Below are positions 1 through 64,000 of a DNA stretch of 64,000 bases, piece by piece. The DNA is from Methylocystis sp. MJC1. Its GTDB lineage: Bacteria > Pseudomonadota > Alphaproteobacteria > Rhizobiales > Beijerinckiaceae. Below the pieces are notes generated by a model. That model saw nothing but the letters and a program-made list of their open reading frames with translations, was not told the DNA's origin and did no database searches. Where the stretch lies: assembly GCF_026427715.1 (NCBI RefSeq), contig NZ_CP107558.1:3813001-3877000 (forward strand). Reading direction: 5' to 3'. The position numbers were made by a program, and so were the translations under genes. Each line of letters starts with the position of its first letter. Position 1 is the stretch's first letter.

Positions 1-2817
1 GAAAGCGCGGGCGCCCATGAAGCTCGGCTTCGTCGGCTCATAAGCCGCCCAATCGATCTTATAGTGATTGGCGCGCGCCTGCGCGAGCGGCACGCGCTGC
101 TTATCGGCCTGCGCGCGCGCATGCGCATCCGCGACGCGCTCATATTCCGCGCGCGTCTCGGCCATGTAATCGCCGCGCGTCCTCTGCGAGACGAGCGCCT
201 GCGCGACGCCCACCGCGCGGCTCGCGTCGGTGACATAGACCGCCTGCCCGCGGCGATAATTCGGGCTGATCTTGACCGCCGTATGCACCCGGCTCGTCGT
301 CGCGCCGCCAATCAGCAGCGGCGTGTCGAGCCCTTCGCGCTCCAGCTCGGAGGCGACGAAGCACATTTCATCGAGCGAGGGCGTGATGAGGCCGGAGAGG
401 CCGATGAGATCGACCTTCTCTTGCTTCGCGATTTCGAGAATCTTTGCCGCCGGCGTCATGACGCCGAGGTCGATCACCTCGAAGTTGTTGCAGCCGAGCA
501 CAACGCCGACAATATTCTTGCCGATGTCGTGCACGTCGCCCTTCACCGTGGCGAGCAAAATCTTGCCGGCGGAAGAGCGCGCATCCTTCCCCTCCTCCAT
601 GAAGGGCATGAGATAGGCGACCGCCTGTTTCATCACGCGCGCGGATTTCACGACCTGCGGCAGGAACATTTTGCCGGCGCCGAAGAGATCGCCCACGACA
701 TTCATGCCGGCCATCAGCGGGCCTTCGATAACGTCGAGCGGGCGCGTCGATTTCTGACGCGCTTCCTCGACGTCGGCGTCGATATATTCAGTGACGCCGT
801 TCACGAGCGCATATTCGAGGCGCTTCTCGACGCTGTTGTCGCGCCAGGCGGCGTCCTTCTCCGCCGATTTGGCGCCGGCGCCCTTGAATCTCTCCGCCGC
901 TTCCACCAGCCGTTCGGTCGCGTCCTTGCGGCGGTTCAACACCACGTCTTCGCAAAGCTCGCGCAGCTCAGGGTCGATCTCGGCGTAGACCGCGAGCTGG
1001 CCGGCGTTGACGATGCCCATATCCATGCCCGCCTGAATGGCGTGGTAGAGGAAGACTGAATGCATCACCTCCCGCACCGGCTCATTGCCGCGGAAGGAGA
1101 AGGAGAGGTTCGACACGCCGCCCGAGACATGGGCGTAAGGCAGGTCGCGCTTGATGGTGCGCGTCGCCTCGATGAAGTCGACGCCGTAATTCTCATGCTC
1201 CTCGATGCCCGTCGCCACCGCGAAGATGTTGGGATCGAAGATGATGTCCTGCGGCGGGAAGCCGACTTCTTCCATAAGAATCTTGTAGGCGCGCGCGCAA
1301 ATTTCCGTCTTGCGTTTAAGCGTATCAGCCTGACCCGTTTCGTCGAAGGCCATGACGACAACAGCAGCGCCGTAACGGCGCACTTTCTTGGCGTCTTCGA
1401 CGAACTTCTCTTCGCCTTCCTTCAGCGAGATCGAATTCACCACGCCCTTGCCCTGCAGGCACTTCAGGCCAGCTTCGATGACGCTGAATTTCGACGAATC
1501 GACCATCACCGGCACGCGGGCGATGTCCGGCTCGGCGGCGAGCATATTGAGGAAGTCGACCATGGCGCGCTGCGAGTCGAGCAGGCCCTCGTCCATATTG
1601 ATGTCGATCACCTGCGCGCCATTCGCCACCTGGTCGCGCGCGACGTCGAGCGCCGCCGTGTAGTCGCCATTGGTGATGAGCTTGCGGAACTTGGCCGAGC
1701 CCGTGACATTGGTGCGCTCGCCGACATTCACAAAGGGGATATCCTTGGTGAGCGCGAAGGGCTCGAGCCCGGAAAGACGCAGCAGCGGCTCGATCGTCGG
1801 GACCGCGCGGGGCTTCATCCCCTTCACCTTCTGCGCAATGGCGCCGATGTGATCGGGCGTCGTGCCGCAGCAGCCGCCGAGAACGTTCACCAGCCCCGCC
1901 GCGGCGAATTCGCCGACGAGCTCGGCCATATATTCCGGGCTCTCGTCATAGAGACCGAACTCATTCGGCAAGCCGGCGTTGGGGAAGGCGCAGACGCGCG
2001 TGTCGGCCACGCGGCCGATCTCGGCGATATGCTGGCGCATCTCCCGCGCGCCGAGCGCACAATTGAAGCCGATGGAAAACGGCTTGGCGTGCGACAGCGA
2101 ATTCCAGAAGGCGACCGACGTCTGGCCGGAGAGCGTGCGCCCGGAAAGATCGGTGATCGTGCCCGAGATCATGATCGGGAAGCGCGTGCCGATTTCCTCG
2201 AACGCGTCTTCAAGCGCATAGATCGCCGCCTTGGCGTTCAGCGTGTCGAAGACCGTCTCGACCAGCATGATGTCAGCGCCGCCGGCGATTAGGCCCAGCG
2301 CCTGCTCTTTGTAGGCGGCGCGCAGCTCGTCGAAGGTGACGGCGCGGAAGCCTGGATTCGAAACGTCGGGAGAAATAGACGCCGTGCGATTGGTCGGCCC
2401 CATCGAGCCGGCGACGAAACGGCGCACGCCGGTTTTCGACGCCACTTCGTCGGCCGCCGCGCGCGCGAGCTTAGCGCCTTCGCAATTGAGCTCGAACACA
2501 ATCGATTCGAGCCCGTAATCCGCTTGCGCGATGGTCGTGCCGCTGAAGGTGTTGGTTTCAATGATATCGGCGCCGGCGTCGAGATAGGCGACGTGGATCG
2601 CCTTGATCGCCTCGGGCTGGGTGAGGATCAAGAGATCATTATTGCCGCGCAGATCCTTAGGGTGATCCTTGAAACGCTCGCCGCGGAAGTGGCTTTCCTC
2701 GAATTTATGGCGCTGGACCATCGTGCCCATGGCGCCGTCGAGAATGAGGATGCGACTGCTCGCCGCCTCTTCCAGCGCCTTCAGAATGTTCGGGCCGTGA
2801 GCTTTGTCGAAAGTCAT
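1..2817 (-). CDS. metH: Methionine synthase, cobalamin-dependent (C-terminal part cut by window edge)
   Basis: Transfers a methyl group from 5-methyltetrahydrofolate to homocysteine through a bound cobalamin; cytoplasmic. The 939 visible codons cover the homocysteine-binding barrel (starting near [10 protein letters not shown], with the zinc-ligand motif GGCCGTTP near residue 320), the pterin-binding domain ([13 protein letters not shown]), and the cobalamin-binding domain with the lower-ligand motif VHDIGKNIV. The SAM-dependent reactivation domain would lie left of the window. The start ATG overlaps the metF stop by 4 bases (ATGA), so translation is probably coupled. It is the last gene of a regulator-metF-metH operon. 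The family is about 1,250 residues, so roughly a quarter is missing. Identification is very secure. Confidence 0.97.
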
Positions 2818-3713
2818 GCGTCTACTTTCTCGCGAAGGGGACGAACGCCGAGCAGGTGGCATATGGCGAAGACCATATCGGCGCGGTTGTTGGTGTAGAA
2901 ATGAAACTCCTCGACGCCGGCGCGGGCCAGGCCCATCACCTGCTCGACGGCGGTCGTCGCGGCGACGAGCGCGCGGGTCTCTTGATCTTCATCGAGGCCG
3001 TCGAAACGCTCGGCGACCCAGCGCGGCACGCTCGCGCCCGCCTTCGCCGCGAAATTCGCGACCTGCTTGAAATTGCGGATCGGCATGATGCCCGGTACGA
3101 TCGGGATCGTAATGCCGCGGGCGCGCGCCTTGTCGAGAAAGCGGAAGTAGACGTCGTTGTCGAAGAAGAACTGCGTGATGGCGCGCGTCGCGCCGGCGTC
3201 GATCTTCGCCTGCAGCGCGTCGAGATCCTGTTCGATAGAGCGGCTTTCGGGATGGCCCTCGGGGTAGGTCGACACCGAAATCTCGAAATCATGCAGCCGA
3301 CGAATGCCCTGCACGAGATCGGAAGAGCTGGCGTAGCCCTTGGGGTTGGGTTCGAACGCCGTGCCGACGCCTGTCGGCGGATCGCCGCGCAGCGCCACGA
3401 TGTGGCGCACGCCAGCCTCCCAATAGGCGTGAAGAATCTCGTCGATCTCTTCTTTCGAGGACGACACGCAAGTGAGATGCGCCGCCGGCTTCATGACGGT
3501 CTCGCGGGCGATGCGCGCGACGATCGCATGGGTGCGCTCACGCGTCGAGCCGCCCGCGCCATAGGTGACGGAGACGAAATGCGGCCGCAAGGCTTCGAGG
3601 CGCTTCACCGACGCCCAAAGCTGCGTCTCCATCTCCGCCGTCTTGGGCGGAAAGAATTCGTAAGAGATATTGAACCGCGAGCCGGAGGCGGTCGGATGCA
3701 GCGCGTTGAACAT
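2814..3713 (-). CDS. metF: 5,10-methylenetetrahydrofolate reductase
   Basis: Reduces methylenetetrahydrofolate to 5-methyltetrahydrofolate using FAD and NAD(P)H, supplying the methyl donor for the following metH. The 299 residues match the usual bacterial MetF length. Visible family motifs are the N-terminal FEFFPPK-type strand ([13 protein letters not shown]), [25 protein letters not shown] and a TQFFFDND segment. The start ATG shares one base with the stop codon of the upstream regulator (TGATG), and its own stop overlaps metH by 4 bases, so the three genes form one translationally coupled operon. Confidence 0.96.
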
Positions 3714-4723
3714 CAGGCGGTCTCATAGGAAGAAGCAGGAATCGGATCGGCGATCGTGCGCGGATCGCGCGCGAGCCACAGTGAAACAGTCAACTTCGCG
3801 CCCTCGCCGGCGGCCGGCGAAAGCGCGCGGTGCATCACCGTCTCCAAGCCCGCCTGGGCGAGAAGGTCGGCGATCTCGCTTTCGGAAAAGCCGAGGCGGC
3901 GATGGGCGTGCTTGTCGCGCAGGGCCTCTTCCTGATGCGGCGCGAAGTCGACGACGAGCAGCCGCCCGCCGGGCGCCAATACGCGCGCCGCCTCGCGCAG
4001 CGCGCGGGCCGGATCGTCAAGATAGTGCAGGACCTGATGCATGATCGCGAGATCGACGGAATTGCGCTCAATCGGCAAAGCGTAAATGTCGCCCTGGCGC
4101 AATTGCACATTGCGTAGCCCCGTCTCCTCCATGCGACCGCGCGCCACAGCGAGCATGGCGGTCGAAAGATCGACGCCAATGGCGCGTTCCGCGAGCGGCG
4201 CGAAGAGCTCCAGCATGCGGCCGGCGCCGGCGCCGAGATCGAGCAGGGTGCGCACCGGCGCATCGCCCACGGCCTCGCGCATGGCGTCCTCGACGCGCGC
4301 CTCGGGGACATGCAGCGAGCGGATATCGTCCCATTCGGCGGCGTGGGCGGCGAAATAGCGGGCGGCGTTTTCGGCGCGGGCCTGGCGCACGTCTTCGAGG
4401 CGCGCCTGATCCTCGGCGAGAACCGCATCATTGGGATCGAGCCAGGCCGCAATGTCGCGCGCCATGGCGCCCGCCTGTCCCGTCGGCGACAGTCGAAAGA
4501 AAGCCCAGGCGCCTTCGCGGCGGCGCTCGACCAGGCCGGCCTCGACGAGGAGCTTCAGATGGCGAGAAACGCGCGGCTGCGACTGGCCGAGGATGGTGAC
4601 GACCTCGCTGACGGTGAGCTCGGACTGGTTAAGCAGAGCGAGCAGCCGCAGCCGCGTCTCTTCCGCGGCTGCATTGAGCGCCGCGAGCGCGGGGTCCAGC
4701 CTTAGGGAATTGGGGGCGGTCAT
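3713..4723 (-). CDS. ArsR-family regulator fused to a SAM-dependent methyltransferase domain (SahR-like)
   Basis: A 336-residue protein with an N-terminal winged-helix ArsR domain (about residues 1-100, recognition helix SQPRVSRHLKLL) and a class I methyltransferase fold (motif I LLDLGAGAGRML, later LAIMHQVLHYLDD). The start chosen is MTAPNSL, because a longer in-frame reading would run through the promoter at 4752-4780. ArsR-methyltransferase fusions next to metF/metH are known in Alphaproteobacteria and have been assigned to an S-adenosylhomocysteine-responsive group (SahR); applying that here is inference. The methyltransferase fold may act as a ligand sensor, since SAH binds such folds. 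A near-palindrome 18 bases upstream of the start is the obvious autoregulatory operator. Confidence 0.85.
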   Translation of the reverse strand: MTAPNSLRLDPALAALNAAAEETRLRLLALLNQSELTVSEVVTILGQSQPRVSRHLKLLVEAGLVERRREGAWAFFRLSPTGQAGAMARDIAAWLDPNDAVLAEDQARLEDVRQARAENAARYFAAHAAEWDDIRSLHVPEARVEDAMREAVGDAPVRTLLDLGAGAGRMLELFAPLAERAIGVDLSTAMLAVARGRMEETGLRNVQLRQGDIYALPIERNSVDLAIMHQVLHYLDDPARALREAARVLAPGGRLLVVDFAPHQEEALRDKHAHRRLGFSESEIADLLAQAGLETVMHRALSPAAGEGAKLTVSLWLARDPRTIADPIPASSYETA

Positions 4724-4740
4724 GCGGCCTCTACTGCGAG

Positions 4741-4780
4741 ATATAAAGATATCTATATGCGTTGATCGCAGAAGCTGCAA
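4741..4780 (-). promoter_or_regulatory. Promoter and overlapping operator of the metF-metH operon
   Basis: Read leftwards, TTGCAG (4775-4780) and TATAGA (4752-4757) are separated by exactly 17 bases, a good sigma-70-type promoter. The -10 element lies inside the imperfect palindrome ATATAAAGATATCTATAT (4741-4758; core AGATATCT), so a bound dimer would block transcription. The site is 18 bases upstream of the regulator start codon. Assignment to the ArsR-type product of the first gene is inference. Confidence 0.7.
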
Positions 4781-5187
4781 GCCCCGCAAAACGAACAGGG
4801 ACATCCCGCCGTCTGCTTCAACTTGTCGCTTGACGGAAACGGGAAACGGGAGCAACATTTCCCTTACATCGCAACCGCTTCGGCAAATGAAGCGGGATCG
4901 CTCGGGCGGGACCTCGACGCGGCAGCGATACAGGAGACGCCGGCGTACTCCCTGTCACCGGCGGAGCGGTCGAGCAACTTTAGTTGCGGAGGAGCATGAC
5001 GCCACCGGGTCAGATCATTTGACCGGCGTTTGGTTCCGGTCAAAGCGGGAAGCCAGGCTCAGCGCTGCCTGACATGTCCCGTTCCGAAAAATTCCCTACC
5101 ATTTGAAGAAGGCTCGCCGCGAAGGCCAAGCAGCGGGCGTTCTTTCCCGAAACTGGACCATACCAGCAGCTTCCGAGAGAAGCATTG
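4781..5187. other. Gene-free stretch with many inverted repeats, possible untranslated RNA
   Basis: No credible protein is coded here. Successive inverted repeats can be read: CCGCTTC/GAAGCGG at 4876-4896, ATCGCT/AGCGAT flanking 4897-4929, ACAGG/CCTGT enclosing the palindrome ACGCCGGCGT near 4930-4956, GCAAC/GTTGC around 4973-4986, and GGTCA/TGACC around 5008-5025. They lead up to a terminator-like hairpin read on the plus strand. This would suit a rightward non-coding RNA of about 350 bases, but I recognise no family, and a high-GC region produces hairpins by chance. Confidence 0.3.
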
Positions 5188-5225
5188 GGCCCCGTTCGCA
5201 CTAGGCGACGGGGCCTTCGCTGTTT
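5188..5225 (+). terminator. Terminator-like hairpin on the plus strand
   Basis: GGCCCCGT and CGC pair with GCG and ACGGGGCC around a 5-base loop (5188-5215), followed by TTCGCTGTTTTA. The T tract is interrupted. No plus-strand gene ends here, so if it is a real terminator it would belong to an RNA made from the preceding intergenic stretch. Confidence 0.45.
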
Positions 5226-5233
5226 TAGCGCCA

Positions 5234-5317
5234 CGTCATTGCGAGCGAAGCGAAGCAATCCAGGGCAGCTATGGGGGCTCTGGGTTGCTTCGTCGGCTTC
5301 GCCTCCTCGCAATGACG
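5234..5317. repeat. Dispersed inverted repeat of the CGTCATTGCGAG family
   Basis: The ends CGTCATTGCGAG and CTCGCAATGACG are perfect inverted repeats, with internal GAAGCAATCC and GGTTGCTTCG also paired. The same outer ends occur at 12376-12456. Such REP/BIME-like palindromes are frequent between genes in Alphaproteobacteria; function unknown. Confidence 0.75.
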
Positions 5318-5333
5318 GCCCCTGATAAGCCTC

Positions 5334-5364
5334 CAAAAAGAAACGGCCGCCCGAAGGCGGCCGT
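5334..5364 (-). terminator. Rho-independent terminator of the CoA-transferase gene
   Basis: On the minus strand ACGGCCGCC and GGCGGCCGT pair around a 4-base loop (5343-5364) and are followed by TTTCTTTTT. It lies 22 bases downstream of the stop codon of the leftward CoA-transferase gene. Confidence 0.85.
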
Positions 5365-5386
5365 CAGAAGCTCGAAAGCCCTATGC

Positions 5387-7348
5387 TTACGCCGGCGCCT
5401 TTTCCTCTTCGGCCGCGACCACTTCGAGGAAGGTCTCGGCGGCCTCGCGGCGCTCGAAGACGTGGGGCTGCAGGCCGCGCTTGGCCATGGCTTCCTTCAT
5501 CTTCATGCGGGCGAAGGCGCTCGTCGCATAGCGCGTCGTCGTCAGATAATAATGCTGGCTCAGATATTCGATCATCTCGGCGTAGTCGTCGTAGAGCGCC
5601 TCGGCGATCCGCGCGCCGTCGTGGTTGACGACGGAATTCACGCGCTTGCCCACCTTCTGGCAGGCGGCGCCGAGCGCTTGGCGCATTTCGTCGACGTCCT
5701 TCTTGGTGCGCGCATTCCAGCCCTCGAGATTGAGGAAGAGAATATTGCGCGCGGCGTCGTAGCTGATGCGCTGATCGAGATTGAGGTTGAGCAGATCATT
5801 GATCAGCCCCATGGGCTCGTCGATGAAGATGCGACGGTCCATAAGCTGCGGATCATTGATGATCGGCTTGAAGTCCATGAAGGGCAGAATGTGCTTGTCG
5901 ATGTCGATGCCGGGCGCGACCTCGACCAGCTCCAGACCATTCTCCTTGAGCTGGAAGACGCAACGCTCGGTGACGTAATAGACCGGCTGCTTGCGCTTCT
6001 GCGCGAATTTGCCCGAGAAGGTCGTCTGCTCGACCGAGTTCAGGAACTTCTTGTTGCGGCCTTCCTGAAGGATATTGACCTTGCCGTCGGCGATCTCGAC
6101 GCGCAGGCCGCCATTGGTGAAGGTGCCGGCGAAGACGACAAGACGCGCGTTCTGGCTGATGTTGATGAAGCCGCCGCAGCCGTTGAGGCGCCCCCCGAAT
6201 TTCGAGGTGTTGACATTGCCCTGCAGGTCGCATTCGGCCATGCCGAGGCAGGTCATGTCGAGACCGCCGCCGTCATAGAAATCGAACTGCTGGTTCTGCT
6301 GGATAATGCTGTCGGCGTTGGTCGCCGCGCCGAAGCTCGAACCCGAGGCCAGCACGCCGCCGATCGCGCCGGCTTCCGTCGTCAGCGTGATATAGGGCGT
6401 GAGCTTTTCTTCATTGGCGACGGCGGCGATGCCCTCCGGCGCGCCAACGCCGAGGTTGACGACGCCATTCGGCGGTAGCTCGAAGGAGGCGCGGCGAGCG
6501 ATGACCTTGCGCTCGTCGAGCGGCATTTTCGAGAGCTTCTCGACCGGCACGCGGACTTCGCCGGCGAGCGCCGCATTATACATGACGCCGTAATTCATAC
6601 GGTGCATCTCGGGCTGATCGGCGACCACGACGGCCGAGACCAGAATGCCCGGCACATGCACGTCCTTGGGCTTGATCGAACCCTGCTCGACGATGCGCTC
6701 GACCTGCGCGATGACAAGGCCGCCATTATTATGCGCGGCCATGGCCTGGGCGAGATTGTCGAGAACCAGCGCCTCCTTCTCCATGCTGATATTGCCCGAA
6801 GGGTCAGCCGAGGTGCCGCGGATGAAGGCGACGTCGATCTTGGTGGAGATGTAGAAGAGCCACTCCTCGCCCTGGATGTTGTGATATTTGACGATGTCGT
6901 CGGTGGTGACGTCGTTCACCTTGCCGCCGCCGAAGCGCGGATCGACGTAAGTATAAAGACCGACTTTCGAGAACAGGCCCGGCTGGCCGGCGGCGCAGGC
7001 GCGGTAGAGCTGCGAGATGACGCCCTGGGGCAGGTTGTAGCCCAGAATCTTATTCTCCTGGGCGGCCTGGGCGACCTTGGGCATGCGGCCGAAATTGGCG
7101 GCGATGACGCGCTTGAGCAGGCCCTCGTGGTGGAAGCGGCCGGTGCCGAGGCCCTTGGAGTCGCCGGCGCCGGCGGTCATGATCAAGGTCAGGTCGCGCG
7201 GGTGCTGGGACTCGACGAAACGCTTCTCCAGCGCGGCGTGGAGCGCCTCGGGAATGCAGCTTTGAACGAAGCCCGTGGTAGTCACGACATCATTGTCGCG
7301 GATGAGCGCAATCGCCTCGTCGGCGCTGATGACCTTGTTATTCGCCAT
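5387..7348 (-). CDS. Acyl-CoA:carboxylate CoA-transferase (propionate/acetate type) with C-terminal extension
   Basis: Moves coenzyme A between short acyl-CoAs and acetate or similar acids. The first ~530 residues follow the family I propionate CoA-transferase (YdiF/Pct) layout, with two fused CoA-transferase lobes. The catalytic glutamate that forms the glutamyl-CoA thioester is E325 in TLTTEAGAIGG, followed by the glycine-rich YDGGGLDMTCLG segment. The family usually stops near 520-540 residues; this protein has 653. The extra ~120 residues (NILFLNLEGWNARTKK onwards) look like a compact alpha/beta domain of the kind seen in some proteobacterial homologues. It is a single gene with its own terminator; acyl substrate unknown. 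Confidence 0.85.
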   Translation of the reverse strand: MANNKVISADEAIALIRDNDVVTTTGFVQSCIPEALHAALEKRFVESQHPRDLTLIMTAGAGDSKGLGTGRFHHEGLLKRVIAANFGRMPKVAQAAQENKILGYNLPQGVISQLYRACAAGQPGLFSKVGLYTYVDPRFGGGKVNDVTTDDIVKYHNIQGEEWLFYISTKIDVAFIRGTSADPSGNISMEKEALVLDNLAQAMAAHNNGGLVIAQVERIVEQGSIKPKDVHVPGILVSAVVVADQPEMHRMNYGVMYNAALAGEVRVPVEKLSKMPLDERKVIARRASFELPPNGVVNLGVGAPEGIAAVANEEKLTPYITLTTEAGAIGGVLASGSSFGAATNADSIIQQNQQFDFYDGGGLDMTCLGMAECDLQGNVNTSKFGGRLNGCGGFINISQNARLVVFAGTFTNGGLRVEIADGKVNILQEGRNKKFLNSVEQTTFSGKFAQKRKQPVYYVTERCVFQLKENGLELVEVAPGIDIDKHILPFMDFKPIINDPQLMDRRIFIDEPMGLINDLLNLNLDQRISYDAARNILFLNLEGWNARTKKDVDEMRQALGAACQKVGKRVNSVVNHDGARIAEALYDDYAEMIEYLSQHYYLTTTRYATSAFARMKMKEAMAKRGLQPHVFERREAAETFLEVVAAEEEKAPA

Positions 7349-7529
7349 TTCCTGTGGGTTCCCCTCGACTCCGCTCTTGTAAGCGGCGCCGGCTGCGGCC
7401 GCCTCGGCGGACTTTTTGCTGAAATGATGGGCGCAAGCGTAGAGACCGCGCCTTGGAAGCGCAATAGCGACGATGCCGCATGAATTCTAGGGCTCTTTTC
7501 GGATAGGCGGAGAGGACAAATCTATGAAT

Positions 7530-7555
7530 GGCGCGCGGGGATCGACCCGCGCGCC
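7530..7555. terminator. Strong GC hairpin downstream of the alcohol dehydrogenase gene
   Basis: GGCGCGCGGG and CCCGCGCGCC form a perfect 10-base stem around GATCGA. It sits 22 bases beyond the stop of the leftward dehydrogenase gene, without a clear T tract. A terminator or mRNA-end stabiliser is likely. The remaining sequence up to 7345 shows no gene. Confidence 0.45.
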
Positions 7556-7576
7556 CATGACGCAAGCGCGCGCCGG

Positions 7577-8605
7577 TCAGCCATTTTGCGCAGGCGCGAC
7601 GTCGACGACGATCTTCCCGAAGGGCCCGCTTGCGAGATGCGCCATCGCCTCGGGCAGCGCCTCGAAGGGGTAGCGCCGGTCGATCACGGGTTGCAGGCCG
7701 ATCGTTTCGACGGCTGTGACGAAGTCTTCCGTGGCGCGGCGGTGACCGACGAAAACGCCCCTGACAACGAGCTGCTTGAGCATGAGCGGGAGAACTGGCG
7801 CCGAGAGATCGAGGCCCTCGATGATCCCGATGACCGAAATCTGGCCGCCCACGGCGGCCGCCTCCACGGATTTCGCGAGATTGGCGCCGCCCGCGATTTC
7901 GAGGATGTGATCGACTCCCCGCCCGCCCGTGACTTCGATCACCGCCTTCGCCCAGTCGCCGACGTTGCGATTGACGCCAATATCGGCGCCGAGCGCCTTG
8001 GCCCGTTCGAGCTTGGCGTCGTCGCTGGACGTGACGATGACCTTTGCGCCATGCGCCCGCGCGATCTGCACGCCGAACAGCGCAACGCCGCCAGTGCCCT
8101 GCACGAGGACGGTTTGACCGGCGCGAAGCCGCCCCGCTTCGATGAGCGCGGCCCAGGCGGTGACGCCGGCGACCGGCAGCGTGCTCGCCTGCGCGTCGGA
8201 GAGGCTCCCCGGCGCCCGAACCAGCCAATCGGCGGGCAGAGCGACGAACTCCGCCAGCACGCCGGGCAGCGGCCCGCCCATGGTCGTCGAAAAGGGCCGC
8301 GCCGCCGACCCCGGCGGCAGTCCGTCGATCCAGCCGGGCACATAGCTCGATAAGACGCGGTCGCCGGCGCTGAAACGCGTGACGCCCGCGCCGCAGGAGG
8401 CCACCCTCCCGGCGAGGTCGGAGCCGGGCGTGAAGGGAAAGTCGAAGCCGCCGCCGAACTTCCCGTCGATGACGAGCTGGTCGCGATAATTCAGGGAAAC
8501 ATTCGCGACCTGAACCAGCACGTCGCCGGGGCCCGGCTCGGGGCGCGCCATTTCAACGAACTTCAGATTATCGCGGCCGAAAGAATCGATCGTCCAAGCC
8601 CTCAT
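7577..8605 (-). CDS. NAD(P)-dependent zinc-type alcohol dehydrogenase / quinone oxidoreductase family protein
   Basis: A 342-residue medium-chain dehydrogenase/reductase: GroES-like N-terminal domain (NYRDQLVIDGKFG, GSDLAGRVASCGAGV) and Rossmann domain (VLVQGTGGVALFGVQIA, with the start of the NADP-binding site at VIVTSSDDAKLERAKALGAD). Typical zinc ligands (GHE motif, four-cysteine loop) are not evident, which favours the zinc-independent quinone-oxidoreductase-like branch. The start is the ATG at 8605, preceded by GACAGGAG; a longer reading would run into the divergent promoter. It faces a LysR regulator, a common pairing in which the regulator controls the enzyme gene. Substrate unknown. 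Confidence 0.85.
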   Translation of the reverse strand: MRAWTIDSFGRDNLKFVEMARPEPGPGDVLVQVANVSLNYRDQLVIDGKFGGGFDFPFTPGSDLAGRVASCGAGVTRFSAGDRVLSSYVPGWIDGLPPGSAARPFSTTMGGPLPGVLAEFVALPADWLVRAPGSLSDAQASTLPVAGVTAWAALIEAGRLRAGQTVLVQGTGGVALFGVQIARAHGAKVIVTSSDDAKLERAKALGADIGVNRNVGDWAKAVIEVTGGRGVDHILEIAGGANLAKSVEAAAVGGQISVIGIIEGLDLSAPVLPLMLKQLVVRGVFVGHRRATEDFVTAVETIGLQPVIDRRYPFEALPEAMAHLASGPFGKIVVDVAPAQNG

Positions 8606-8634
8606 TCCAATGCTCCTGTCTCGATGCGGAGCTG

Positions 8635-8695
8635 AAACGATAAATGCGCCAGAGGCGCTACAGTTGCGCCGATCTTTCCGCATATTGTATCGTTT
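8635..8695. promoter_or_regulatory. Divergent control region with widely spaced inverted repeat
   Basis: AAACGATA (8635-8642) and TATCGTTT (8688-8695) are perfect 8-base inverted repeats 45 bases apart, between the dehydrogenase gene and the divergent LysR gene. LysR proteins bind two separated sites as tetramers and bend DNA, so this arrangement suits a shared operator. Binding is inferred. Confidence 0.5.
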
Positions 8696-8715
8696 GAAGA
8701 GCCAATGAGGCGCTA

Positions 8716-9615
8716 ATGGACCCTATCAGCCTCACGTCCATTTTCCTGGCTTGCGCGGAGGCGGGCGGCTTCTCGGCCGCCAGCCGGGCTCTCAACCTGT
8801 CGCGATCCTCAGTAGGCAAAGCCGTCGCGCGACTCGAGGCGCAGCTCGGCGTCCGCCTCTTCCACCGCACCACACGCAGCCAGAGCCTGACGGAAGACGG
8901 CCAGCTTTACTATGAGCACGCGCGGCGCGCGATGGCCGAGCTCGATGCGGCGCGCGGGGCGATGGCCTCGGGTCGGCGGGAGCCTGCCGGCGTCCTGCGG
9001 GTCACGGCGCCGGTCTGCCTCGGCCGCCACTGCATCGCGCCTTTGCTTTTAAGATTTGCCGCGGCGCATCCGCGCCTGGAGCTCGCAATGTCCTTCACCG
9101 ATCGGCCCGTCGATCTGATCGAGGAAGGCTATGATCTGGCGGTCCGCATCGCGGCGAGTCTGGATTCGACCGGCGTCGCCGGCCGGCGCCTGGGCGCGCA
9201 AAGGATGACTATCTGCGCCGCGCCCGACTATCTCGCGCGGCGCAGCGCGCCGGCGACGCCGGCCGATCTCGAAAGCCACGATCTGCTGATCTATACGCGC
9301 GCCAACGCCATGCGTCACTGGCGTTTTCCCGACGCCTGCGGACGCGTCCCCGCCTTCGCGACAAAGGCCCGGGCGCGTTTCGACGATCTCGACGCGCTCG
9401 CCGGCGCTGCCGTCATGGGGTTTGGCCTTGCTTGGCTCCCCTCCTACCTGGCGAAGAAATGGCTGGAGGCCGGCGCTCTGGTCGAGGTAATGCCAAGCGA
9501 GCCGGCCGTCGTGTTCGACATCATGCTGCTCTGGCCGCAAGGGCCGCAAATGCCGATGCGCGTCAGGCGGGCGATCGACTTTCTCGTCGCGGAAGCGCCC
9601 GCCCTCCTGGATTGA
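8716..9615 (+). CDS. LysR-family transcriptional regulator
   Basis: A 299-residue DNA-binding regulator. The N-terminal winged helix-turn-helix (about residues 1-60) contains SAASRALNLSRSSVGKAVA and LGVRLFHRTTRSQSLTEDG, typical of LysR proteins. The rest is the two-lobed periplasmic-binding-protein-like effector domain (from about residue 90, GVLRVTAPVCLGRH). It is transcribed away from the dehydrogenase gene and probably regulates it and itself. The effector cannot be deduced. Confidence 0.92.
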   Translation: MDPISLTSIFLACAEAGGFSAASRALNLSRSSVGKAVARLEAQLGVRLFHRTTRSQSLTEDGQLYYEHARRAMAELDAARGAMASGRREPAGVLRVTAPVCLGRHCIAPLLLRFAAAHPRLELAMSFTDRPVDLIEEGYDLAVRIAASLDSTGVAGRRLGAQRMTICAAPDYLARRSAPATPADLESHDLLIYTRANAMRHWRFPDACGRVPAFATKARARFDDLDALAGAAVMGFGLAWLPSYLAKKWLEAGALVEVMPSEPAVVFDIMLLWPQGPQMPMRVRRAIDFLVAEAPALLD

Positions 9616-9617
9616 GC

Positions 9618-9998
9618 CTAGTCGCCCCTGTAAACGCAGCCCTCGAAACAACTGTCGCGGAAAATGCCGATCTCGCAGAGGCCAGGGAGCGCGGGCGCGA
9701 GGTCGCGCCAGATATAAAGGCACAGGTTTTCGAGCGTCGGCTTGCCGAGGCCTTCCAGATCATTGAGGAAGGAATGGTCGAGCTTCTCGCGCAGCTCTGC
9801 GAGACGGCGGCCGAGCTTGCCCAGGTCCATGACCCATTGCTCCTCGCCGTGGCGCTCGCCGCGCAGGGTCACGCGCACACGGAAGGAGTGCCCGTGGAGG
9901 TTGCGGTATTTGCCGCCGTCCTTTGCCTCGGGGTCGTAGAGGGCGTGCGCCGCCTCGAAATAGAATTCGCGGAAGACCTCGAAACTCGCCACCGTCAC
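9618..9998 (-). CDS. queD: 6-carboxy-5,6,7,8-tetrahydropterin synthase (QueD) family, atypical active site
   Basis: The second step of 7-deazaguanine (queuosine precursor) synthesis: dihydroneopterin triphosphate to carboxytetrahydropterin. 126 residues, near the usual ~120. The zinc-binding histidines are present: H18 in FEAAH and H35/H37 in LHGHSF. The catalytic Asp-His pair is at D74-H75 (LDHSFLND). By comparison with E. coli QueD, the catalytic cysteine (CxxxHGH) is tyrosine here (Y31), and the C-terminal glutamate of KETC is aspartate (D115). The stop overlaps... the queE start precedes it: the two genes share 4 bases, so they are co-transcribed. The context strongly supports a queuosine role, but activity is uncertain. 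Confidence 0.8.
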   Translation of the reverse strand: MTVASFEVFREFYFEAAHALYDPEAKDGGKYRNLHGHSFRVRVTLRGERHGEEQWVMDLGKLGRRLAELREKLDHSFLNDLEGLGKPTLENLCLYIWRDLAPALPGLCEIGIFRDSCFEGCVYRGD

Positions 9999-10627
9999 TT
10001 CACCCCGATCATCTTGTGCGTCTGCAGCGACAGCCGCCAGCGCGGATGGGCGAGGCAGTAGTCGACCGCGGCCCTCGTATTACGCAGAATCTCCGGGCCG
10101 TCCATGGGCTGCAACAGAAAATGGCGGAAGTCGAGGCTTTCATATAAGGCCGGATCGGCTCCTTCCTGCGGGTAGACGAGCTTCATTTCGTCGCCGCGCG
10201 TCTGGGCCAGCGTCGTTCCGGCTTTCGGAGAGACACAAATCCAGTCCAAGCCGGGCGTTGCGGGGAGCGTCCCATTGGTCTCGACCGCGATCTCGAACTC
10301 TTCCGCATGGAGCGCGTCCACGAGAGCCGCGTCGATTTGAAGCATGGGTTCGCCGCCGGTCAGCACGGCGAACCGCCCCTCGCGGCCCGCCCCCCAGAGC
10401 GCGGCAAGATGCGCGGCGAGCGCCTGGGCGTCGCCGAACTTGCCGCCGCCCTCGCCGCCCGTCCCGATGAAATCCGTATCGCAGAAGCGGCATTCGGCTG
10501 CGGCGCGGTCCTGCTCCCGCCCGCTCCACAGGTTGCACCCGGCGAAGCGGCAGAAGACGGCGGCGCGGCCCGCGTGCCGTCCTTCGCCTTGCAGCGTCTT
10601 GAAAGCTTCCTTGACGGCGTAACTCAC
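9995..10627 (-). CDS. queE: 7-carboxy-7-deazaguanine synthase, radical SAM
   Basis: Converts carboxytetrahydropterin to 7-carboxy-7-deazaguanine with SAM and a [4Fe-4S] cluster, the step after QueD. 210 residues. The cluster cysteines are C31, C46 and C49: the long C-x14-C-x2-C spacing characterises the QueE subgroup with an extended cluster loop. Other family marks are the N-terminal EAFKTLQGEG and LTGGEPMLQ. The stop overlaps the queD start by 4 bases (9995-9998). The other queuosine genes (queC, folE) are not in this window. Confidence 0.95.
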   Translation of the reverse strand: MSYAVKEAFKTLQGEGRHAGRAAVFCRFAGCNLWSGREQDRAAAECRFCDTDFIGTGGEGGGKFGDAQALAAHLAALWGAGREGRFAVLTGGEPMLQIDAALVDALHAEEFEIAVETNGTLPATPGLDWICVSPKAGTTLAQTRGDEMKLVYPQEGADPALYESLDFRHFLLQPMDGPEILRNTRAAVDYCLAHPRWRLSLQTHKMIGVK

Positions 10628-10643
10628 CGGCTTTCCGTCCTAC

Positions 10644-11018
10644 TCACCCATTCTTCGGCAACGCATCGTCCTTGTCCTTCTGCTCCGGCGGCTGAGGGCT
10701 CGGATCGAGACTGCGGATGTAGCTCGTGATGTCGTCGATCTCCCTGCGCGAGAGATGCATGTCCGGCATCGGCGGGTGCGGATCGATGAGGAAGTTGCCG
10801 ATCTGCTTTTTATCGGGCCGCCGCTTTGCGATGTCCAAGAAGGATGGCGCGTCGGCGACGGCCGTCGTCTGGTCGCTGGAGACGACGTGGCAGCTCGCGC
10901 ACCAACGCTTGGCGATGACCGCGCCCTTTTGCGCATCCCCGGCGAAAGCAGGCGCAGCGAAAAGCGCGGCGCTCGCAGCGAGGCTGATGAAACCTGGGGC
11001 GCGTGAGTATGATGCCAT
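10644..11018 (-). CDS. Small periplasmic c-type cytochrome
   Basis: A 124-residue exported monohaem cytochrome. The start chosen is MASYSRAPG (11018), which gives a clean signal peptide ending AFA-GD and has AAGGATCG upstream; a longer reading would add an implausible leader. Haem attachment is at WCASCH, and the distal axial ligand is probably the Met of MPDMHLSRREID. The layout matches small class I cytochromes c. It stands alone between queE and an exoR-like gene, so its redox partner is unknown. The C-terminal tail is charged and proline-rich. Confidence 0.88.
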   Translation of the reverse strand: MASYSRAPGFISLAASAALFAAPAFAGDAQKGAVIAKRWCASCHVVSSDQTTAVADAPSFLDIAKRRPDKKQIGNFLIDPHPPMPDMHLSRREIDDITSYIRSLDPSPQPPEQKDKDDALPKNG

Positions 11019-11166
11019 GCGTCGATCCTTGTAAGGCGGCCTCAGGTTTCGATTCGCCCCGGCCACATGCGATGTAAGCATAACTCCCAGGACGCGAGAA
11101 ACCGCGCCCGCGTTAATCTTTCGGCAAGATCCGACACGAATTGCAGGGCCTAAGCCGGCCTCCTGC

Positions 11167-11204
11167 TGCAAATTTGCAACAGTAGTTGTGTTGTTGTTGC
11201 AACA
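11167..11204. promoter_or_regulatory. Pair of AT-rich palindromes in the cytochrome-exoR intergenic region
   Basis: TGCAAATTTGCA (11167-11178) and TGTTGCAACA (11195-11204) are perfect palindromes sharing the half-site TTGCA, 16 bases apart, in a 430-base gap between the divergent cytochrome c and ExoR-like genes. They look like a tandem operator; the protein is unknown. The rest of the gap shows no gene. Confidence 0.45.
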
Positions 11205-11447
11205 GGTGCGGAAGATTAGATTTAAGAGCCGCGAACACGGCTCAGAAGCCCCTTTTCAGCCATAAAAGCTGAGATAAGCTCCCCCCTGTCACTTGCTCAT
11301 CCAGGACGCGGGAAGACACCTTCGGCGGCGACCTCGCCCCGTCGGCGCGCTCTCCTATTTTTCGTTGCGCACGAGGATGTCGGCAGTGTGCCTTGTGTCG
11401 CGTTCAGGCGCTGGCTCAGCGCCTTGGGTCGAGGAAGTCGGATAATT

Positions 11448-12341
11448 ATGGTCGGATCCGCGCAAAAATACATCTCTGTCGCTGCAAAGCAAAAGACCAA
11501 GCGCGTGGCGCTTCCGACCGGCCTCTTCGCGGCGAGCTTCGCCATGCTCGTGACCGCCTTCGTCGCCCCCGCCCCGGCGCTCGACGCGCCGTCCGCGCGC
11601 GCGCCGGAGACGACGCCGCTTCCTATCTTCAAGAATCCCCGCGCCGCTCTGCGCGCCGGGCTGGAAAGCTACCACGCCGGCGACGCGGCCACCTCTGTCG
11701 CCGCGCTGCGCTACGCCGCCGAGGGGGGCGAGGCGCTGGCCCAATGGAAGCTCGGCCGGATGTACGCCGATGGCGATGGCGTCCGCCGGGACGACGCCAA
11801 GGCTTACGACTACTTCTCGAAGATCGTCGATCATTTCGCCGAGGAGGAGCCGGACCCGCGCGAGCGCTCCATGGCGGCGAACGCCTTTGTGGCGGTCGGC
11901 CTCTACCTGCGCGACGGTCTGACCTCGGCCAAGATCGAACCCGATCTCGACCGCGCCTTCGAACTCTTCCGCTACGCCGCGACCTATTTCCGCAACGCCG
12001 ACGCCCAGTTTTATCTCGCCCGCATGTATCTCGACGGCGCGGGCGTGAAGAAAGACATGCGGCAGGGCGTCAATTGGCTCGAGCTTGCCGCGCGCAAAGG
12101 CCACGCGCAGGCGCAAGCGATGCTCGGCCGACTAATGTTCAACGGCGAGGCCGGCGGCGGCGCGCAGAAAGCGCGCGGGCTGATGTATCTGACGCTCGCG
12201 CGCGACGCCGCGACGGGCGGCGGGGTCAATGAGCAGTGGATCGTCGACTCACACGCGAAGGCGCTGGCCACGGCCAACGAAGCGGAACGCAAGGCCGCCG
12301 TCGCTTTGCTCGAAGACTATCTGCGCGAGCGGAGCAACTGA
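11448..12341 (+). CDS. exoR: Sel1-repeat periplasmic protein, ExoR-like
   Basis: In rhizobia ExoR is a periplasmic Sel1-repeat protein that holds back the ExoS/ChvI two-component system, which controls exopolysaccharide and envelope genes. This 297-residue protein has an N-terminal signal/anchor segment (GLFAASFAMLVTAFVAPAPA). Helical Sel1 repeats follow, recognisable at AQWKLGRMYADGDGV, AQFYLARMYLDGAGV and AQAMLGRLMFNG. The RDDAKAYDYFSKIVDH stretch resembles ExoR. Start at 11448, with GAGGAAG about 11 bases upstream; a longer in-frame reading lacks a site. The exoS/chvI genes are not in the window, so the assignment rests on similarity recalled from the family. Confidence 0.75.
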   Translation: MVGSAQKYISVAAKQKTKRVALPTGLFAASFAMLVTAFVAPAPALDAPSARAPETTPLPIFKNPRAALRAGLESYHAGDAATSVAALRYAAEGGEALAQWKLGRMYADGDGVRRDDAKAYDYFSKIVDHFAEEEPDPRERSMAANAFVAVGLYLRDGLTSAKIEPDLDRAFELFRYAATYFRNADAQFYLARMYLDGAGVKKDMRQGVNWLELAARKGHAQAQAMLGRLMFNGEAGGGAQKARGLMYLTLARDAATGGGVNEQWIVDSHAKALATANEAERKAAVALLEDYLRERSN

Positions 12342-12375
12342 AGAATAGCGCTCGCCTAGCGCACTGAGCGCCCGC

Positions 12376-12456
12376 CGTCATTGCGAGGAGCGTAAGCGAC
12401 GAAGCAATCCAGAGCCGTGTTGCGGCCCTGGATTCTTCGCTCCGCTCGCAATGACG
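12376..12456. repeat. Dispersed inverted repeat, second copy of the CGTCATTGCGAG family
   Basis: The outer ends CGTCATTGCGAG and CTCGCAATGACG are identical to those at 5234-5317, with internal GCAATCCAGAG and CTGGATTCTTCG also paired. It lies between the exoR-like gene and the convergent metallo-hydrolase gene and could also end both transcripts. Confidence 0.75.
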
Positions 12457-12473
12457 GCGACTTTGGATTGCGC

Positions 12474-13355
12474 TTAATGCCCGGGCGCTGCGGCGCCTTT
12501 GAATTTTACCGGGACAAGAAGCCGGCGCACGCCATCGGGTCCCGGCGGCGGGAAGCGCCCAGCCCGGATATTGACTTGTATGGACGGCAGCAAAAGGCGG
12601 GGCGCCGCTAGCGCCTTGTCGCGTTTCTGGCGATCCGCAACGAACTCCTCTTCGCCCACCCCGTCCTTTATCTGCACGTTTTTCGCCCGCTCCTCGGCGA
12701 CCGTTGTCTCCCAACGATAGAAATCACGGCCTGGCGCCTTGTAGTCGTGGCACATGAAGAGCCGCGTCTCGGGCGGCAGGGCCAGCAGGCGGCGGATGGA
12801 CCGGTAAAGCGCGCGTGCGTCTCCCCCCGGGAAATCGGCGCGGGCGGTCCCGTAATCCGGCATGAACAGAGTGTCGCCGACGAAGACCGCGTCGCCGATC
12901 TTATAGGAGACGCAGGCGGGCGTATGTCCCGGCGTATACATGACCTCTATGTCGAGCCCGCCCAGCGGCAGGCGGTCGCCGTCCTTGAACAGGCGGTCGA
13001 AATCGCGGCCCGCGGGGGCGATGTCGTCGGCCAAAAATACCGGGCGGAATATCTCCTGGACCGCGACGATATGCTCGCCGACCCCGACTTTCGCGCCGGT
13101 GGCGGCTTTCACGACCGGCGCCGCCGAGAGATGGTCGGCATGAGCATGGGTTTCGAGCACCCACGCGACGGTCAAGCCTTCTTCGCGCGCGACCGACAAG
13201 ACCGTATCGATCGAACGGGTGTCGGCAACTCCGCCGCCCGGCTCGAAATCGAGCACAGGGTCGATAATCGCGGCCAATTTGGTCGCTGGATCGGAAACGA
13301 GATAGGTGATGGTGAAGGTGGCTTCGTCGAAGAAGCCCCTGATCGTCGCCGACAT
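12474..13355 (-). CDS. blh: Metallo-beta-lactamase-fold persulfide dioxygenase-like hydrolase (Blh/ETHE1 type)
   Basis: A 293-residue MBL-fold protein. The metal-binding motif HAHADH is at residues 70-75, with further ligands in YTPGHTPACVSY, VFVGDTLF and FMCHDY. This set matches the Blh/persulfide-dioxygenase (ETHE1-like) group, which oxidises glutathione persulfide to sulfite. The start is the ATG at 13355; the longer reading would cross the operator at 13401. It is divergent from a TauE-type exporter, reproducing the blh-sulfite exporter pairing known from BigR-controlled operons. The last residues are rich in Arg/Pro/Gly. No rhodanese domain is fused here; a separate rhodanese lies at 28239. 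Confidence 0.85.
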   Translation of the reverse strand: MSATIRGFFDEATFTITYLVSDPATKLAAIIDPVLDFEPGGGVADTRSIDTVLSVAREEGLTVAWVLETHAHADHLSAAPVVKAATGAKVGVGEHIVAVQEIFRPVFLADDIAPAGRDFDRLFKDGDRLPLGGLDIEVMYTPGHTPACVSYKIGDAVFVGDTLFMPDYGTARADFPGGDARALYRSIRRLLALPPETRLFMCHDYKAPGRDFYRWETTVAEERAKNVQIKDGVGEEEFVADRQKRDKALAAPRLLLPSIQVNIRAGRFPPPGPDGVRRLLVPVKFKGAAAPGH

Positions 13356-13400
13356 GTTTTCTCTCCGTCGCGCGCTTGCTTGCCGCAACGATATATGCAA

Positions 13401-13429
13401 CTTATCTAAATAAGCAATATCTAATGTTG
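13401..13429. promoter_or_regulatory. BigR/SqrR-like operator between blh and the sulfite exporter
   Basis: CTTATCTAAATAAG (13401-13414) is a near-palindrome followed by CAATATCTAATG, a second TATCTAA half-site. Near-identical sequences precede the sqr gene (22081), the bigR-like gene (23407) and the RND operon (23536). Consensus seen here: TATCTAAATTAGCAA. Binding by the ArsR-type regulator at 23056-23406 is inferred. Confidence 0.65.
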
Positions 13430-13447
13430 TGATCCAGAGGATCGCCG

Positions 13448-14236
13448 ATGCTGACGCCCTTTGTGATGAAACTCGCCGCCGGCACGCTGTCCGGCGTCTT
13501 CGTCGGCTTTACGCTCGGACTCATCGGCGGCGGCGGCTCGGTCCTCGCCGTGCCGCTTCTCGTCTATTTCGTCGGCGTGCCGGAGCCGCATATCGCCATC
13601 GGCACGAGTTCCGTCGCTGTGTCGGTCAACGCTGTCTTCAACCTCGTCAACCACGCCCGATCGGGCGCGATCAAATGGCGCTGCGCATCGGTCTTCGCCC
13701 TTTTCGGCGCGCTCGGCGCCTTCGTGGGCTCGACCCTCGGCAAGCTTATCAATGGTGAGAAGCTCCTCGCTCTCTTCGGCCTTTTGATGCTCGTCGTCGG
13801 CGCGCTGATGTTCCTCAATCGCCGTGGGCAGGGGCATCCTCAAGTGCGGCTGAGCCGCGAAAATTTCCCGCGCCTCGCCGCAACGGGCGCCGCGACCGGC
13901 GCGCTTTCCGGGTTCTTCGGCGTCGGCGGCGGTTTTCTGATCGTTCCGGCCCTCATGTTCGCAGCCAATCTGCCGATCCTCAACGCGATCGGCTCCTCGC
14001 TTGTTTCGGTCACGGCCTTCGGCGTGACGACGGCGGTCAATTACGCGGCCTCCGGCCTCGTCGACTGGGCGCTCGCCGGCGGGATCCTCGGCGGCGGCGT
14101 CATCGGCGGCATGATCGGCGCGGCGACCGCGCGCCGCCTTTCCGCCCAGCGCGGCACGCTGGCGACGGCCTTTGCGGGAATCGTCGTCACTGTTGCGCTT
14201 TACGTTATCTGGCGGTCGGTCGGGGCGCTGACGTAA
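13448..14236 (+). CDS. Sulfite/sulfur-anion exporter, TauE/SafE family
   Basis: A 262-residue inner-membrane protein with about eight hydrophobic segments in two related halves, each beginning with the family's glycine-rich turn: GFTLGLIGGGGSVLAVPLL and SGFFGVGGGFLIVPAL. TauE/SafE proteins move sulfite, sulfoacetate or similar anions. Next to a persulfide dioxygenase, whose product is sulfite, export of sulfite is the natural reading. GAGG stands 8 bases before the ATG. The gene diverges from blh, and both promoters face the operator at 13401-13429. Confidence 0.88.
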   Translation: MLTPFVMKLAAGTLSGVFVGFTLGLIGGGGSVLAVPLLVYFVGVPEPHIAIGTSSVAVSVNAVFNLVNHARSGAIKWRCASVFALFGALGAFVGSTLGKLINGEKLLALFGLLMLVVGALMFLNRRGQGHPQVRLSRENFPRLAATGAATGALSGFFGVGGGFLIVPALMFAANLPILNAIGSSLVSVTAFGVTTAVNYAASGLVDWALAGGILGGGVIGGMIGAATARRLSAQRGTLATAFAGIVVTVALYVIWRSVGALT

Positions 14237-15016
14237 TCAGCGCAGCTCCCCAAAAATCGCCACATGGTCGGAGGGCTTCTCCCCCGCCCGCATTGCCTTG
14301 ACGATCTCGACCCCCGTCAGCCGGTCGGCGGCCTGCGGCGAGAGCAGCAGGTGGTCGATGCGGATGCCCTTGTTCTTCTGCCAGGCGCCCGCCTGATAGT
14401 CCCAGAAGGTGTAAAGCCCCGCGTCGTCGGTGACGGCGCGGAGCGCGTCCGCATAGCCAAGGTTCAGGAGCCGCCGATAGGCCTTGCGGCTCTGCGGCAG
14501 GAACAGCGCGTCGCTTGCCCAGGCGGCCGGGTCATAGACGTCGCAAGCCTCCGGGATGATGTTGTAATCGCCCGCGAGCACCGTCGCCTCCTCGAGCTGC
14601 AGGAGCGCAGCGGCGTGGCGCGTCAGCGCCTCCATGAAGGCGAGCTTATAGTCGTATTTGGGCGTGTCCGCCGGATTGCCGTTGGGCGCATAAATGCTCG
14701 CGACGCGCAGGGCCCCGCCATCGTGGGAGATCACCGCCTCGATGTAGCGCGACTGCCCTTCGTGGTCGAAATCGGGAAGCCCGACGCGCGATTCCTCGAT
14801 CGGATGTTTGGAGAGGATCGCCACCCCGTTGAAGGTCTTCTGCCCATGCAGAATGACATTATAGCCCGCGTCTTCGACCTCCATGCGCGGGAAGGCGTTT
14901 TCCTCGCATTTGAGCTCCTGCAGGCAGAGGACGTCCGGCGTGGTCTCCTTCAAAAAGGACAGAAGCGGCGTGAGCCGCTGCCGGACGGAATTCACGTTCC
15001 AAGTCGCGATGCGCAA
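14237..15016 (-). CDS. xth: Exodeoxyribonuclease III
   Basis: Repairs apurinic/apyrimidinic sites and removes 3' blocks from DNA. 259 residues, the usual length. Family motifs: N-terminal MRIATWNVNSVRQRL, metal-ligand LCLQELKCEE, the IYAPNG and GDYNIIPE motifs, and the C-terminal RIDHLLLS and SDHVAIFGEL with the catalytic Asp-His. It ends exactly where the convergent exporter gene ends (14236/14237). The neighbourhood gives no special role. Confidence 0.96.
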   Translation of the reverse strand: MRIATWNVNSVRQRLTPLLSFLKETTPDVLCLQELKCEENAFPRMEVEDAGYNVILHGQKTFNGVAILSKHPIEESRVGLPDFDHEGQSRYIEAVISHDGGALRVASIYAPNGNPADTPKYDYKLAFMEALTRHAAALLQLEEATVLAGDYNIIPEACDVYDPAAWASDALFLPQSRKAYRRLLNLGYADALRAVTDDAGLYTFWDYQAGAWQKNKGIRIDHLLLSPQAADRLTGVEIVKAMRAGEKPSDHVAIFGELR

Positions 15017-15058
15017 AAAGAGGCTCCCGCTAGTGCGAGGCGCGCCTCGCTCATTCGT

Positions 15059-15577
15059 TCATTGCAGCCGATAGGCGGCGTGACATGCGTTGCAGGCTTG
15101 CACGACCTGGCTCAGCTCGGCAAGCGCGGGACGCGGATCGCCGCCCTGCTTCAACTTTGCCGCCTCTTCGGCAAATTTCGACGCCTGCGCATGCATGGCC
15201 ATGCCGAGCCCCTGCATGGCTTCCGGCATATGGCTCGCCATCATCATCGGCATCTCGCCGAGACCGCCAGATTTTGCGTTCGGCTTGCAGGCGGCCGAAC
15301 CCGGCGAGCCCATGCCGAGCCGCGTCTCGGCGATTTTCGCCGCGCCCTCGCCGTCGCTTTTGGCGAGCGCCGCCAGAATTTCCGCGACCGTCTGCTGATG
15401 CCCGCGCATATTCGTGAGCATATGCGCCTTCATCGGCGGCGGCATGTCGACCTCGATGCGCGTGTCCTTCGCCATCTTCGACATCATCTGCATGTGATCG
15501 TGATGATCCTGCGCCGTGGCGCCGGCGGCGAGAAGCGACAGGCCGCAAATCATTGCAACAGGGAACAGAACCCGCAT
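15059..15577 (-). CDS. Periplasmic cytochrome c-556/c'-like protein, methionine- and histidine-rich
   Basis: A 172-residue exported protein: signal peptide MRVLFPVAMICGLSLLAAGA, then DHHDHMQMM, and a predicted four-helix body with the haem motif CNACH close to the C-terminus, as in the class II cytochrome c'/c-556 family. The many Met and His residues (MQMMSKMAKD, GEMPMMMASHM) are unusual and suggest copper contact. Start at 15577, with GGGGAG 7 bases upstream. It lies downstream of the copper-type HMA fusion gene and in the same direction, so it may belong to the same transcript. Confidence 0.7.
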   Translation of the reverse strand: MRVLFPVAMICGLSLLAAGATAQDHHDHMQMMSKMAKDTRIEVDMPPPMKAHMLTNMRGHQQTVAEILAALAKSDGEGAAKIAETRLGMGSPGSAACKPNAKSGGLGEMPMMMASHMPEAMQGLGMAMHAQASKFAEEAAKLKQGGDPRPALAELSQVVQACNACHAAYRLQ

Positions 15578-15643
15578 CTCATTTCTCCCCACTCGAATGG
15601 CTGAGCCTAGCGTGCTTTGTCGAAGACGCGCCAGAGCAAATTG

Positions 15644-17230
15644 TCATGGCCGCGCTTTTGGCGGCAGTGTCAGAACCTGACCCCGTTTCAGTCTCCCGAC
15701 ATGCACGCCCGGATTGGCCGCGGCGATCTCGCGCCAGCGCGCGACATTGCCATATTTTTTCTTCGCGATGCGCATCAGCGTATCGCCGCGCTGGACGACA
15801 TATGTTTCGACAGGCGCCGGCGCCGGTTCCGCCTCCACCGGGCAAGCCGCAGAGGGCGGCGCGGCTTCTTTCGGCGCCGGCGGCGGCGCGCCGGGCTCGA
15901 CCACGTCGAATTCGCCGCGAATCATGCCCATCCAGCAGCTCCACGGAATCAGGCCCGCATTCTGTGGCGTGAAGTCGATGGTCTGGAGCCCGGGCTTCAA
16001 ATCGAATTCGAGGCCAAGGGCGGGGACGACAATGCGATGATTGCACTGCGTGATCCGCGTGGCGTTGATCACCCATTTGACCGGCGCGCCGCGAATGAGC
16101 GTGAAGCGGGAAGGCGCATAACCGAGCGCATTCGCCTCCATCTCGATGGTCTGCACGGCGCGCGCGGGCGGCGGGGCGCTCGTTGCGATCGGCGCGTCGC
16201 TTTGCTGCATCTGCGCCACGATCGAGCCGAGATCGACGCCCCAGCCTGTTAGTATCAGCCCGCGGTTGATCATCACCGCGCCCAGCGCGACGACGATCAC
16301 GCCCGAGGATTTCAGCAGGCGATGCGTCAGCGCATTCGAGAGCATCGAGGCGATGACGCCGAAGGCGAGCATGACCGGCAGCGTGCCAAGCCCGAAAGCC
16401 AGGAGCATTTTTGCGCCTTCGATGGCGCTGCCGGTTCCGGCCGCCATCACATACATCGCCTGCAAAGGGCCGCAGGCGATCATCAAGCCATTGAGGAGCC
16501 CGATGACAAAGGGGCGATGCCGTCCGTTCGCTTCACGATGTACCCAACGTTCGAGCGGCGCCGGCAGGGAAAGGCGAAAGCGCCGCAGCGGCGCGAACAG
16601 GCCCAGCATGTTGAGCCCGAAGATGATGAGAAAGGCCCCCGCCGCCATGCCCGCCACGCCCCGCAGCAGCGGCGTGAAAGCGATGATCGCGCCCAGCGCG
16701 CCGAAGGCGGCGCCGATCGCTGTATAGGAGAGCGTCTTGCCGGCGCCGAAAGCGAGATGCGAAAGGCGCGACGAGCGGTTGGCGCGCGCATCCGCGGTCG
16801 TATAGCTCACCACGAAGGCGCCGCACATGCCGATGCAGTGGAAGCCCGTCACGAGCCCGAGCAGGAAGATAAGCCAGAGGCTCATATGCTGCGCAATGTC
16901 GGGAGAGCCGTGAGCGCTGATCCATTTGGTGTCGATGTAGATCAGACCTGCGAGACCGACGGCGGCCACGGCAAACAATGCTAGCCGCTGCAGCAGCGGC
17001 TTTTCGCGCCGCTCGCCTAATTCGACGCGATAGCCATTTTCCTCGACGCTCTCATAGATCGCGTCGAGGCCGACCGCCTGAGGGTCGAAGTCGACTGTAA
17101 CGGTTTCGGTTGGATAGCTGGCGACGGCGCGGCGCACGCCAGGAAGTCTTCGCAGACTCCTTTCGATAATATGCTCGCACCCATGACAGTGCATGCCATG
17201 GGCGCGAAAAATAACCGTCTCATCGCCCAA
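15644..17230 (-). CDS. Four-part fusion: HMA metal-binding domain, UreH/TauE-type membrane domain, cupredoxin-like domain, LysM
   Basis: 528 residues in one frame. Residues 1-75: a heavy-metal-associated domain with the copper-type motif GMHCHGC (C15, C18). About 85-325: a multi-span membrane domain of the UreH_2/TauE-SafE type (GLVTGFHCIGMCGAFVVSY, GLLNGLMIACGPLQAMY). About 350-440: a periplasmic cupredoxin-like domain with candidate copper ligands in CNHRIVV and WSCWMGM. Residues 477-528: a LysM peptidoglycan-binding motif (YVVQRGDTLMRIAKKKYG). HMA-UreH_2-cupredoxin proteins are known and linked to copper handling; a terminal LysM is unusual in my experience. Same strand as the cyd genes upstream; possibly delivers copper in the periplasm. 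The copper role is inferred from the domains. Confidence 0.85.
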   Translation of the reverse strand: MGDETVIFRAHGMHCHGCEHIIERSLRRLPGVRRAVASYPTETVTVDFDPQAVGLDAIYESVEENGYRVELGERREKPLLQRLALFAVAAVGLAGLIYIDTKWISAHGSPDIAQHMSLWLIFLLGLVTGFHCIGMCGAFVVSYTTADARANRSSRLSHLAFGAGKTLSYTAIGAAFGALGAIIAFTPLLRGVAGMAAGAFLIIFGLNMLGLFAPLRRFRLSLPAPLERWVHREANGRHRPFVIGLLNGLMIACGPLQAMYVMAAGTGSAIEGAKMLLAFGLGTLPVMLAFGVIASMLSNALTHRLLKSSGVIVVALGAVMINRGLILTGWGVDLGSIVAQMQQSDAPIATSAPPPARAVQTIEMEANALGYAPSRFTLIRGAPVKWVINATRITQCNHRIVVPALGLEFDLKPGLQTIDFTPQNAGLIPWSCWMGMIRGEFDVVEPGAPPPAPKEAAPPSAACPVEAEPAPAPVETYVVQRGDTLMRIAKKKYGNVARWREIAAANPGVHVGRLKRGQVLTLPPKARP

Positions 17231-17269
17231 GATCCACGCCTCGCCGCCGGCGTCGATTGAAACGAATTG

Positions 17270-17455
17270 CTATTTGCCGAGCGTATTCATGCCCAGAAGT
17301 TTATAGGCTGGACAGAAATTGATGAAGGCGGTTGCGAGAGGCACGAGTCCGATGAAGCCCCAAGCCGTCTTCGGACCGATAAAGGCGAGACTGAGCAGCA
17401 CCAGCCCTGCAACGATACGGATGATTTTATCCGTCTGGCCGATATTCGCTTCCAT
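17270..17455 (-). CDS. DUF2892 small membrane protein (YgaP transmembrane-domain family)
   Basis: A 61-residue protein starting MEANIGQTDKIIRIVAG, with two hydrophobic helices and the family's GFCP-like turn (FINFCPAYKLLG). DUF2892 is the membrane part of the YgaP rhodanese and often occurs alone beside sulfur genes. The start is the ATG at 17455, after GGGAGGG. It follows cydX by about 100 bases on the same strand. A second DUF2892 gene is at 22844. Confidence 0.85.
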   Translation of the reverse strand: MEANIGQTDKIIRIVAGLVLLSLAFIGPKTAWGFIGLVPLATAFINFCPAYKLLGMNTLGK

Positions 17456-17555
17456 CACGACCCTCCCTTGGTGTTGTGCCCCAAAAGATATGCGTCGCCG
17501 CGGCCATTGCCATCAGCGACTTTGTCGCCAAAAGGCCGCGGCGCATCGTCGCGCG

Positions 17556-17660
17556 TTACTTGCGGCGCTCGTCGTCGTCGTCGAGCTCAAGCCACATGGC
17601 GTTGAGGATGCCGAAGGCGCAGGCGAGCCCTAGGCCGAGGATCCAGGAAAAATACCACAT
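17556..17660 (-). CDS. cydX: Cytochrome bd small subunit CydX
   Basis: A 34-residue single-span protein, starting MWYFSWILGLGLACAFGI and ending in an acidic tail (LELDDDDERRK). The N-terminal MWYF-WILG with a following ACAFG is the CydX/YbgT signature. The subunit stabilises the haems of the CydAB oxidase. It begins 13 bases after the cydB stop, preceded by GGGAGAG. Confidence 0.92.
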   Translation of the reverse strand: MWYFSWILGLGLACAFGILNAMWLELDDDDERRK

Positions 17661-17673
17661 GCCGTCTCTCCCT

Positions 17674-18810
17674 TCAGTAATAGTGATCGTCGCCTTTTTC
17701 GATCGCCGCCTCGCGCACCGCGCCGCGCAACACCCAATAGACCCATGAGGTATAGGTAAGCACGATCGGCAGGAAGAAGAGGGCTACGACGAGCATGAGC
17801 CCGAGCGTGGCCTGGCTCGACGACGAATCCCACACGGTCAGGCTCTCGCCCGGATGCGAAGAAGATGGCAGCAGGAAGGGAAACAGGCTGAAGCCCGCCG
17901 TCGTCACGACGCCTGCGACAGAGACGCTCGACGCCAAGATCGCGAGCGGCGAACCGATCGCCAGCAGGATCGCGGCGCCGAGCGCGCCGAGAAGGGCGGC
18001 AAGGGGCGCGAGCGCGGCAAGCGGAAACCGCGCATAATTGAGAAGCCACTCGCCGGCGCCGGCCACGACCGTCTTGCCGAAGGGGTTCGACGGGCCGGCG
18101 TAATTGACGTCCGACTCGATTCGATAGCCTTCGATTCCGGTGGCGATCCAGAGCCCTCCCGCCAGAAGCAGTAGTACGAGCGCCAGGGCGGCGGCGGCGG
18201 CGATACCGCGCGCCCGAGCGCTAATCTCGCCCTCGGTCTTGCCCGCGAGCCAGGCGGCCCCTTGCATGAACAGCATCACCACGCTCACAAGTCCGCAGAG
18301 CAGCGCGAAGGGGCGCAGCAGGCCGAGAAGGTCGCCCTCATATTGGAAGCGCAGCGACGGATCGAAATGGAAGGGGACGCCCAGCAGCAGATTGCCGAAA
18401 GCGACGCCAAACAACACCGACGGCAAGGCGCCCGAGACGAAAAAGAGCCAGTCCCATGTCGCGCGCCAGAGCGGCTCCTCCCGCTTGCTGCGGAAGGTGA
18501 TGGAGACGGGCCTTAGAATGAAGCCGATCAGCACCAGCAACATCGCGAGATAGAAGCCGGAGAAGGAGGCGGCGTAGAGCGGCGGCCAGGCGGCGAAGAT
18601 CGCGCCGCCGCCCAGAATGAACCAGACCTGATTGCCTTCCCACACCGGGCCGATCGTGTTGATCAACACGCGGCGCTCGACATCCTTCTTCGCCACGAAG
18701 GGGTGCAGCATAGCGACGCCGAGGTCGAAGCCGTCGAAGATGGCGAAGCCGACGAGCAGCACGCCGAGGAGCGCCCACCAGATGAAGCGCAGGGTCGCAT
18801 AATCGAACAT
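17674..18810 (-). CDS. cydB: Cytochrome bd ubiquinol oxidase subunit II
   Basis: Pairs with CydA in the membrane to oxidise quinol with oxygen. 378 residues with about nine membrane helices. Starts MFDYATLRFIWWALLGVLLVG; family motifs FDGFDLGVAMLHPF, NTIGPVWEGNQVWFILGGGA and a C-terminal YTSWVYWVLRG. It starts 12 bases after the cydA stop and is followed by cydX. Cytochrome bd tolerates sulfide better than haem-copper oxidases in organisms where this was tested, which suits its position between sulfide genes. Confidence 0.97.
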   Translation of the reverse strand: MFDYATLRFIWWALLGVLLVGFAIFDGFDLGVAMLHPFVAKKDVERRVLINTIGPVWEGNQVWFILGGGAIFAAWPPLYAASFSGFYLAMLLVLIGFILRPVSITFRSKREEPLWRATWDWLFFVSGALPSVLFGVAFGNLLLGVPFHFDPSLRFQYEGDLLGLLRPFALLCGLVSVVMLFMQGAAWLAGKTEGEISARARGIAAAAALALVLLLLAGGLWIATGIEGYRIESDVNYAGPSNPFGKTVVAGAGEWLLNYARFPLAALAPLAALLGALGAAILLAIGSPLAILASSVSVAGVVTTAGFSLFPFLLPSSSHPGESLTVWDSSSSQATLGLMLVVALFFLPIVLTYTSWVYWVLRGAVREAAIEKGDDHYY

Positions 18811-18822
18811 GTGGCGTTCCTT

Positions 18823-20397
18823 TTAGCGCGAGGCGTCGAAGGCGGGCTGCGCTTCCGGAAGCGCGCCGGCAAGCGGCGGGGATGCCGGCGCGGGATGCGG
18901 TCCCTTGCGGATATATTTGACGAGCAACCCTACATCGACCGCCGCAAGCGCCGTGTAGAAGATGACGAAAGCCGCGAGGCTCGCCGCGACATTGGAGGCG
19001 GGCACGCTCGACACGCCGACGAAGGTCGGCATCACGCCGTCGATGATCCAGGGCTGGCGGCCATATTCGGCGACGATCCAGCCGAGCTCGGCGGCGATCC
19101 AAGGCAGGGGCAGGCTGAACATGGTGAGCCGCAGAAACCACGGCTGGCCGCAGCGCCGCTGGCTCGACAGATAGAAGGCGACGCCGAAGAGCACGATGAA
19201 ATAGAAGCCCAGCGCCACCATGATGCGGAAGGACCAGAAGAGGACCGGCACATCGGGGATGGTCGAGAGCGCCGCCTGCTTGATCTCGTCCTCGGTGGCG
19301 TTCTCGATGTCCGGGCGGATGCGCTTGAGCAGCAGCGAATGGCCGACGTCGCGCATCGAGCCTTCGAGCTGCGGCGGCACGGAAACGCCAACGCGGCCGC
19401 CTTGCTCGGTCATCCATTTATAACCGGGAAGTCCGTTGCGGATGCGCGCCGCATTGTGCTCGACAAGCGGCTTGATGCCTTCGACGGGTTTGTCGAAGGA
19501 GCGCGTCGCGATAAGGCCCAGGACATAGGGGATTTCGACCGCATATTTGGTCGTCTGGGTCTGGAGATCGGGCAGGCCGAAGAGCGTGAAGGAAGCCGGT
19601 GCGGGCTCCGTCTCCCACATCGCCTCGATGGCGGCGATTTTCATCTTCTGGTTTTCACCCGCCGTATAGCCGCTCTCGTCGCCGAGCACGACGACCGACA
19701 AGGCTGACGCAAGACCGAAGCTCGCGGCGACAGTCAGCGAGCGGCGTGCGATTTCGACGTGCTTCTTGCGTAGGATGTAATAGGCGCCGATCGACATGAC
19801 GAACATGGAGCCGGTCACATAGCCGGCGCTGACCGTATGGACGAATTTCGATTGCGCCACCGGATTGAACATCACTTCGAAGAAAGAGCTGAGCTCCATG
19901 CGCATCGTCTGCGGATTGAAGGCGGCGCCGACGGGATTGGACATCCAGGCGTTGGCGATAAGAATCCAGAGCGCCGAGAAGTTGGAGCCGAACGCGACGA
20001 GCCAGGTGACGAGAAGGTGTTGCACCTTGGTGAGACGCTTCCAGCCGAAGAAGAAGAGGCCGACGAAAGTCGCCTCCAGGAAGAAGGCCATCAGCCCTTC
20101 GATGGCGAGCGGCGCGCCGAAAATATCGCCGACATAGTGGGAGTAATAGGCCCAGTTCGTTCCGAACTGGAATTCCATCGTGATGCCGGTGGCGACGCCC
20201 ATCACGAAATTGATGCCGAAGAGCGTCCCCCAGAATTTGACCGCGTCCCGCCAGATCTCGCGCCCCGTCATCACATAGACGCTCTCCATGATGGCGAGCA
20301 GCAAGGTGAGACCCAAAGTGAGCGGCACAAAGAGAAAGTGGTATAGGGCCGTCAGCGCGAATTGCAGACGGGAAAGTGTGACGACGTCAAAGTCCAT
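18823..20397 (-). CDS. cydA: Cytochrome bd ubiquinol oxidase subunit I
   Basis: Carries the three haems and the quinol-binding loop. 524 residues from the ATG at 20397 (MDFDVVTLSRLQFALTALYH, where H20 fits the haem b595 ligand). Other marks: GTLFGINFVMGVATGITMEFQFGTNW, the GRQPW motif near YGRQPWIIDG, and the QKMKIAA segment of the quinol loop. The loop looks longer than in the short-loop CydA of Gram-positives. A reading starting 24 bases earlier lacks a ribosome site. Operon order is cydP-cydA-cydB-cydX. Confidence 0.97.
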   Translation of the reverse strand: MDFDVVTLSRLQFALTALYHFLFVPLTLGLTLLLAIMESVYVMTGREIWRDAVKFWGTLFGINFVMGVATGITMEFQFGTNWAYYSHYVGDIFGAPLAIEGLMAFFLEATFVGLFFFGWKRLTKVQHLLVTWLVAFGSNFSALWILIANAWMSNPVGAAFNPQTMRMELSSFFEVMFNPVAQSKFVHTVSAGYVTGSMFVMSIGAYYILRKKHVEIARRSLTVAASFGLASALSVVVLGDESGYTAGENQKMKIAAIEAMWETEPAPASFTLFGLPDLQTQTTKYAVEIPYVLGLIATRSFDKPVEGIKPLVEHNAARIRNGLPGYKWMTEQGGRVGVSVPPQLEGSMRDVGHSLLLKRIRPDIENATEDEIKQAALSTIPDVPVLFWSFRIMVALGFYFIVLFGVAFYLSSQRRCGQPWFLRLTMFSLPLPWIAAELGWIVAEYGRQPWIIDGVMPTFVGVSSVPASNVAASLAAFVIFYTALAAVDVGLLVKYIRKGPHPAPASPPLAGALPEAQPAFDASR

Positions 20398-20522
20398 TGC
20401 GACTGTCCTGCTTTGGCGCAAGCCCGCCGGAAAAGGGACACGTCCCTCCGGTCAGAGCCTGCTCGGCACCCTTGCGAGGTCTCTTGGCTCATGGAAGCGA
20501 TGAGACACCGCAAAATTCGAGT

Positions 20523-20684
20523 TCAACGCGCGTGCGGCTTCTCCAAGAGCGCCGCAGCCATGTCGGCCGGCGACACATGGATGCGATGCGCCGGACTGAA
20601 GAACAGGAAATACAGCAAGAAAATTGCCGCTACTTTGACAGTGATCGCGAGCGTTAGTTCGCGGCGAAGGGTGCTGCGCGGCAT
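20523..20684 (-). CDS. cydP: Cytochrome bd putative small subunit CydP
   Basis: A 53-residue protein: a basic N-terminus (MPRSTLRRELTLAITVKVAA), one membrane helix (AIFLLYFLFFS), then PAHRIHVSPADMAAALL. This is the layout of CydP, a small protein found just upstream of cydA in Proteobacteria: a short RREL cytosolic start, one helix and a short periplasmic tail ending in an AxxL helix. It is 125 bases before cydA, and that gap holds no other gene. Its presence together with CydX means two single-span partners for one oxidase. Confidence 0.8.
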   Translation of the reverse strand: MPRSTLRRELTLAITVKVAAIFLLYFLFFSPAHRIHVSPADMAAALLEKPHAR

Positions 20685-20710
20685 TTTACGTGGAATCCTC
20701 AAGCGTTAGC

Positions 20711-20741
20711 GGCCCGGCGCGGCCGATGGTCGCGCCGGGCC
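20711..20741 (-). terminator. GC hairpin after sqr
   Basis: GGCCCGGCGCG and CGCGCCGGGCC form a perfect 11-base stem (20711-20721 and 20731-20741), 8 bases after the leftward sqr gene ends. It lacks a T run, so it may be an intrinsic terminator or only an mRNA 3' structure. It separates sqr from the cyd operon. Confidence 0.5.
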
Positions 20742-20748
20742 GGCTGTA

Positions 20749-22029
20749 TCAGAGAACGCGGCGCAAGCGTTCGATTCCGATCAGCTTCATGATGTAGCGT
20801 TCGTAAACCGGCTCGCTTTGTCCGTTACGCACCTTACGCAAGAAGTATTTCTCATATGCGACTTTCGCCCAGTGCACCCAACGACCCTGGCTCGACCAGT
20901 TGACGTTGCGCGGCGGGATTTGCGGCTGAGCGACGAAGGCGACGCCGCGATCGCCGAAATCGGCGAGGCAAACGGCGTTCCATGTGCCTTCTTCCTTCGG
21001 CTCTTTGCCGTTGATGACCGCCGCAATGTTGTGCGCGGTCGCCGTCACCATTGATTCGATCATATAACCCGTTTTGGGCATGCCTGTCGCAACAGGCGTC
21101 GGTTCCGCCGGCGGGATGGCGACGCAGACGCCGACGCCGAAGACGTTCTTGAAGGTCGGATTGCGCTGGTTCTTGTCGATGACGACGAAACCGCGCGGGT
21201 TGACGAGACCTTCGATTCCCATCAGCGCGTCGATGCCCGTGAAGGCCGGCATCATCATCGCGAATTTGAAGGGAAGCTCGTGTTCTTTCTTCAACGAGCC
21301 GTCGTCGTTCAACTCCTGGCATTTGAGGACGCCCGGCTCCACCGAGGTGGTCTTCGCGTTAGTGATCCATTTGACGTCACGATCGCGGAAAGCGGACTCG
21401 AGCATGCCCTTGGTGTCGCCGACGCCGCCGAGGCCCAGATGGCCGATATAGGGCTCCGACGTCACGAAAGTGATCGGCACCTTATGGCGGATGCCGCGCT
21501 TGCGCAGGTCTGACACAAGGATCATTGCATATTCGTAAGCGGGCCCGAAACAGGAAACAGCGGGAGACGCGCCGACGACGATTGGTCCGGGATCCGCGCA
21601 GAATTCTTCCCAGGCCTTCGACGCGATTTCGGCGTGCTGCAGCGTGCAGATCGAATGCGTATGGCCGCCATGCGGGCCGAGCCCCGGGATTTCTGAGAAG
21701 GCGAGCTTGGGCCCCGTCGCGATGACGAGATAGTCATAGGAAATGCTCTCGCCATTATTGAGCTCGATGCGGTTCTCCGCTGGATGCACGCGCTTGGCGC
21801 CGGCATCCGTGAAGCCGATGTTCTTTTTCTTGAACACGGGCGCGAGCGGCACCTTCAATTCCTCGGGCTTGCGCCAATTGACCGCGAGCCAGGGATTTGA
21901 CGGCGTGAATTGAAAGTTCGGCAAATCGGAAACGACAGTGACCTTGTGCTCCTTCTTCAAGGATTCGCGCACTTCGATCGCTGCCGCGACGCCGCCGATT
22001 CCGGCGCCGAGAACCACCACGTGAGCCAT
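20749..22029 (-). CDS. sqr: Sulfide:quinone oxidoreductase, type I
   Basis: A membrane-associated flavoprotein that oxidises sulfide to zero-valent sulfur or persulfide and passes electrons to quinone. 426 residues from the ATG at 22029, with GGGAGG 7 bases upstream. N-terminal FAD motif VVVLGAGIGGVAAAIE, second nucleotide motif YLVIATGPKLAF. The three catalytic cysteines are at C128 (HSICTLQHA), C160 (VSCFGPAYEYA) and C354 (NAVCLADFGDRG), nearly the positions known for A. ferrooxidans SQR (128, 160, 356). A BigR-like operator lies upstream. The electrons could feed the neighbouring cytochrome bd; the persulfide would go to Blh and the rhodanese. Confidence 0.95.
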   Translation of the reverse strand: MAHVVVLGAGIGGVAAAIEVRESLKKEHKVTVVSDLPNFQFTPSNPWLAVNWRKPEELKVPLAPVFKKKNIGFTDAGAKRVHPAENRIELNNGESISYDYLVIATGPKLAFSEIPGLGPHGGHTHSICTLQHAEIASKAWEEFCADPGPIVVGASPAVSCFGPAYEYAMILVSDLRKRGIRHKVPITFVTSEPYIGHLGLGGVGDTKGMLESAFRDRDVKWITNAKTTSVEPGVLKCQELNDDGSLKKEHELPFKFAMMMPAFTGIDALMGIEGLVNPRGFVVIDKNQRNPTFKNVFGVGVCVAIPPAEPTPVATGMPKTGYMIESMVTATAHNIAAVINGKEPKEEGTWNAVCLADFGDRGVAFVAQPQIPPRNVNWSSQGRWVHWAKVAYEKYFLRKVRNGQSEPVYERYIMKLIGIERLRRVL

Positions 22030-22047
22030 CTGACATCCTCCCATAGT

Positions 22048-22064
22048 CGCGGCAGACTGCCGCG
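22048..22064 (-). promoter_or_regulatory. Short perfect inverted repeat in the sqr leader
   Basis: CGCGGCAG-A-CTGCCGCG, 8-base arms around one base, between the putative operator and the ribosome site of sqr. As DNA it could bind a dimeric protein; as RNA the one-base loop is too tight, so the stem would open slightly. Function unknown. Confidence 0.4.
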
Positions 22065-22080
22065 CGCTCGTTATATTCGA

Positions 22081-22097
22081 ACTATCTAAATTAGGAG
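22081..22097. promoter_or_regulatory. BigR/SqrR-like operator upstream of sqr
   Basis: ACTATCTAAATTAGGAG matches the sites at 13401, 23407 and 23536. It lies 52 bases upstream of the sqr start. A possible -10 (TATAAC on the minus strand) follows 7 bases further towards the gene, so a repressor here would block the promoter. Confidence 0.6.
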
Positions 22098-22111
22098 ATG
22101 CTCACAGCGAC

Positions 22112-22780
22112 TTAGTCACGCTCGGCATCGCAAAGCGCGCGCAAGGCCCCTGCGTCGGTGATTTCTGTTCCTCCGCGCGATAGTTTGACCCAGCCCGAAC
22201 GTTCGAAAGTCTTGAGTGTGCGCCCCACAACTTCCCGCGCCGTTCCGAGATCGGCCGCGAGCGCCTGCTGCGTGACGCAAATGCGATTGTCTACGCCGCG
22301 CAAGGCGAGCAGCCGCTCGGCGAGCCGCACATTGATGCGCGTGCAGACGATCTCTTCGATGCGGCACATCAGCGTGGCGATGCGGCGGCTGTAGCCGTCG
22401 AAAACCAGCGCGCGAAAGCCTTCCGAAGCATTCATCAAGGCGGCGAAGCGCTCGGCCGGCACGATATAAGCGACGACATCCGTCTCGGCGACGCCTTCCG
22501 CCGCATAAGCGTCGTCGGAGAGCAGCGAAGCGGTCGTGAGAATGCAGGTCTCATTGGTCGAGACGCGGTAGAGCACGATCTCGCGCCCCGACTCAGTGAC
22601 GCGCTGGACGCGGACGGTTCCCGAGACGATCAAGGGAAACTGTACGCATTGGTCGCCGGGACGGAAAAGCACAGCGCCGCGCGGAATTTGCTTTCGGATG
22701 GCCGAGTCGCGCAGCATCGTCTTGGTCGACCCGTCGAGCGCGCGCAGGAGGGGGACATCCTCGATCCAGTCAGACGCCAT
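22112..22780 (-). CDS. Crp/Fnr-family transcriptional regulator
   Basis: A 222-residue regulator: N-terminal cyclic-nucleotide-binding-like beta-roll (about 15-130; PRGAVLFRPGDQC, FPLIVSGTVRV), then a dimer helix and a C-terminal helix-turn-helix (VTQQALAADLGTAREVVGRTLKTFER). The Fnr-type iron-sulfur cysteine cluster is absent from the N-terminus. There are scattered cysteines (C45, and others near CRIEEIVC) that could sense redox or sulfur species. It lies between a DUF2892 gene and sqr, so control of sulfide or respiration genes is likely; the ligand is unknown. Confidence 0.88.
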   Translation of the reverse strand: MASDWIEDVPLLRALDGSTKTMLRDSAIRKQIPRGAVLFRPGDQCVQFPLIVSGTVRVQRVTESGREIVLYRVSTNETCILTTASLLSDDAYAAEGVAETDVVAYIVPAERFAALMNASEGFRALVFDGYSRRIATLMCRIEEIVCTRINVRLAERLLALRGVDNRICVTQQALAADLGTAREVVGRTLKTFERSGWVKLSRGGTEITDAGALRALCDAERD

Positions 22781-22843
22781 TTTTGGTCCTCACGTCGAAC
22801 CCGCCAAAGGCAACGGCGCCGCGACGCCGTGAACCCGGGCAGA

Positions 22844-23056
22844 TCAGAAGGCCGATCCCGGTCTTACGCCGATGCGCTTGAGTATCAAGGCCAAAGGGCA
22901 AAAGCCGGTAAAAGAGGCCTGCAACATATTCGCCCCGACGAAAGCGGCGAGCGCCATCCACCAGGGCGAAAACAGATAAGCCAGCGTTACGCTCGACAGC
23001 ACCATCGCGCCGGCGACAGCCATGACCATTCGATCGACGTTCATGGAACGCTCCAT
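22844..23056 (-). CDS. DUF2892 small membrane protein (second copy)
   Basis: A 70-residue YgaP-type membrane domain: [20 protein letters not shown], two hydrophobic helices, and the family's [14 protein letters not shown] turn, with a cysteine at the membrane face. Its ATG shares one base with the stop of the bigR-like gene (TGATG), so the two are coupled. DUF2892 proteins accompany rhodaneses and persulfide sensors; here the rhodanese is a separate gene at 28239. Confidence 0.88.
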
Positions 23057-23406
23057 CAGTTGCGCGCCCGCGGGCGCTTCTTAGGTCGGCTCCGCGCATT
23101 GCATTCGTCCGCGCAGAACAATTCGTAAAGCAAGCCGATAAAACGAGAGACGTTTTCATCGGCGAGCGAATAGAAGATCGACTGTGACTCGCGGCGCGTT
23201 TTCACGAGCTTGTCATCACGCAGCCGGGCGAGATGCTGCGAGAGAGAGGACTGGCTGAGGCCAATCGTCTCCTGGAGCTTGTTCACCGACAGCTCGCCCT
23301 TGTGCAATTCGCACAGGACCATGAGCCGGTGGCGATTGGCGAGAGCCTTCAAGAAGCTTTCAGCCTCTTCGGCTTTTGGCGCGAGGTCTGCCGGATTTAT
23401 ATTCAT
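23056..23406 (-). CDS. bigR: ArsR-family persulfide-sensing repressor, BigR/SqrR type
   Basis: A 116-residue winged-helix repressor. The recognition helix is [16 protein letters not shown]. Two cysteines, C32 ([10 protein letters not shown]) and C98 (ELFCADE), are 66 residues apart, the exact spacing of the redox pair in BigR (C42/C108) and SqrR (C41/C107), which form a persulfide bridge and release DNA. C102 is an extra nearby cysteine. The start MNINPADL (23406) is preferred, because the longer reading begins inside the -35 element. The -10 ends 7 bases before this ATG, so the message may be leaderless. Own operator at 23407-23422; coupled DUF2892 gene downstream. Confidence 0.88.
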
Positions 23407-23442
23407 AGTGACTAAATTAAGTTTGACGAATATAAGTGTCAA
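23407..23442 (-). promoter_or_regulatory. Promoter with overlapping BigR-like operator, bigR gene
   Basis: On the minus strand TTGACA (23437-23442) and TAATTT (23414-23419) are 17 bases apart, a near-consensus promoter. The -10 lies within TAGTGACTAAATTAAG (23407-23422, plus-strand text), one of four related operators. The layout predicts autorepression. Confidence 0.7.
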
Positions 23443-23535
23443 GCATCAAATCCTCATGGCCCGCTCGTGCTACATTCGCCGAGCGGGATCGGGTCGTTCC
23501 GAATGAAGCGGCAACGCAGCAGTTTTTAAATTCGT

Positions 23536-23554
23536 ACTTGCTAATTTACATATA
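23536..23554. promoter_or_regulatory. BigR-like operator upstream of the RND operon
   Basis: ACTTGCTAATTTACATATA reads on the other strand as TATATGTAAATTAGCAAGT, close to the site at 13401 (TATCTAAATAAGCAATAT). It lies 39 bases before the adaptor start codon in an AT-rich promoter-like stretch. It suggests that the pump operon shares the persulfide regulator. Confidence 0.55.
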
Positions 23555-23592
23555 TCGAATATATCTGGATGCGTCAGCGTGGGAGACTTCTC

Positions 23593-24561
23593 ATGAATCG
23601 CTTCCGACTCGCTTTTCTTTTAGCCGCCCTGGCCTCGCCGTCCGCAGCCTGGGCGGGCGAAACGGCCGTCCGCCTTGCGCCGATCGACGATATGAAGGCG
23701 GTCGTCGCTTCTGTCGAACCCGCGCACCAACTCATGGCCCGAGCCCGCATTGGCGGCACGGTGACGACGCTCAAGATCAAGGAAGGCGACACGGTGGCCG
23801 CCGGGGCCGAGATTGCGCTCGTCGCCGACCAAAAGCTTTTTCTGCAAATGCAGTCGCTCGATCAGCGCATTCGCGCCCAGCAGGCGCAGCGCGACAAGGC
23901 TCAGAGCGACTTCGACCGCGCGCAAGAGCTTCTGCGCCGCGGCACCTCAACCAAGGTCATGTTCGATCAGGCCAAGACCGCGCTCGACGTCGCAGAGCGC
24001 AATCTCGCCGCGCTGCAATCCGACCGCGGCGTGATCGAGCAGCAGACGGCGGAAGGCTCGGTGAAGGCGCCGGGCGCCGGCCGCATTCTGACCATCCCCG
24101 TCTCCGTCGGCCGTGTGGTGATGCCCGGCGAAACGATCGCGACTCTCGCCGAGAACAATTACATCCTGCGCCTGCAATTGCCGGAGCGCCACGCCCGCTT
24201 CATGCGCGCCGGCGATCGCGTCGAGATCGGCGAACGCGGCGTCAACACCGGCGCCGGCGCCCGCAAGGAAGGGCGCGTGCGCATCGTCTATCCTGAGATT
24301 CAAGGCGGCCGCGTGATCGCCGACGTCGACGTGAAGGGGCTGGATAATTATTTCGTCGGCGAGCGCGCCCGCGTCTATGTGACGACCGGCAAGCGCGACA
24401 CGATCCTCGCACCGAAATCCGCCGTCTATCGGCGCGCCGGCGTCGACTTCGTTCGCCTCGCGGACGGCGCCGAAGTGGTCGTGCAGACCGGCGACGCGCA
24501 TGGCGAGACGATCGAGATTCTCACGGGTCTCCATGACGGCGATGTGGTGCACACGCCATGA
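23593..24561 (+). CDS. RND efflux periplasmic adaptor (membrane fusion protein)
   Basis: A 322-residue adaptor. Signal peptide MNRFRLAFLLAALASPSAAWAG; lipoyl-like halves flanking a short coiled-coil hairpin (about residues 85-135, RAQQAQRDKAQSDFDRAQEL), then beta-barrel domains. The family motif GGTVTTLKIKEGDTVAAG marks the first lipoyl half. It is shorter than AcrA-type adaptors (about 380-400). Start at 23593 after GGGAG, 39 bases beyond a BigR-like operator. It overlaps the pump gene by 4 bases. No TolC-type outer-membrane gene is in the cluster. Confidence 0.9.
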   Translation: MNRFRLAFLLAALASPSAAWAGETAVRLAPIDDMKAVVASVEPAHQLMARARIGGTVTTLKIKEGDTVAAGAEIALVADQKLFLQMQSLDQRIRAQQAQRDKAQSDFDRAQELLRRGTSTKVMFDQAKTALDVAERNLAALQSDRGVIEQQTAEGSVKAPGAGRILTIPVSVGRVVMPGETIATLAENNYILRLQLPERHARFMRAGDRVEIGERGVNTGAGARKEGRVRIVYPEIQGGRVIADVDVKGLDNYFVGERARVYVTTGKRDTILAPKSAVYRRAGVDFVRLADGAEVVVQTGDAHGETIEILTGLHDGDVVHTP

Positions 24562-27500
24562 GCCAGGAAAAGGAAAACGCCAAGCAATTCCACCCCGGCA
24601 TCAGCGGCACGCTGACGCGGACCTTCATCAATTCGCCGCTGACGCCGCTTCTGCTGCTGGCCTCGATTCTCGTCGGCCTCATCGCGCTGCAAGCGCTGCC
24701 ACGCGAGGAGGAGCCACAAATCTCCGTGCCCATGGTCGACATCATAGTGCAGGCGAACGGCTATAAGGCGGAGGATGCGATCGAGCTCATCACCCGTCCG
24801 CTCGAAGACATCATCAAGGGCGTCAATGGCGTCGAGCATGTCTATTCGCAGACGCGCGACGATCAGGTGATGGTGACGGCGCGCTTCTTCGTTGGCACGC
24901 CGCAGGACAACGCCGTGCTGCGCGTGCACGACAAGATTCGCGCCAACATATTGGACTTGCCCAAAGGGATTCCCGAGCCGGTCATCATCGGCCGCGGCAT
25001 CGACGACGTCGCCATTGTGGTGCTGACGCTGTCCGCAAAGCCCGAGCGCGCCAACGGCTGGACCGACAATGGGCTCTACCAAGTCGCCGAGGAGCTGCAA
25101 CACGACCTGACCAAGGTCGAGAATGTGGGCTTAAGCTATATCGTCGGCGGCAGTCCCAACCAGATCCGCGTCGAAGCCGATCCGGAGCGCCTGTCGCAAT
25201 ATGGCGTGACGCTCAACCAGCTCATCGACAAGCTGACCAACGCCAACCGTTCCTTCATGGTCGGCGCCTTCCGCGAGGACAACCATTCCATCCCCGTCGT
25301 CGCGGGTCAGACGCTGCAGGGCGTGCCCGACATCGGCCTGTTGCTGCTGACGACGCGCGACGGACGGCCTGTCTATGTGAAGGATGTGGCGAATGTCATC
25401 GTCGGCGCCGCCGAGCCCGACAAGCGTAGCTGGACGATGACGAAGGAGAAGGACGGGGAGCTCTTGAAGCGCCCGGCCGTCAGCATCGCCATCGCCAAGC
25501 GCAAGGGCGCCAATGCGGTGATCGTCGCCGAGGACGTGCTGCATCGGCTGGAGTCCGTCAAAGGCCGCATCGTTCCGGAAGACCTGGAGATCGCCGTCAC
25601 TCGCAACTATGGCGAGACCGCCACGGAAAAGGCCAACGAGCTTCTCTTCCATCTCGCGCTCGCGACTGTCTCCATTGTTCTGCTCATTGTCGTGATGGTC
25701 GGCTGGCGCGAGGGCGTCGTCGTCTTCGTCATTATCCCGACGACAATCCTGCTCACCCTCTTCGCCTCCTGGCTGATGGGCTATACGATCAACCGCGTCA
25801 GCCTCTTCGCGCTCATCTTCTCAATCGGCATTCTCGTCGACGACGCCATCGTCGTGGTGGAGAACATTGTCCGTCACTGGCAGATGCGCGGTTCGCGCAG
25901 CCTCATCGACACCGCCGTCGAGGCCGTGGCGGAGGTCGGCAATCCGACCATCGTCGCCACTATGACCATCATCGCCGCGCTTCTGCCGATGATGTTCGTT
26001 TCGGGTTTGATGGGGCCCTATATGAGCCCCATTCCGGCCAACGCCTCGCTGGCCATGGTGTTCTCCTTCTTCGTGGCCATGACGATCACGCCCTGGCTAC
26101 TGTTGAAGATCGCCGGCAAGCGTTTCGAACAGGAAGGTGGCGCGGGCCATGACCACTCCCACGAACGCGGCGCCATGGGCAATTTCTACGCCCGCATCGC
26201 CACGCCTTTGTTGCAGGGCCGCAAGCGCTCGCAACGCTTTCTCACCGCCGTGGGCGTGGCGACGCTGCTCTCGCTCGGCCTCTTCGCCACGAAGAGCGTG
26301 CGCGTGAAACTGCTGCCTTTCGACAATAAGTCGGAAGTCGCGGTCGTCGTCGATCTGCCGCGCGGCGCCTCGCTCGAAGAGACGGATCGCGTGCTGACCG
26401 CCGCGGCCGAGCGCCTCAAGGACATTCCGGAACTCACCTCCATCCAGTCCTATGCGGGCGCGGCCGCGCCCTTCAACTTCAACGGCCTGGTGCGTCACTA
26501 TTATGTGCGCTCGGCGCCGGAGATGGGCGATCTCGCGATCAACCTGCTGCCCAAGGACGAGCGCAAGCGCGCCAGCCACCCGATTGCTCTGGAGATTCGC
26601 GAGAAGCTCAAGGGCCTGCCGATGCCCGAGCATACGGCGATCAAAGTCGTCGAAGTGCCGCCGGGCCCGCCCGTGCTCTCGACGCTTCTCGCCGAAGTCT
26701 ATGGGCCCGACGCGCAGACGCGGCGCGATCTCGCGACCAAGCTGCGCAAGGCCTTCGACGCGGTCGATTTCGTCGTGGACACCGACGATTCATTCGGCCA
26801 GCGCGCCGAGCGGCTGCGCTTCGCGATCGATCAGGAGGCGCTCGAATATCACGGCGTCGAGGAACGCGCGGTCTACGACACGATCGGCGCTCTCGTCGGC
26901 GGCGTGAAGATCGGCTTCTCGCAAAGAGGCGGCGGCGCCAAGCCGATCGACATCACCGTCGCTCTCCCGCACGCGCAGATGACGCCTGGCGAACGCATTC
27001 TCTCGACGCCGCTCCCGGCCGGCGGCACCGTGCGCCAGGGCGCCAATGTCGAGCTCGGCGATGTGGTGAAGGCGACGCGCGAGCTCGGCTCCTATCCCAT
27101 CTTCCGCCACAATGGCCGCTTTGCCGAAATGGTGAGCGCCGAGGTCGCCGGACGTTTCGAGGCGCCGATCTACGGCATGTTCGCGGTCGAGGACGAGATC
27201 AACAAGATCGACTGGGGCCCCTCCGGCGCGCCGACGATCAAATATCACGGCCAGCCGCTCGACGACGCAAAGCCGACCTTCCTTTGGGACGGCGAGTGGG
27301 AGGTGACCTATGTGACCTTCCGCGACATGGGCGCGGCCTTCATGGTGGCGCTGCTCGGCATTTATCTGCTCGTCGTCGCGCAATTCGGCTCGTTCAAGCT
27401 GCCGCTCGTCATTCTCGCGCCCGTGCCGCTCACGCTCCTCGGCATCGTGCTCGGCCATCTGCTCTTCAACGCCGCCTTCACGGCGACATCGATGATCGGC

Positions 27501-27836
27501 TTCATCGCGCTTGCCGGCATCGTCGTGCGCAACTCGATCCTGCTCGTCGACTTCATCCGCCATCTGCGCGAGCGCGGCATGTCGCTACGCGAAGCTTTGG
27601 TCGAGGCGGGCGCGGTGCGCTTCAAGCCGATCTTCCTCACCGCCGCGGCGGCGATCATTGGCGCGGCCTTCATTCTCACCGACCCGATCTTCCAAGGTCT
27701 CGCGATCTCGCTCGTCTTCGGCCTCGCGTCCTCGACGGCGCTGACGCTGCTCGTGATCCCCGCCATCTATGTCGTCCTGCGCGACGACCAACGCCCAGCG
27801 GCGCCGAACGCGCCGGAAGGAGGGAAGCTCGCATGA
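24558..27836 (+). CDS. RND-family inner-membrane efflux pump
   Basis: A 1,092-residue pump of the AcrB/Mex superfamily with twelve expected membrane helices and two large periplasmic loops. TM1 is near residues 30-50 (LTPLLLLASILVGLIAL), followed by LPREEEPQISVPMVDI. The proton-relay aspartates of TM4 are in GILVDDAIVVVENI (about 424-437), and TM10 carries a family-typical segment near ALAGIVVRNSILLVDFI. A histidine-containing cytosolic loop (GGAGHDHSHERGAMG, about 530) is unusual. It is flanked by 4-base overlaps with the adaptor and the AhpD-like gene, so the four downstream genes act as one unit. Substrate unknown; the setting suggests sulfur species or thiol conjugates. Confidence 0.93.
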   Translation: MSQEKENAKQFHPGISGTLTRTFINSPLTPLLLLASILVGLIALQALPREEEPQISVPMVDIIVQANGYKAEDAIELITRPLEDIIKGVNGVEHVYSQTRDDQVMVTARFFVGTPQDNAVLRVHDKIRANILDLPKGIPEPVIIGRGIDDVAIVVLTLSAKPERANGWTDNGLYQVAEELQHDLTKVENVGLSYIVGGSPNQIRVEADPERLSQYGVTLNQLIDKLTNANRSFMVGAFREDNHSIPVVAGQTLQGVPDIGLLLLTTRDGRPVYVKDVANVIVGAAEPDKRSWTMTKEKDGELLKRPAVSIAIAKRKGANAVIVAEDVLHRLESVKGRIVPEDLEIAVTRNYGETATEKANELLFHLALATVSIVLLIVVMVGWREGVVVFVIIPTTILLTLFASWLMGYTINRVSLFALIFSIGILVDDAIVVVENIVRHWQMRGSRSLIDTAVEAVAEVGNPTIVATMTIIAALLPMMFVSGLMGPYMSPIPANASLAMVFSFFVAMTITPWLLLKIAGKRFEQEGGAGHDHSHERGAMGNFYARIATPLLQGRKRSQRFLTAVGVATLLSLGLFATKSVRVKLLPFDNKSEVAVVVDLPRGASLEETDRVLTAAAERLKDIPELTSIQSYAGAAAPFNFNGLVRHYYVRSAPEMGDLAINLLPKDERKRASHPIALEIREKLKGLPMPEHTAIKVVEVPPGPPVLSTLLAEVYGPDAQTRRDLATKLRKAFDAVDFVVDTDDSFGQRAERLRFAIDQEALEYHGVEERAVYDTIGALVGGVKIGFSQRGGGAKPIDITVALPHAQMTPGERILSTPLPAGGTVRQGANVELGDVVKATRELGSYPIFRHNGRFAEMVSAEVAGRFEAPIYGMFAVEDEINKIDWGPSGAPTIKYHGQPLDDAKPTFLWDGEWEVTYVTFRDMGAAFMVALLGIYLLVVAQFGSFKLPLVILAPVPLTLLGIVLGHLLFNAAFTATSMIGFIALAGIVVRNSILLVDFIRHLRERGMSLREALVEAGAVRFKPIFLTAAAAIIGAAFILTDPIFQGLAISLVFGLASSTALTLLVIPAIYVVLRDDQRPAAPNAPEGGKLA

Positions 27837-28216
27837 CCAATGATTGGCCCGAACTCGCCAAGGCGCTCTCTGCCGATCTTCGCAATCTGCGCGTCGGCGC
27901 GCCCGACGTGATGAAGACCTTCTCCGCCATGGCGACGACCGCCGGCGCGCCCGGCGCGCTCGACGCCAAGACGAAGGAGCTGATCGCCGTCGCCGTGAGC
28001 GTCGCGGTGCGCTGCGACGATTGCATCGCCTTCCACACGAAGGCCGCCGCCCAGCGCGGCGCGACGCGCGAGGAGATTTTGGAGACGCTCGGCATGGCGA
28101 TCTACATGGGGGCCGGCCCCTCGGTGATGTACGCGAGCCATGCGCTTTCGGCTTTCAACCAATTTGCCGGCGGCGAAGCCGCCAGCGCGCAAGCCCCTCA
28201 AGCCCAGACCGCTTGA
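27833..28216 (+). CDS. Carboxymuconolactone decarboxylase / AhpD-like protein
   Basis: A 127-residue all-helical protein of the CMD/AhpD fold with the redox motif RCDDCIAFHTKAA: a C-x2-C pair followed by the conserved His four residues later, as in AhpD proteins that reduce peroxidases or act as small disulfide reductases. The start ATG overlaps the pump stop by 4 bases (27833-27836). In a sulfur cluster it may reduce per- or disulfides; this is inference. The C-terminal AQAPQAQTA tail is variable. Confidence 0.9.
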   Translation: MTNDWPELAKALSADLRNLRVGAPDVMKTFSAMATTAGAPGALDAKTKELIAVAVSVAVRCDDCIAFHTKAAAQRGATREEILETLGMAIYMGAGPSVMYASHALSAFNQFAGGEAASAQAPQAQTA

Positions 28217-28238
28217 GCAAGAAGAAAGGAAGAAGAAA

Positions 28239-28583
28239 ATGCTGTCAGGCCTGATGTCCAAGCTCACCGGGGGCGGCGGCGAATTACCGACGATCGAGCA
28301 CGAGGATTTCGCCCGCCTCGTGAAGGAAGGCTCCTGCGCCATCGTGGATGTGCGCGAGCCGCATGAATATGCCGCCGGCCATGTGCCGGGCGCACGCAAT
28401 CTGCCGCTCTCGCAATTCGATCCGTCGAAGCTGCCGGCGGGCGATTGCGTGATCATCTGCCAGGCGGGCGGCCGCTCGGCCAAGGCGCTGGGGCAGGCGA
28501 TCCAGGCCGGCCGCAAGAATGTGCGCCACTATGCGCCGGGCACCGGCGGCTGGCGCGCGCGCGGCGGCGCGGTGCAGGCGTAA
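28239..28583 (+). CDS. Single-domain rhodanese sulfurtransferase
   Basis: A 114-residue rhodanese. Start MLSGLMSKL at 28239, after the A-rich GGAAGAAGAAA. N-terminal VDVREPHEYAAGHVPGARN (family VDVR-E--E---GHI-GA-N), active-site loop CQAGGRS with the persulfide-carrying cysteine at about residue 75, and GGWRARG near the end. It is the last gene of the RND operon, 22 bases after the AhpD-like gene. It is a natural acceptor for persulfide from SQR, handing it to Blh or a thiol. Confidence 0.94.
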   Translation: MLSGLMSKLTGGGGELPTIEHEDFARLVKEGSCAIVDVREPHEYAAGHVPGARNLPLSQFDPSKLPAGDCVIICQAGGRSAKALGQAIQAGRKNVRHYAPGTGGWRARGGAVQA

Positions 28584-28589
28584 CGCGGT

Positions 28590-28711
28590 TCCCCTTCCCC
28601 AACCCTCCCCCGCTTCGCGGGAGAGGGAGCAGATCGAGGCCTTCATACCCAGTGCTGGTCATGAGCATCCCCTCTCCCGCGTCAGCGGGGGAGGGACAGG
28701 GAGGGGGCCGG
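28590..28711. repeat. Two GC-rich hairpins of a CCCTCTCCC-type dispersed repeat
   Basis: CCCTCCCCCGCTTCGCGGGAG... and CCCCTCTCCCGCGTCAGCGGGG (within 28590-28630 and 28666-28711) are inverted relatives of each other. Repeats of the 'CTCTCCCGC..GCGGGAGAG' kind are common between genes in Alphaproteobacteria. They probably end the convergent transcripts on both sides. Confidence 0.55.
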
Positions 28712-28727
28712 CTTAGATTACCTGATA

Positions 28728-29315
28728 TCAGGCGGCGCGGCCGATTTCGGTCGCCCTGGACACTTCGTTCAGCTTGCCGGTCTTCACGTCATAGATATAG
28801 CCGTAGATCGGTATGTTCTTCGGAACCAGCGGATGCGAGCGGATGCGCGCGACGTCCTGGGCGACGCTCTCCTCCTGGTTCTTGATCGTGTGCCATTTAA
28901 TGAAATGACCCGCCGAGCAGCCGCCGCCATGCTGCGGGTTCGACCATTTCAACGTCGCCATGTCGAGTGCGGCCGTCGCGAGGTTGTCGTCGAGGAGCTC
29001 GCTCATCACCTCGTCGCAGAAAAGCTCCATGCCGCAATTGGTGTGATGGATCACGAACCACTCATTCGTGCCGAGCAGCTTGTGGGAAATGACCAGCGAA
29101 CGAATCGCGTCGTCGGACGCGCGGCCACCGGCGTTGCGGATCACATGGGCGTCGCCTTCGGAAAGGCCCGCATATTTCGCCGGGTCGAGACGCGCATCCA
29201 TGCAGGTCAGAATCGCGAAACCGCGCGCCGGCGGCAAAGCGAGATCGCCCTTCGAGCCGAAGCCCGATACATAAGCCGCATTGGCGGACAAAACTTCGTC
29301 GACGATCTTGCTCAT
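28728..29315 (-). CDS. Beta-carbonic anhydrase of the type D / CS2-COS hydrolase clade
   Basis: A 195-residue beta-class carbonic anhydrase: zinc ligands in CMDARLDP and HTNCGM, with HVIRNAGGR between them. The pattern ([24 protein letters not shown], and the C-terminal [13 protein letters not shown]) resembles M. tuberculosis Rv1284 and the clade that also contains CS2 hydrolase and carbonyl sulfide hydrolase. An insert with an extra cysteine ([13 protein letters not shown]) near residue 125 is not usual. Start at 29315, with GGGAG 6 bases upstream. It adjoins the sulfur operon tail to tail. Hydration of CO2 is the default; a COS/CS2 activity is a hypothesis. Confidence 0.85.
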
Positions 29316-29461
29316 CATTTTCTCCCACAAGCCAAACAAGCTTGTTCTGATTTTTCGCTTCGCCCAAGCCCGTTCGCACGGCGCTCCGGCGTTTCATTCA
29401 AGCAAATAAGGAATATTGTTTCCGTGACAAAGTCCCCGGTCGGCGCATAGAGAAGAAAAAA

Positions 29462-29514
29462 CGTGGCAGTTCGATGGTTGTTACAATATAACATCCACCC
29501 CAAGGGCTGCCACG
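29462..29514 (+). promoter_or_regulatory. Nested inverted repeats upstream of the hydrolase-patatin operon
   Basis: Outer arms CGTGGCAG (29462-29469) and CTGCCACG (29507-29514) enclose TGTTA-CAATA-TAACA (29479-29493). The AT-rich centre looks like a promoter/operator. The protein is unknown. The rest of 29316-29538 shows no gene. Confidence 0.5.
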
Positions 29515-29538
29515 GCCCATCTGAACATGGTTTAGCAA

Positions 29539-30423
29539 ATGTCTGAACTTGCTGATCTCTTCCCCGGTTTCGCATCGCACTGGATCGACACGCCGGCAGG
29601 CAAAATTTTCGCGCGGTCTCACGGCGCCGGACCGGCGCTCGTCCTGCTGCACGGCTTCGGCGAAACGCATGTGGCCTGGCGCAACATTGCGCCGAAGCTC
29701 GCCGAGCGCTTCAGCGTCGTCGCCATGGATTTACGCGGCTATGGCTGGTCGGCGGCGCCCGAGAGCGAGAAGGGCGAGGCCTATACGAAGCGCGAGATGG
29801 CCGACGACGTGGTCAAGGTCATGGAGGCGCTGGGCCATGTGCAATTCGCGCTTGTCGGCCACGACCGCGGCGCGCGCGTCGGCCTGCGCCTGGCGCTCGA
29901 CCATCCCGGGCGCCTGACGAAGCTCGCGCTGATCAACATCGCGCCGATCGACGACAATTTCGGCGCCGGCGACCTCTGGCGCTTGGGCCGCGCGCGCTTT
30001 CTCGCGACCGAGGCCCCGCGCCCCGAGGAGCTGATCGCCCTCGACCCCAACGACTTCCTCGAAGACGCGCTGAAAAGCTCGACGAAGGAGAAATCGCTCG
30101 ACGTCTTCGGCGCGGCGGCGCTGGCGCATTATCGCGCCGCCTTTAACGACCCCGCGCGCATCCACGCCTTTTGCGAGGACTTCCGCGCGGGCGCGACCCT
30201 CGACAAGGAAGCCCTGCTCGCCGACAAGGCCGCGGGCAAGAAGGTCATGACGCCCACGCTCATCCTCTACGGCGAAACGACCTTCCCCGCCGACGGCCCC
30301 TCGCTTGTCGACGCCTGGAAGGAATGGGGCGACGACGTCACCGGGACCGCCGTCGACGCCGGTCTTTACGCCATGGAGGAAGCGCCCGAGGCGACGCCGC
30401 AGGCTTTGGAACGCTTCCTCTGA
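29539..30423 (+). CDS. Alpha/beta-hydrolase, haloacetate-dehalogenase family, active site degraded
   Basis: A 294-residue hydrolase with the fluoroacetate-dehalogenase frame: LHGFGETHVAWRN oxyanion region, nucleophile D109 in VGHDRGARVG, and the carboxylate-binding arginines R110 and R113. Compared with the characterised enzyme RPA1163 (Asp110-Asp134-His280; halide-binding His155/Trp156), the catalytic acid is Asn (N133), the base is Leu (L276 in AGLYAMEEAPE, where the family has GH), and the HW pair reads as Arg-Ala. The frame is intact and coupled to the next gene by TGATG. It may be a pseudo-enzyme or have a changed reaction. Confidence 0.8.
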   Translation: MSELADLFPGFASHWIDTPAGKIFARSHGAGPALVLLHGFGETHVAWRNIAPKLAERFSVVAMDLRGYGWSAAPESEKGEAYTKREMADDVVKVMEALGHVQFALVGHDRGARVGLRLALDHPGRLTKLALINIAPIDDNFGAGDLWRLGRARFLATEAPRPEELIALDPNDFLEDALKSSTKEKSLDVFGAAALAHYRAAFNDPARIHAFCEDFRAGATLDKEALLADKAAGKKVMTPTLILYGETTFPADGPSLVDAWKEWGDDVTGTAVDAGLYAMEEAPEATPQALERFL

Positions 30424-31292
30424 TGAAGCGCCGCGGCGTTCTCGGCGGCAAGACGGTCGCCGTGGCGCTCGGCGGCGGGGGCGCGCGCGGCCTCGCACAT
30501 ATCAGCGTGCTGCAGGCGCTCGACGACTTGGGCGTGCGCCCCGTCGCCATGGCGGGAACCTCGATCGGCGCCATTATCGGCGCCGCCTATGCCGCGGGCT
30601 TCTCCGGCGCGGAGCTGCGCGCGCATACCGAGGCGATCTTGCGCAACCGGTTGGGCCTTGCGCGCAAGCTGCTTTACGCGCGGGCGCGGCGCCGCCAGCC
30701 GCTTCTGACGCGTCTTGCGCATCCGCTGCTTTTCGACGGCGTGCGTTTTCTGGACGCCTTCTGGCCCGAGGGCATGCCGGAACGTTTCGAGGATCTGGAC
30801 ATACCCATGACCGTGGTGGCGACCGACTTCCGTCGCCGCTGCGAGGCGGTGTTTTCGAAAGGGTCGCTGCGCACGGCCATCGCCGGCTCGATGGCGATCC
30901 CCGGCGTGGTGCGCCCGCCCAAAAGCGAGCTCGGCTATCTCGTCGACGGCGGCCTCGTCAATCCGCTCCCCTACGACCATCTGCAGGGGAAGGCCGACAT
31001 TATCGTCGCGGTGAATGTATCCGGCAATTCGGGCATGGAAAGCGAGACCCGCGCGCCCTCGCCCTTCCAGACGATGATCGTCGCAACCCAGATCCTCATG
31101 AACTCCATCAGTTCCCGCATGATCGAGGAAAACCCGCCGGACGTGCTGCTTGCCCCGGGCGTGCATCAATATCTGGCGCTCGATCTCTTCAAGGCGTCGC
31201 GCATTTTTGCAGCGGGCGACGCCTGCCGCGACAAATTGCGCGAGGGGCTGTTGAAGGCCGCCGAGCGGCTCGAACCTCAGCGCCGCGACTGA
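30423..31292 (+). CDS. Patatin-like phospholipase (RssA/NTE type)
   Basis: A 289-residue serine lipase of the patatin family: oxyanion loop LGGGGARGLAH (from about residue 16), nucleophile S47 in AGTSIGAI, and the catalytic Asp in VDGGLVNPLP (D175). It is the compact bacterial form, and no membrane anchor is evident. Its ATG overlaps the hydrolase stop by one base, so both proteins are made together. It runs 16 bases into the convergent tadA gene. Probable role: release of fatty acids from phospholipids; physiological substrate unknown. Confidence 0.9.
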   Translation: MKRRGVLGGKTVAVALGGGGARGLAHISVLQALDDLGVRPVAMAGTSIGAIIGAAYAAGFSGAELRAHTEAILRNRLGLARKLLYARARRRQPLLTRLAHPLLFDGVRFLDAFWPEGMPERFEDLDIPMTVVATDFRRRCEAVFSKGSLRTAIAGSMAIPGVVRPPKSELGYLVDGGLVNPLPYDHLQGKADIIVAVNVSGNSGMESETRAPSPFQTMIVATQILMNSISSRMIEENPPDVLLAPGVHQYLALDLFKASRIFAAGDACRDKLREGLLKAAERLEPQRRD

Positions 31293-31720
31293 AAGAAGTC
31301 GCGCAGCAATGTCGCCGCCTCGCTCTCGCGAAGGCCGCCATAGACGTCCGGCGCGTGATGGCAGGTCGGATGCGAGAAAAAGCGCGGCCCATGCTCCACT
31401 GCCCCGCCCTTCGGATCGTCGGCCGAAAAATAAAGCCTCCGGATGCGCGCGAAGGAGATCGCGGCGGCGCACATGGCGCAGGGCTCCAGCGTGACATAGA
31501 GATCGCAGTCGATCAGCCGCTCGCTGCCGATCGCCTCGCACGCGGCGCGAATCGCCAGCATTTCGGCATGCGCCGTGGGGTCCCTGTCGCGGAGCGTGCG
31601 ATTGCCGGCGGTCGCGATGATCTGGCCGGCGCGCAAGATCGCCGCGCCGACAGGCACTTCCTCGGCGGCGGCGGCCGCGCGGGCGGCGTCGAAGGCGGCT
31701 GCGAAGGGGTCGACAGTCAA
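31277..31720 (-). CDS. tadA: tRNA adenosine(34) deaminase
   Basis: Deaminates A34 to inosine in tRNA-Arg(ACG). 147 residues, the TadA length. Zinc and proton-shuttle motif HAEM, second zinc motif PCAMC (LEPCAMCAAAI), and substrate-loop signature ADDPKGGAVEHG, followed by C-terminal HAPDVYGGL as in TadA. Its 3' end overlaps the patatin gene by 16 bases on the opposite strand. It is divergent from the rluB-like gene; the 114-base gap between them holds both promoters. Confidence 0.93.
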   Translation of the reverse strand: MTVDPFAAAFDAARAAAAAEEVPVGAAILRAGQIIATAGNRTLRDRDPTAHAEMLAIRAACEAIGSERLIDCDLYVTLEPCAMCAAAISFARIRRLYFSADDPKGGAVEHGPRFFSHPTCHHAPDVYGGLRESEAATLLRDFFQSRR

Positions 31721-31834
31721 ATCCAGGCCTCCGCAGCATGAGGCGGAGAAAACGTCGCCTTCAAACCCGCCTTCATTTCGTTTATCTCCGTCGATCGCGC
31801 TTCAAAGCCATCCCGGCGCCTGCTATCAAAGATC

Positions 31835-33862
31835 ATGGCCGACAAAAAACCAACCAAGCGCTCCGGCGCGCCCGGCGGCGACCGCCCCATGCGCCGCCGC
31901 GACTCCAAGACCGCCGCGCGCGACGGCGCGCCCAAGAAATTCGATTCGGACAAACCGAAATTCAATAAGCCGCGCGGCGAAAAAGCCGCCAAGCCGCAAT
32001 TCGATAAGCCGCGGCCCGCGGCCAAGCGGGCGAAGCCGGTCTCCGCGCCGGTCGAAAAGTCCAGCGCTTTCGAGGGCGAGCGCATCGCCAAGGCAATGGC
32101 GCGCGCCGGCGTCTGCTCGCGCCGCGACGCCGAAGAATGGATTGCGGAAGGCCGCGTCGCCGTCAATGGCGAGAGGCTCACGAGCCCTGCCGTCAATGTC
32201 ACCGAAGCTGACAAGATCACCATCGACGGCGAGCCGATGCAGGCGCGCGAGCGCACGCGGCTCTTTTTGTTTCACAAGCCGCAGGGCCTTGTCACCACAG
32301 CGAGCGATCCGGAAGGGCGCCCGACCGTCTTCGCTTATCTCGAAGAAAAGCACCCTGATCTTCCCCGCCTCGTCAGCGTCGGTCGGCTCGACATCAACAC
32401 GGAAGGCCTGCTGCTCCTCACCAATGACGGCGGCCTCGCGCGCACGCTGGAATTGCCGGCGACCGGCTGGACGCGGCGCTATCGCGTGCGCGTGCATGGC
32501 GAGATCGATCAGGCGCAGCTCGACGAGCTGAAGAAAGGCGTCACCGTCGAGGACGTGACCTACGCTCCGATCGAAGCGCGGCTCGAGCGCGTGCAGGGCG
32601 GCAACGCCTGGATTGCCTTGAGCCTCACGGAGGGCAAGAACCGCGAAGTCAAGCGCGTGATGGAGCATCTCGGCCTCGACGTCACACGCCTGATCCGCAT
32701 CTCCTACGGGCCCTTCCAGCTCGGTGAGCTGAGCGAGGGCGTTGTCGAGGAAGTGAAGCTCAAAACGCTGCGCGAGCAATTGGGCAAGAGTCTCGCCGAG
32801 CTTGCGGGCGCTGATTTTGCCTCGCCCTTGCGCGAAGCGACGCCGACCGAACAGCAAGAACAACGCGAGCGCACTGAAAAACGCGCGCGCAAACATGTTT
32901 CCGTGCTGCGCAAGCAACGCGACGAGAACGCCGAAAAAGGTCCGCGCGCGCGCATCGAGCGTTCCGCCACGGCCGACCGTAAGGGCCGCGCCGTCGCCGT
33001 CGAGCGCGTGACGCTGACGCGCCGCAAACCTGCGGCCGAGGACGAAGCGCCGTCGCGCAACGCCAAGCGTTTCGACGCGATGCGCACGGGCCGACCCCCG
33101 AGACGCGACGAGGCGGAGGCCGGGCGGCCCGCGCGAGGCGCCGCAAGGGGCACGCGCGGCGAGGGCTTTACGCGAGACGATCGACGCGGCGCAGAACAGC
33201 GCCGTCCGCGTGTCGAAGGCGAGCGCGAGCCTTCACGAGGCCCCGCAAGAAGCACACGCGGCGAAGGTTTCGCGCGTGATGATCGGCGCGGCGCTGAAAA
33301 TCGCCGCCCGCGTTTCGAGGGAGAGCGCGAGCCTTCACGTGGCCCCGCAAGAGGCGCGCGCAGCGAAGGTTTCGCGCGGGACGACCGGCGTGGCGGCGAA
33401 AATCGTCGTCCGCGTTTTGGGGGAGAGCGTGACGAACGCGCCGCCCGGCCGCCGCGGGAGCGTGAGACACAAGCCCGGCGCGACCATGGCGACGCGACGG
33501 CCGCGCGCGGTCGTGCGCGCACGCGCCCGCATGAAGAAGAGCGGCCGCGCGCCGAACGCCGCCCGCCCCGCCGTGAGGGCGAAGCCCCCCGTCGCGCGCG
33601 TGGCGCCGACGAGCGGGAGGCGCGGCCGCGCAAATTCGAGGGCCCGCGCGCCGAGCGCGGCTTTGCGCGCAGTGGAGATGAGCGCAAATCGCAGCGTCCG
33701 CGCAGCGGCGAAGGTAGAGCGCCCGACGAAGGCGCGCCTCGCGGCGCTCGTAGCGGCGGGCCGCGCAAGGGCCCGCCCAAAGGTCCGCCAAAGGGGCGCG
33801 GCCCCGGCAAAGGCCCGAGCAAAGGTCCCTCGAGAGGGCCGCGCAAGCCGCGCGGAGAATAA
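31835..33862 (+). CDS. rluB: RluB/RsuA-family pseudouridine synthase with long basic repeat tail
   Basis: Makes pseudouridine in rRNA (RluB: 23S position 2605 in E. coli). Of its 675 residues, about 75-125 are an S4 RNA-binding domain (ERIAKAMARAGVCSRRDAEE). The catalytic domain (130-330) has the nucleophile Asp in GRLDINTEGLLLLTNDG and the EGKNREVKRVM motif. The N-terminal 70 and the C-terminal ~330 residues are basic low-complexity sequence. The tail contains three 34-residue repeats (positions 33149-33430) and ends in a run of GPPKGPPKGRGPGKGPSKG. The catalytic core is ordinary; the tail, longer than the enzyme itself, is common but variable in Alphaproteobacteria and probably binds RNA. 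Confidence 0.92.
   Translation: MADKKPTKRSGAPGGDRPMRRRDSKTAARDGAPKKFDSDKPKFNKPRGEKAAKPQFDKPRPAAKRAKPVSAPVEKSSAFEGERIAKAMARAGVCSRRDAEEWIAEGRVAVNGERLTSPAVNVTEADKITIDGEPMQARERTRLFLFHKPQGLVTTASDPEGRPTVFAYLEEKHPDLPRLVSVGRLDINTEGLLLLTNDGGLARTLELPATGWTRRYRVRVHGEIDQAQLDELKKGVTVEDVTYAPIEARLERVQGGNAWIALSLTEGKNREVKRVMEHLGLDVTRLIRISYGPFQLGELSEGVVEEVKLKTLREQLGKSLAELAGADFASPLREATPTEQQEQRERTEKRARKHVSVLRKQRDENAEKGPRARIERSATADRKGRAVAVERVTLTRRKPAAEDEAPSRNAKRFDAMRTGRPPRRDEAEAGRPARGAARGTRGEGFTRDDRRGAEQRRPRVEGEREPSRGPARSTRGEGFARDDRRGAENRRPRFEGEREPSRGPARGARSEGFARDDRRGGENRRPRFGGERDERAARPPRERETQARRDHGDATAARGRARTRPHEEERPRAERRPPRREGEAPRRARGADEREARPRKFEGPRAERGFARSGDERKSQRPRSGEGRAPDEGAPRGARSGGPRKGPPKGPPKGRGPGKGPSKGPSRGPRKPRGE
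33149..33430 (+). repeat. 102-base in-frame tandem repeat inside the rluB-like gene
   Basis: Units begin at 33149, 33251 and 33353, each encoding a 34-residue block of the form RGEGFARDDRRGAENRRPR plus EGEREPSRGPAR. Units 1 and 2 are most alike; the third diverges after about 75 bases. The length is a multiple of three, so gain or loss of units keeps the frame open. Confidence 0.85.
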
Positions 33863-33865
33863 GCC

Positions 33866-34423
33866 ATGCGCATCGTCGGCGGCGCGCTACGCGGGCGCGC
33901 GCTCGCGGCTCCGCGCTCGCAAGCGATCCGACCGACAACGGACCGCTTGCGCGAATCTGTCTTCGACATTCTCGCGCATGGTTTCGACGATCCGATCAGC
34001 GGGGCGGCGGTGATCGACCTTTTCGCCGGCACCGGCGCACTTGGGTTGGAGGCGCTCTCGCGCGGCGCGGCGCGCGCGCTTTTCGTCGACGACGGAACAG
34101 AAGCGCGCGCGCTGTTGCGCGCCAATATCGAGACGCTCGGCCTGGGCGGCGTCACCCGAATCTTCCGCCGCGACGCGACCAAGCTCGGCCTCGCGCCGCC
34201 AGGCGAAATCTTTTCGCTCGCCTTTCTCGACCCGCCCTATGGCAAGGGTCTCGCGGAGCCGGCGTTGCGCGCGCTGATCGAGGGCGGCTGGCTTGCTGAT
34301 GATGCGCTTGTCATCATCGAAGAAGCCGCCAACGCGACGATCGAACTGCCGTCTTCTCTAAAGCAGGAAGATGCGCGCCGATATGGCGACACGCAATTCG
34401 TGTTTGCGCGCGTTGCGCGCTGA
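33866..34423 (+). CDS. rsmD: 16S rRNA guanine(966)-N2-methyltransferase
   Basis: Methylates G966 of 16S rRNA on the assembling 30S subunit. 185 residues. Starts MRIVGGALRGRAL and contains RPTTDRLRESVFDIL, SAM motif VIDLFAGTGALGLEALSRG and the catalytic DPPYGKGL. It begins 3 bases after the rluB-like stop, so the two rRNA-modification genes share a transcript. Confidence 0.95.
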   Translation: MRIVGGALRGRALAAPRSQAIRPTTDRLRESVFDILAHGFDDPISGAAVIDLFAGTGALGLEALSRGAARALFVDDGTEARALLRANIETLGLGGVTRIFRRDATKLGLAPPGEIFSLAFLDPPYGKGLAEPALRALIEGGWLADDALVIIEEAANATIELPSSLKQEDARRYGDTQFVFARVAR

Positions 34424-34755
34424 GTCAATGCGACGATGCAGCGCGACGATCATGCGAATCACGCCATATCTTTTTTTTGTCGCTGAGCGCAGCGACCTTT
34501 GAATCATTCGAATTTCTTACACGCTCGCGACAAACGAGCATGTTGGACGCATCGACATGCGCGTCATCATCCTCATGAAGAGGCCACACAAAGTGGTGCG
34601 TGTTCACGCGAAAAACTTAAAGTGTGGATGATCCATGTTCGCAGGATCGCGTGCGTTTCGCTGCCCGAAACGGCGAAGTTTCGACACATTCGAATCCTGT
34701 CATTTCATTGCGCGTTCAACGATTTGGTTGAACGTGTCGTGACGGGAGATGAAGG
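34424..34755. other. 332-base gene-free stretch with a hairpin and an inverted repeat
   Basis: No convincing coding sequence. A 7-base hairpin GTCGCTG/CAGCGAC (34479-34496) just after an 8-T run may end the rluB-rsmD transcript. CGTTCAAC-GATTTG-GTTGAACG (34713-34734) is a perfect 8-base inverted repeat 22 bases before the next start codon and could be an operator or a leader hairpin. The composition is more AT-rich than the surroundings. Confidence 0.5.
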
Positions 34756-35277
34756 ATGTCGATTGAAATGGTCGCGAGCTTCGATGCACTTCGCGCGCTC
34801 AGGCTTCTCTTCAAACTTGAAGAGTCGCGGGACGCCGACAGCGCCTATCTACGTAATATTCTTGTAGCCGACACCAAGCGGCATATTGCTGCTTTGACGA
34901 CGGCGGTTGTGTCAGAAGTGGCGCCGGTCGAAGACGAGACGGCTGAGACTGCGGAAGAAATTCCGGCCGATGTCGAGGCGATTGAGGCTGTGTCAGAAGA
35001 AGCATTGGCCGACGACGAGGCAGTTGACGCTGACTTGGAAGAAGCGGCGGTCGAAGACGAGGCGGCTGGCGCTGACTTCGAGGAAGCGGCGGTCGAAGAC
35101 GAGGCGGTTGAGGCTGACTCCGAGGAAGCCACGATCGAAGGCGAGGCGACTGAGACTGACTCCGAAGAGCCGGTGGTCGAAGACGAGGCGGCTGAGGCTG
35201 ACTCCGAAGAACCGGTCAAAGCCGCGGCGAAAGAGACTCCCCCAAAAAAGGCGTTGTCTAAATCGAAAGCCGGCTGA
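34756..35277 (+). CDS. Acidic low-complexity repeat protein, unknown function
   Basis: A 173-residue protein: an ordinary N-terminus of ~50 residues (MSIEMVASFDALRALRLLFK), then about 100 very acidic residues built from repeats of roughly 14 residues of the type EAAVEDEAVEADSE, ending in a basic tail (ETPPKKALSKSKAG). GAAGG precedes the start. Because of the repeat, the other forward frame (34907-35296, very basic) and the minus strand are also open; the acidic frame is preferred for its start, ribosome site and intact N-terminus. No family recognised. The charge pattern recalls acidic chaperone or histone-tail-like proteins, without further support. Confidence 0.55.
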   Translation: MSIEMVASFDALRALRLLFKLEESRDADSAYLRNILVADTKRHIAALTTAVVSEVAPVEDETAETAEEIPADVEAIEAVSEEALADDEAVDADLEEAAVEDEAAGADFEEAAVEDEAVEADSEEATIEGEATETDSEEPVVEDEAAEADSEEPVKAAAKETPPKKALSKSKAG

Positions 35278-35375
35278 GGCCGCGCCGAAAAAGTGAGGGC
35301 CAAAGCCTAACGCGCGCAAAGGGCGGCGTGACAAGCGCCGCCTATATCTGGCGACGCGCGCCTTACAGCTTGCTT

Positions 35376-38036
35376 TTAGATCTTTGCCTTCAGCTCGTAC
35401 AGCGCCGCCAAGGCCTCGCGTGGGCTCATTCGATCGGGGTCCATCTGCTTGAGCGCCTCTCTAAGCGTATCGCTCGGCTGCGTAGATTGGAGGACGTGTT
35501 TGAACAGTGGCAGATCGTCGATCAGCGCCTCGACCGGCGCGCGCCTGTCGGCCGCCTCCAACTCGGCGAGAATGGCGTGCGCGCGCGTCACAACGCTCGC
35601 GGGCAGCCCGGCAAGCTGAGCGACATGCACGCCATAGGAACGATCGGCCGCGCCTTTCACGACCTCGTGCAGAAACACCACCTCGCCTGCGTGATCCGTC
35701 ACCTTCATGGTGAGATTGACGAGCCGCGCCATGCGCTTGGTGAGCTGCGTCAGCTCGTGAAAATGAGTGGCGAAAAGCGAGCGGGCGCAATTGACCTCGT
35801 GCAGATGCTCCATCGTCGCCCAGGCGATGGAGAGGCCGTCGAAGGTCGCCGTGCCGCGGCCGATCTCGTCGAGAATGACGAGCGAGCGCGATGTCGCGCA
35901 ATTGAGGATCGCGGCGGTCTCCACCATCTCGACCATGAAGGTCGAACGCCCGCGCGCGAGATCATCCGAAGCGCCGACGCGCGAAAAGAGACGATCGACG
36001 ACGCCGAGACGCGCCTCTTGCGCCGGCACGTACGACCCCGCCTGCGCAAGAAGCGCGATCAGCGCATTCTGGCGCAGGAACGTCGATTTGCCCGCCATGT
36101 TCGGGCCGGTCACGATGGCGATGCGGCCGGCCTTGTCGCCGGAGAGTTCGCAGTCATTGGCGGCGAAGGCTTTGCCTTGTGCTTGCAGCGACGCCTCCAC
36201 GACCGGATGTCGCCCGCCGATAATGACGAAGTCGAGCGAATGATCGACATGCGGTCGGGTCCAACCGCGTTTCTCGGCGACTTCGGCAAGCGCGCTCGCG
36301 ACATCGAGCCGGGCGAAAGATTGCGCCAGCGCTTGCAGCTCCTTCGAGCTAGCGAGAATCTCTCCGGCGAGCGCGTCGAAGATGGCAAGCTCACGCGCCA
36401 GCGCGCGATCGGCGGCTGATGCGATCTTGCTCTGCAGCTCGACAAGCTCCAGCGTCGAAAAGCGCATGGCGTCCGCCATGGTCTGACGATGCGTGAAGAT
36501 CGAATCGAAAGGCGGGCGCAAGAGCTTCTCGCCCTGCGCCGCAGGCGCTTCGAGGAAGAAGCCGAGAAAGTTGTTGTGCTTGACTTTGAGCTTCGCGCCG
36601 GCCTGCTCCGAGTAGCGCGCTTGCAGAGAGGCGATCACCACGCGGCTCTCGTCGCGCAGCGAACGCGCTTCGTCAAGCGCGGCGTCGCGACCCTCGCGGA
36701 TGAAGTCGCCATTGCGCTTGTCGAGCGGCGGGCTGTCCTTCAGGCTTGTCGCAATCTCATTGGCGAGCACTGCGTCGGCTGTTGCCAGCGTCGCCGCTTC
36801 GCGGGCGATCTCCGCCGGCGCCTCGGAGCCTGCGAAGATCGCAGCAATGTCGCGGGCCGCGGAAAGCGCCGCGCCGACGCTCGCGACGTCGCGCGGCCCG
36901 CCGCGCTGCAAGGCGAGACGCGAGACGGCGCGCGCAAGATCGGGCGCGCGCGCGAGCTTGCCCCGCAAGGACGCGCGGATTTCCGGCTTTTGGAGAAAGA
37001 AAGCCACGGCGTCGAGCCGCGCGTCGATCAAAGCCGGATCGGTTGACGGCGCGGCAAGCCGTTCGGCGAGAAGCCGCGCGCCGGCCGACGTCACAGTCAG
37101 ATCGACGACCGAAAGCAACGACCCCTCGCGCGCGCCTGAGAGCGTGCGGGAAAGCTCCAGATTGGCGCGCGTCGCGGCGTCGATGTCGAGCGTGGCGCTT
37201 TCGCGCAGGCTCATCGGCCGCGACAGCGCCGGGCGGCAGCCCTTTTGCGTGCGCTCGACGTAAAGGATAGCGGTCGCCGCCGCGGCAAGCTCAGCCTCGC
37301 TCAGCGCGCCAAAACCTTCGAGCGTCGAAACGCAGTAGAAATCCATGAGTCGGCGCGCCGCATCGCCGGCGTCGCGCCCCAGCGGGGCGACGGGCGCGTC
37401 AAGCCCAGAAAAGATCGTCGCCAGCGTCTCTTCCCGGCACAGCGTTTCGGCAGCGACGATCTCGCGCGGCTCCAAGCGCGCCAGCGTGGAGGACAATTCG
37501 CTTTGCGCGCAATCGGCCACCGTAAAGACGCCCGTCGAGATATCCACGCTTGCCACGCCATAGCGCCAGGACCCATCGCCCCGCCCGCGCGCGACGGCAG
37601 CAAATGCATTGGCGCGCGCAGGGTCGAGCAGCGCGTCTTCGGTGATCGTGCCCGGCGTGACGAGGCGCACCACGTCGCGCTTGACGACGGATTTCGCGCC
37701 GCGCTTTTTGGCTTCGGCCGGGTCTTCGATCTGCTCGCAGACGGCGACGCGAAAGCCGAGGGCGATGAGCTTTTGCAGATAATCATTGGCGCGCTCGACC
37801 GGCACGCCGCACATCGGAATATCTTCGCCGAGATGCTTGCCGCGCTTGGTGAGCATGATGCCCAGCGCGCGCGAGGCGATTTCGGCGTCCTCGAAAAAGA
37901 GCTCGTAGAAATCGCCCATGCGGTAGAAAAGCAGGCAATCCGCGTTCGCCGATTTGATCTCGATATATTGGGCGATCATCGGCGTCGCGCGCGCCGCGCC
38001 GGTCTGATCCTGTCCTTGCTCCGCTACTTTTTCCAT
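35376..38036 (-). CDS. mutS: DNA mismatch repair ATPase MutS
   Basis: Recognises mismatches and starts repair with MutL. 886 residues. The N-terminal mismatch-binding domain has the Phe-x-Glu wedge in [15 protein letters not shown]. Walker A is [10 protein letters not shown] (about residue 645), followed by [14 protein letters not shown] and Walker [19 protein letters not shown]. The start [10 protein letters not shown] is followed by [11 protein letters not shown], typical of the family. A convergent acidic-repeat gene ends 98 bases away, separated by GGCGGC/GCCGCC hairpin sequence. Confidence 0.97.
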
Positions 38037-38100
38037 GGCCGCACTTTAGCGGCGGCCCGGCGGCGACGCCATTCGAGGGCGCCTTTCTGTTGTGGAACGC

Positions 38101-38132
38101 AAGAAAAAAGCCCCGGATCGATGATCCGGGGC
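38101..38132 (-). terminator. Rho-independent terminator of the small-membrane-protein cassette
   Basis: GCCCCGGAT and ATCCGGGGC pair around 5 bases (38110-38132), and on the minus strand TTTTTTCTT follows. It lies 7 bases after the 26-residue peptide gene and upstream of mutS, so mutS is transcribed separately. Confidence 0.9.
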
Positions 38133-38138
38133 TCGCGC

Positions 38139-38219
38139 TTACCTCCAGAACGCCAGCAGGATAATGATGGGGATCGGCACCCCGAGGAGCCAGAGCAGAA
38201 CGGAACGGCCTACGCCCAT
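38139..38219 (-). CDS. 26-residue hydrophobic membrane peptide
   Basis: MGVGRSVLLWLLGVPIPIII followed by LLAFWR: a single helix with an Arg near the start and a Pro-x-Pro in the middle. A strong ribosome site, GGAGG, stands 5 bases before the ATG, and the gene starts 9 bases after the stop of the 293-residue membrane protein. A terminator follows at once, so it is clearly part of the cassette. No family recognised; similar miniature membrane proteins are often stress-induced. Confidence 0.7.
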   Translation of the reverse strand: MGVGRSVLLWLLGVPIPIIILLAFWR

Positions 38220-38228
38220 TTTCGCCTC

Positions 38229-39110
38229 CTACCAACGCATGATGGATGAGAAGCCCAGATTCTCGTCGCGATGACGCCCGCCGAGCGTCGCGCCGCCCCA
38301 GGCGGACGCCGCCGCGAGCAGCATTGCCGTCGCGGCGACGAAGCTCGCGATGATTCCGGCCTTGCGGGCCTTGTCGGCAAGCTGCTTGGCGCGCTCGTGA
38401 TCGTCCTTCACCTGCTGCGCAACGGCGTCGACGCGGGTGCGGGCGTCGGCGGGAGAAACGCCGCTCGTGGAGGCGAGCACGTTTTGGAGATAGCTGCGGT
38501 CCTCGTCGCCGATCTCGCCTGTCGCCTGGCCGCGCGCGACGATGCGGGAGACGATCTGGCGCGTTTCGGTTTCATTGGCGCCTGACGGAGCGGCCCCGGC
38601 CCGCGCGCCGCCGTCGCCGCGCATGAGCGTGTCGACGCGATAATCGACCGGGTTGGTCATCCCGCTCTGCTGCGCCTGCTGGGTCGCCTTTTCCACGCCC
38701 GCTTTGCCGATGTTGTAAAGCGACGAGCCAGCGGCGAAGGCGACGATGAGCACGGCGGTCGCCCAGACCACGAGCCCATGCGCGCCGTCACGCACTTCCG
38801 CCTCGTCGCGGGGCGCGTCGATATTGCGCCGGCGCAGACGCCCGCAGACATAGCCCCCGGCGACATAGCTCGCGACCGTCACCCAAAGCACCCAGAGCGC
38901 AAGCGCGAGGGCGTGGGTGAAGGGCGAGGCGCCTTCATAGGGCGAGGCGAGCGACAGCCCGATTCCGGAGCCGAAGGCCGCCATGACGAAGGAGATGGCC
39001 GTCGTCACGGCGACGCCCGCGAGAATGGCGCCCCAGTCGACGGCGGTGAAACGCGAGAGCGCCAGGCGCTCGGCGGTGGGCTCGATGCCCCGCCCGATGA
39101 CGTCTGCCAT
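38229..39110 (-). CDS. Membrane protein with four hydrophobic segments, unknown function
   Basis: 293 residues. TM1-TM3 lie in the first ~135 residues (DWGAILAGVAVTTAISFVMA, ALALALWVLWVTVASYVAGGYV, GLVVWATAVLIVAFAAGSSL). A long soluble part of about 100 residues is rich in Arg/Asp/Ala (TETRQIVSRIVARGQATGEI, ADARTRVDAVAQQVKDDHERAKQ), and one last helix near 255-275 is followed by SAWGGATLGGRHRDE. Homologues in Rhizobiales are sometimes labelled 'PhnA-like', a label I consider uninformative. GGAGG stands 5 bases before the ATG. Tightly packed between two peptide genes (9-base gaps). Confidence 0.75.
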   Translation of the reverse strand: MADVIGRGIEPTAERLALSRFTAVDWGAILAGVAVTTAISFVMAAFGSGIGLSLASPYEGASPFTHALALALWVLWVTVASYVAGGYVCGRLRRRNIDAPRDEAEVRDGAHGLVVWATAVLIVAFAAGSSLYNIGKAGVEKATQQAQQSGMTNPVDYRVDTLMRGDGGARAGAAPSGANETETRQIVSRIVARGQATGEIGDEDRSYLQNVLASTSGVSPADARTRVDAVAQQVKDDHERAKQLADKARKAGIIASFVAATAMLLAAASAWGGATLGGRHRDENLGFSSIMRW

Positions 39111-39119
39111 GGCGACCTC

Positions 39120-39194
39120 CTACCGCAAACCGAGGAGAGACAAGATCGCCATGACGATCACGACCAGACCCACCAGATAGATGATATTGTGCAT
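39120..39194 (-). CDS. 24-residue hydrophobic membrane peptide
   Basis: MHNIIYLVGLVVIVMAILSL followed by LGLR: one membrane helix with a short basic end. GGGAGG lies 5 bases before the ATG, and the stop is 9 bases before the start of the 293-residue membrane protein. It is the first gene of the cassette. I recall similar sequences annotated only as hypothetical proteins in Rhizobiales. Confidence 0.7.
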   Translation of the reverse strand: MHNIIYLVGLVVIVMAILSLLGLR

Positions 39195-39393
39195 CGCGGC
39201 CTCCCTTGCGGCGCGCAGGTGCGCCGGGAGCTGAAAAGAGATGCGACAACGCGGAAGTGGGGCGAATGTTCCGGCGAGCGGCCGGGGGCGAGGAGGCCAG
39301 GCTGCGCGCCGCTTATGTTCGATCTTATGGCACAGCCAGGAGCGCCAACGCTTTTTTTGGAGATGCTACTCCGAATTGGGTGTCCTCAATAAA

Positions 39394-39416
39394 ACGGACA
39401 AGTCCGTGTATAAATT
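39394..39416 (+). promoter_or_regulatory. Palindrome beside a -10-like box upstream of the glycosyltransferase cluster
   Basis: ACGGACAAGTCCGT (39394-39407) is a perfect palindrome (6-base arms, AA centre), immediately followed by GTATAAATT, which contains a TATAAA -10-like box. The surrounding 39340-39520 is clearly lower in GC. The start codon of the glycosyltransferase is about 150 bases downstream; no gene is seen in the remainder of 39195-39569. Confidence 0.45.
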
Positions 39417-39569
39417 GCCCCCTCAAACAGAACATTATTCTCTTCGGAGACTTTCCTCTCAACGCAATTAGAGTGTCCAAGCGGCGACTACTTAACAAGA
39501 AATAAACCACCCTGTTTTACAAAGCTCGGTCTGCAACTTCAGGATTCTGTAGGCCCCCGAAACCCCGAT

Positions 39570-40544
39570 ATGACAGCGCGCCTCCATCTGTCGCCAGCCT
39601 CTTCGGCGCCTTGGCTTTCCGTCATCATGCCTGTCTACCGGGGCGAGCGATGGATCGACGCCGCGCTGCGCTCGATTGCCGCAGAGCCCGAGGATGGCGT
39701 TGAGATTCTCATTTTGGACAGCAGCCCGGACTCGACCACGTTGGAGATCGTCCGGCGATACGATTCCTTGCTAAACCTGCGCATCATGAAACTCGACGAG
39801 GGTTTGATATGGCACGCCAAGACCAACATCGGCGTAGAGAGGGCGCAGGCGCTACATATTTGCTGGCTGCACCATGACGATCTTTGGCTGCCAGGGCGCA
39901 TCGAGGCGATCAGAAAGTGGATAGAACGCGCTCCCAACGCCGCGCTTCATTTGGCGCCGAGCGCTATTATTGACGCCAATGGCCGAACGCTAGGGGAATG
40001 GCGCTGCCCGCTGGATAAAGACGCCGAGACCGGCTCCGAGGAGACCATGCAACGCCTGCTTGTGCAGAATTTTATTTCGGCGCCAGCGCCGGTCTTCCGA
40101 AAAGACGCTTGGCTTTCCTGCGGCGGGCTGGATGAATCGCTCTGGTATACTGCCGATTGGGATTTGTGGCTGAAGCTCGCCGCACTGGGCCCGGTTCATT
40201 ACCACAGCGAGGTAACGACCGCATTCCGGGTCCACAACAGCTCTCTCACGGTGACAGGCGCCCGCAAAATCGAGGAGTTCTCGCAGCAGATGCAGATCGT
40301 TTTCGACCGGCACCTGCCCACTCTCGCTGAAATTGACAAATGCGCGGAAGCGGCCGGCCGCGCCTCTATCCGTGTCAACGCCGCGCTTGCCGCAGCGTCC
40401 GGAGGCGATTTCAGCCTATTGGCGCCGGCCGTTGCAGCGGTGATGGGACTCGGGCCGCGGGGCGTCGCGCGATATCTGAGAGACTCCCGCATTTATGATC
40501 GGCTGGCGCCTCGCCTGCGGGCGAAGTTCGCGGGAGCCTTCTGA
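39570..40544 (+). CDS. Family 2 glycosyltransferase
   Basis: A 324-residue GT-A fold transferase: nucleotide-sugar domain beginning WLSVIMPVYRGERWIDAALRS, acidic metal motif in CWLHHDDLWLPGR, and acceptor-side motif around DWDLWLKLAALG. The C-terminal third is helical and may contact the membrane. It starts a three-gene cluster with a methyltransferase (2-base gap) and a GtrA protein, typical of surface-polysaccharide decoration. The sugar is unknown. Confidence 0.88.
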   Translation: MTARLHLSPASSAPWLSVIMPVYRGERWIDAALRSIAAEPEDGVEILILDSSPDSTTLEIVRRYDSLLNLRIMKLDEGLIWHAKTNIGVERAQALHICWLHHDDLWLPGRIEAIRKWIERAPNAALHLAPSAIIDANGRTLGEWRCPLDKDAETGSEETMQRLLVQNFISAPAPVFRKDAWLSCGGLDESLWYTADWDLWLKLAALGPVHYHSEVTTAFRVHNSSLTVTGARKIEEFSQQMQIVFDRHLPTLAEIDKCAEAAGRASIRVNAALAAASGGDFSLLAPAVAAVMGLGPRGVARYLRDSRIYDRLAPRLRAKFAGAF

Positions 40545-40546
40545 TC

Positions 40547-41176
40547 ATGGCGCTAGGCCCTCGTATCCGTGGCATTTTTGGCCCCTATGAGCGCCACGTC
40601 GCCGAAGCGTACAGGGCGGTCTTCCTCGATATCGACGCCTTAGCCGATCGCATCCGCAAGTGGGCTCCCGATGCAAAGGAGATATTGGAAGTAGGGTGCG
40701 GCGAAGGTGCGGTGACCGAGCGTCTGAGCGCCGCCTACCCCAACGCCCAGATTACGGCGATTGATCTGACGCCGCGGCTTGGTCGCCTTTACGCTGGGCC
40801 ACGCGAAAGGGTGCGTTTTTTGCAAGTAGACGTTCAAGAAATCGCGAGGGTGAATCCGAATGCCTTCGATCTCGTCATTATGTCAGATGTCTTACATCAT
40901 GTTCCCACCGAAGGACGGCGCGCCCTGCTTGATGCGATCCGACGGGCAACGGCTGCAAATGGCAAATTCGTGCTCAAGGATTGGGAGCGGACCCCGACGC
41001 CGATCCACTGGCTTTGCTATGCGTCCGATCGATACATCACTGGCGACGCCATTAGCTATCTGACGAGTGACGAACTGATAGGAGAGATTGGGGAAAGCTT
41101 CGGGCGGGCCGGATGCGTCGACGAGGCGCGCATTGCGCCATGGCGAAACAACATCGCCATATTGGTTGCGCCATGA
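40547..41176 (+). CDS. Class I SAM-dependent methyltransferase
   Basis: 209 residues with motif I ILEVGCGEGAVTERL, the post-I acidic ITAIDLTPRLG and motif IV FDLVIMSDVLHHVP. The late segment FVLKDWERTPTPIHWLCYASDRYITGD is lineage-specific and probably binds the acceptor. Between a glycosyltransferase and a GtrA flippase-like gene, methylation of a sugar or lipid-linked intermediate is the likely job. Its stop overlaps the gtrA start by 4 bases. Confidence 0.87.
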   Translation: MALGPRIRGIFGPYERHVAEAYRAVFLDIDALADRIRKWAPDAKEILEVGCGEGAVTERLSAAYPNAQITAIDLTPRLGRLYAGPRERVRFLQVDVQEIARVNPNAFDLVIMSDVLHHVPTEGRRALLDAIRRATAANGKFVLKDWERTPTPIHWLCYASDRYITGDAISYLTSDELIGEIGESFGRAGCVDEARIAPWRNNIAILVAP

Positions 41177-41589
41177 CCTTGCGTTTGGCGGCGGAAAGGT
41201 CCGCACGCTATACGCTCATCGGCGCATTCTGCGCCGCGATGCACAACGTGCTTTTGATTGGCGGGGATTACCTCGGACTCCATTACGCCCAGATGAATCT
41301 GGCGTCCTTTTCTTTCGTGACGCCTATAGGCTATCTGCTCCATTCTGCCTTTACTTTCCAGACGCCCAAATCGATACGCGCCTTTTTGCGTTATGCGTCC
41401 GCCATCGCCGCGGGCGTGCCGCTTTCCATCGGCATCATGGCGTTTCTCTGCGACGGCCTCCGTCTCCCAGTCGCCATCGCAACGCCGATCGCGACTCTCG
41501 TGCTGTTCCTATGGAACTATTGCCTTGCCCATTGGGCGATACTCGGCCGGTTCTGGCGGCGCGAGACATGGTCCAACCTCTCGCGATAG
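41173..41589 (+). CDS. GtrA-family membrane protein
   Basis: A 138-residue protein with four membrane helices (RYTLIGAFCAAMHNVLLIGG, FVTPIGYLLHSAFTF, FLRYASAIAAGVPLSIGIMA, TPIATLVLFLWNYCLAHWAI), matching the GtrA layout, in which the C-terminal NY/W-x-F motif appears here as WNYCLAHWAI. GtrA proteins are thought to flip polyprenyl-phosphate sugars. The ATG at 41173 overlaps the methyltransferase stop. A longer reading from 41113 is within that gene. Confidence 0.85.
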   Translation: MTLRLAAERSARYTLIGAFCAAMHNVLLIGGDYLGLHYAQMNLASFSFVTPIGYLLHSAFTFQTPKSIRAFLRYASAIAAGVPLSIGIMAFLCDGLRLPVAIATPIATLVLFLWNYCLAHWAILGRFWRRETWSNLSR

Positions 41590-41644
41590 GCCCCGGCGCG
41601 CTTTCCGCTAGATCGGTGTCGGGCGGCAAGCGCGCCAATTCGCT

Positions 41645-42601
41645 TTAGCGCCCGTCCGCCCGCGCCTGGCGGCGAAGACCTTGGGGCGGAACGCCAAAGG
41701 TTTGGACAAAGGCGCGACGCAACCTTTCGGGGTCCCCGAAGCCCACCTTGTCTGCGATTATTTCGATCGGTTCGACTCCCGCCTCCACCCGTTCGCGCGC
41801 GACCTCGAGCCGCATCCGCTCCACGGCCTTGGCGGGGCTCAAGCCGGTTGCGGCCGCGAAGGCGCGGCTGAAATGGCGCGGGCTCATGCAAGCCTCTTCC
41901 GCGAGCTTCTCGACTGTCCAGCGTCGATCGAGCCGCCCGCGCACTTTTTCGAGCAGAAGCGCGAAGCGATGGTCGGGACTATCGAGGTCGAGCAGCGTCG
42001 AAAATTGCGACTGACCTCCCGGCCGGCGAAAATAGACGACCATCTCCCGCGCCGCGCGCTTGGCGATCTCCTCCCCCAAATCCTCCGCCGCCAAAGCAAG
42101 GGCCAGATCGACGCCGGCGCTGACGCCCGCCGACGTCCAGACCCGGCCCTGACGGATGTAGATTCTATCGGCTCTGGTCCGCACGCGCGGAAATTTCTGC
42201 GCGAAAGCCGGCGCGGCGCGCCAATGTGTCGTGGCGGATAATCCGTCCAGCAAGCCCGCGGCGGCCAGGATGAACGCGCCCGAGCAGACGCTGCAGAGCC
42301 GGCGTGCGCGTCGGTCGGCGTCACGGACGGCGTCGAGCGTCGGGTTGCAGGCCATTGCCGTTCGTGCGCCCTCGCCGCCGACCACAATCAAAGTGTCGAT
42401 CGTCTCGATGTCACAAAGCGCTTCAACTTGCAGCTCCACGCCGGAAGAGGCGCGCACGCGCCTCTTTTCTTTCGCCGCCAGAACGATGCGATAGGCGCCG
42501 CCCGCCGCAAAGCGCGAAGCGATCTCGAAAACCGTGATGGGACCGGCGGCGTCGAAGAGCTGAAAGTCCTCATAAAGGAAGAAGACAATGGTCCGGGTCA
42601 T
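41645..42601 (-). CDS. GlxA-family regulator (DJ-1/PfpI domain plus AraC helix-turn-helix)
   Basis: 318 residues: N-terminal DJ-1/PfpI-like domain (about 1-185; FFLYEDFQLFDAAGPITVFE, and a nucleophile-elbow-like CSVCSGAFILAAAGLLDG), then an AraC-type double helix-turn-helix (about 215-310; LAEEACMSPRHFSRAFAAATG, ADKVGFGDPERLRRAF). It is divergent from a DJ-1/PfpI enzyme gene 81 bases away, a standard arrangement in which GlxA proteins control an isonitrile-hydratase-like or related enzyme. Confidence 0.93.
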   Translation of the reverse strand: MTRTIVFFLYEDFQLFDAAGPITVFEIASRFAAGGAYRIVLAAKEKRRVRASSGVELQVEALCDIETIDTLIVVGGEGARTAMACNPTLDAVRDADRRARRLCSVCSGAFILAAAGLLDGLSATTHWRAAPAFAQKFPRVRTRADRIYIRQGRVWTSAGVSAGVDLALALAAEDLGEEIAKRAAREMVVYFRRPGGQSQFSTLLDLDSPDHRFALLLEKVRGRLDRRWTVEKLAEEACMSPRHFSRAFAAATGLSPAKAVERMRLEVARERVEAGVEPIEIIADKVGFGDPERLRRAFVQTFGVPPQGLRRQARADGR

Positions 42602-42682
42602 AGCCTAAAATGAGGGAAAAAGGTCATTTCGACAATGGCGCGCCCAATGTGAAATAAGAGCGCCCGAAAATGGAGGCGCCCC

Positions 42683-43396
42683 ATGAGCACACGCCCTTTC
42701 ACCATCGTCTTCGCGCTCTACGACGGAATGACCCAGCTCGATTTCACCGGCCCGCATGAGTTTCTGAGCCGGGCGCCAGGAGCCGTGACCATTATCGCCA
42801 GCCGTGACGGCGGCTCGGTGAAATCGGAGCGGCTCGAATTCGGCGGGACCGTTCCTTTGGTGACTGTTTCGAGCTGCGATCTTCTTTGCATCCCCGGCGG
42901 GCTCTCGGCGACCGCGGTCGCGCTCGACCGGATCTTCATCGCGGAGATTCGGCGTCTCGGCCTCGGCGCGCGTTATGTGACGTCGGTCTGCACGGGGTCG
43001 CTCATTCTTGGCGCGGCCGGTCTTCTGAAAGGAAAGCGCGCTGCTTGCCACTGGGCGTGGCGCGATCTTCTGCCGCTGTTCGGCGCCATCCCCCAAGCCG
43101 ACCGGGTGGTTCGCGACGGCGACATCATCACCGGCGGCGGCGTGACGGCGGGGATCGATTTTGCCTTGAGCGTTCTCGCGGAGATCGCCGGCGCCGATGT
43201 GGCGCAGGCAATCCAGCTCGGCCTCGAATACGACCCTCAACCGCCCTTTCATTCGGGCTCGCCCCAGTCGGCGCCGCCCGAAATCCTCGCCCGCTTCCAG
43301 GCGACGGCCGCCCCGCTCATTGAAAAACGGCGCGCCCAGGCTGAGGAGGCCGCGCGCAATTTAGGGGCCGAGACGTCGGCGCCCGATCTCCAGTGA
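42683..43396 (+). CDS. inhA: DJ-1/PfpI family protein, isonitrile hydratase-like
   Basis: A 237-residue single-domain DJ-1 superfamily enzyme: FALYDGMTQLDFTGPHEFL at the start, and the nucleophile cysteine in TSVCTGSLILGAAGLLKG, where the GS following the cysteine is as in isocyanide hydratase. Also CHWAWRDLL and GGGVTAGIDFALS. Isonitrile hydratases convert R-NC to N-formamides. The acidic residue near the N-terminus (D19) agrees with the family. Regulated probably by the divergent GlxA protein. An isonitrile substrate in this organism is not demonstrated. Confidence 0.82.
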   Translation: MSTRPFTIVFALYDGMTQLDFTGPHEFLSRAPGAVTIIASRDGGSVKSERLEFGGTVPLVTVSSCDLLCIPGGLSATAVALDRIFIAEIRRLGLGARYVTSVCTGSLILGAAGLLKGKRAACHWAWRDLLPLFGAIPQADRVVRDGDIITGGGVTAGIDFALSVLAEIAGADVAQAIQLGLEYDPQPPFHSGSPQSAPPEILARFQATAAPLIEKRRAQAEEAARNLGAETSAPDLQ

Positions 43397-43399
43397 TGA

Positions 43400-43422
43400 A
43401 ACGGCGGGCAAAGCCCGCCGTT
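43400..43422. terminator. Bidirectional hairpin between convergent genes
   Basis: AACGGCGGGC-AAA-GCCCGCCGTT is a perfect 10-base stem, 4 bases after the DJ-1 gene and 8 bases before the end of the TonB-receptor gene. The only U-rich part is the short TT end, so it is an untypical terminator. Confidence 0.6.
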
Positions 43423-43429
43423 GCAAGCG

Positions 43430-45847
43430 TCAGAATTTGACTTTGATGCCGCCTTGGACGCCGATCGGCGCGCCGGCGTAAATCGAGCCGGTGGCGTTCT
43501 GCGCCAAATAGGCGCCGGGGGCTTGAAAGCCGTACATCAGGGTGTTCGTGACATTCGTCGCCCCCGCGACCCAATTCTGGTTCAGCAGATTATTGACCTG
43601 AACAAAGGCGGTGAACTCCTTGAGGAAGCTGTCCGATAGCTCCCGCTTGTAGTGGGCGTTTAGGTTCACCAGCCCATAGCTCGGGATGGTGAGCTGGTTT
43701 CCATTGTCGATATAATAGGAATACTGGTAGATATACTCGATGAAGGCCCCGATCCCTCTGAAGTCCCCATTCGGCTGATCGTAAGTCAGCCGCGTTGTGA
43801 GCTGATGGGCGGGCACGTTGGGGACTTTATAGCCGGCTCTGTTCAGATAATAGGTGTTGGCGCTGTAGGGCGCGCCGCCGCCGCTATTTCTCTGCTCGAT
43901 GTAATCCGTGAAGACCTGGTTGTTGTAGGTGTAGTTCACCAGCCACTTCAATCCCTCGCGCAGCTCGTAATCCGCCGCGAATTCGGCGCCGCGGTGGACG
44001 GAGCCGGGGGCGTTGAACTGGTAGCTCAATTTGCCTGCGCCGGGCCGCTGCGCCAGAATCTCGTCGGTCCACCACTCGTAGAAACCGGTCAAAGAGACGG
44101 TGAGCTTGTCGTTCGGGGTCCAGACAATGCCGCCGTCGACGCCCGTATTGGTTTGCGGCTTCAAGCCGGTGTTCGGTCCGAAATTGCCCTGCTGGTCGAC
44201 AAAAAACGCCCCGTAATTCGGCGTGCCGAAGCCGCGCGACGTGCGCGCCCGCACCTGCCACTCGCTGTTCGGCTGCCAGGTGAGCGAAGCCTCATGCGCC
44301 CAGTTCACCCAAAGATTATTGAACTTCGCCGATCCGAAGCTCGTCGGAAGAAGCGGGTTATCGGCGTTGGCGTAGCCGAGGTTGTCGGACTGCGAATTGT
44401 TTCGGCTCGCCTCGATGTCCATGCCGATGACGGCGGTGAGCGTCGGCGCAAGCGCATATTCCGAACGGAAGCGAGAGCCGAAATTGGAGACGAGCACGTC
44501 CTGCTTATTGGTGAGCTGCGGCATCACATTGCCCGGGCCGAACATGGCCAGAGGCTTGGTGTTGGTCGTGAAGCGGCTGCTGTTGTAATAGACTTCCACA
44601 TTGTTGCGCAGATCGCGCCCGAGGAATTGGCCGAGGGTCGTCACATCGGTTCGGATGTCCACCCCAGGGACGTTGGCATAGGTGTTTGGGGTGTCGATCG
44701 GCTGCCAGAAATCCTTGTCGTAATAGATTCCCGTCGTGCGGATGACGGTGCTGGCGTCGACTTCATGTTCCCAGCGCAAGCCGAGCGCGTCGAAACGATC
44801 GTTGCGCAACCAGCCGCTCTGCGTGCCGGTGATCGGCAGCGACGCGCCGTTCACGCCGTTGATGAACAGGCTGGTGCCGCCACACGATTGGTTCGCGAGG
44901 CCCAGCGCCGGCGAAATGGCGTAGCACCCCCTTTGGAAGGGGTTCGCATAATACTGGTTGAGCGACAAGCGCGCCGGCAGCTCGCCATAGAGCTGATTAT
45001 GGATGAATTTGAAGGTCACCTTATCCTGCGGAGTCACCTCATAGGTCGCGCGCAGATTCACGGTTTGCGTGTTGCTGTTGTTGTTGAGCGTAAACCCTTC
45101 GAGCCGCATGTCGCTTGCGAAGACTGCGAAATCGAGCTTGCCGACCTTCTTGCCGAAAGTCATATAATTATTGACGTAGCCGAAGCTGCCCCCTTCGCTC
45201 CCCGCTTCAACGCCGTCGATCTCCGCGCCGCTGCGCGTGCGGAAATTGATGGCGCCGCCAACCGCGAAATTACCGAACAAAGCCGATGACGGCCCGCGAT
45301 ACACATCGAAGCCGGCATAGGCATGGGGATCGACCCAGTCGGTGCGCGAATAACCGTCCGGCATCGCCATTCTGAAGCCGTCGTCCATCAGAATGATCCT
45401 TTGGATCGCGCCGCCGAACCGCGCGCCCGAGCCGCGGATCGAAATGGTCATGTCCCTTGGACCATTGCCCTGTTTGAACGACACGCCCGGGGCGTAGCGA
45501 AGCATGTCGCCGACTGTGCCCAAGGGTTGTTCGGCGAAGGTTTTGGCGCCGATTTCCGTGACCGTCTGACCGGTTGGCGCGCGGTAAATGGGGAGCTTCA
45601 ATTTTTCGGGGCTGAAACCCGGCGCGGCCTGCGCGCTGATGAGCGGCGAAGAGGCGGGAGCGACGTCCGTCCGCCCGGTATGCGCCGAACGATTTGGTAC
45701 GCTCGCCGCAGGCCTTCCGCCTGTGTGTTTTTGGCGTTGCCCGCTGATGTCGATCATCGGCAGACTTTGTTGCGCGCAGGCGTGAGAATTCGCGATAATT
45801 GCGATAGCGAGCAGCGACGCGCCCGCCGTTAGAGACTTCCGGCACAT
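43430..45847 (-). CDS. TonB-dependent outer-membrane receptor
   Basis: 805 residues from the ATG at 45847. Signal peptide MCRKSLTAGASLLAIAIIAN up to the ACA cleavage region; the plug domain contains TVGDMLRYAPGVSFKQGNGP, ISIRGSGARFGGAIQRI and VYRGPSSALFGNFAVGGAINF; the rest is the beta-barrel, ending in the aromatic IGVQGGIKVKF. The start was chosen because the longer reading has no signal peptide. A DUF2946 gene lies upstream in the same direction, a pairing I associate with metal (particularly copper) uptake or sensing. The ligand cannot be read from the sequence. Confidence 0.92.
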   Translation of the reverse strand: MCRKSLTAGASLLAIAIIANSHACAQQSLPMIDISGQRQKHTGGRPAASVPNRSAHTGRTDVAPASSPLISAQAAPGFSPEKLKLPIYRAPTGQTVTEIGAKTFAEQPLGTVGDMLRYAPGVSFKQGNGPRDMTISIRGSGARFGGAIQRIILMDDGFRMAMPDGYSRTDWVDPHAYAGFDVYRGPSSALFGNFAVGGAINFRTRSGAEIDGVEAGSEGGSFGYVNNYMTFGKKVGKLDFAVFASDMRLEGFTLNNNSNTQTVNLRATYEVTPQDKVTFKFIHNQLYGELPARLSLNQYYANPFQRGCYAISPALGLANQSCGGTSLFINGVNGASLPITGTQSGWLRNDRFDALGLRWEHEVDASTVIRTTGIYYDKDFWQPIDTPNTYANVPGVDIRTDVTTLGQFLGRDLRNNVEVYYNSSRFTTNTKPLAMFGPGNVMPQLTNKQDVLVSNFGSRFRSEYALAPTLTAVIGMDIEASRNNSQSDNLGYANADNPLLPTSFGSAKFNNLWVNWAHEASLTWQPNSEWQVRARTSRGFGTPNYGAFFVDQQGNFGPNTGLKPQTNTGVDGGIVWTPNDKLTVSLTGFYEWWTDEILAQRPGAGKLSYQFNAPGSVHRGAEFAADYELREGLKWLVNYTYNNQVFTDYIEQRNSGGGAPYSANTYYLNRAGYKVPNVPAHQLTTRLTYDQPNGDFRGIGAFIEYIYQYSYYIDNGNQLTIPSYGLVNLNAHYKRELSDSFLKEFTAFVQVNNLLNQNWVAGATNVTNTLMYGFQAPGAYLAQNATGSIYAGAPIGVQGGIKVKF

Positions 45848-45904
45848 GGGAAGAAGCTTTCGTATCTCGAAACAGGAAAGAACGCCCGAAAAGCGCTGCG
45901 CCAT

Positions 45905-45920
45905 GCGATCGCGCGATCGC
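45905..45920. promoter_or_regulatory. 16-base perfect palindrome upstream of the TonB receptor gene
   Basis: GCGATCGCGCGATCGC lies 58 bases before the receptor start, in the 170-base gap between the DUF2946 gene and the receptor. It could be an operator or simply a GATC-rich motif. Nothing else is recognised in this gap. Confidence 0.35.
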
Positions 45921-46017
45921 TTATGCGAGAGACTATCGAGAACGCTTCGGGGCGCAGCTTGCGCTCGTATCGAGCGGCGTCTCCTCGGACGCGCAATCGA
46001 TCGAGGCAGGAAAAGAA

Positions 46018-46431
46018 CTAAATCGTCGGCGGCGCAGTGGCCGACCAAGCAGTCAGCGCGCCCTCTACAGGCGCGGGCGGAATATCCACTGCTGGGAATT
46101 CGAGCGCAGTCGGCGCGTCAGGAAACTCTACGAGTAGGACAATCGCCTCGATCAGACCGAGGCGGACATGATCCTTATCGCTATCGAAGCGGCAAAAAAC
46201 GCAGCATTCGAGGCCATCCGCATGATGATCCGTTTGATCGCCGGCATGCTCTCGGCGCTCGCAGATGGTATTTTGCGGGCCGGCGGAACGCTCGACGCCC
46301 ACGTCCGTCGCGCTTGCAGCCCAAAGCAGATTGCCGAAAACGCGCGGCGCGACGCTGAGCATAAGGCAAACGATCAGCGCCGCATGCATCACGCGCGCTG
46401 CTAGAGCCGATCGTTTTACTTTCCGCCGCAT
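46018..46431 (-). CDS. DUF2946-like exported protein with His/Cys metal motif
   Basis: 137 residues: basic start MRRKVKRSALAARVMHAALI and a hydrophobic signal/anchor (VCLMLSVAPRVFG), then a soluble part with the motif DHHADGLECCVFCRFD, in the style of the H--H-G--C--C signature of DUF2946. The C-terminus is Pro/Ala rich (PPAPVEGALTAWSATAPPTI). Start at 46431, selected over a longer reading for its typical N-terminus. It precedes the TonB receptor, and both may be metal regulated. Function of the family is unknown. Confidence 0.65.
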   Translation of the reverse strand: MRRKVKRSALAARVMHAALIVCLMLSVAPRVFGNLLWAASATDVGVERSAGPQNTICERREHAGDQTDHHADGLECCVFCRFDSDKDHVRLGLIEAIVLLVEFPDAPTALEFPAVDIPPAPVEGALTAWSATAPPTI

Positions 46432-46644
46432 GACGTTAGGGAGTAATACCCACCGCCAAGCTGGCGCAAGGCGGACCAACGAAGGCCGTCTCATGTTTCT
46501 TGGCATGTTGCACATCCGCAACACATTGCTTGCATTGTTTTCGACGAGACGCGCATCCATCGCGTTTCAAACGCTTGTGATCCGCCCCCCGCCGCCGCTA
46601 TGCTGCGCCGCCGAAGGCGCTGCAATCGGAAAGGCTTGCGGAAC

Positions 46645-48918
46645 ATGAATGAGAGCATGAGCGATCGTCCCGTGGTCACCGACAAGGAGGCGCTGCTCTT
46701 CCACTCGCGCGGGCGGCCGGGAAAGCTCGCCGTCGTCTCGACCAAGCCCATGGCGACGCAGCGCGATCTGTCGCTCGCCTATTCGCCGGGCGTCGCCGCG
46801 CCGGTGCACGCCATCGCCAAAGACCCGACGCTCGCCTTCGATTACACGACGCGCGGCAATATGGTCGCGGTCATCACCAATGGCACGGCGATCCTCGGCC
46901 TCGGCGATCTTGGGCCCCTCGCGGCAAAGCCGGTGATGGAAGGCAAGGCAGCGCTCTTCAAGCGCTTCGCCGACATCGATTCGATCGATCTCGAAGTTGA
47001 CACCAAGGAGATCGACGAATTTGTCGCCGCCGTGCGCTATCTCGGGCCGTCGTTCGGCGGCATCAATCTCGAGGACATCAAGGCGCCCGAGTGTTTCGTG
47101 ATCGAAGAGCGCTTGCGCGCGCTCATGGATATTCCCGTCTTTCATGACGACCAGCACGGCACGGCGATCATTTCCTCCGCCGGCCTCATCAATGCGCTGC
47201 TGCTGACGGGCCGCGACATCAAGACCGCGAAGCTCGTCTGCAATGGCGCGGGCGCGGCGGGCATCGCCTGTCTTGATCTCGCCAAGGCGCTCGGCTTCGA
47301 CCACCGCAACGTCACGCTCTGCGACACCAAGGGCGTGGTCTATCGCGGTCGCGAAGCGGGCATGAACCAATGGAAGAGCGCCCACGCCGTCGAGACGAGC
47401 GCGCGCACGCTCACCGAGGCGCTCGAGGGCGCCGATGTCTTCTTCGGCCTTTCCGTGAAGGGCGCGCTGACGCCCGACATGCTGAAATCCATGGCGCCGG
47501 ACCCGATCATTTTCGCGATGGCCAATCCAGATCCCGAGATCACGCCGGAAGAAGCGCGCGCGGCGCGGCCGGACGCGATCATCGCGACGGGGCGCTCGGA
47601 CTACCCCAACCAAGTCAACAATGTCCTGGGCTTTCCCTACATCTTCCGCGGCGCGCTCGACGTGCGCGCCAAGACCATCAACATGGAAATGAAGATCGCC
47701 GCCGCGCAGGCGCTGGCCGATCTTGCGCGTGAAGACGTGCCGGACGAAGTCGCCAACGCCTATCGCGGCGCGCGCCCGCGCTTCGGCCGCGACTATCTCA
47801 TCCCCGCGCCTTTCGATCCGCGCCTCATCTCAGTGATCCCGCCGGCGGTGGCGCGGGCGGCGATGGAGTCGGGCGTCGCCCGCCGTCCGATCATCGACAT
47901 GAAAGCCTATCGCGCCGAGCTCTCGGCGCGTCGCGATCCGATCGCCGGCCTCATGCAGACGATCTATGAGCGCGTGCGGCGCGAACCCAAGCGCGTCGTC
48001 TTCGCCGAGGGCGAGGAGCAGCAGGTGATCCGCGCGGCGGTCGCTTATGTGAATCAGGAATTGGGCGAGGCGGTGCTCGTCGGCCGCGAGGATCGGGTGA
48101 GGGCCAACGCCGCCAACGCCGGCGTGGAGCTCGTTCCCGGCATCGAGATTCACAATGCGAAGCTCTCCCAACGCAACGGCGTCTATGCGCAATTCCTGTT
48201 CGAGCGGCTGCAGCGCAAGGGCTTTTTGTTCCGCGACTGCCAGCGCCTCATCAACCAGGACCGCAACCATTTCGCCGCCGCCATGGTGGCGCGCGGCGAC
48301 GCCGACGCCATGGTGACGGGCGTCACCCGCAATTTCTCCAATGCGCTCGAGGAAGTGCGCCGCGTCGTCGATCAGAAGCCCGGCCATCGCGTCATCGGCG
48401 TGTCGCTCATTCTCGCCAAGGGCCGCGTGGTGGTCGTCGCCGATACCGCGATCACCGAATTGCCGGAGGCCACCGAGCTCGCCGAAATCGCGATCGAAGC
48501 GGCGGGCGTCGCGCGGCGCATCGGCCTCGTGCCTCGCGTGGCGATGCTGGCTTTCTCGACCTTTGGCTATCCGCCGGGCGAGCGCACGGCGCGGGTGCAC
48601 GAGGCGGTGCGCGTGCTCGACCAGCGCCGCGTCGATTTCGAATATGAGGGCGAGATGGGCGCCGACATCGCGCTCAACAAAGACTTGATGAGCGCCTATC
48701 CCTTCTCCCGGCTGAAGGACACGGCGAATGTCCTCATCATGCCGGCCTTCCACTCGGCGGCGATCTCGACCAAGATGCTGCAGGAACTTGGCGACGCCAC
48801 CGTCCTCGGCCCGCTGATCGTCGGCCTCGACAAGCCCATCCAGATCGTCCAGCTCGGATCGACGGATACGGAGATCGTGAACATGGCGGCGCTCGCCGCT
48901 TTCGGCCTCGGCGGCTAG
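46645..48918 (+). CDS. maeB: NADP-dependent malic enzyme with phosphotransacetylase-like C-terminal domain
   Basis: Oxidatively decarboxylates malate to pyruvate, making NADPH. 757 residues, the length of bacterial MaeB. N-terminal malic enzyme domain (about 1-430): SLAYSPGVAAP, VFHDDQHGTA, NAD(P)-binding VCNGAGAAGIACLDL, and the NPDPEITPEEA motif. The C-terminal domain (about 440-757) resembles phosphate acetyltransferase (VFAEGEEQQVIRAA, DADAMVTGVTRNF) and is regulatory in characterised enzymes. Start MNESMSDRP at 46645; the second Met (MSDRP, 46657) is possible. Divergent from the DUF2946 gene. Confidence 0.95.
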   Translation: MNESMSDRPVVTDKEALLFHSRGRPGKLAVVSTKPMATQRDLSLAYSPGVAAPVHAIAKDPTLAFDYTTRGNMVAVITNGTAILGLGDLGPLAAKPVMEGKAALFKRFADIDSIDLEVDTKEIDEFVAAVRYLGPSFGGINLEDIKAPECFVIEERLRALMDIPVFHDDQHGTAIISSAGLINALLLTGRDIKTAKLVCNGAGAAGIACLDLAKALGFDHRNVTLCDTKGVVYRGREAGMNQWKSAHAVETSARTLTEALEGADVFFGLSVKGALTPDMLKSMAPDPIIFAMANPDPEITPEEARAARPDAIIATGRSDYPNQVNNVLGFPYIFRGALDVRAKTINMEMKIAAAQALADLAREDVPDEVANAYRGARPRFGRDYLIPAPFDPRLISVIPPAVARAAMESGVARRPIIDMKAYRAELSARRDPIAGLMQTIYERVRREPKRVVFAEGEEQQVIRAAVAYVNQELGEAVLVGREDRVRANAANAGVELVPGIEIHNAKLSQRNGVYAQFLFERLQRKGFLFRDCQRLINQDRNHFAAAMVARGDADAMVTGVTRNFSNALEEVRRVVDQKPGHRVIGVSLILAKGRVVVVADTAITELPEATELAEIAIEAAGVARRIGLVPRVAMLAFSTFGYPPGERTARVHEAVRVLDQRRVDFEYEGEMGADIALNKDLMSAYPFSRLKDTANVLIMPAFHSAAISTKMLQELGDATVLGPLIVGLDKPIQIVQLGSTDTEIVNMAALAAFGLGG

Positions 48919-48965
48919 CGCGCGGCCCGGTACGTTCCGGCCTGAATAGCCCGCACTGGGGCTTG

Positions 48966-49069
48966 GTCATTCCCGGCGGGCTGAAAGCCCGACCGGGAAT
49001 CCAGAGCCACAAGAGCGCTGATTTTGCTCTGGATTCCCGAGCGCTCGCTTTGCGAGCGTCGGGAATGAC
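48966..49069. repeat. Dispersed inverted repeat of the GTCATTCCCG/GGAATCCAG family
   Basis: The ends GTCATTCCCG and CGGGAATGAC are inverted repeats, with inner GGAATCCAGAGC and GCTCTGGATTCC also paired, and a GCGCTCGCTTTGCGAGCG hairpin near the right end. Related in design to the GTCATTGCGAG repeats at 5234 and 12376, including the shared AATCCAG core. Confidence 0.7.
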
Positions 49070-49092
49070 GGCCCTAGCAACGGGATTTCGTA

Positions 49093-49341
49093 TTAGAAAT
49101 TGATGCGCAACAGGTTCGACATGGGTAGGCCATAGAAGAAGCCGAACGCGAAATGGATCACGAGATTCGTCGCGCCGAAACCAAAGGCAAAAAGGCCAAG
49201 ATTTTCCGTGGCGCTTCTCAGATATTGGCGGTTCCTGAGCTTCGGCCGCCGGGGCGCGCGAAGGACGCGTGCTTCCTCAGGTTCCGGTTGCGCCACAGCG
49301 GCCGCCACGGCGCTGTTGAAGGAATAATGAAGACGGCTCAT
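49093..49341 (-). CDS. Small hypothetical protein with hydrophobic C-terminus
   Basis: 82 residues from MSRLHYSFNSAVAAAVAQPE: a basic middle (RVLRAPRRPKLRNRQYLRS) and a hydrophobic helix (LGLFAFGFGATNLVIHFAFG) near the end. No clear ribosome site and no recognised family; a longer in-frame start at 49434 exists. It may be a small membrane protein or a non-coding open frame. The 49342-49578 stretch next to it shows no gene. Confidence 0.4.
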   Translation of the reverse strand: MSRLHYSFNSAVAAAVAQPEPEEARVLRAPRRPKLRNRQYLRSATENLGLFAFGFGATNLVIHFAFGFFYGLPMSNLLRINF

Positions 49342-49578
49342 TGCGATGGCCCCATTTGCGAATGTGGTTGCCAGCTCGTATCGAAAGTAGAGGACACCAC
49401 GCCGCCTAACGCCGTTTGAACCCGCGTGGGACAACTTTAATCAACGGCACGGTTTTTTAACCATACGGTTTGGCCCAAGGTTTTCAGACGGGGCGACGCC
49501 AACGAGATATCAGAGCCCGATGAGGTGGAGCGGCCTTGTATACTCGACTTTAACCATCTGAAATAAAGGCGGCAGAAG

Positions 49579-49875
49579 TCAGAGTTCGACGATTTGCACG
49601 TCTAAAAGGCACCCATCCCAAAGAGAACGCGCAAAGGCGACGGCCTCCTCCAGCGACTCGGCGGGGTGCGAACTGATCAAAATGAAACGTGGCGTGCTTA
49701 CCCATCGCCGACAAGCAGTTGATCGATTGCATCTTCAACCGCTGCACAGTCGTCGCCGACCACCGCGATCAACTTGACGCCATCTGTAACGCACTTCGCG
49801 ACGAAAGGCCCCAGCCTGCGCGCAGTCTGGGCCCTGTTTTCAGGACGATCTTGGGAAAGTAGATCACATCTCGTA
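49579..49875 (-). pseudogene. Frameshifted remnant of a small unknown protein
   Basis: Two protein-like pieces lie in different frames on the minus strand. One ends at 49698 (LGPFVAKCVTDGVKLIAVVG, then DDCAAVEDAIDQLLVGDG). The next, in another frame, continues to a stop at 49579 (FILISSHPAESLEEAVAFAR, then SLWDGCLLDVQIVEL). Together they read as one globular protein of about 100 residues, reminiscent of the DUF7684 type (a central GDD/D-D--D, then HP-E-LEE). No single frame contains both, and no convincing start codon was found; the hemA gene begins at once downstream. Could also be a sequencing error. Confidence 0.5.
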
Positions 49876-51162
49876 TTACTGCGCCGCGAGTTTGATCTCG
49901 GGATAGGTGCAGCGCTCGGCGCTCTTGTCGTCGACATGGAGATGCGACGGCGGCTCGGCGAAGGCGATCCCGAGCGTCTGCCAGACATCGGCCATCGCTT
50001 CAACGAGATGGGCGATATGCTCATGCGTATGGCGCGGCGTCGGGGTGATGCGCAGGCGCTCCGATCCCTTGGCGACGGTCGGATAGTTGATGGGCTGGAT
50101 GTAGATATTGTGCCGCGTGAGCAGCAGATCGCTCGCCGCCTTGCACAGCTCCGCCTCGCGCACCATCACCGGCACGATATGCGAGCCGTTTTCCAGCACC
50201 GGGAGACCGGCGGCGGCGAGCGCATGTTTGGTGATATGAGCCGCGCGCTGATGCGCGGCGCGCAGATCGGAGCGGCGCTTCAAGAGCCGGACGGCGGCGC
50301 AGGCGGCGGCGGCCACCGGCGGCGGCAAAGCGGTCGAGAAGATGAAAGCCGGCGCGTAAGAGCGAATAGCGTCGATGACCGCGGCGTCGCCGGCGACATA
50401 GCCGCCCATGGCGCCGAAGCCCTTGGCCAGCGTGCCCTCGATGACGTCGATGCGGCCCATGACGCCCTCGCGCTCGCAGATGCCGGCGCCGCGTGGGCCA
50501 TACATGCCGACCGCGTGGACTTCATCCACATAGGTCATGGCGCCGTAGCGCTCGGCGAGAGCGGCAATCTCGGCGACAGGCGCGACATTGCCGTTCATGG
50601 AGTAGAGGCTCTCGAAGATGACGAGCTTCGGCCGGTCGCCGGCTTCGATCAGCAGCTCCTCGAGATGGGCGAGGTCGTTGTGGCGGAAGATTTTCCGTTC
50701 CGCCCGCGAGCGCTTCACGCCCTCGATCATGGAATTGTGATTCGAGGCGTCGGACAGAATCACGCAATTGGGCAGAAGGTCGGCGATGGTCGAGATCGCC
50801 GCGAGATTGGAAATCCAGCCCGAGGTGAAGACCAGGGCCGCCTCCTTGCCATGGAGGTCGGCGAGCTCGTGCTCCAGCTCGACGATGGCGTGGCTTGTGC
50901 CCGAAATATTGCGGGTGCCGCCCGACCCGGCGCCAACTTTGCTGGCGGTCTGCAGCATGGCGTCGATGACCTCGGGGTGCTGGCCCATGCCGAGGTAATC
51001 GTTCGAACACCATACGGTGACGTTTTCGATCGAGCCGTCATCTCGAATCCATCGGGCGACGGGGAAGCTCTCCACGTCGCGTTCGAGATGCGCGAAGATG
51101 CGATAGCGGCGTTCGTCCTTCAGACGGGAGACGGCCGCCTCGAAATATCGCCGATAGACCAT
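49876..51162 (-). CDS. hemA: 5-aminolevulinate synthase
   Basis: Condenses glycine and succinyl-CoA to 5-aminolevulinate, the first haem-synthesis step in Alphaproteobacteria (PLP enzyme). 428 residues from [19 protein letters not shown]. Family signatures: [64 protein letters not shown] and the PLP-lysine loop [14 protein letters not shown]. Start at 51162, 33 bases inside the longest frame. Divergent from the secreted phosphoesterase. Confidence 0.97.
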
Positions 51163-51328
51163 ATGACCCAACCCTCGATCTTTGACGCCCATCAAACCAG
51201 ACTGCCGGCCCCGTCCTGCCCTGCGCCTTGTTTGGACGTTTTCTTACATAGCCCATCCTAAGCCGGAAAGCGAGTGGCGGAACGTCGCGGCAAGGCTCCA
51301 AGCTCGGCAGTCTGCGCGCGGGTTCACA

Positions 51329-51364
51329 GACCGGACATGGAGACTGCCTAAGTCTCGGCCGGTC
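51329..51364 (+). promoter_or_regulatory. Nested inverted repeats in the phosphoesterase leader
   Basis: GACCGG (51329-51334) pairs with CCGGTC (51359-51364), and inside it GAGACT (51340-51345) pairs with AGTCTC (51351-51356). It ends 20 bases before the start codon and leaves the ribosome site AAAAGGGGCG free. Leader hairpin or protein site; unknown. No Pho-box repeat was seen. Confidence 0.4.
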
Positions 51365-51384
51365 TTATGTAAAAGGGGCGTATT

Positions 51385-53151
51385 ATGAAATCCTTTAAGA
51401 TCGCGCTGGGCCTTGCAGCGCTCGCAACGGCGCCCGTCTGCGCGCAGGAAGGCGATCACCGCTCGGGCGGCCACGCCAGCCTCGGCGATTTCGACAAGAT
51501 CGTGGTCATCTACCAGGAGAACCACAGCTTCGATAATCTCTACGGACTCTGGGACGCGGTCGGCGAGCGGGAAATCAATGGCCTGCGCGCGCTCGAACGC
51601 TTCGAGCATGCTGGACAGCCGGGGCCCTGGGTGCAGATCCGTTCTTCCGCCGATGGGTCCAAGCCCTATCTCTGCCTGCCGCAGAACGACGTCAATCTCA
51701 CGTCGCCCGCGCCGCTCGCCACAATCTGCACGGATGACACGTCGGGAGCCGGCTCGCCGATCAACGGGGCCTTTTTCGATCGGTTCCAGATCGATGAGCA
51801 TATCGCGTCGGCGGACACGACCTGCCCGGCTCCCGGCGTCTTCGCGCCGAGCGGCGTGGCGAAAGGCCAGGGCCTGGCTGGCGGCTGCACGCGCGACATC
51901 GTGCATCGCTTCTATTCGGAGCAGTATCAGATCAATGGCGGCCAGCAGAATCGCTATGTGACCGGCAGCGACGCGATGGGCCTCGTCATGGGCTACTACG
52001 ACACCCGCAAGCTGCCGCTCTACAAATATCTGCACCAGCCCGGCGCGCCGAAATATGTCATCGAGGACAACTTCTTTCAGGCGGCCTTCGGCGGCTCCTT
52101 CCTCAACCATCAATGGCTGATCGCGGCGAAGACACCGGTCTTCGCCAATCCGGTGACGGACGGCTCCGGCAACGACCTTCACTCGATCGTCGACGCCAAC
52201 GGCATGCCGACCAAGACGCCGCTCTATTCTTCGACGAACGCCGCGACGGCGGCGACGCTGCGCGACAGATCCTTGACGGCCTACTGCGCTGGAGACGCCC
52301 GCAACGCCGCGAACCTGCCGCCTGCGCCCGCCGGCGTCGCCTGCGGTGATTACGCGGTCAACACCACGCAGGCCTGGGCGTGGCCCTACGCGCCCGGAAC
52401 CGCCGACGCCAAGCGCCTTCCGCCGCTCGCCAATCCGACGATCGGCGACCTGCTGAGCGCGAAAAACATCGACTGGGCCTGGTATTCCGGCGGCTGGGAC
52501 AATGCCGAAGGCAACACGAGCGGCAAGGGCTGGACCAATGGCGTCGGCGGCGCCTGTTTCGATCCAAACGCCAACCCGCAGACGGTCGGCGGCGTGCTCC
52601 GCTGCCCGGATAAGAACTTCCAGTACCACCATCAGGCGTTCAACTACTTCGCCGCCTACGCCCCGGGCACGGACGCCCGCAAGGCGCATCTGCTCGACGA
52701 AGCCGAGTTCATCGACGCCGCCAAGAACGGCAAGCTCAAGGCTGTGAGCTTCGTGAAGCCGCTGGGCGCGGACAATGAACATCCCGGCTATGCGAGCGAA
52801 GCCGCCGGCAGCAACCATCTCGTCGAGCTGGTCGACGCGATCGTCAAAGGTCCGGACGCGCAGAAGACACTCATCATTGTCACTTATGACGAGTTCGGCG
52901 GCGCCTGGGACCATGTGCCGCCGCCGCCCCACAATGTCGACAAATCCGCGCCGTCCGATCAGTGGGGCCCTGGCACACGCATTCCTGCGCTGATCATCTC
53001 GGCCCGCTTCCGCCGCTCCGGCGTCGACAGCCACGCGCATGACACGACGTCGGTGCTGAAGTTGATCGAGGAACGCTTCGGTCTCCCGTCGCTCTCCTCG
53101 CGCGACGCGGCGGTTCGCAGCCTCTCGACGGCGGTGACGATCGCCCGCTAA
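51385..53151 (+). CDS. Secreted phosphoesterase (AcpA / phospholipase C-like alkaline phosphatase fold)
   Basis: 588 residues with the signal peptide MKSFKIALGLAALATAPVCA. Family motifs: IVVIYQENHSFDNLYG (metal-binding Glu-Asn with His), a tryptophan/glycine-rich core (DWAWYSGGWDNAEGNTSGKG), and the C-terminal metal ligands VTYDEFGGAWDHVPPP and DSHAHDTTSVLKLIEERFGL. These are shared by phosphatidylcholine phospholipase C and the AcpA acid phosphatase family; which substrate is used cannot be told. It is followed by a strong terminator. Probably scavenges phosphate from phospholipids or nucleotides outside the cell. Confidence 0.88.
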   Translation: MKSFKIALGLAALATAPVCAQEGDHRSGGHASLGDFDKIVVIYQENHSFDNLYGLWDAVGEREINGLRALERFEHAGQPGPWVQIRSSADGSKPYLCLPQNDVNLTSPAPLATICTDDTSGAGSPINGAFFDRFQIDEHIASADTTCPAPGVFAPSGVAKGQGLAGGCTRDIVHRFYSEQYQINGGQQNRYVTGSDAMGLVMGYYDTRKLPLYKYLHQPGAPKYVIEDNFFQAAFGGSFLNHQWLIAAKTPVFANPVTDGSGNDLHSIVDANGMPTKTPLYSSTNAATAATLRDRSLTAYCAGDARNAANLPPAPAGVACGDYAVNTTQAWAWPYAPGTADAKRLPPLANPTIGDLLSAKNIDWAWYSGGWDNAEGNTSGKGWTNGVGGACFDPNANPQTVGGVLRCPDKNFQYHHQAFNYFAAYAPGTDARKAHLLDEAEFIDAAKNGKLKAVSFVKPLGADNEHPGYASEAAGSNHLVELVDAIVKGPDAQKTLIIVTYDEFGGAWDHVPPPPHNVDKSAPSDQWGPGTRIPALIISARFRRSGVDSHAHDTTSVLKLIEERFGLPSLSSRDAAVRSLSTAVTIAR

Positions 53152-53171
53152 GGCGCGCCAAGCGGATCAAG

Positions 53172-53212
53172 GCCCCGGCCGGCGCGCGAGCCCGGCCGGG
53201 GCTTTTTCTTTA
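53172..53212 (+). terminator. Rho-independent terminator of the phosphoesterase gene
   Basis: GCCCCGGCCGG and CCGGCCGGGGC pair over 11 bases (53172-53202), followed by TTTTTCTTTA. It overlaps the end of the convergent peptidase gene by 3 bases. Confidence 0.9.
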
Positions 53213-54595
53213 CGACGCCAACGCGTCCAACACCCGCGCCCAGCTACGCGCGCCCTTGTGGAAGGAGGTGTAGCTGTATTTCTCGTTGGGCGAGTGGATG
53301 CGGTCGTCGTCGAGGGCGAAGCCGATCATCAGCGCATCCATATTGAGGTCGCGCTTGAAGGCGCCGACGATCGGGATCGAGCCGCCGCAGCCCGCCAGCG
53401 CCGCCTCCTTGCCCCACTCTTCCGTGAGCGCCCGCCGCGCCCGATTCAGCGCTTCGGAACCAAAGGGAAGCTGCAGCGCGTTGGAGGCGCCGTGGTTGAT
53501 GAACTCGACCTTGGCGTCGGCCGGCAGACGCTCCTTCACAAAGGCGCGGAAGCTCTCGAGCACCGCTTTGGCGTCCTGCTTGCCGACAAGCCGGAAGGAG
53601 AATTTGGCGGACGCCTCCGCGGGCAGCACCGTCTTCGAGCCCTTGCCGGTATAGCCGCCGACGACGCCGTTCACGTCGCAGGTCGGCCGCGCCCAAATCT
53701 GCTCCAATATGCCGCAGCCCTTTTCGCCGCCGATCCGCGTCAGGCCGATCTCGCCGAGCCACGTCGCCTCGTCGAAGTCGAGCGCGCGCCACTGCTCGGC
53801 GATATCCTCAGGGATTTCCGGCACGCCGGCATAGAAGCCGGGGAGCGTCACTTTCCCTTCTTCGTCATGCAGATCGGCGATGATTTTCGCGAGCACATGG
53901 ACGGGATTGTTCACCGGCCCGCCGAACATGCCCGAATGCAGATCGTGGCTCGCGATGCGGATGAAGACTTCTTCCTGCGCCAGGCCGCGCAGCATGACCG
54001 TGATCGCCGGCGTGGTCGCGTTCCACATGCTGGTGTCGCAGACGAGCGCAATGTCGGGCTGCGAGAGCTCGTCCTTATTGGCGGCGAGGAAGCCGGGGAG
54101 GGAAGGCGAGCCCGTCTCCTCCTCGCCCTCGAAGAGGAAAGTGACGTTGCAGGGCAGGCCGCCGTTCTCTTCGAAGGCGCGGCAGGCCTCGATGAAGGTC
54201 ATGAGCTGACCCTTATCGTCTGAAGCGCCGCGCGCGACGATCTCGTCGCCATCCTTGCCGGCCGCAAGACGCGGCGCAAAGGGGTCCGACTCCCAAAGTC
54301 CCAGCGGATCGGCCGGCTGCACGTCGTAATGGCCGTAAAACAGCACATGCGGCGCGTCCTTGCGCTTCGCCTTGGCGTGGCCGACGACGATCGGATGGCC
54401 GGGCGTCTCATGTACATCCGCCGTATATCCCAAGCCTTTGAGCTGGTCCGCCAGCCAATTGGCGGCGCGCTGGCAATGCTGGGTAAAGGCGGGGTCGGTC
54501 GAGACCGAAGGGATGCTCAAAAGGTCGAAGAGGCGCTGGGTCGACGCGGGGAGATTCGCGTCGATCGTGTTCAGGACGGCGTCGATCGTGGCCAT
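53210..54595 (-). CDS. M20-family metallo-dipeptidase
   Basis: A 461-residue peptidase with catalytic zinc motifs: VLFYGHYDVQPADP (His and Asp), GASDDKGQL (bridging Asp), FLFEGEEETGSP (Glu-Glu), and the lid domain with SHDLHSGMFGG. These place it with the M20 (ArgE/DapE/CPG2-like) dipeptidases of the carnosinase/CNDP-like subgroup. No signal peptide, so cytoplasmic. Monocistronic, convergent with the phosphoesterase. Substrate unknown. Confidence 0.92.
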   Translation of the reverse strand: MATIDAVLNTIDANLPASTQRLFDLLSIPSVSTDPAFTQHCQRAANWLADQLKGLGYTADVHETPGHPIVVGHAKAKRKDAPHVLFYGHYDVQPADPLGLWESDPFAPRLAAGKDGDEIVARGASDDKGQLMTFIEACRAFEENGGLPCNVTFLFEGEEETGSPSLPGFLAANKDELSQPDIALVCDTSMWNATTPAITVMLRGLAQEEVFIRIASHDLHSGMFGGPVNNPVHVLAKIIADLHDEEGKVTLPGFYAGVPEIPEDIAEQWRALDFDEATWLGEIGLTRIGGEKGCGILEQIWARPTCDVNGVVGGYTGKGSKTVLPAEASAKFSFRLVGKQDAKAVLESFRAFVKERLPADAKVEFINHGASNALQLPFGSEALNRARRALTEEWGKEAALAGCGGSIPIVGAFKRDLNMDALMIGFALDDDRIHSPNEKYSYTSFHKGARSWARVLDALAS

Positions 54596-54662
54596 GGAAT
54601 CAAGTCCTTCGCAGTTGGAGCGAGGCTAGTGCGAAGTTAGGGCAGAGGAAAGGCCGGAGAGA

Positions 54663-55133
54663 TCACTGGCTCGACGCCTGAGCGCCATCCGGCTTCTTGC
54701 GCTTGCGCTTGGGGCGGCCGCTTTTGGTGAGATGTTTCCACTCATGCGGCGCGAGGTCGATGGTCTGCGGGCCGGCCGGCTTGTCGGGGCCCTTGCCACG
54801 GTTTCGGATGCGATTCAGCACCGCCGAGCGCACGGACGGCGATTTCAGCGCGAGCCCTGCGACATCCGAGGCGAAGCCCGGCAAGATCAATAGGAAAGAA
54901 GCGAGCGCCTGAATCGCCCCATCGAGCATGGCGCCCTCGGCGCGCCATTTTCCGCGCTCCCGCCAGACGGCGAGAAGCCGCTTGACGTCCGCAAGGCCGA
55001 TCCCGGTCGTGCCTAGCCCGAGCAGGATCGCGGCAAGGAGCCCGATCGCGCGCAGGACAAAGGCGAAGGCCAGAATTTCCAGCGCGAGCCAAAGGCCGAG
55101 CGCCAAGCCGATGAGCTTCGTCCTGTCGGTCAC
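54663..55133 (-). CDS. fxsA: FxsA-family membrane protein
   Basis: A 156-residue protein of the FxsA/DUF type: two N-terminal membrane helices (LIGLALGLWLALEILAFAFV, GLLAAILLGLGTTGIGLADV), then DVKRLLAVWRERGKW, and a further hydrophobic segment (ASFLLILPGFASDVAGLAL) with the family's LPGF-SD motif, ending in a basic tail. The GTG at 55133 is the likely start, since the open frame further upstream continues far into the divergent gene; GGGAG lies 10 bases upstream. FxsA affects phage F exclusion in E. coli; its normal role is unknown. Divergent from the Tim44-domain gene, a common alphaproteobacterial order. Confidence 0.88.
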   Translation of the reverse strand: MTDRTKLIGLALGLWLALEILAFAFVLRAIGLLAAILLGLGTTGIGLADVKRLLAVWRERGKWRAEGAMLDGAIQALASFLLILPGFASDVAGLALKSPSVRSAVLNRIRNRGKGPDKPAGPQTIDLAPHEWKHLTKSGRPKRKRKKPDGAQASSQ

Positions 55134-55260
55134 TCGTGGAACACTCCCGCGCTCGCAAACGCTTGGCCGCGCACGCCCGATGGGGCGCGGAGCCGGCCTT
55201 GATTCGTGACATGTGAGCGGCGACATGTTAGCCGACAAGAGAAGAATCCGGGAGTGACCA

Positions 55261-55950
55261 ATGTCGCCGAGCGGCGAACCTTTCGACCCGTCGCTGATCG
55301 TCTTTGCGGCGCTCGCCATTTTCGTGGTGTGGAAGCTGCGCTCCGTGCTCGGCGTGCGCGTCGACCGCGACGCGCCGCCGCCCACGCAATTCGAGCCGCG
55401 CCGCGCGCCGATGGGGCCCGCCCCGCTGCCGGGCGCCGCGCCCGCCGACGACCTGCCGGCGGTGCGGCCCGAGGATCGTTGGAAGGGCGTCGCCGAGAAT
55501 CGCGCCGAGGCGATCACGGGGCTCGACGCCATCGCCGCCGCCGATCCGCGCTTCGACGGCAAGGGGTTCGTCGAGGGCGCCCGCCGCGCCTATGAGATGA
55601 TCGTCGGCGCTTTCGCCAAGGGCGACCGCGACGCCCTGCGCCCGCTGCTCGCCAAGGATGTCTTCGACGGCTTCGCCGGCGAGATTGCGCGGCGCGAGGC
55701 TGAAGGAGAGACGGTGGAGACGGCGATCGTCGCCATCGATTCGGCGCTGGTCGATTCCGCCAGCGCCGCGCCGCGCCTCAATGAAATCACCGTCCGTTTC
55801 GCCGTGCGGCTGATGAATATCCGCAAGGACAAGGCGGGCGAGGTCATCGAAGGCGGCGCCACCACGCCGGTCGAGGAGCTTTGGACCTTCGCACGCGATC
55901 CGCGCGCCTCGGACCCCAATTGGAAGCTCGTCGCCACCCGCGCCGTCTGA
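55261..55950 (+). CDS. Tim44-domain inner-membrane protein (TimA-like)
   Basis: 229 residues: N-terminal membrane helix (LIVFAALAIFVVWKLRSVLG), a proline-rich linker, then the ~150-residue Tim44-like domain (FVEGARRAYEMIVGAFAKGD, LRPLLAKDVFDGFAGEI, EELWTFARDPRASDPNWKLV). It is the bacterial relative of mitochondrial Tim44; such proteins in Alphaproteobacteria are membrane-anchored and thought to aid membrane-protein or respiratory complex assembly. The start lies 127 bases from the divergent fxsA start. The next gene (mltA) begins 5 bases after. Confidence 0.9.
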   Translation: MSPSGEPFDPSLIVFAALAIFVVWKLRSVLGVRVDRDAPPPTQFEPRRAPMGPAPLPGAAPADDLPAVRPEDRWKGVAENRAEAITGLDAIAAADPRFDGKGFVEGARRAYEMIVGAFAKGDRDALRPLLAKDVFDGFAGEIARREAEGETVETAIVAIDSALVDSASAAPRLNEITVRFAVRLMNIRKDKAGEVIEGGATTPVEELWTFARDPRASDPNWKLVATRAV

Positions 55951-55954
55951 TTCC

Positions 55955-57046
55955 GTGCGTCCTCCTTCGGATCTCGAATCGGTCGCCTTCGATGCGATTG
56001 CGGGTTTTGGCGAGGACGATCTCGACGCCGCTTTTCCGGTCTTCCGGCGCTCCGCCGAGCGCATCGTCGCCGCATCGGCCGAACAGCGGCCAGCCTGTCC
56101 GCCGCCGCCGGAGCTGATCGCCGTGGCGCGCGCGGCGCTCGAAAGGCCAGAGTCCGGCGCGGCCTTCTTTCGGCGCTGGTTCGCGCCATTTCGCCTCGGC
56201 AAAAAGGGCTTTGTCACCGCCTATTACGAGCCGGAGGTCGTGGCGCGCCTCGCCCCTGAGCCCGGTTTCGAGACGCCGGCGCTCTCGCGCCCGTCCGATC
56301 TCGTCACATTGAACGACGCGCCGCTTTCCCTATCGTCCGGGGAGGCGCTCACGAGCGCACGGCGCCTGCCGGATGGAAGTCTCATTCCCTATCCGCCGCG
56401 ACGCGAGATCGAGGAAGAGGGGGCGGCGACGGGGTCGATCCCGCTTGCTTACGTCCGCGACCCGGTCGAGCTCTTCCTCATTCAGGTGCAAGGCTCCGCC
56501 CGATTGCGGCTTGCGGACGGAACCGCGCTCGCGCTCACCTATGACGGTCGCAACGGCTGGCCTTACACCTCAATCGGCCGGTTGATGATCGAGCGCGGGC
56601 TTATGCCCGAAGGCGCGATGTCGCTCGAAGGGCTGAAGGCGGCTCTGCGCGATATGGGAGTCGGCCCCGGTCAGCCTGGCCGAAGGCTGATGCAGGAAAA
56701 TAGGTCTTATGTTTTCTTCCGCATCGACGACTCGAAAGACCGAGCGCTCGGGCCGATCGGGGGCGAAGGCGCGGCGCTCACGCCGCTGCGCTCCATCGCC
56801 GTCGATCGGTCGATCTGGTGTTACGGCCTCCCCTTCTGGATCGCGGCGGGCGTTCCCTGGGAGAGGGAGGCGGATACACGGTTCGCGCGGATGATGATCG
56901 CGCAGGATACGGGATCGGCGATTTTAGGCGCGGCGCGCGCCGATCTATTTTTCGGTTCGGGCGCGGGGGCCGGAGCGTTGGCAGGCCGCGTCAGGCACGA
57001 AGCGGATTTCCACGTTTTTCTACCAAAAAAGGACCCATTGCCGTGA
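55955..57046 (+). CDS. mltA: Membrane-bound lytic murein transglycosylase A
   Basis: Cleaves the glycan chain of peptidoglycan. 363 residues, GTG start 5 bases after the Tim44-domain gene. MltA-domain motifs: GFVTAYYEPEV (near residue 85), VQGSARLRLADG, the YDGRNGWPYTSIGRLMI stretch, and the 3D domain with catalytic Asp residues in AQDTGSAILGAARADLFFGSG. No clear lipobox or signal peptide at the chosen start, which is odd for a periplasmic enzyme, although alphaproteobacterial MltA sequences are often poorly started. Overlaps the Smr gene by 4 bases. Confidence 0.93.
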   Translation: MRPPSDLESVAFDAIAGFGEDDLDAAFPVFRRSAERIVAASAEQRPACPPPPELIAVARAALERPESGAAFFRRWFAPFRLGKKGFVTAYYEPEVVARLAPEPGFETPALSRPSDLVTLNDAPLSLSSGEALTSARRLPDGSLIPYPPRREIEEEGAATGSIPLAYVRDPVELFLIQVQGSARLRLADGTALALTYDGRNGWPYTSIGRLMIERGLMPEGAMSLEGLKAALRDMGVGPGQPGRRLMQENRSYVFFRIDDSKDRALGPIGGEGAALTPLRSIAVDRSIWCYGLPFWIAAGVPWEREADTRFARMMIAQDTGSAILGAARADLFFGSGAGAGALAGRVRHEADFHVFLPKKDPLP

Positions 57047-57603
57047 GCGACGACAGGCGACGCTATTCCCGCCGGCTGACTCGCGCCGAGTCGGAGCTTT
57101 GGTCGATCGTCACCGCCAGCGTGCGCCCTTTCCGGGCGCGGCCCGCTCCCGTCGCCGAGCCACCCGCGCCGGCCAGCGCTCCCGAGCCGGTGCGGGAGAA
57201 GGCGCCCGCGCCTGTCGCCCATCGCGATCGGCCGCCGGCGCCCAAGCCTGCGACGCCTCTCGTCGAGATCGACCATCGCACGCGGGTGAAGATCAAGCGG
57301 GGACGGCTGGAGGTCGGAGCCAAGCTCGATCTTCACGGGATGCGGCAGGACGAGGCGCAGCGCGCGCTCAACGCCTTCCTGCGCCGCGCGCAGGCAGAGG
57401 GCGCCAAGGTCGCCATCATCGTCACCGGCAAGGGCCTCTCGCGCGAGGAGGGCGGCGTGCTGCGCCGCGTCGTGCCCATGTGGCTGCAGGCGCCGAGCCT
57501 GCGCGACGTCGTTGTAGGCTTCGGCGAAGCGGCGCGCCATCACGGGGGCGAGGGCGCGCTTTACGTGCAGATCCGCCGGGCGGATCGCCACCGCGTCAGC
57601 TGA
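57043..57603 (+). CDS. Smr/MutS2-type nuclease-domain protein
   Basis: A 186-residue protein starting with GTG overlapping the mltA stop (GTGA, 57043-57046). N-terminal ~80 residues are Pro/Ala/Arg rich, then the Smr domain (about 95-180): LDLHGMRQDEAQRALNAFLR and the nucleic-acid contact motif IIVTGKGLSREEGGVLRR. The Smr domain is an endonuclease-like fold also at the end of MutS2. Function in this operon is unknown; Smr proteins can act on RNA in stalled-ribosome rescue or on DNA. Confidence 0.9.
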   Translation: MSDDRRRYSRRLTRAESELWSIVTASVRPFRARPAPVAEPPAPASAPEPVREKAPAPVAHRDRPPAPKPATPLVEIDHRTRVKIKRGRLEVGAKLDLHGMRQDEAQRALNAFLRRAQAEGAKVAIIVTGKGLSREEGGVLRRVVPMWLQAPSLRDVVVGFGEAARHHGGEGALYVQIRRADRHRVS

Positions 57604-57630
57604 TCTCGGCAGCAGAAGAAAAGCGCCGCG

Positions 57631-59019
57631 TTAGGATTGAGCAGGCGCCGCCGCGAGCGCCGCAGGCTTCTCCACCGGCGCGGCGAGGAAAGCGGCTGGA
57701 ATATTGGGGCGCCCTTCCTCCGTGATCTGCGGGGCCGAATGCGGCGGCGTCTTCCATTCGAATGCGTCGAGCCGGCCCGTGGCGGGCGACATCGGCAGCC
57801 AATGTTTGGAGACCACCCCATCGGCCATCCAAGCCGGGTCACGCGGGGCCCGGCTGCCGCGCGCCAGCCATTCGCGCACCGGGCCGCTCTGGCCGTTCTC
57901 GGCGTCCTCGATTTCCGCCATCAGCAGGCAGGTATGAGCGCTCGGATGTTGCCCCTCCGCGACGAGCGGCGCGAGCGCCTCGCGGGCCTTGGCGAAATCG
58001 CGGGCCGCAAGCGCCGCCTCAGCGACGATATGGCGGCTTGCGGGCGCCTGGGTCGCAAGCTTGGCGAGCTTTTCGACCCGCGTCACGCGCTGGCTGTTCG
58101 ATTCCCCCGGCAGCGCTTCAAGATAGAGGGCCGCAAGCTCGGGATGCGGCGAAAGCGCCCAGACGCCCTCGACGAGCTTGGCCGCCTGCTTGTAATCGCC
58201 GTGGCGAATGAGCACTTGGGCGGCGGTCACGGCGGCGGGAACGAAGCCCGGCCGGCGCTTGAGGGCCTGGCGGGCGAGATGTAGCGCATCATGGGGATGT
58301 TCGCGCTCGCGCGACACCGCCATGGCCGTCTCGATGACAGCCCGCAGCTTCTGCGCCGAGACCAGGTCGATCGCCTTGACGCCGACACTTTTTTCCAGAG
58401 CCTCGCGCGCCTTCTCCCAATCGCCAGCCGCGGCGAGATGCTCCAGCACGGCGGAGCCAGCCCAGGGTAAGGGCGCGATCTCATGGGCGGCGTTGGCGAA
58501 ATGCGCCGCCGCCTCGGCGTCCTCGCGGCGCTTGGCCTCGATATGCAGCCCGCGCAGGCCGAGGAGCTTGGTCTCCGGCTTCAGCGTCATCTTGTGAAAG
58601 GCCTTGGCCGACGTCGCGCGGTCGCCGGAGAGCTGCGCCGCCTGGGCGACGAGCATTTGGGTCAGCGGCTCCTCGGGCAGGAGCTTCTCGGCGAGCTGAG
58701 CGGCCTTGCGGGCGCGCGCGGCGTCGCCGGAGCCCACGGCGATCAACCCTTGCGAGATCACGTCGAGCCCCTTCGCCTTGCGTCGCTCACGCGAGCCGCC
58801 GGCCATGCGGCGCGGAAGTCGCACCAGCGCGACGGCAATGGCCCAAATGAGGATGACCGCGGCGACAAGGGCCAACAAGCCGCCGACCGCGACGGGAATC
58901 GAGGTCTCGATATGCTTGCCGGCGAATTCGAGCGTCAGCGAGCCGGGCTGCTGAATCAGCCATTCGAGCCCATACGCGGCCACGGCGAGCGCGATGATGA
59001 AGAAGAACATGAAAAGCAT
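57631..59019 (-). CDS. hemY: HemY-family membrane protein (porphyrin-metabolism type)
   Basis: 462 residues: two N-terminal membrane helices (MLFMFFFIIALAVAAYGLEW; PVAVGGLLALVAAVILIWAI), the family SRERRKAKGLDVISQGLIAVGSGD motif near residue 80, then TPR-like helical repeats to about 370, and a variable tail. HemY (the proteobacterial type, not the Bacillus oxidase) is associated with haem synthesis genes, and its biochemical role is unsolved. It lies 15 bases after the Mic60-like gene, so they are co-transcribed. Confidence 0.9.
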   Translation of the reverse strand: MLFMFFFIIALAVAAYGLEWLIQQPGSLTLEFAGKHIETSIPVAVGGLLALVAAVILIWAIAVALVRLPRRMAGGSRERRKAKGLDVISQGLIAVGSGDAARARKAAQLAEKLLPEEPLTQMLVAQAAQLSGDRATSAKAFHKMTLKPETKLLGLRGLHIEAKRREDAEAAAHFANAAHEIAPLPWAGSAVLEHLAAAGDWEKAREALEKSVGVKAIDLVSAQKLRAVIETAMAVSREREHPHDALHLARQALKRRPGFVPAAVTAAQVLIRHGDYKQAAKLVEGVWALSPHPELAALYLEALPGESNSQRVTRVEKLAKLATQAPASRHIVAEAALAARDFAKAREALAPLVAEGQHPSAHTCLLMAEIEDAENGQSGPVREWLARGSRAPRDPAWMADGVVSKHWLPMSPATGRLDAFEWKTPPHSAPQITEEGRPNIPAAFLAAPVEKPAALAAAPAQS

Positions 59020-59034
59020 GACCTTCGCTCCCGC

Positions 59035-60366
59035 TTATTTCTTGCCGACGGCCGCGATGGCGCCGCGCAGCAGATCGTCGGCCGCCTTGGCCGCCTCGCT
59101 GTGTTGATGAAGGGTTTGGCCGAATTCCTTGGATTCCGCTTTGGCCTCTTCCGGCAGGCTGTCGTAAAAGCTTTCGGCGCCGGCGAAATCGTTTCGTCCG
59201 AGCGCGGTTTCGATATGTTGGAGCTTGCCGGCGACGCTCTCGGGATGGGCCTGTCCTGTCGGCCGGACTTTCACGAGCTTGCTCGCGCTTTCCAACAGCT
59301 GTCCGGTCAGATCGCCTTGTGGCGCCCCCGAATGGGTCTCGTGCGCTTCGATCTTCTTGGCGATCGCCTGCAAGGACTCGCGCAGCTGCGCGCCGGTCGG
59401 AGCCCCCTTTTCCGAGAGTTCGATCAACACCGGCGCAGGCTCCGCGTTCAGACGGGAAAGCGCCGCGATTTCTTCGCCGAACGGCTTGCCGGCCTCGAGA
59501 TCGCGCTGAAGCGCGAAAGCGACCACAACCGTGGCGCTCGCCGTATCCACGGCGGAGACGACGACCGGCGCCGGCGCGGGCTTCGGCGTCTCCTCGGCCC
59601 TGGAAACCTCTATCTCGGGAGCGGCGCGCGCTTCGCTCTTGGGCGCCTCGAACTTCTGCCGCAAAGCCAGGACTTCGTCGCTCAGGGCTTCGATGCGGCC
59701 TTCGAGCGCCGAAATGAGGTCGCGGTCTGTGAAGCCGTCGGCGGCGGGGACCTCTCCCTTGGCGGCCGGCGCGGGCTTCGGCATCTCTACCGGCGCGGCG
59801 GCGGGGGCAGGGGGCGGCGGCAGGAGCGTCGCCTCCTCGGCGGTTTCGACAGGCTTCTGAGCCGGCTCGGGGAGGTCGAGGGGCTTAGCCTCCGTCGCAG
59901 GAGCTTCGACCGGTTTCTCGGGCTCCTTCACGGCTTCGGCTGGGGCCGGCGGCGCGGGGGGTGGCGCGGTTTCAGCCGGCGATGGGGCAGGAGCGGGCGT
60001 AAGCGGCGCCTTGTCGAGCAAGGCGTGGCGCGAGGCCGCCTTGGGCGCGGGTTTCACCGATCCCGTCAGATCGTCAAGCAATCCCCGCGCCTTGTCGACA
60101 GCGCCCTGCGCCGCGACAAGACCGGCGTCGATATGATTCGCAACCTCGTCGACGCGGGGGTCCACGTGCCGGAAGGTCAGCACGCCATAGCCGGCGGCGC
60201 CCAGCGCGACCAACAAGGCCAGGGTCGAAACGACGAGCTTGGAAGCAACGCCTCCCGAGCGGCGCTTCCCCGGCGGACGGGCCGGCGGGACTTGCGCCTC
60301 CGTCGCCGCGGGAGTCTCGACCTCGGAAGCTTGATCCTTCGTCACCTCTGATTCAGGCGCCGCCAT
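59035..60366 (-). CDS. Mic60/mitofilin-family inner-membrane protein
   Basis: 443 residues: short cytosolic N-terminus, one membrane helix (VVSTLALLVALGAAGYGVLTF, about 45-65), a long Pro/Ala/Glu-rich linker (120-215), a coiled-coil segment around 220-245 (LISALEGRIEALSDEVLALRQ), and a C-terminal mitofilin domain (about 280-440; LESASKLVKVRPTGQ, ETALGRNDFAGAESFYDSLP). Alphaproteobacterial Mic60 has been shown to bend membranes and influence intracytoplasmic membranes, and is typically encoded near haem genes, as here with hemY. If the organism has intracytoplasmic membranes this gene is relevant. Confidence 0.85.
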   Translation of the reverse strand: MAAPESEVTKDQASEVETPAATEAQVPPARPPGKRRSGGVASKLVVSTLALLVALGAAGYGVLTFRHVDPRVDEVANHIDAGLVAAQGAVDKARGLLDDLTGSVKPAPKAASRHALLDKAPLTPAPAPSPAETAPPPAPPAPAEAVKEPEKPVEAPATEAKPLDLPEPAQKPVETAEEATLLPPPPAPAAAPVEMPKPAPAAKGEVPAADGFTDRDLISALEGRIEALSDEVLALRQKFEAPKSEARAAPEIEVSRAEETPKPAPAPVVVSAVDTASATVVVAFALQRDLEAGKPFGEEIAALSRLNAEPAPVLIELSEKGAPTGAQLRESLQAIAKKIEAHETHSGAPQGDLTGQLLESASKLVKVRPTGQAHPESVAGKLQHIETALGRNDFAGAESFYDSLPEEAKAESKEFGQTLHQHSEAAKAADDLLRGAIAAVGKK

Positions 60367-60460
60367 GCTGATCGTCCTCGCTGCGTTTCACCCCGTGGTG
60401 AAGCAGGTATAAAGTACGCAGGTTGCGCGCGAAACAGGCTAATGCGCCCGCATCCGCTTG

Positions 60461-61330
60461 TCAGCCGGCGGCCTCCATCAGCGCGAGGGTGCGGCGGGCG
60501 ATATCCAGATGGAGCCGCTCGACCATTTTGCCGTCGATCTGCACCACGCCCTTCTCGGCGTTTTCCGGCTCGTCGAATATGGCGATGATCTTGCGGGCTA
60601 AATCGACTTCCTCGGCGCTCGGCGCGAAAATCTCGTTGACCGGCCCGATCTGGCTGGGATGGATCAGCATCTTGCCGTCGAAGCCCATGTCGCGGCCCTG
60701 CTCGGCCTCGCGCCGCAGCCCCGCCTCGTCGTTGAAGTCGTTGTAGATGCCGTCGATGATCTCGATATTGTGCACGCGAGCCGCCAGCACGCCGGCGGAG
60801 AGCCACGACACGAGCGCCAGCCGGCCGGGCGTGAGGCGCGCGCGGGTCGATTTGGCGATGTCGTTCGGCCCCAGCACCAACACTTCGAGGCGTGAAGCCG
60901 GATCGTCCGCCGCGCTGGCGATCTTCTCGATGTCGAAGATGGCGCGGGGGGTCTCGATCATCGCCCAGAGTTTGGTCTTGAACGGCGCGCCGGCCGCAAC
61001 AATGTCGGCGGCGGCTTTGAGAATGTCGTCGCGGGAATTGACCTTCGGGATGACGATCGCGTCCGGCCCCGTGGGCGCGATTGTTGAAATATCGGGCTTG
61101 TACCACTCCGATCCGCGCGCGTTGACGCGCACCACCACCTGCCGCTGGCCATAGCCGCCGCCCGTGACCGCTGAGGCGACCTGCTCGCGCGCCATGGCCT
61201 TGGCGGCCTCGGCGACGCCGTCTTCGAGCTCGAACATCAAAACGTCGGCGGGAAGGCTTTTGCCTTTTTCCAGCGCGCGGGCGTTGGAGCCGGGCATGGC
61301 CAGGACGCTGCGTTTCAGTTTCGAAATCAT
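60461..61330 (-). CDS. HpcH/HpaI-family lyase, CitE-like (malyl-CoA-lyase fold)
   Basis: 289 residues from MISKLKRSVLAMPGSNARAL. Family features: FELEDGVAEAAKAMAREQV (the metal-binding ELEDGV), VRVNARGSEWYKPD, the DAIVIPKVNSRDD strand, AMIETPRAIFDIEKIAS, LVLGPNDIAKSTRAR, and DGKMLIHPSQIGPVNEIF. CitE-like and (S)-malyl-/citramalyl-CoA lyases share these; the exact substrate (malyl-CoA, citramalyl-CoA, or another) cannot be read. The longer open frame upstream runs through the divergent carbonic anhydrase gene and is not used. A malyl-CoA role would suit serine-cycle methylotrophs, but this is not shown. Confidence 0.85.
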   Translation of the reverse strand: MISKLKRSVLAMPGSNARALEKGKSLPADVLMFELEDGVAEAAKAMAREQVASAVTGGGYGQRQVVVRVNARGSEWYKPDISTIAPTGPDAIVIPKVNSRDDILKAAADIVAAGAPFKTKLWAMIETPRAIFDIEKIASAADDPASRLEVLVLGPNDIAKSTRARLTPGRLALVSWLSAGVLAARVHNIEIIDGIYNDFNDEAGLRREAEQGRDMGFDGKMLIHPSQIGPVNEIFAPSAEEVDLARKIIAIFDEPENAEKGVVQIDGKMVERLHLDIARRTLALMEAAG

Positions 61331-61430
61331 CTTTGAGCTCGCTCGAGTGATAGGTTCATCTTTTTCTTGCCGCGCCGGCTGGTCTACACAATAAGAGGCT
61401 TCTCCGCCATTCACATCTCGGAAACAATTG

Positions 61431-62147
61431 ATGGCAGCCGAAACCGGCCCCGCGAGCAAGGGCGGCCTCCCGCCGCGCCTTATAGAAGGATACGAGGTTT
61501 TTCTGTCCGGCCGCTTCCGCGCGGCGCAGACGCGCTTTCGCGCGCTCGCCGAAGAGGGCCAGAAACCGACGACCATGGTGATCTGCTGCTGTGATTCGCG
61601 CGTCGACCCCGAGTCGATCTTCGACGCGGGGCCGGGCGAGCTTTTCGTCCTGCGCAATGTCGCGGCGCTGGTGCCGCCTTACGAGCCCGACGACCATTTC
61701 CACGGCGCGTCCGCCGCGCTCGAATATGCGGTCATGGCGCTCGAAGTTAAGCATGTCGTGGTTCTGGGTCACGGCCAATGCGGCGGCGTGGAGGCCTATG
61801 CGACGATCGCCGCCGATCCCGAGACGCCGCGATTGAGCCACAGCGATTTCGTCGGCGATTGGATCAAAATGCTCGCGCCGGCCGCCGAGCGGCTCGGCGA
61901 GGAGCCCGATCCCGAAGACAAAGATTATCTGCATCGGCTCGAATTCGAGTCGGTCAAGCAGACCCTCATCAATCTGCGCAGCTTCCCCATGGTGCAGGTT
62001 TTGGAGCACCGCGGCTATCTCAAGCTCCACGGCGCCTTCTTCAGCGTCTCGGATGGAAAGCTGCTGGCGCTCGACGAGCAATCGGGGGACTTCCGTCCCA
62101 TCGCCGAAAAAGCCCACGCCGACGCATTTTTGGAGGCGCGCTTTTGA
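61431..62147 (+). CDS. Beta-carbonic anhydrase
   Basis: 238 residues. Zinc ligands: CCDSRVDPESIFD (first Cys and Asp), and HGQCGGVEAY (His, Cys). Typical RNVAALVPPYEPDDHFHGAS and LEYAVMALEVKHVVVLGHG. The start is the ATG at 61431 rather than the TTG one codon before it. Likely supplies bicarbonate, e.g. for carboxylases. It is divergent from the CitE-like gene; its stop overlaps the following HAD gene by 4 bases. A second, different beta-carbonic anhydrase is at 28728. Confidence 0.95.
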   Translation: MAAETGPASKGGLPPRLIEGYEVFLSGRFRAAQTRFRALAEEGQKPTTMVICCCDSRVDPESIFDAGPGELFVLRNVAALVPPYEPDDHFHGASAALEYAVMALEVKHVVVLGHGQCGGVEAYATIAADPETPRLSHSDFVGDWIKMLAPAAERLGEEPDPEDKDYLHRLEFESVKQTLINLRSFPMVQVLEHRGYLKLHGAFFSVSDGKLLALDEQSGDFRPIAEKAHADAFLEARF

Positions 62148-63028
62148 CGGACGTCCCCATGATCGCCGGTCTGCATGAGCTTGCCGGGCGCTATGACGCG
62201 CTGCTGTGCGACGTCTGGGGCGTGCTCATCGACGGCAAGAAGCATTTTCCGCGCGCCGCCGACGCTTTGCGGCGTTTCCGCGCGCAGGGCGGGCGGGTGG
62301 TGCTCATCACCAACGCCTCGCGGCCGGACGCCGAAGTGCGCCGGCAGCTTCTGGGGCTGGGCCTGCCGGAAGACGCCTTCGACGATCTTGTTTCTGCAGG
62401 CGAATTGACGCTGCGGGAGATCGTCTCACGCAAGGGGCAAGCCTGCTATCATCTCGGCCCGCCGCGCGACAACGGCCTTTTCGAGGAAGCCGGCCGGCGC
62501 CTCGGCGCCCCGGTCGCGAAGGTCTCCCCCGAGGAGGCGGACTACGTCGTCTGCACCGGCCTTTTCGCCGAGCGCGAGGAAATCCCGCAGGATTACGACG
62601 AAAGGCTCGCGGCCCTGAAAGCCCGCGATCTCACCATGCTCTGCGCCAATCCGGATATTGTCGTCGCCATCGGCGATGACATCGTCTATTGCGCGGGCGC
62701 GCTCGCCGAGCGCTATGCGGCGATGGGCGGCAAGGTGCTGATGTTTGGCAAGCCGCATCCGCCGATTTACGCCGCCGCCCTCGAACGCCTTGCCGCCCTA
62801 AGCGGCGGTACGGCCGATAAGAGCCGGATCTTCGCCATGGGCGACGGCGCGCTGACCGACCTCGCCGGAGCGGGGATGGCGGGGCTCGATTGCGTCTTCG
62901 TCACCGATGGGGTGCACGCCGAAGAGCTGCGCCCGAAAGGCGGAGCCGTCGATCGCGACGCGCTCGCGCGCTTGACAGAGCTTGCGGGCGCGCGTCCTGT
63001 CGCTTTGGCTAGCGAAGTTTTCTGGTAA
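62144..63028 (+). CDS. HAD-family hydrolase of the TIGR01459 type
   Basis: 294 residues with a TTG start at 62144 overlapping the carbonic anhydrase stop (TTGA). GGAGG lies 8 bases upstream, which supports TTG over the in-frame ATG at 62159. HAD motif I DALLCDVWGVLIDG, motif II LITNASRPDAEV, Lys motif FGKPHPPIY, and motif IV AMGDGALTDLAGA. The type IIA cap layout matches sugar-phosphatase and nucleotidase relatives (NagD-like). Phosphatase activity likely; substrate unknown. Confidence 0.88.
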   Translation: MTDVPMIAGLHELAGRYDALLCDVWGVLIDGKKHFPRAADALRRFRAQGGRVVLITNASRPDAEVRRQLLGLGLPEDAFDDLVSAGELTLREIVSRKGQACYHLGPPRDNGLFEEAGRRLGAPVAKVSPEEADYVVCTGLFAEREEIPQDYDERLAALKARDLTMLCANPDIVVAIGDDIVYCAGALAERYAAMGGKVLMFGKPHPPIYAAALERLAALSGGTADKSRIFAMGDGALTDLAGAGMAGLDCVFVTDGVHAEELRPKGGAVDRDALARLTELAGARPVALASEVFW

Positions 63029-63079
63029 AAGGGGGAAAATGGGCGCTTCGCCCTCCCCGTCAAACGATCCGGTGAATAC

Positions 63080-63547
63080 ATGTCGACGCCGTTCAAAATC
63101 TACTATTTCGAAGACCTGAGCGTCGGCATGCGCGAGACGCTGATGAAGGCCGTGATGGACGACGACGTCATCGCCTTCGCCGACCTGTCGGGCGATCGCA
63201 ACCCGATCCATCTGTCGGACCATTTCGCCTCCAAGACGCGCTTCGGCGAGCGCATCGTGCACGGCCTCTATACGGCGTCGCTGATTTCGACCGTCATCGG
63301 CATGTATCTGCCGGGACCGGGCGCGGTCTATCTCTCGCAAACCTTGAACTTCCGCGCGCCCGTGAAGATCGGCGACGTGATCACCGTCGTGGTCGAAGTG
63401 GTGGAGCTCGTCGAAAAGGGCCGCCGCGCCAAGCTTAAATGTGAATGCCTTGTCGACGGCAAGGTGGTGCTCGACGGCGAGGCGACCGTAATGGTGCCGT
63501 CCCGCGAGCAGGCGGTACGGCCGGCGGAGAAGCCGGCCACGGCGTGA
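63080..63547 (+). CDS. MaoC-family (R)-specific enoyl-CoA hydratase-like protein
   Basis: 155 residues with the hot-dog fold signature: YYFEDLSVGMRE, and the catalytic Asp-His hydratase motif in SGDRNPIHLSDHFASKTRFGERIVHG (D and H of DRNPIH). The remainder is GPGAVYLSQTLNFRAPVKIG, as in PhaJ-type hydratases. It could link fatty-acid intermediates to polyhydroxyalkanoate synthesis, although no pha gene is nearby. Starts 51 bases after the HAD gene. The C-terminal segment (QAVRPAEKPATA) is variable. Confidence 0.9.
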   Translation: MSTPFKIYYFEDLSVGMRETLMKAVMDDDVIAFADLSGDRNPIHLSDHFASKTRFGERIVHGLYTASLISTVIGMYLPGPGAVYLSQTLNFRAPVKIGDVITVVVEVVELVEKGRRAKLKCECLVDGKVVLDGEATVMVPSREQAVRPAEKPATA

Positions 63548-63560
63548 CGCGCGCTCTCCC

Positions 63561-64000
63561 GTGACGCAGTCTTCCTTCATCCTCGCCCGAGACCCGATGG
63601 GACCGCCCGCCGGCCTCGAAGGCGCCGTCGTGGCCATCGGCAATTTCGACGGGCTGCATCGCGGCCACCGGGGGGTGATCGCCCGCGCGCGGGCGCTGGC
63701 CAAAAAGCTCGGGAAGCCCTGCGTGCTCCTGACCTTCGAGCCGCATCCGGCGGATGTTTTCGCCGGCAAGCCGGTGATCTTCCGCCTCACGCCCCCAGAG
63801 GCCAAGGCGGCTCAGGCCGCACGGCTCGGGCTCGACGGGATGATCGTCCTTTCCTTCAACAAGGAGCTCGCCGCCCGACCGGCCGAGGATTTCACGCGGG
63901 ACATTCTCGCCAAACGGCTGGGACTCTCGGCTATCGTCGCGGGCTATGACTTCCGCTTCGGGGCCGGCCGTAAGGGCGATCCGGAGTTCCTCAAAGCGGA
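63561..64000 (+). CDS. ribF: Bifunctional riboflavin kinase / FAD synthetase (N-terminal part; window ends inside)
   Basis: Phosphorylates riboflavin and adenylates FMN. The visible 146 codons start with GTG at 63561 and hold the FAD-synthetase Rossmann-like domain: VAIGNFDGLHRGHRGVI (the nucleotidyl-transfer GNFDG-H-GH motif), VLLTFEPHPADVF, and at the end VAGYDFRFGAGRKGD. The riboflavin kinase domain lies beyond the window edge. Separated by 13 bases from the maoC-type gene. Confidence 0.95.
   Translation, partial: MTQSSFILARDPMGPPAGLEGAVVAIGNFDGLHRGHRGVIARARALAKKLGKPCVLLTFEPHPADVFAGKPVIFRLTPPEAKAAQAARLGLDGMIVLSFNKELAARPAEDFTRDILAKRLGLSAIVAGYDFRFGAGRKGDPEFLKA

Follow-up and report, generated by a model that had tools for sequence, protein, structure and literature searches.

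A candidate RND efflux operon under a BigR-type sulfide-sensing repressor in Methylocystis and related bacteria

In the methanotroph Methylocystis sp. MJC1, as in numerous related bacteria, a large RND efflux pump appears to be induced through the same sulfide-sensing repressor as the sulfide-detoxifying enzymes. Comparisons centred on a window of 64,000 nucleotides (NZ_CP107558.1, 3,813,001 to 3,877,000; this is the whole stretch analysed, and positions below are counted from its first base) indicate that the pump operon very probably belongs to the regulon of this repressor. Membership is well supported because the predicted operator is rare in the genome, conserved in the genus and kept at a pump that is unlinked to the repressor gene, and because pumps of this kind are linked to sulfur genes across the class, unlike matched control pumps. 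Given membership, the favoured guess for the pump substrate is reactive sulfur, held with slightly less than even confidence. The interpretation in the first-pass annotation, a persulfide-responsive regulon joining sulfide oxidation, sulfite export and an RND pump, was partly supported.

Results

Gene content and the repressor

All of the genes named by the first-pass annotation were present (Table 1), and its observation was upheld with corrections. Start and stop codons in the pump operon had been described as overlapping; this is the case for adaptor and pump (24558-24561) and for pump and AhpD-like gene (27833-27836), with 4 bases shared each time, whereas the rhodanese gene follows after a gap of 22 bases. 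The blh-like protein, with relatives in PDB 9g8t, 4efz and 4ysk, retains the dioxygenase part of Blh and is not the full bifunctional protein (NF040641): the sulfurtransferase half is absent, only positions 141-420 of 423 are matched, and the score is 356.7 bits against a cut-off of 625.

Table 1. Predicted genes and operators of the locus, in window coordinates
Feature	Position	Strand	Basis
blh-like persulfide dioxygenase, metallo-beta-lactamase fold, without N-terminal sulfurtransferase half	12474..13355	-	Pfam Lactamase_B; NCBIfam Blh
Degenerate three-half-site predicted operator, blh/tauE intergenic	13392..13428	+	16/21 positions; aligned in relatives
TauE/SafE-type sulfite exporter	13448..14236	+	Pfam TauE 6e-51
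cydB, bd-type oxidase subunit II	17674..18810	-	Pfam
cydA, bd-type oxidase subunit I	18823..20421	-	Pfam
sqr, sulfide:quinone oxidoreductase	20749..22029	-	E 2e-151 against solved sulfide-quinone reductase 3sz0
Two-half-site predicted operator, sqr upstream	22072..22093	+	Perfect pattern match; third R1 match genome-wide
Crp/Fnr-type regulator, ygaP-sqr interval	22112..22780	-	Pfam cNMP_binding, HTH_Crp_2
YgaP-like transmembrane protein	22844..23056	-	Pfam YgaP-like_TM 7e-12
bigR, SqrR/BigR/HlyU-type ArsR repressor, C32 and C98	23056..23406	-	Domain, family-model and structure-relative searches
Three-half-site predicted operator, bigR promoter	23398..23434	-	21/21 positions; second R1 match genome-wide
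Three-half-site predicted operator, pump promoter	23527..23563	+	21/21 positions; best R1 match genome-wide
RND periplasmic adaptor	23593..24561	+	NCBIfam RND_mfp 117.8, cut-off 94.9
RND pump, 1,092 residues	24558..27836	+	Pfam ACR_tran 2e-145
AhpD-like protein, carboxymuconolactone decarboxylase fold	27833..28216	+	Pfam CMD 1e-25; CxxCxxxH read from sequence
Single-domain rhodanese, CxxGxR loop	28239..28583	+	Pfam Rhodanese 5e-15 (Pfam call from 28245); motif and start read from sequence

The predicted repressor is an SqrR/BigR/HlyU-type ArsR protein. It carries the ArsR winged-helix domain (Pfam HTH_5, 36.5 bits, cut-off 22; NCBIfam HTH_metalloreg, 89.1 bits, cut-off 55), and its nearest solved relatives are HlyU (84.5 bits), the ArsR protein 13ct/6o8l (78.3), which we take to be SqrR, NolR (77.4) and the biofilm repressor 3pqj (74.6). 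Judged by NCBIfam equivalog NF040642 it is not a BigR in the strict sense, scoring 96.5 bits against a cut-off of 155. Its cysteines are C32, C98 and C102, and the spacing of 66 residues claimed for the first two is correct; the counterpart pair of sHdrR is given as Cys50/Cys116 in the accessible part of PMC12423496. Repression, and release from DNA driven by persulfide, are assigned to the protein by analogy with its family. The same genome encodes another repressor of BigR type, 70% identical, which could bind at these operators.

Architecture and rarity of the operator

The locus had been described as holding four near-identical AT-rich sites, at 13401, 22081, 23407 and 23536, sharing a 15-mer. 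Allowing up to three mismatches, this 15-mer recovered three of the four (three matches against a shuffle mean of 0.21) and missed the site at 23407, because it is not the operator unit; it spans only part of the array and was discarded as the operator. The predicted operator instead consists of half-sites placed every 15 bp, TAWATTC-N8-TAAWTTA-N8-GAATWTA, with three perfect half-sites at the bigR and pump promoters, two upstream of sqr and a degenerate copy between blh and tauE. The bigR promoter thereby carries ATTC-N8-TAAW units in an overlapping array with a GAAT end, a variant of the ATTC-N8-GAAT operator reported for SqrR of Rhodobacter capsulatus and YgaV of Escherichia coli (accessible part of PMC9774250). 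The first 9 bases of this operator coincide with the start of bigR.

Chance frequency of the sites elsewhere, one of the outcomes that the first-pass annotation had set as refuting, did not occur. Across the 4.54-Mb genome, the triple pattern with up to three mismatches was found in exactly two places, the bigR and pump promoters, and its reversed control in none; the two-half-site pattern had six perfect matches, none of them outside the four sites, plus three with one mismatch at other places, as against three for the reversed control. Both patterns were composed after the sites had been seen. An operator model (R1) was built from a training set that left out this genome and its 98% sibling (33 sites kept, 27 distinct ones used, two genus pump promoters scoring below 11 omitted). 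Scanned over the whole genome at E ≤ 10, with 150 of the 390 first-look candidates scored, R1 returned three matches: the pump, bigR and sqr promoters. The blh/tauE site of this genome was missed by R1, its score being 5.5 bits with an E of 3.3 within the window. A promoter scan of 23300-23650 gave one promoter-like site on the plus strand (23376-23403, inside the bigR start) and nothing fitting a pump or bigR promoter; by eye, the half-sites overlap likely -35 and -10 elements, a reading of the sequence only.

Conservation in the genus and beyond

Neighbourhoods were taken from 19 of the 30 pump-bearing genomes of the genus. All 18 bigR promoters carried the triple operator, as did 17 of the 19 pump promoters; the two pump promoters lacking it (L072 and L074, the pair omitted from R1) lie downstream of bigR-ygaP-crp-sqr-cydA-cydB on the same strand. 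In one genome (G031) the pump operon is 3.2 Mb from bigR, with the operator still at the pump. The tauE promoters reached 17 of the 21 operator positions at 7 of 9 genus loci. A conserved sqr operator was dropped as a candidate: a strong site of its own was seen at just 5 of the 17 sqr promoters in the genus, so sqr may often be transcribed from the bigR promoter.

Outside the genus, 71 of the 102 loci had their best operator match in front of a regulon gene (one locus sharing a contig with another and one with no upstream window were removed). Area alone would predict 3.8 of 104 against the 72 of 104 observed, an expectation not used as the control because it ignores base make-up. When 200 column-shuffled matrices were run on the same 102 loci, they averaged 37 and reached at most 56, with a mean top score of 9.0 compared with 15.2 for the true matrix. 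AT-richness as the sole cause of the matches in other genera was therefore rejected, although it explains about half of them.

Linkage of the pump with sulfur genes

Of 17 pump loci in an even sample of Alphaproteobacteria, 13 had ygaP nearby, 10 had bigR and 6 had sqr, leaving 7 loci with no bigR in the vicinity; among twenty control RND pumps from the same genomes, one had bigR nearby and none had ygaP or sqr. A lack of linkage between homologous pumps and sulfur genes, set as refuting by the first-pass annotation, did not occur. The pump occurred in 7 of 9 genomes with SQR and in 10 of 182 others, and 10 of 18 class-sample pump genomes are without this SQR. Of 37 genomes of the genus, 29 have pump and bigR together, 7 have neither and 1 has one without the other. 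Apart from the tree test, no association count given here, these included, allows for relatedness.

The AhpD-like and rhodanese genes, which the first-pass annotation had placed with the pump, lie downstream of it in 18 of 19 genus stretches. Among 80 named loci they were near the pump in 8 and 16, respectively, so they fall outside the general pump unit and are mainly genus-level additions. A clustering of the genes in these 80 loci was noisy owing to simple ORF calling and served for a single point only.

The pump subfamily

The pump is a full-length ACR_tran protein (residues 20-1074, 486 bits) whose adaptor, in the same operon, exceeds the RND_mfp cut-off. In RND pumps, paired aspartates in TM4 belong to the proton path, and D428 and D429 of TM4 are invariant in 15 aligned pumps. 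The protein falls below the curated cut-offs of all 15 NCBIfam models listed, multidrug or metal, and represents a distinct RND subfamily.

Orthologs of the pump are largely free of cysteine (95 of 123, against 0 of 18 control pumps, two of the 20 being too short to count). Among 60 sister pumps, hand-picked from a longer list and including two from the class or order of the window, all 24 linked to sulfur genes have at most one cysteine, while 26 of the 36 unlinked have at least two (Fisher p 0.0007 for zero versus some). In a tree of these pumps, 24 of the 26 with at least two cysteines form one clade, and an independent-pairs test of low cysteine against sulfur linkage was not significant (median p 1). 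Low cysteine content was for these reasons not accepted as marking sulfur linkage independently, and was retained as a clade-level trait only.

Discussion

We propose that the repressor would sit on overlapping operators at its own and the pump promoters, and on weaker operators upstream of sqr and in the blh/tauE intergenic region. Accumulating persulfide or polysulfide would bridge C32 and C98, releasing the repressor and triggering one joint response: SQR would oxidise sulfide, the electrons leaving through the bd oxidase; the dioxygenase would turn persulfide into sulfite for export by TauE; and the RND pump, aided by the AhpD-like protein and the rhodanese, would clear the periplasm or inner membrane of reactive sulfur (candidates are polysulfide, elemental sulfur and organic persulfide). 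This explanation as a whole, BigR regulon and sulfur-exporting pump together, we rate at just below an even chance. Points against it include the weak blh/tauE site, the scarcity of separate sqr operators in the genus, the 10 of 18 pump genomes without this SQR, the 7 of 17 class loci with no bigR close by, the lack of a significant tie between low cysteine and linkage, and the additional BigR-type repressor. Somewhat more tentatively, the near-cysteine-free proteobacterial subfamily may be a dedicated sulfane-sulfur exporter, the efflux arm of the SqrR/BigR response. No sign was seen of the other role raised in the first-pass annotation, sensing of cell damage.

It is very improbable that the pump operon lies outside BigR control, the AT-rich sites being ordinary promoter sequence or binding another protein, beside genes that are merely adjacent. 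The half-sites do overlap likely promoter elements, the average shuffled AT-rich matrix matches upstream windows at 37 of the 102 loci, and the 70%-identical repressor is a possible binder. The true matrix nevertheless matched more loci (71) than every one of the 200 shuffled matrices and had a higher mean top score, the half-sites keep exact 15-bp steps and agree with the published SqrR form (accessible part of PMC9774250), and sites are present at bigR itself and at the unlinked pump of G031.

Within the same regulon, the pump might instead expel toxic organic molecules in general (organosulfur compounds, thiol adducts or damaged lipids) and be raised alongside the sulfide defence as a precaution, a possibility we find somewhat doubtful. 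Its top NCBIfam model is multidrug (RND_permease_2, 419.8 bits), its nearest solved relatives are multidrug pumps, and it accompanies bigR and ygaP even where this SQR is missing; against this, the score is far under the multidrug cut-off (1250), and the remaining RND pumps in the genomes that carry it are only about 25% identical to it and lack the sulfur-gene linkage. Export of thiophilic metal ions or their sulfide complexes, altered when sulfide appears, is very improbable: while the adaptor matches CusB/HlyD and CzcB-type models and the scores of the pump for CusA/CzcA (247.3 bits) and for the general efflux model 2A0602 (251 bits) are nearly equal, the metal cut-offs are far off (86.8 against 319.3 for the adaptor; 701.45 for the pump), the known ligands of the repressor are sulfur species, and no metal gene recurred among the window genes used as probes.

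If reactive-sulfur export holds, the locus would encode a defence module for methanotrophs, bacteria that can encounter sulfide at sites where methane comes up out of anoxic mud. Sharing its switch with sulfide oxidation and occurring in many culturable Alphaproteobacteria, the pump offers a specific and conserved candidate exporter that can be tested, and three half-sites 15 bp apart offer a clean system for DNA reading by this class of repressor. In their accessible parts, papers on persulfide sensing (PMC9995734, PMC10509353, PMC7315123) treat reactive-sulfur efflux in general terms, assign TauE to sulfite or thiosulfate, and do not name an exporter for sulfane sulfur itself. The link of an RND pump to the repressor had been put forward as new; this is only partly right, since section 2.1 of PMC12423496 (2025) names RND pumps, along with TauE and YeeE transporters, as neighbours and likely targets of such regulators.

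The system resembles those of SqrR and YgaV-YgaP in its two-cysteine ArsR sensor of sulfane sulfur, SqrR controlling sqr and YgaV its own gene and ygaP (PMC9774250, accessible part). Here, however, overlapping ATTC-N8-TAAW units form an array of three half-sites, YgaP is the membrane part only with rhodanese as a separate gene, and an RND pump operon is added, the accessible part of PMC9774250 containing no RND or efflux term. With the BigR operons of Xylella, Agrobacterium and Acinetobacter it shares a Cys-pair repressor with persulfide dioxygenase and membrane transport targets; according to the accessible part of PMC7315123, Acinetobacter BigR controls YeeE/YedE and a dioxygenase (yeeE-yedE-pdo2) with SQR and TauE under FisR, whereas here sqr, tauE and the RND pump bear the same predicted operator and the repressor is below the BigR equivalog cut-off. 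The sHdrR and SoxR proteins of Hyphomicrobium denitrificans and relatives are likewise sulfane-sulfur ArsR repressors, although section 2.1 of PMC12423496 offers one general sentence and no pump operator, subfamily or function. Finally, AcrB/MexB/MdtB-type and CusA/CzcA-type pumps belong to the same Pfam family, ACR_tran, and have an adaptor in the operon, from which the subfamily described here differs in lying under all listed NCBIfam cut-offs, in being mostly cysteine-free and in its linkage to sulfur genes.

Gene layout and host

Three matches to the AMO/pmoA family were found in the genome carrying the window (4.54 Mb, four contigs), indicating that the host is a methanotroph. The genes surrounding the pump, together with related features elsewhere, are collected in the table. 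The Crp/Fnr-type regulator might bring a second input to the control of sqr and cydAB.

Features of the bigR-pump region and related loci (G000, the window's own genome; G006, another genome of the genus)
Feature	Location	Strand	Remarks
bigR, YgaP-like membrane protein (70 residues), Crp-type regulator, sqr, cydA, cydB		minus	in that order
RND adaptor, RND pump (1,092 residues), AhpD-like protein, rhodanese		plus	in that order; divergent from bigR
persulfide dioxygenase, TauE			mutually divergent; about 9 kb beyond sqr
Crp/Fnr-type regulator	window 22112-22780		between ygaP and sqr; kept in most genus stretches
528-residue fusion	window 15644-17230		heavy-metal domain, DsbD-like membrane domain, weak cupredoxin (below cut-off), LysM; present in most genus stretches
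second BigR-type repressor	G000:C1:2982336-2982626 / L086:7220-7618		70% identical; flanked by ABC-type genes (read from ORFs)
two-half-site match	G000:C1:2759071-2759092		one mismatch; about 1.3 kb upstream of pmoA-family match at 2760422
R1 match outside the expected loci	G006:C1:4295718		single case

The pump as a probable member of the repressor's regulon

On the evidence of promoter sequence and gene occurrence, the pump is a predicted member of the repressor's regulon. Among 37 genomes of the genus the pump was present in 30 and bigR (E≤1e-20) in 29, with both present in 29 and both absent in 7; in the one discordant genome (G010) the pump lies 672 bases from the contig start. Two of the genomes without either gene are 99 and 98% complete (G002 and G007), where a joint loss is possible, and the remaining five are 64-81% complete. 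Within the 19 pump stretches fetched from the genus, bigR was found in 18, sqr in 17, and the AhpD-like and rhodanese genes in 18.

In the promoters of relatives the conserved unit is a set of half-sites with a 15-bp period, TAWATTC-N8-TAAWTTA-N8-GAATWTA, which replaces the 15-mer proposed as the operator by the first-pass annotation. The pump and bigR operators of the window each match 21 of the 21 specified positions, while the sqr operator (two half-sites) and the weaker array at blh/tauE each match 16. Across the genus stretches, at least 17 of the 21 positions were matched at 17/19 pump, 18/18 bigR, 7/9 tauE and 3/17 sqr promoters; by matrix score, 5/17 sqr promoters carry a strong site. 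One operator is common to the pump and bigR in four loci (L083, L084, L085, L100). The pumps of L072 and L074 lack a separate operator and lie downstream of bigR-ygaP-crp-sqr-cydA-cydB on the same strand. In G031 (locus L075) the pump operon is located 3.2 Mb from bigR and keeps a perfect operator, which, scored with its own site left out of training, was the top match of its 20-kb stretch (41.3 versus 3.7 at the next distinct place).

An operator model (R1) was built from 27 sites of other species, leaving out the window's genome and its 98% sibling (G030). Applied to the window's genome at E≤10, with 150 of the 390 first-look candidates scored, R1 returned three matches, confined to the promoters of the pump (22 bits, E = 0.001), bigR (19.2 bits, E = 0.009) and sqr (13.8 bits, E = 0.49). 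The triple pattern with up to three mismatches occurred genome-wide only at bigR and the pump, and its reversed control gave no match in the genome. The two-half-site match near the pmoA-family gene is probably due to chance, since the reversed control of that pattern also gives 3 genome-wide. Across 18 genus genomes R1 gave 60 matches at E≤2, of which 59 lay, by coordinates, at the bigR, pump or sqr loci or where the blh/tauE site is expected. Thirteen of these genomes had supplied training sites; the five that had not (G003, G004, G005, G015, G030) contributed 22 of the 60 matches, none of them elsewhere.

Linkage beyond the genus

Evenly sampled across the class, 192 genomes gave 18 with the pump, 10 with an SQR of the window's type and 8 with both. 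Excluding the window's genome, the pump occurs in 7/9 SQR genomes versus 10/182 others (Fisher p 4e-7, kinship ignored). The expected linkage of homologous pumps to sulfur genes was borne out: ygaP was found at 13, bigR at 10, sqr at 6 and rhodanese at 4 of the 17 class pump loci, each missing from some, compared with 0, 1, 0 and 0 for 20 other RND pumps of the same genomes. Of 102 loci outside the genus, 71 had the best match of their stretch to the genus matrix in front of a regulon gene; for 200 column-shuffled matrices on the same loci the mean was 37 and the maximum 56.

The best 80 of 593 confirmed matches, a non-random sample whose named loci are Alphaproteobacteria and their MAGs (including Bradyrhizobium, Mesorhizobium, Azospirillum, Thioclava and Novosphingobium), have near the pump ygaP in 55, bigR in 49, sqr in 31, rhodanese in 16 and an AhpD-like gene in 8. 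The suggested linkage of the pump with the last two genes thus holds in the genus and is infrequent in this wider set. In 8 of these 80 loci (L188 and seven others) a candidate TolC-type outer-membrane gene precedes the pump by about 5 kb and would complete a tripartite pump there.

Among full-length matches from 299 genomes sampled across the phylum, identity showed a gap, from 57% to 45% with none between. Below it are sister pumps (34-45% identity, mostly other classes), of which 60 loci were picked by hand; bigR, ygaP or sqr was linked to 24. A FastTree tree of 115 rows groups the 50 alphaproteobacterial pumps in one clade and 24 unlinked pumps, with 3-6 cysteines each, in another. Linkage would then look ancestral and lost in the latter, but the program cautions that the join between these two clades, where long branches meet, may be false. 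Cysteine is absent altogether from 95/123 alphaproteobacterial orthologs, 21/60 sister pumps and 0/18 control pumps; tested by independent events, which are few, linkage and low cysteine were not significantly associated. The unlinked clade with 3-6 cysteines and no sulfur genes nearby comprises, with exceptions, L233-L241, L253-L266 and L271, and its pumps lend themselves to comparison when substrates are studied.

Repressor, proposed mechanism and possible pump cargo

The repressor contains C32 and C98, as expected of the BigR/SqrR type first assigned, plus C102, but with 96.5 bits it falls short of the 155 required by the BigR equivalog model, so that 'SqrR/BigR/HlyU-type' is the right label. 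Its closest solved relatives, with similar scores, are HlyU, the ArsR protein 13ct/6o8l (which we take to be SqrR), NolR and the biofilm repressor 3pqj. The second BigR-type repressor has cysteines at both matching places, as read from its sequence, and R1 found no operator there in the genome scan; comparable copies occur in G030, G034, G008, G006, G024 and G020.

Repressor dimers would cover overlapping operators at the promoter and, by analogy, sulfane sulfur would bridge two repressor cysteines and free the DNA, as section 2.1 of PMC12423496 and passages of PMC9774250 describe for the family. SQR would oxidise sulfide and pass the electrons to the bd oxidase; a passage of PMC7315123 calls CydAB refractory to sulfide. 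The dioxygenase would turn persulfide into sulfite, which TauE would then export. RND pumps collect their substrates in the periplasm and the inner membrane, so polysulfide, elemental sulfur or organic persulfide would be a natural cargo. The main rival is that the pump is a general defensive exporter. Occurrence of the pump follows the BigR-YgaP module, also in genomes without this SQR (10/18 pump genomes), which fits a role connected with sulfane sulfur at large and not with sulfide oxidation alone.

Comparison with known operators

Section 2.1 of PMC12423496 counts RND pumps among the genes on which sulfane-sulfur ArsR regulators probably act. In the open-access literature searched, neither the operator array nor the pump subfamily and what it does was seen described. 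In the relevant passages of PMC9774250, the recognition form of R. capsulatus SqrR is deduced as ATTC-N8-GAAT, and a similar sequence is described where E. coli YgaV binds. Compared with this form, the array described here is a doubled version of the known operator.
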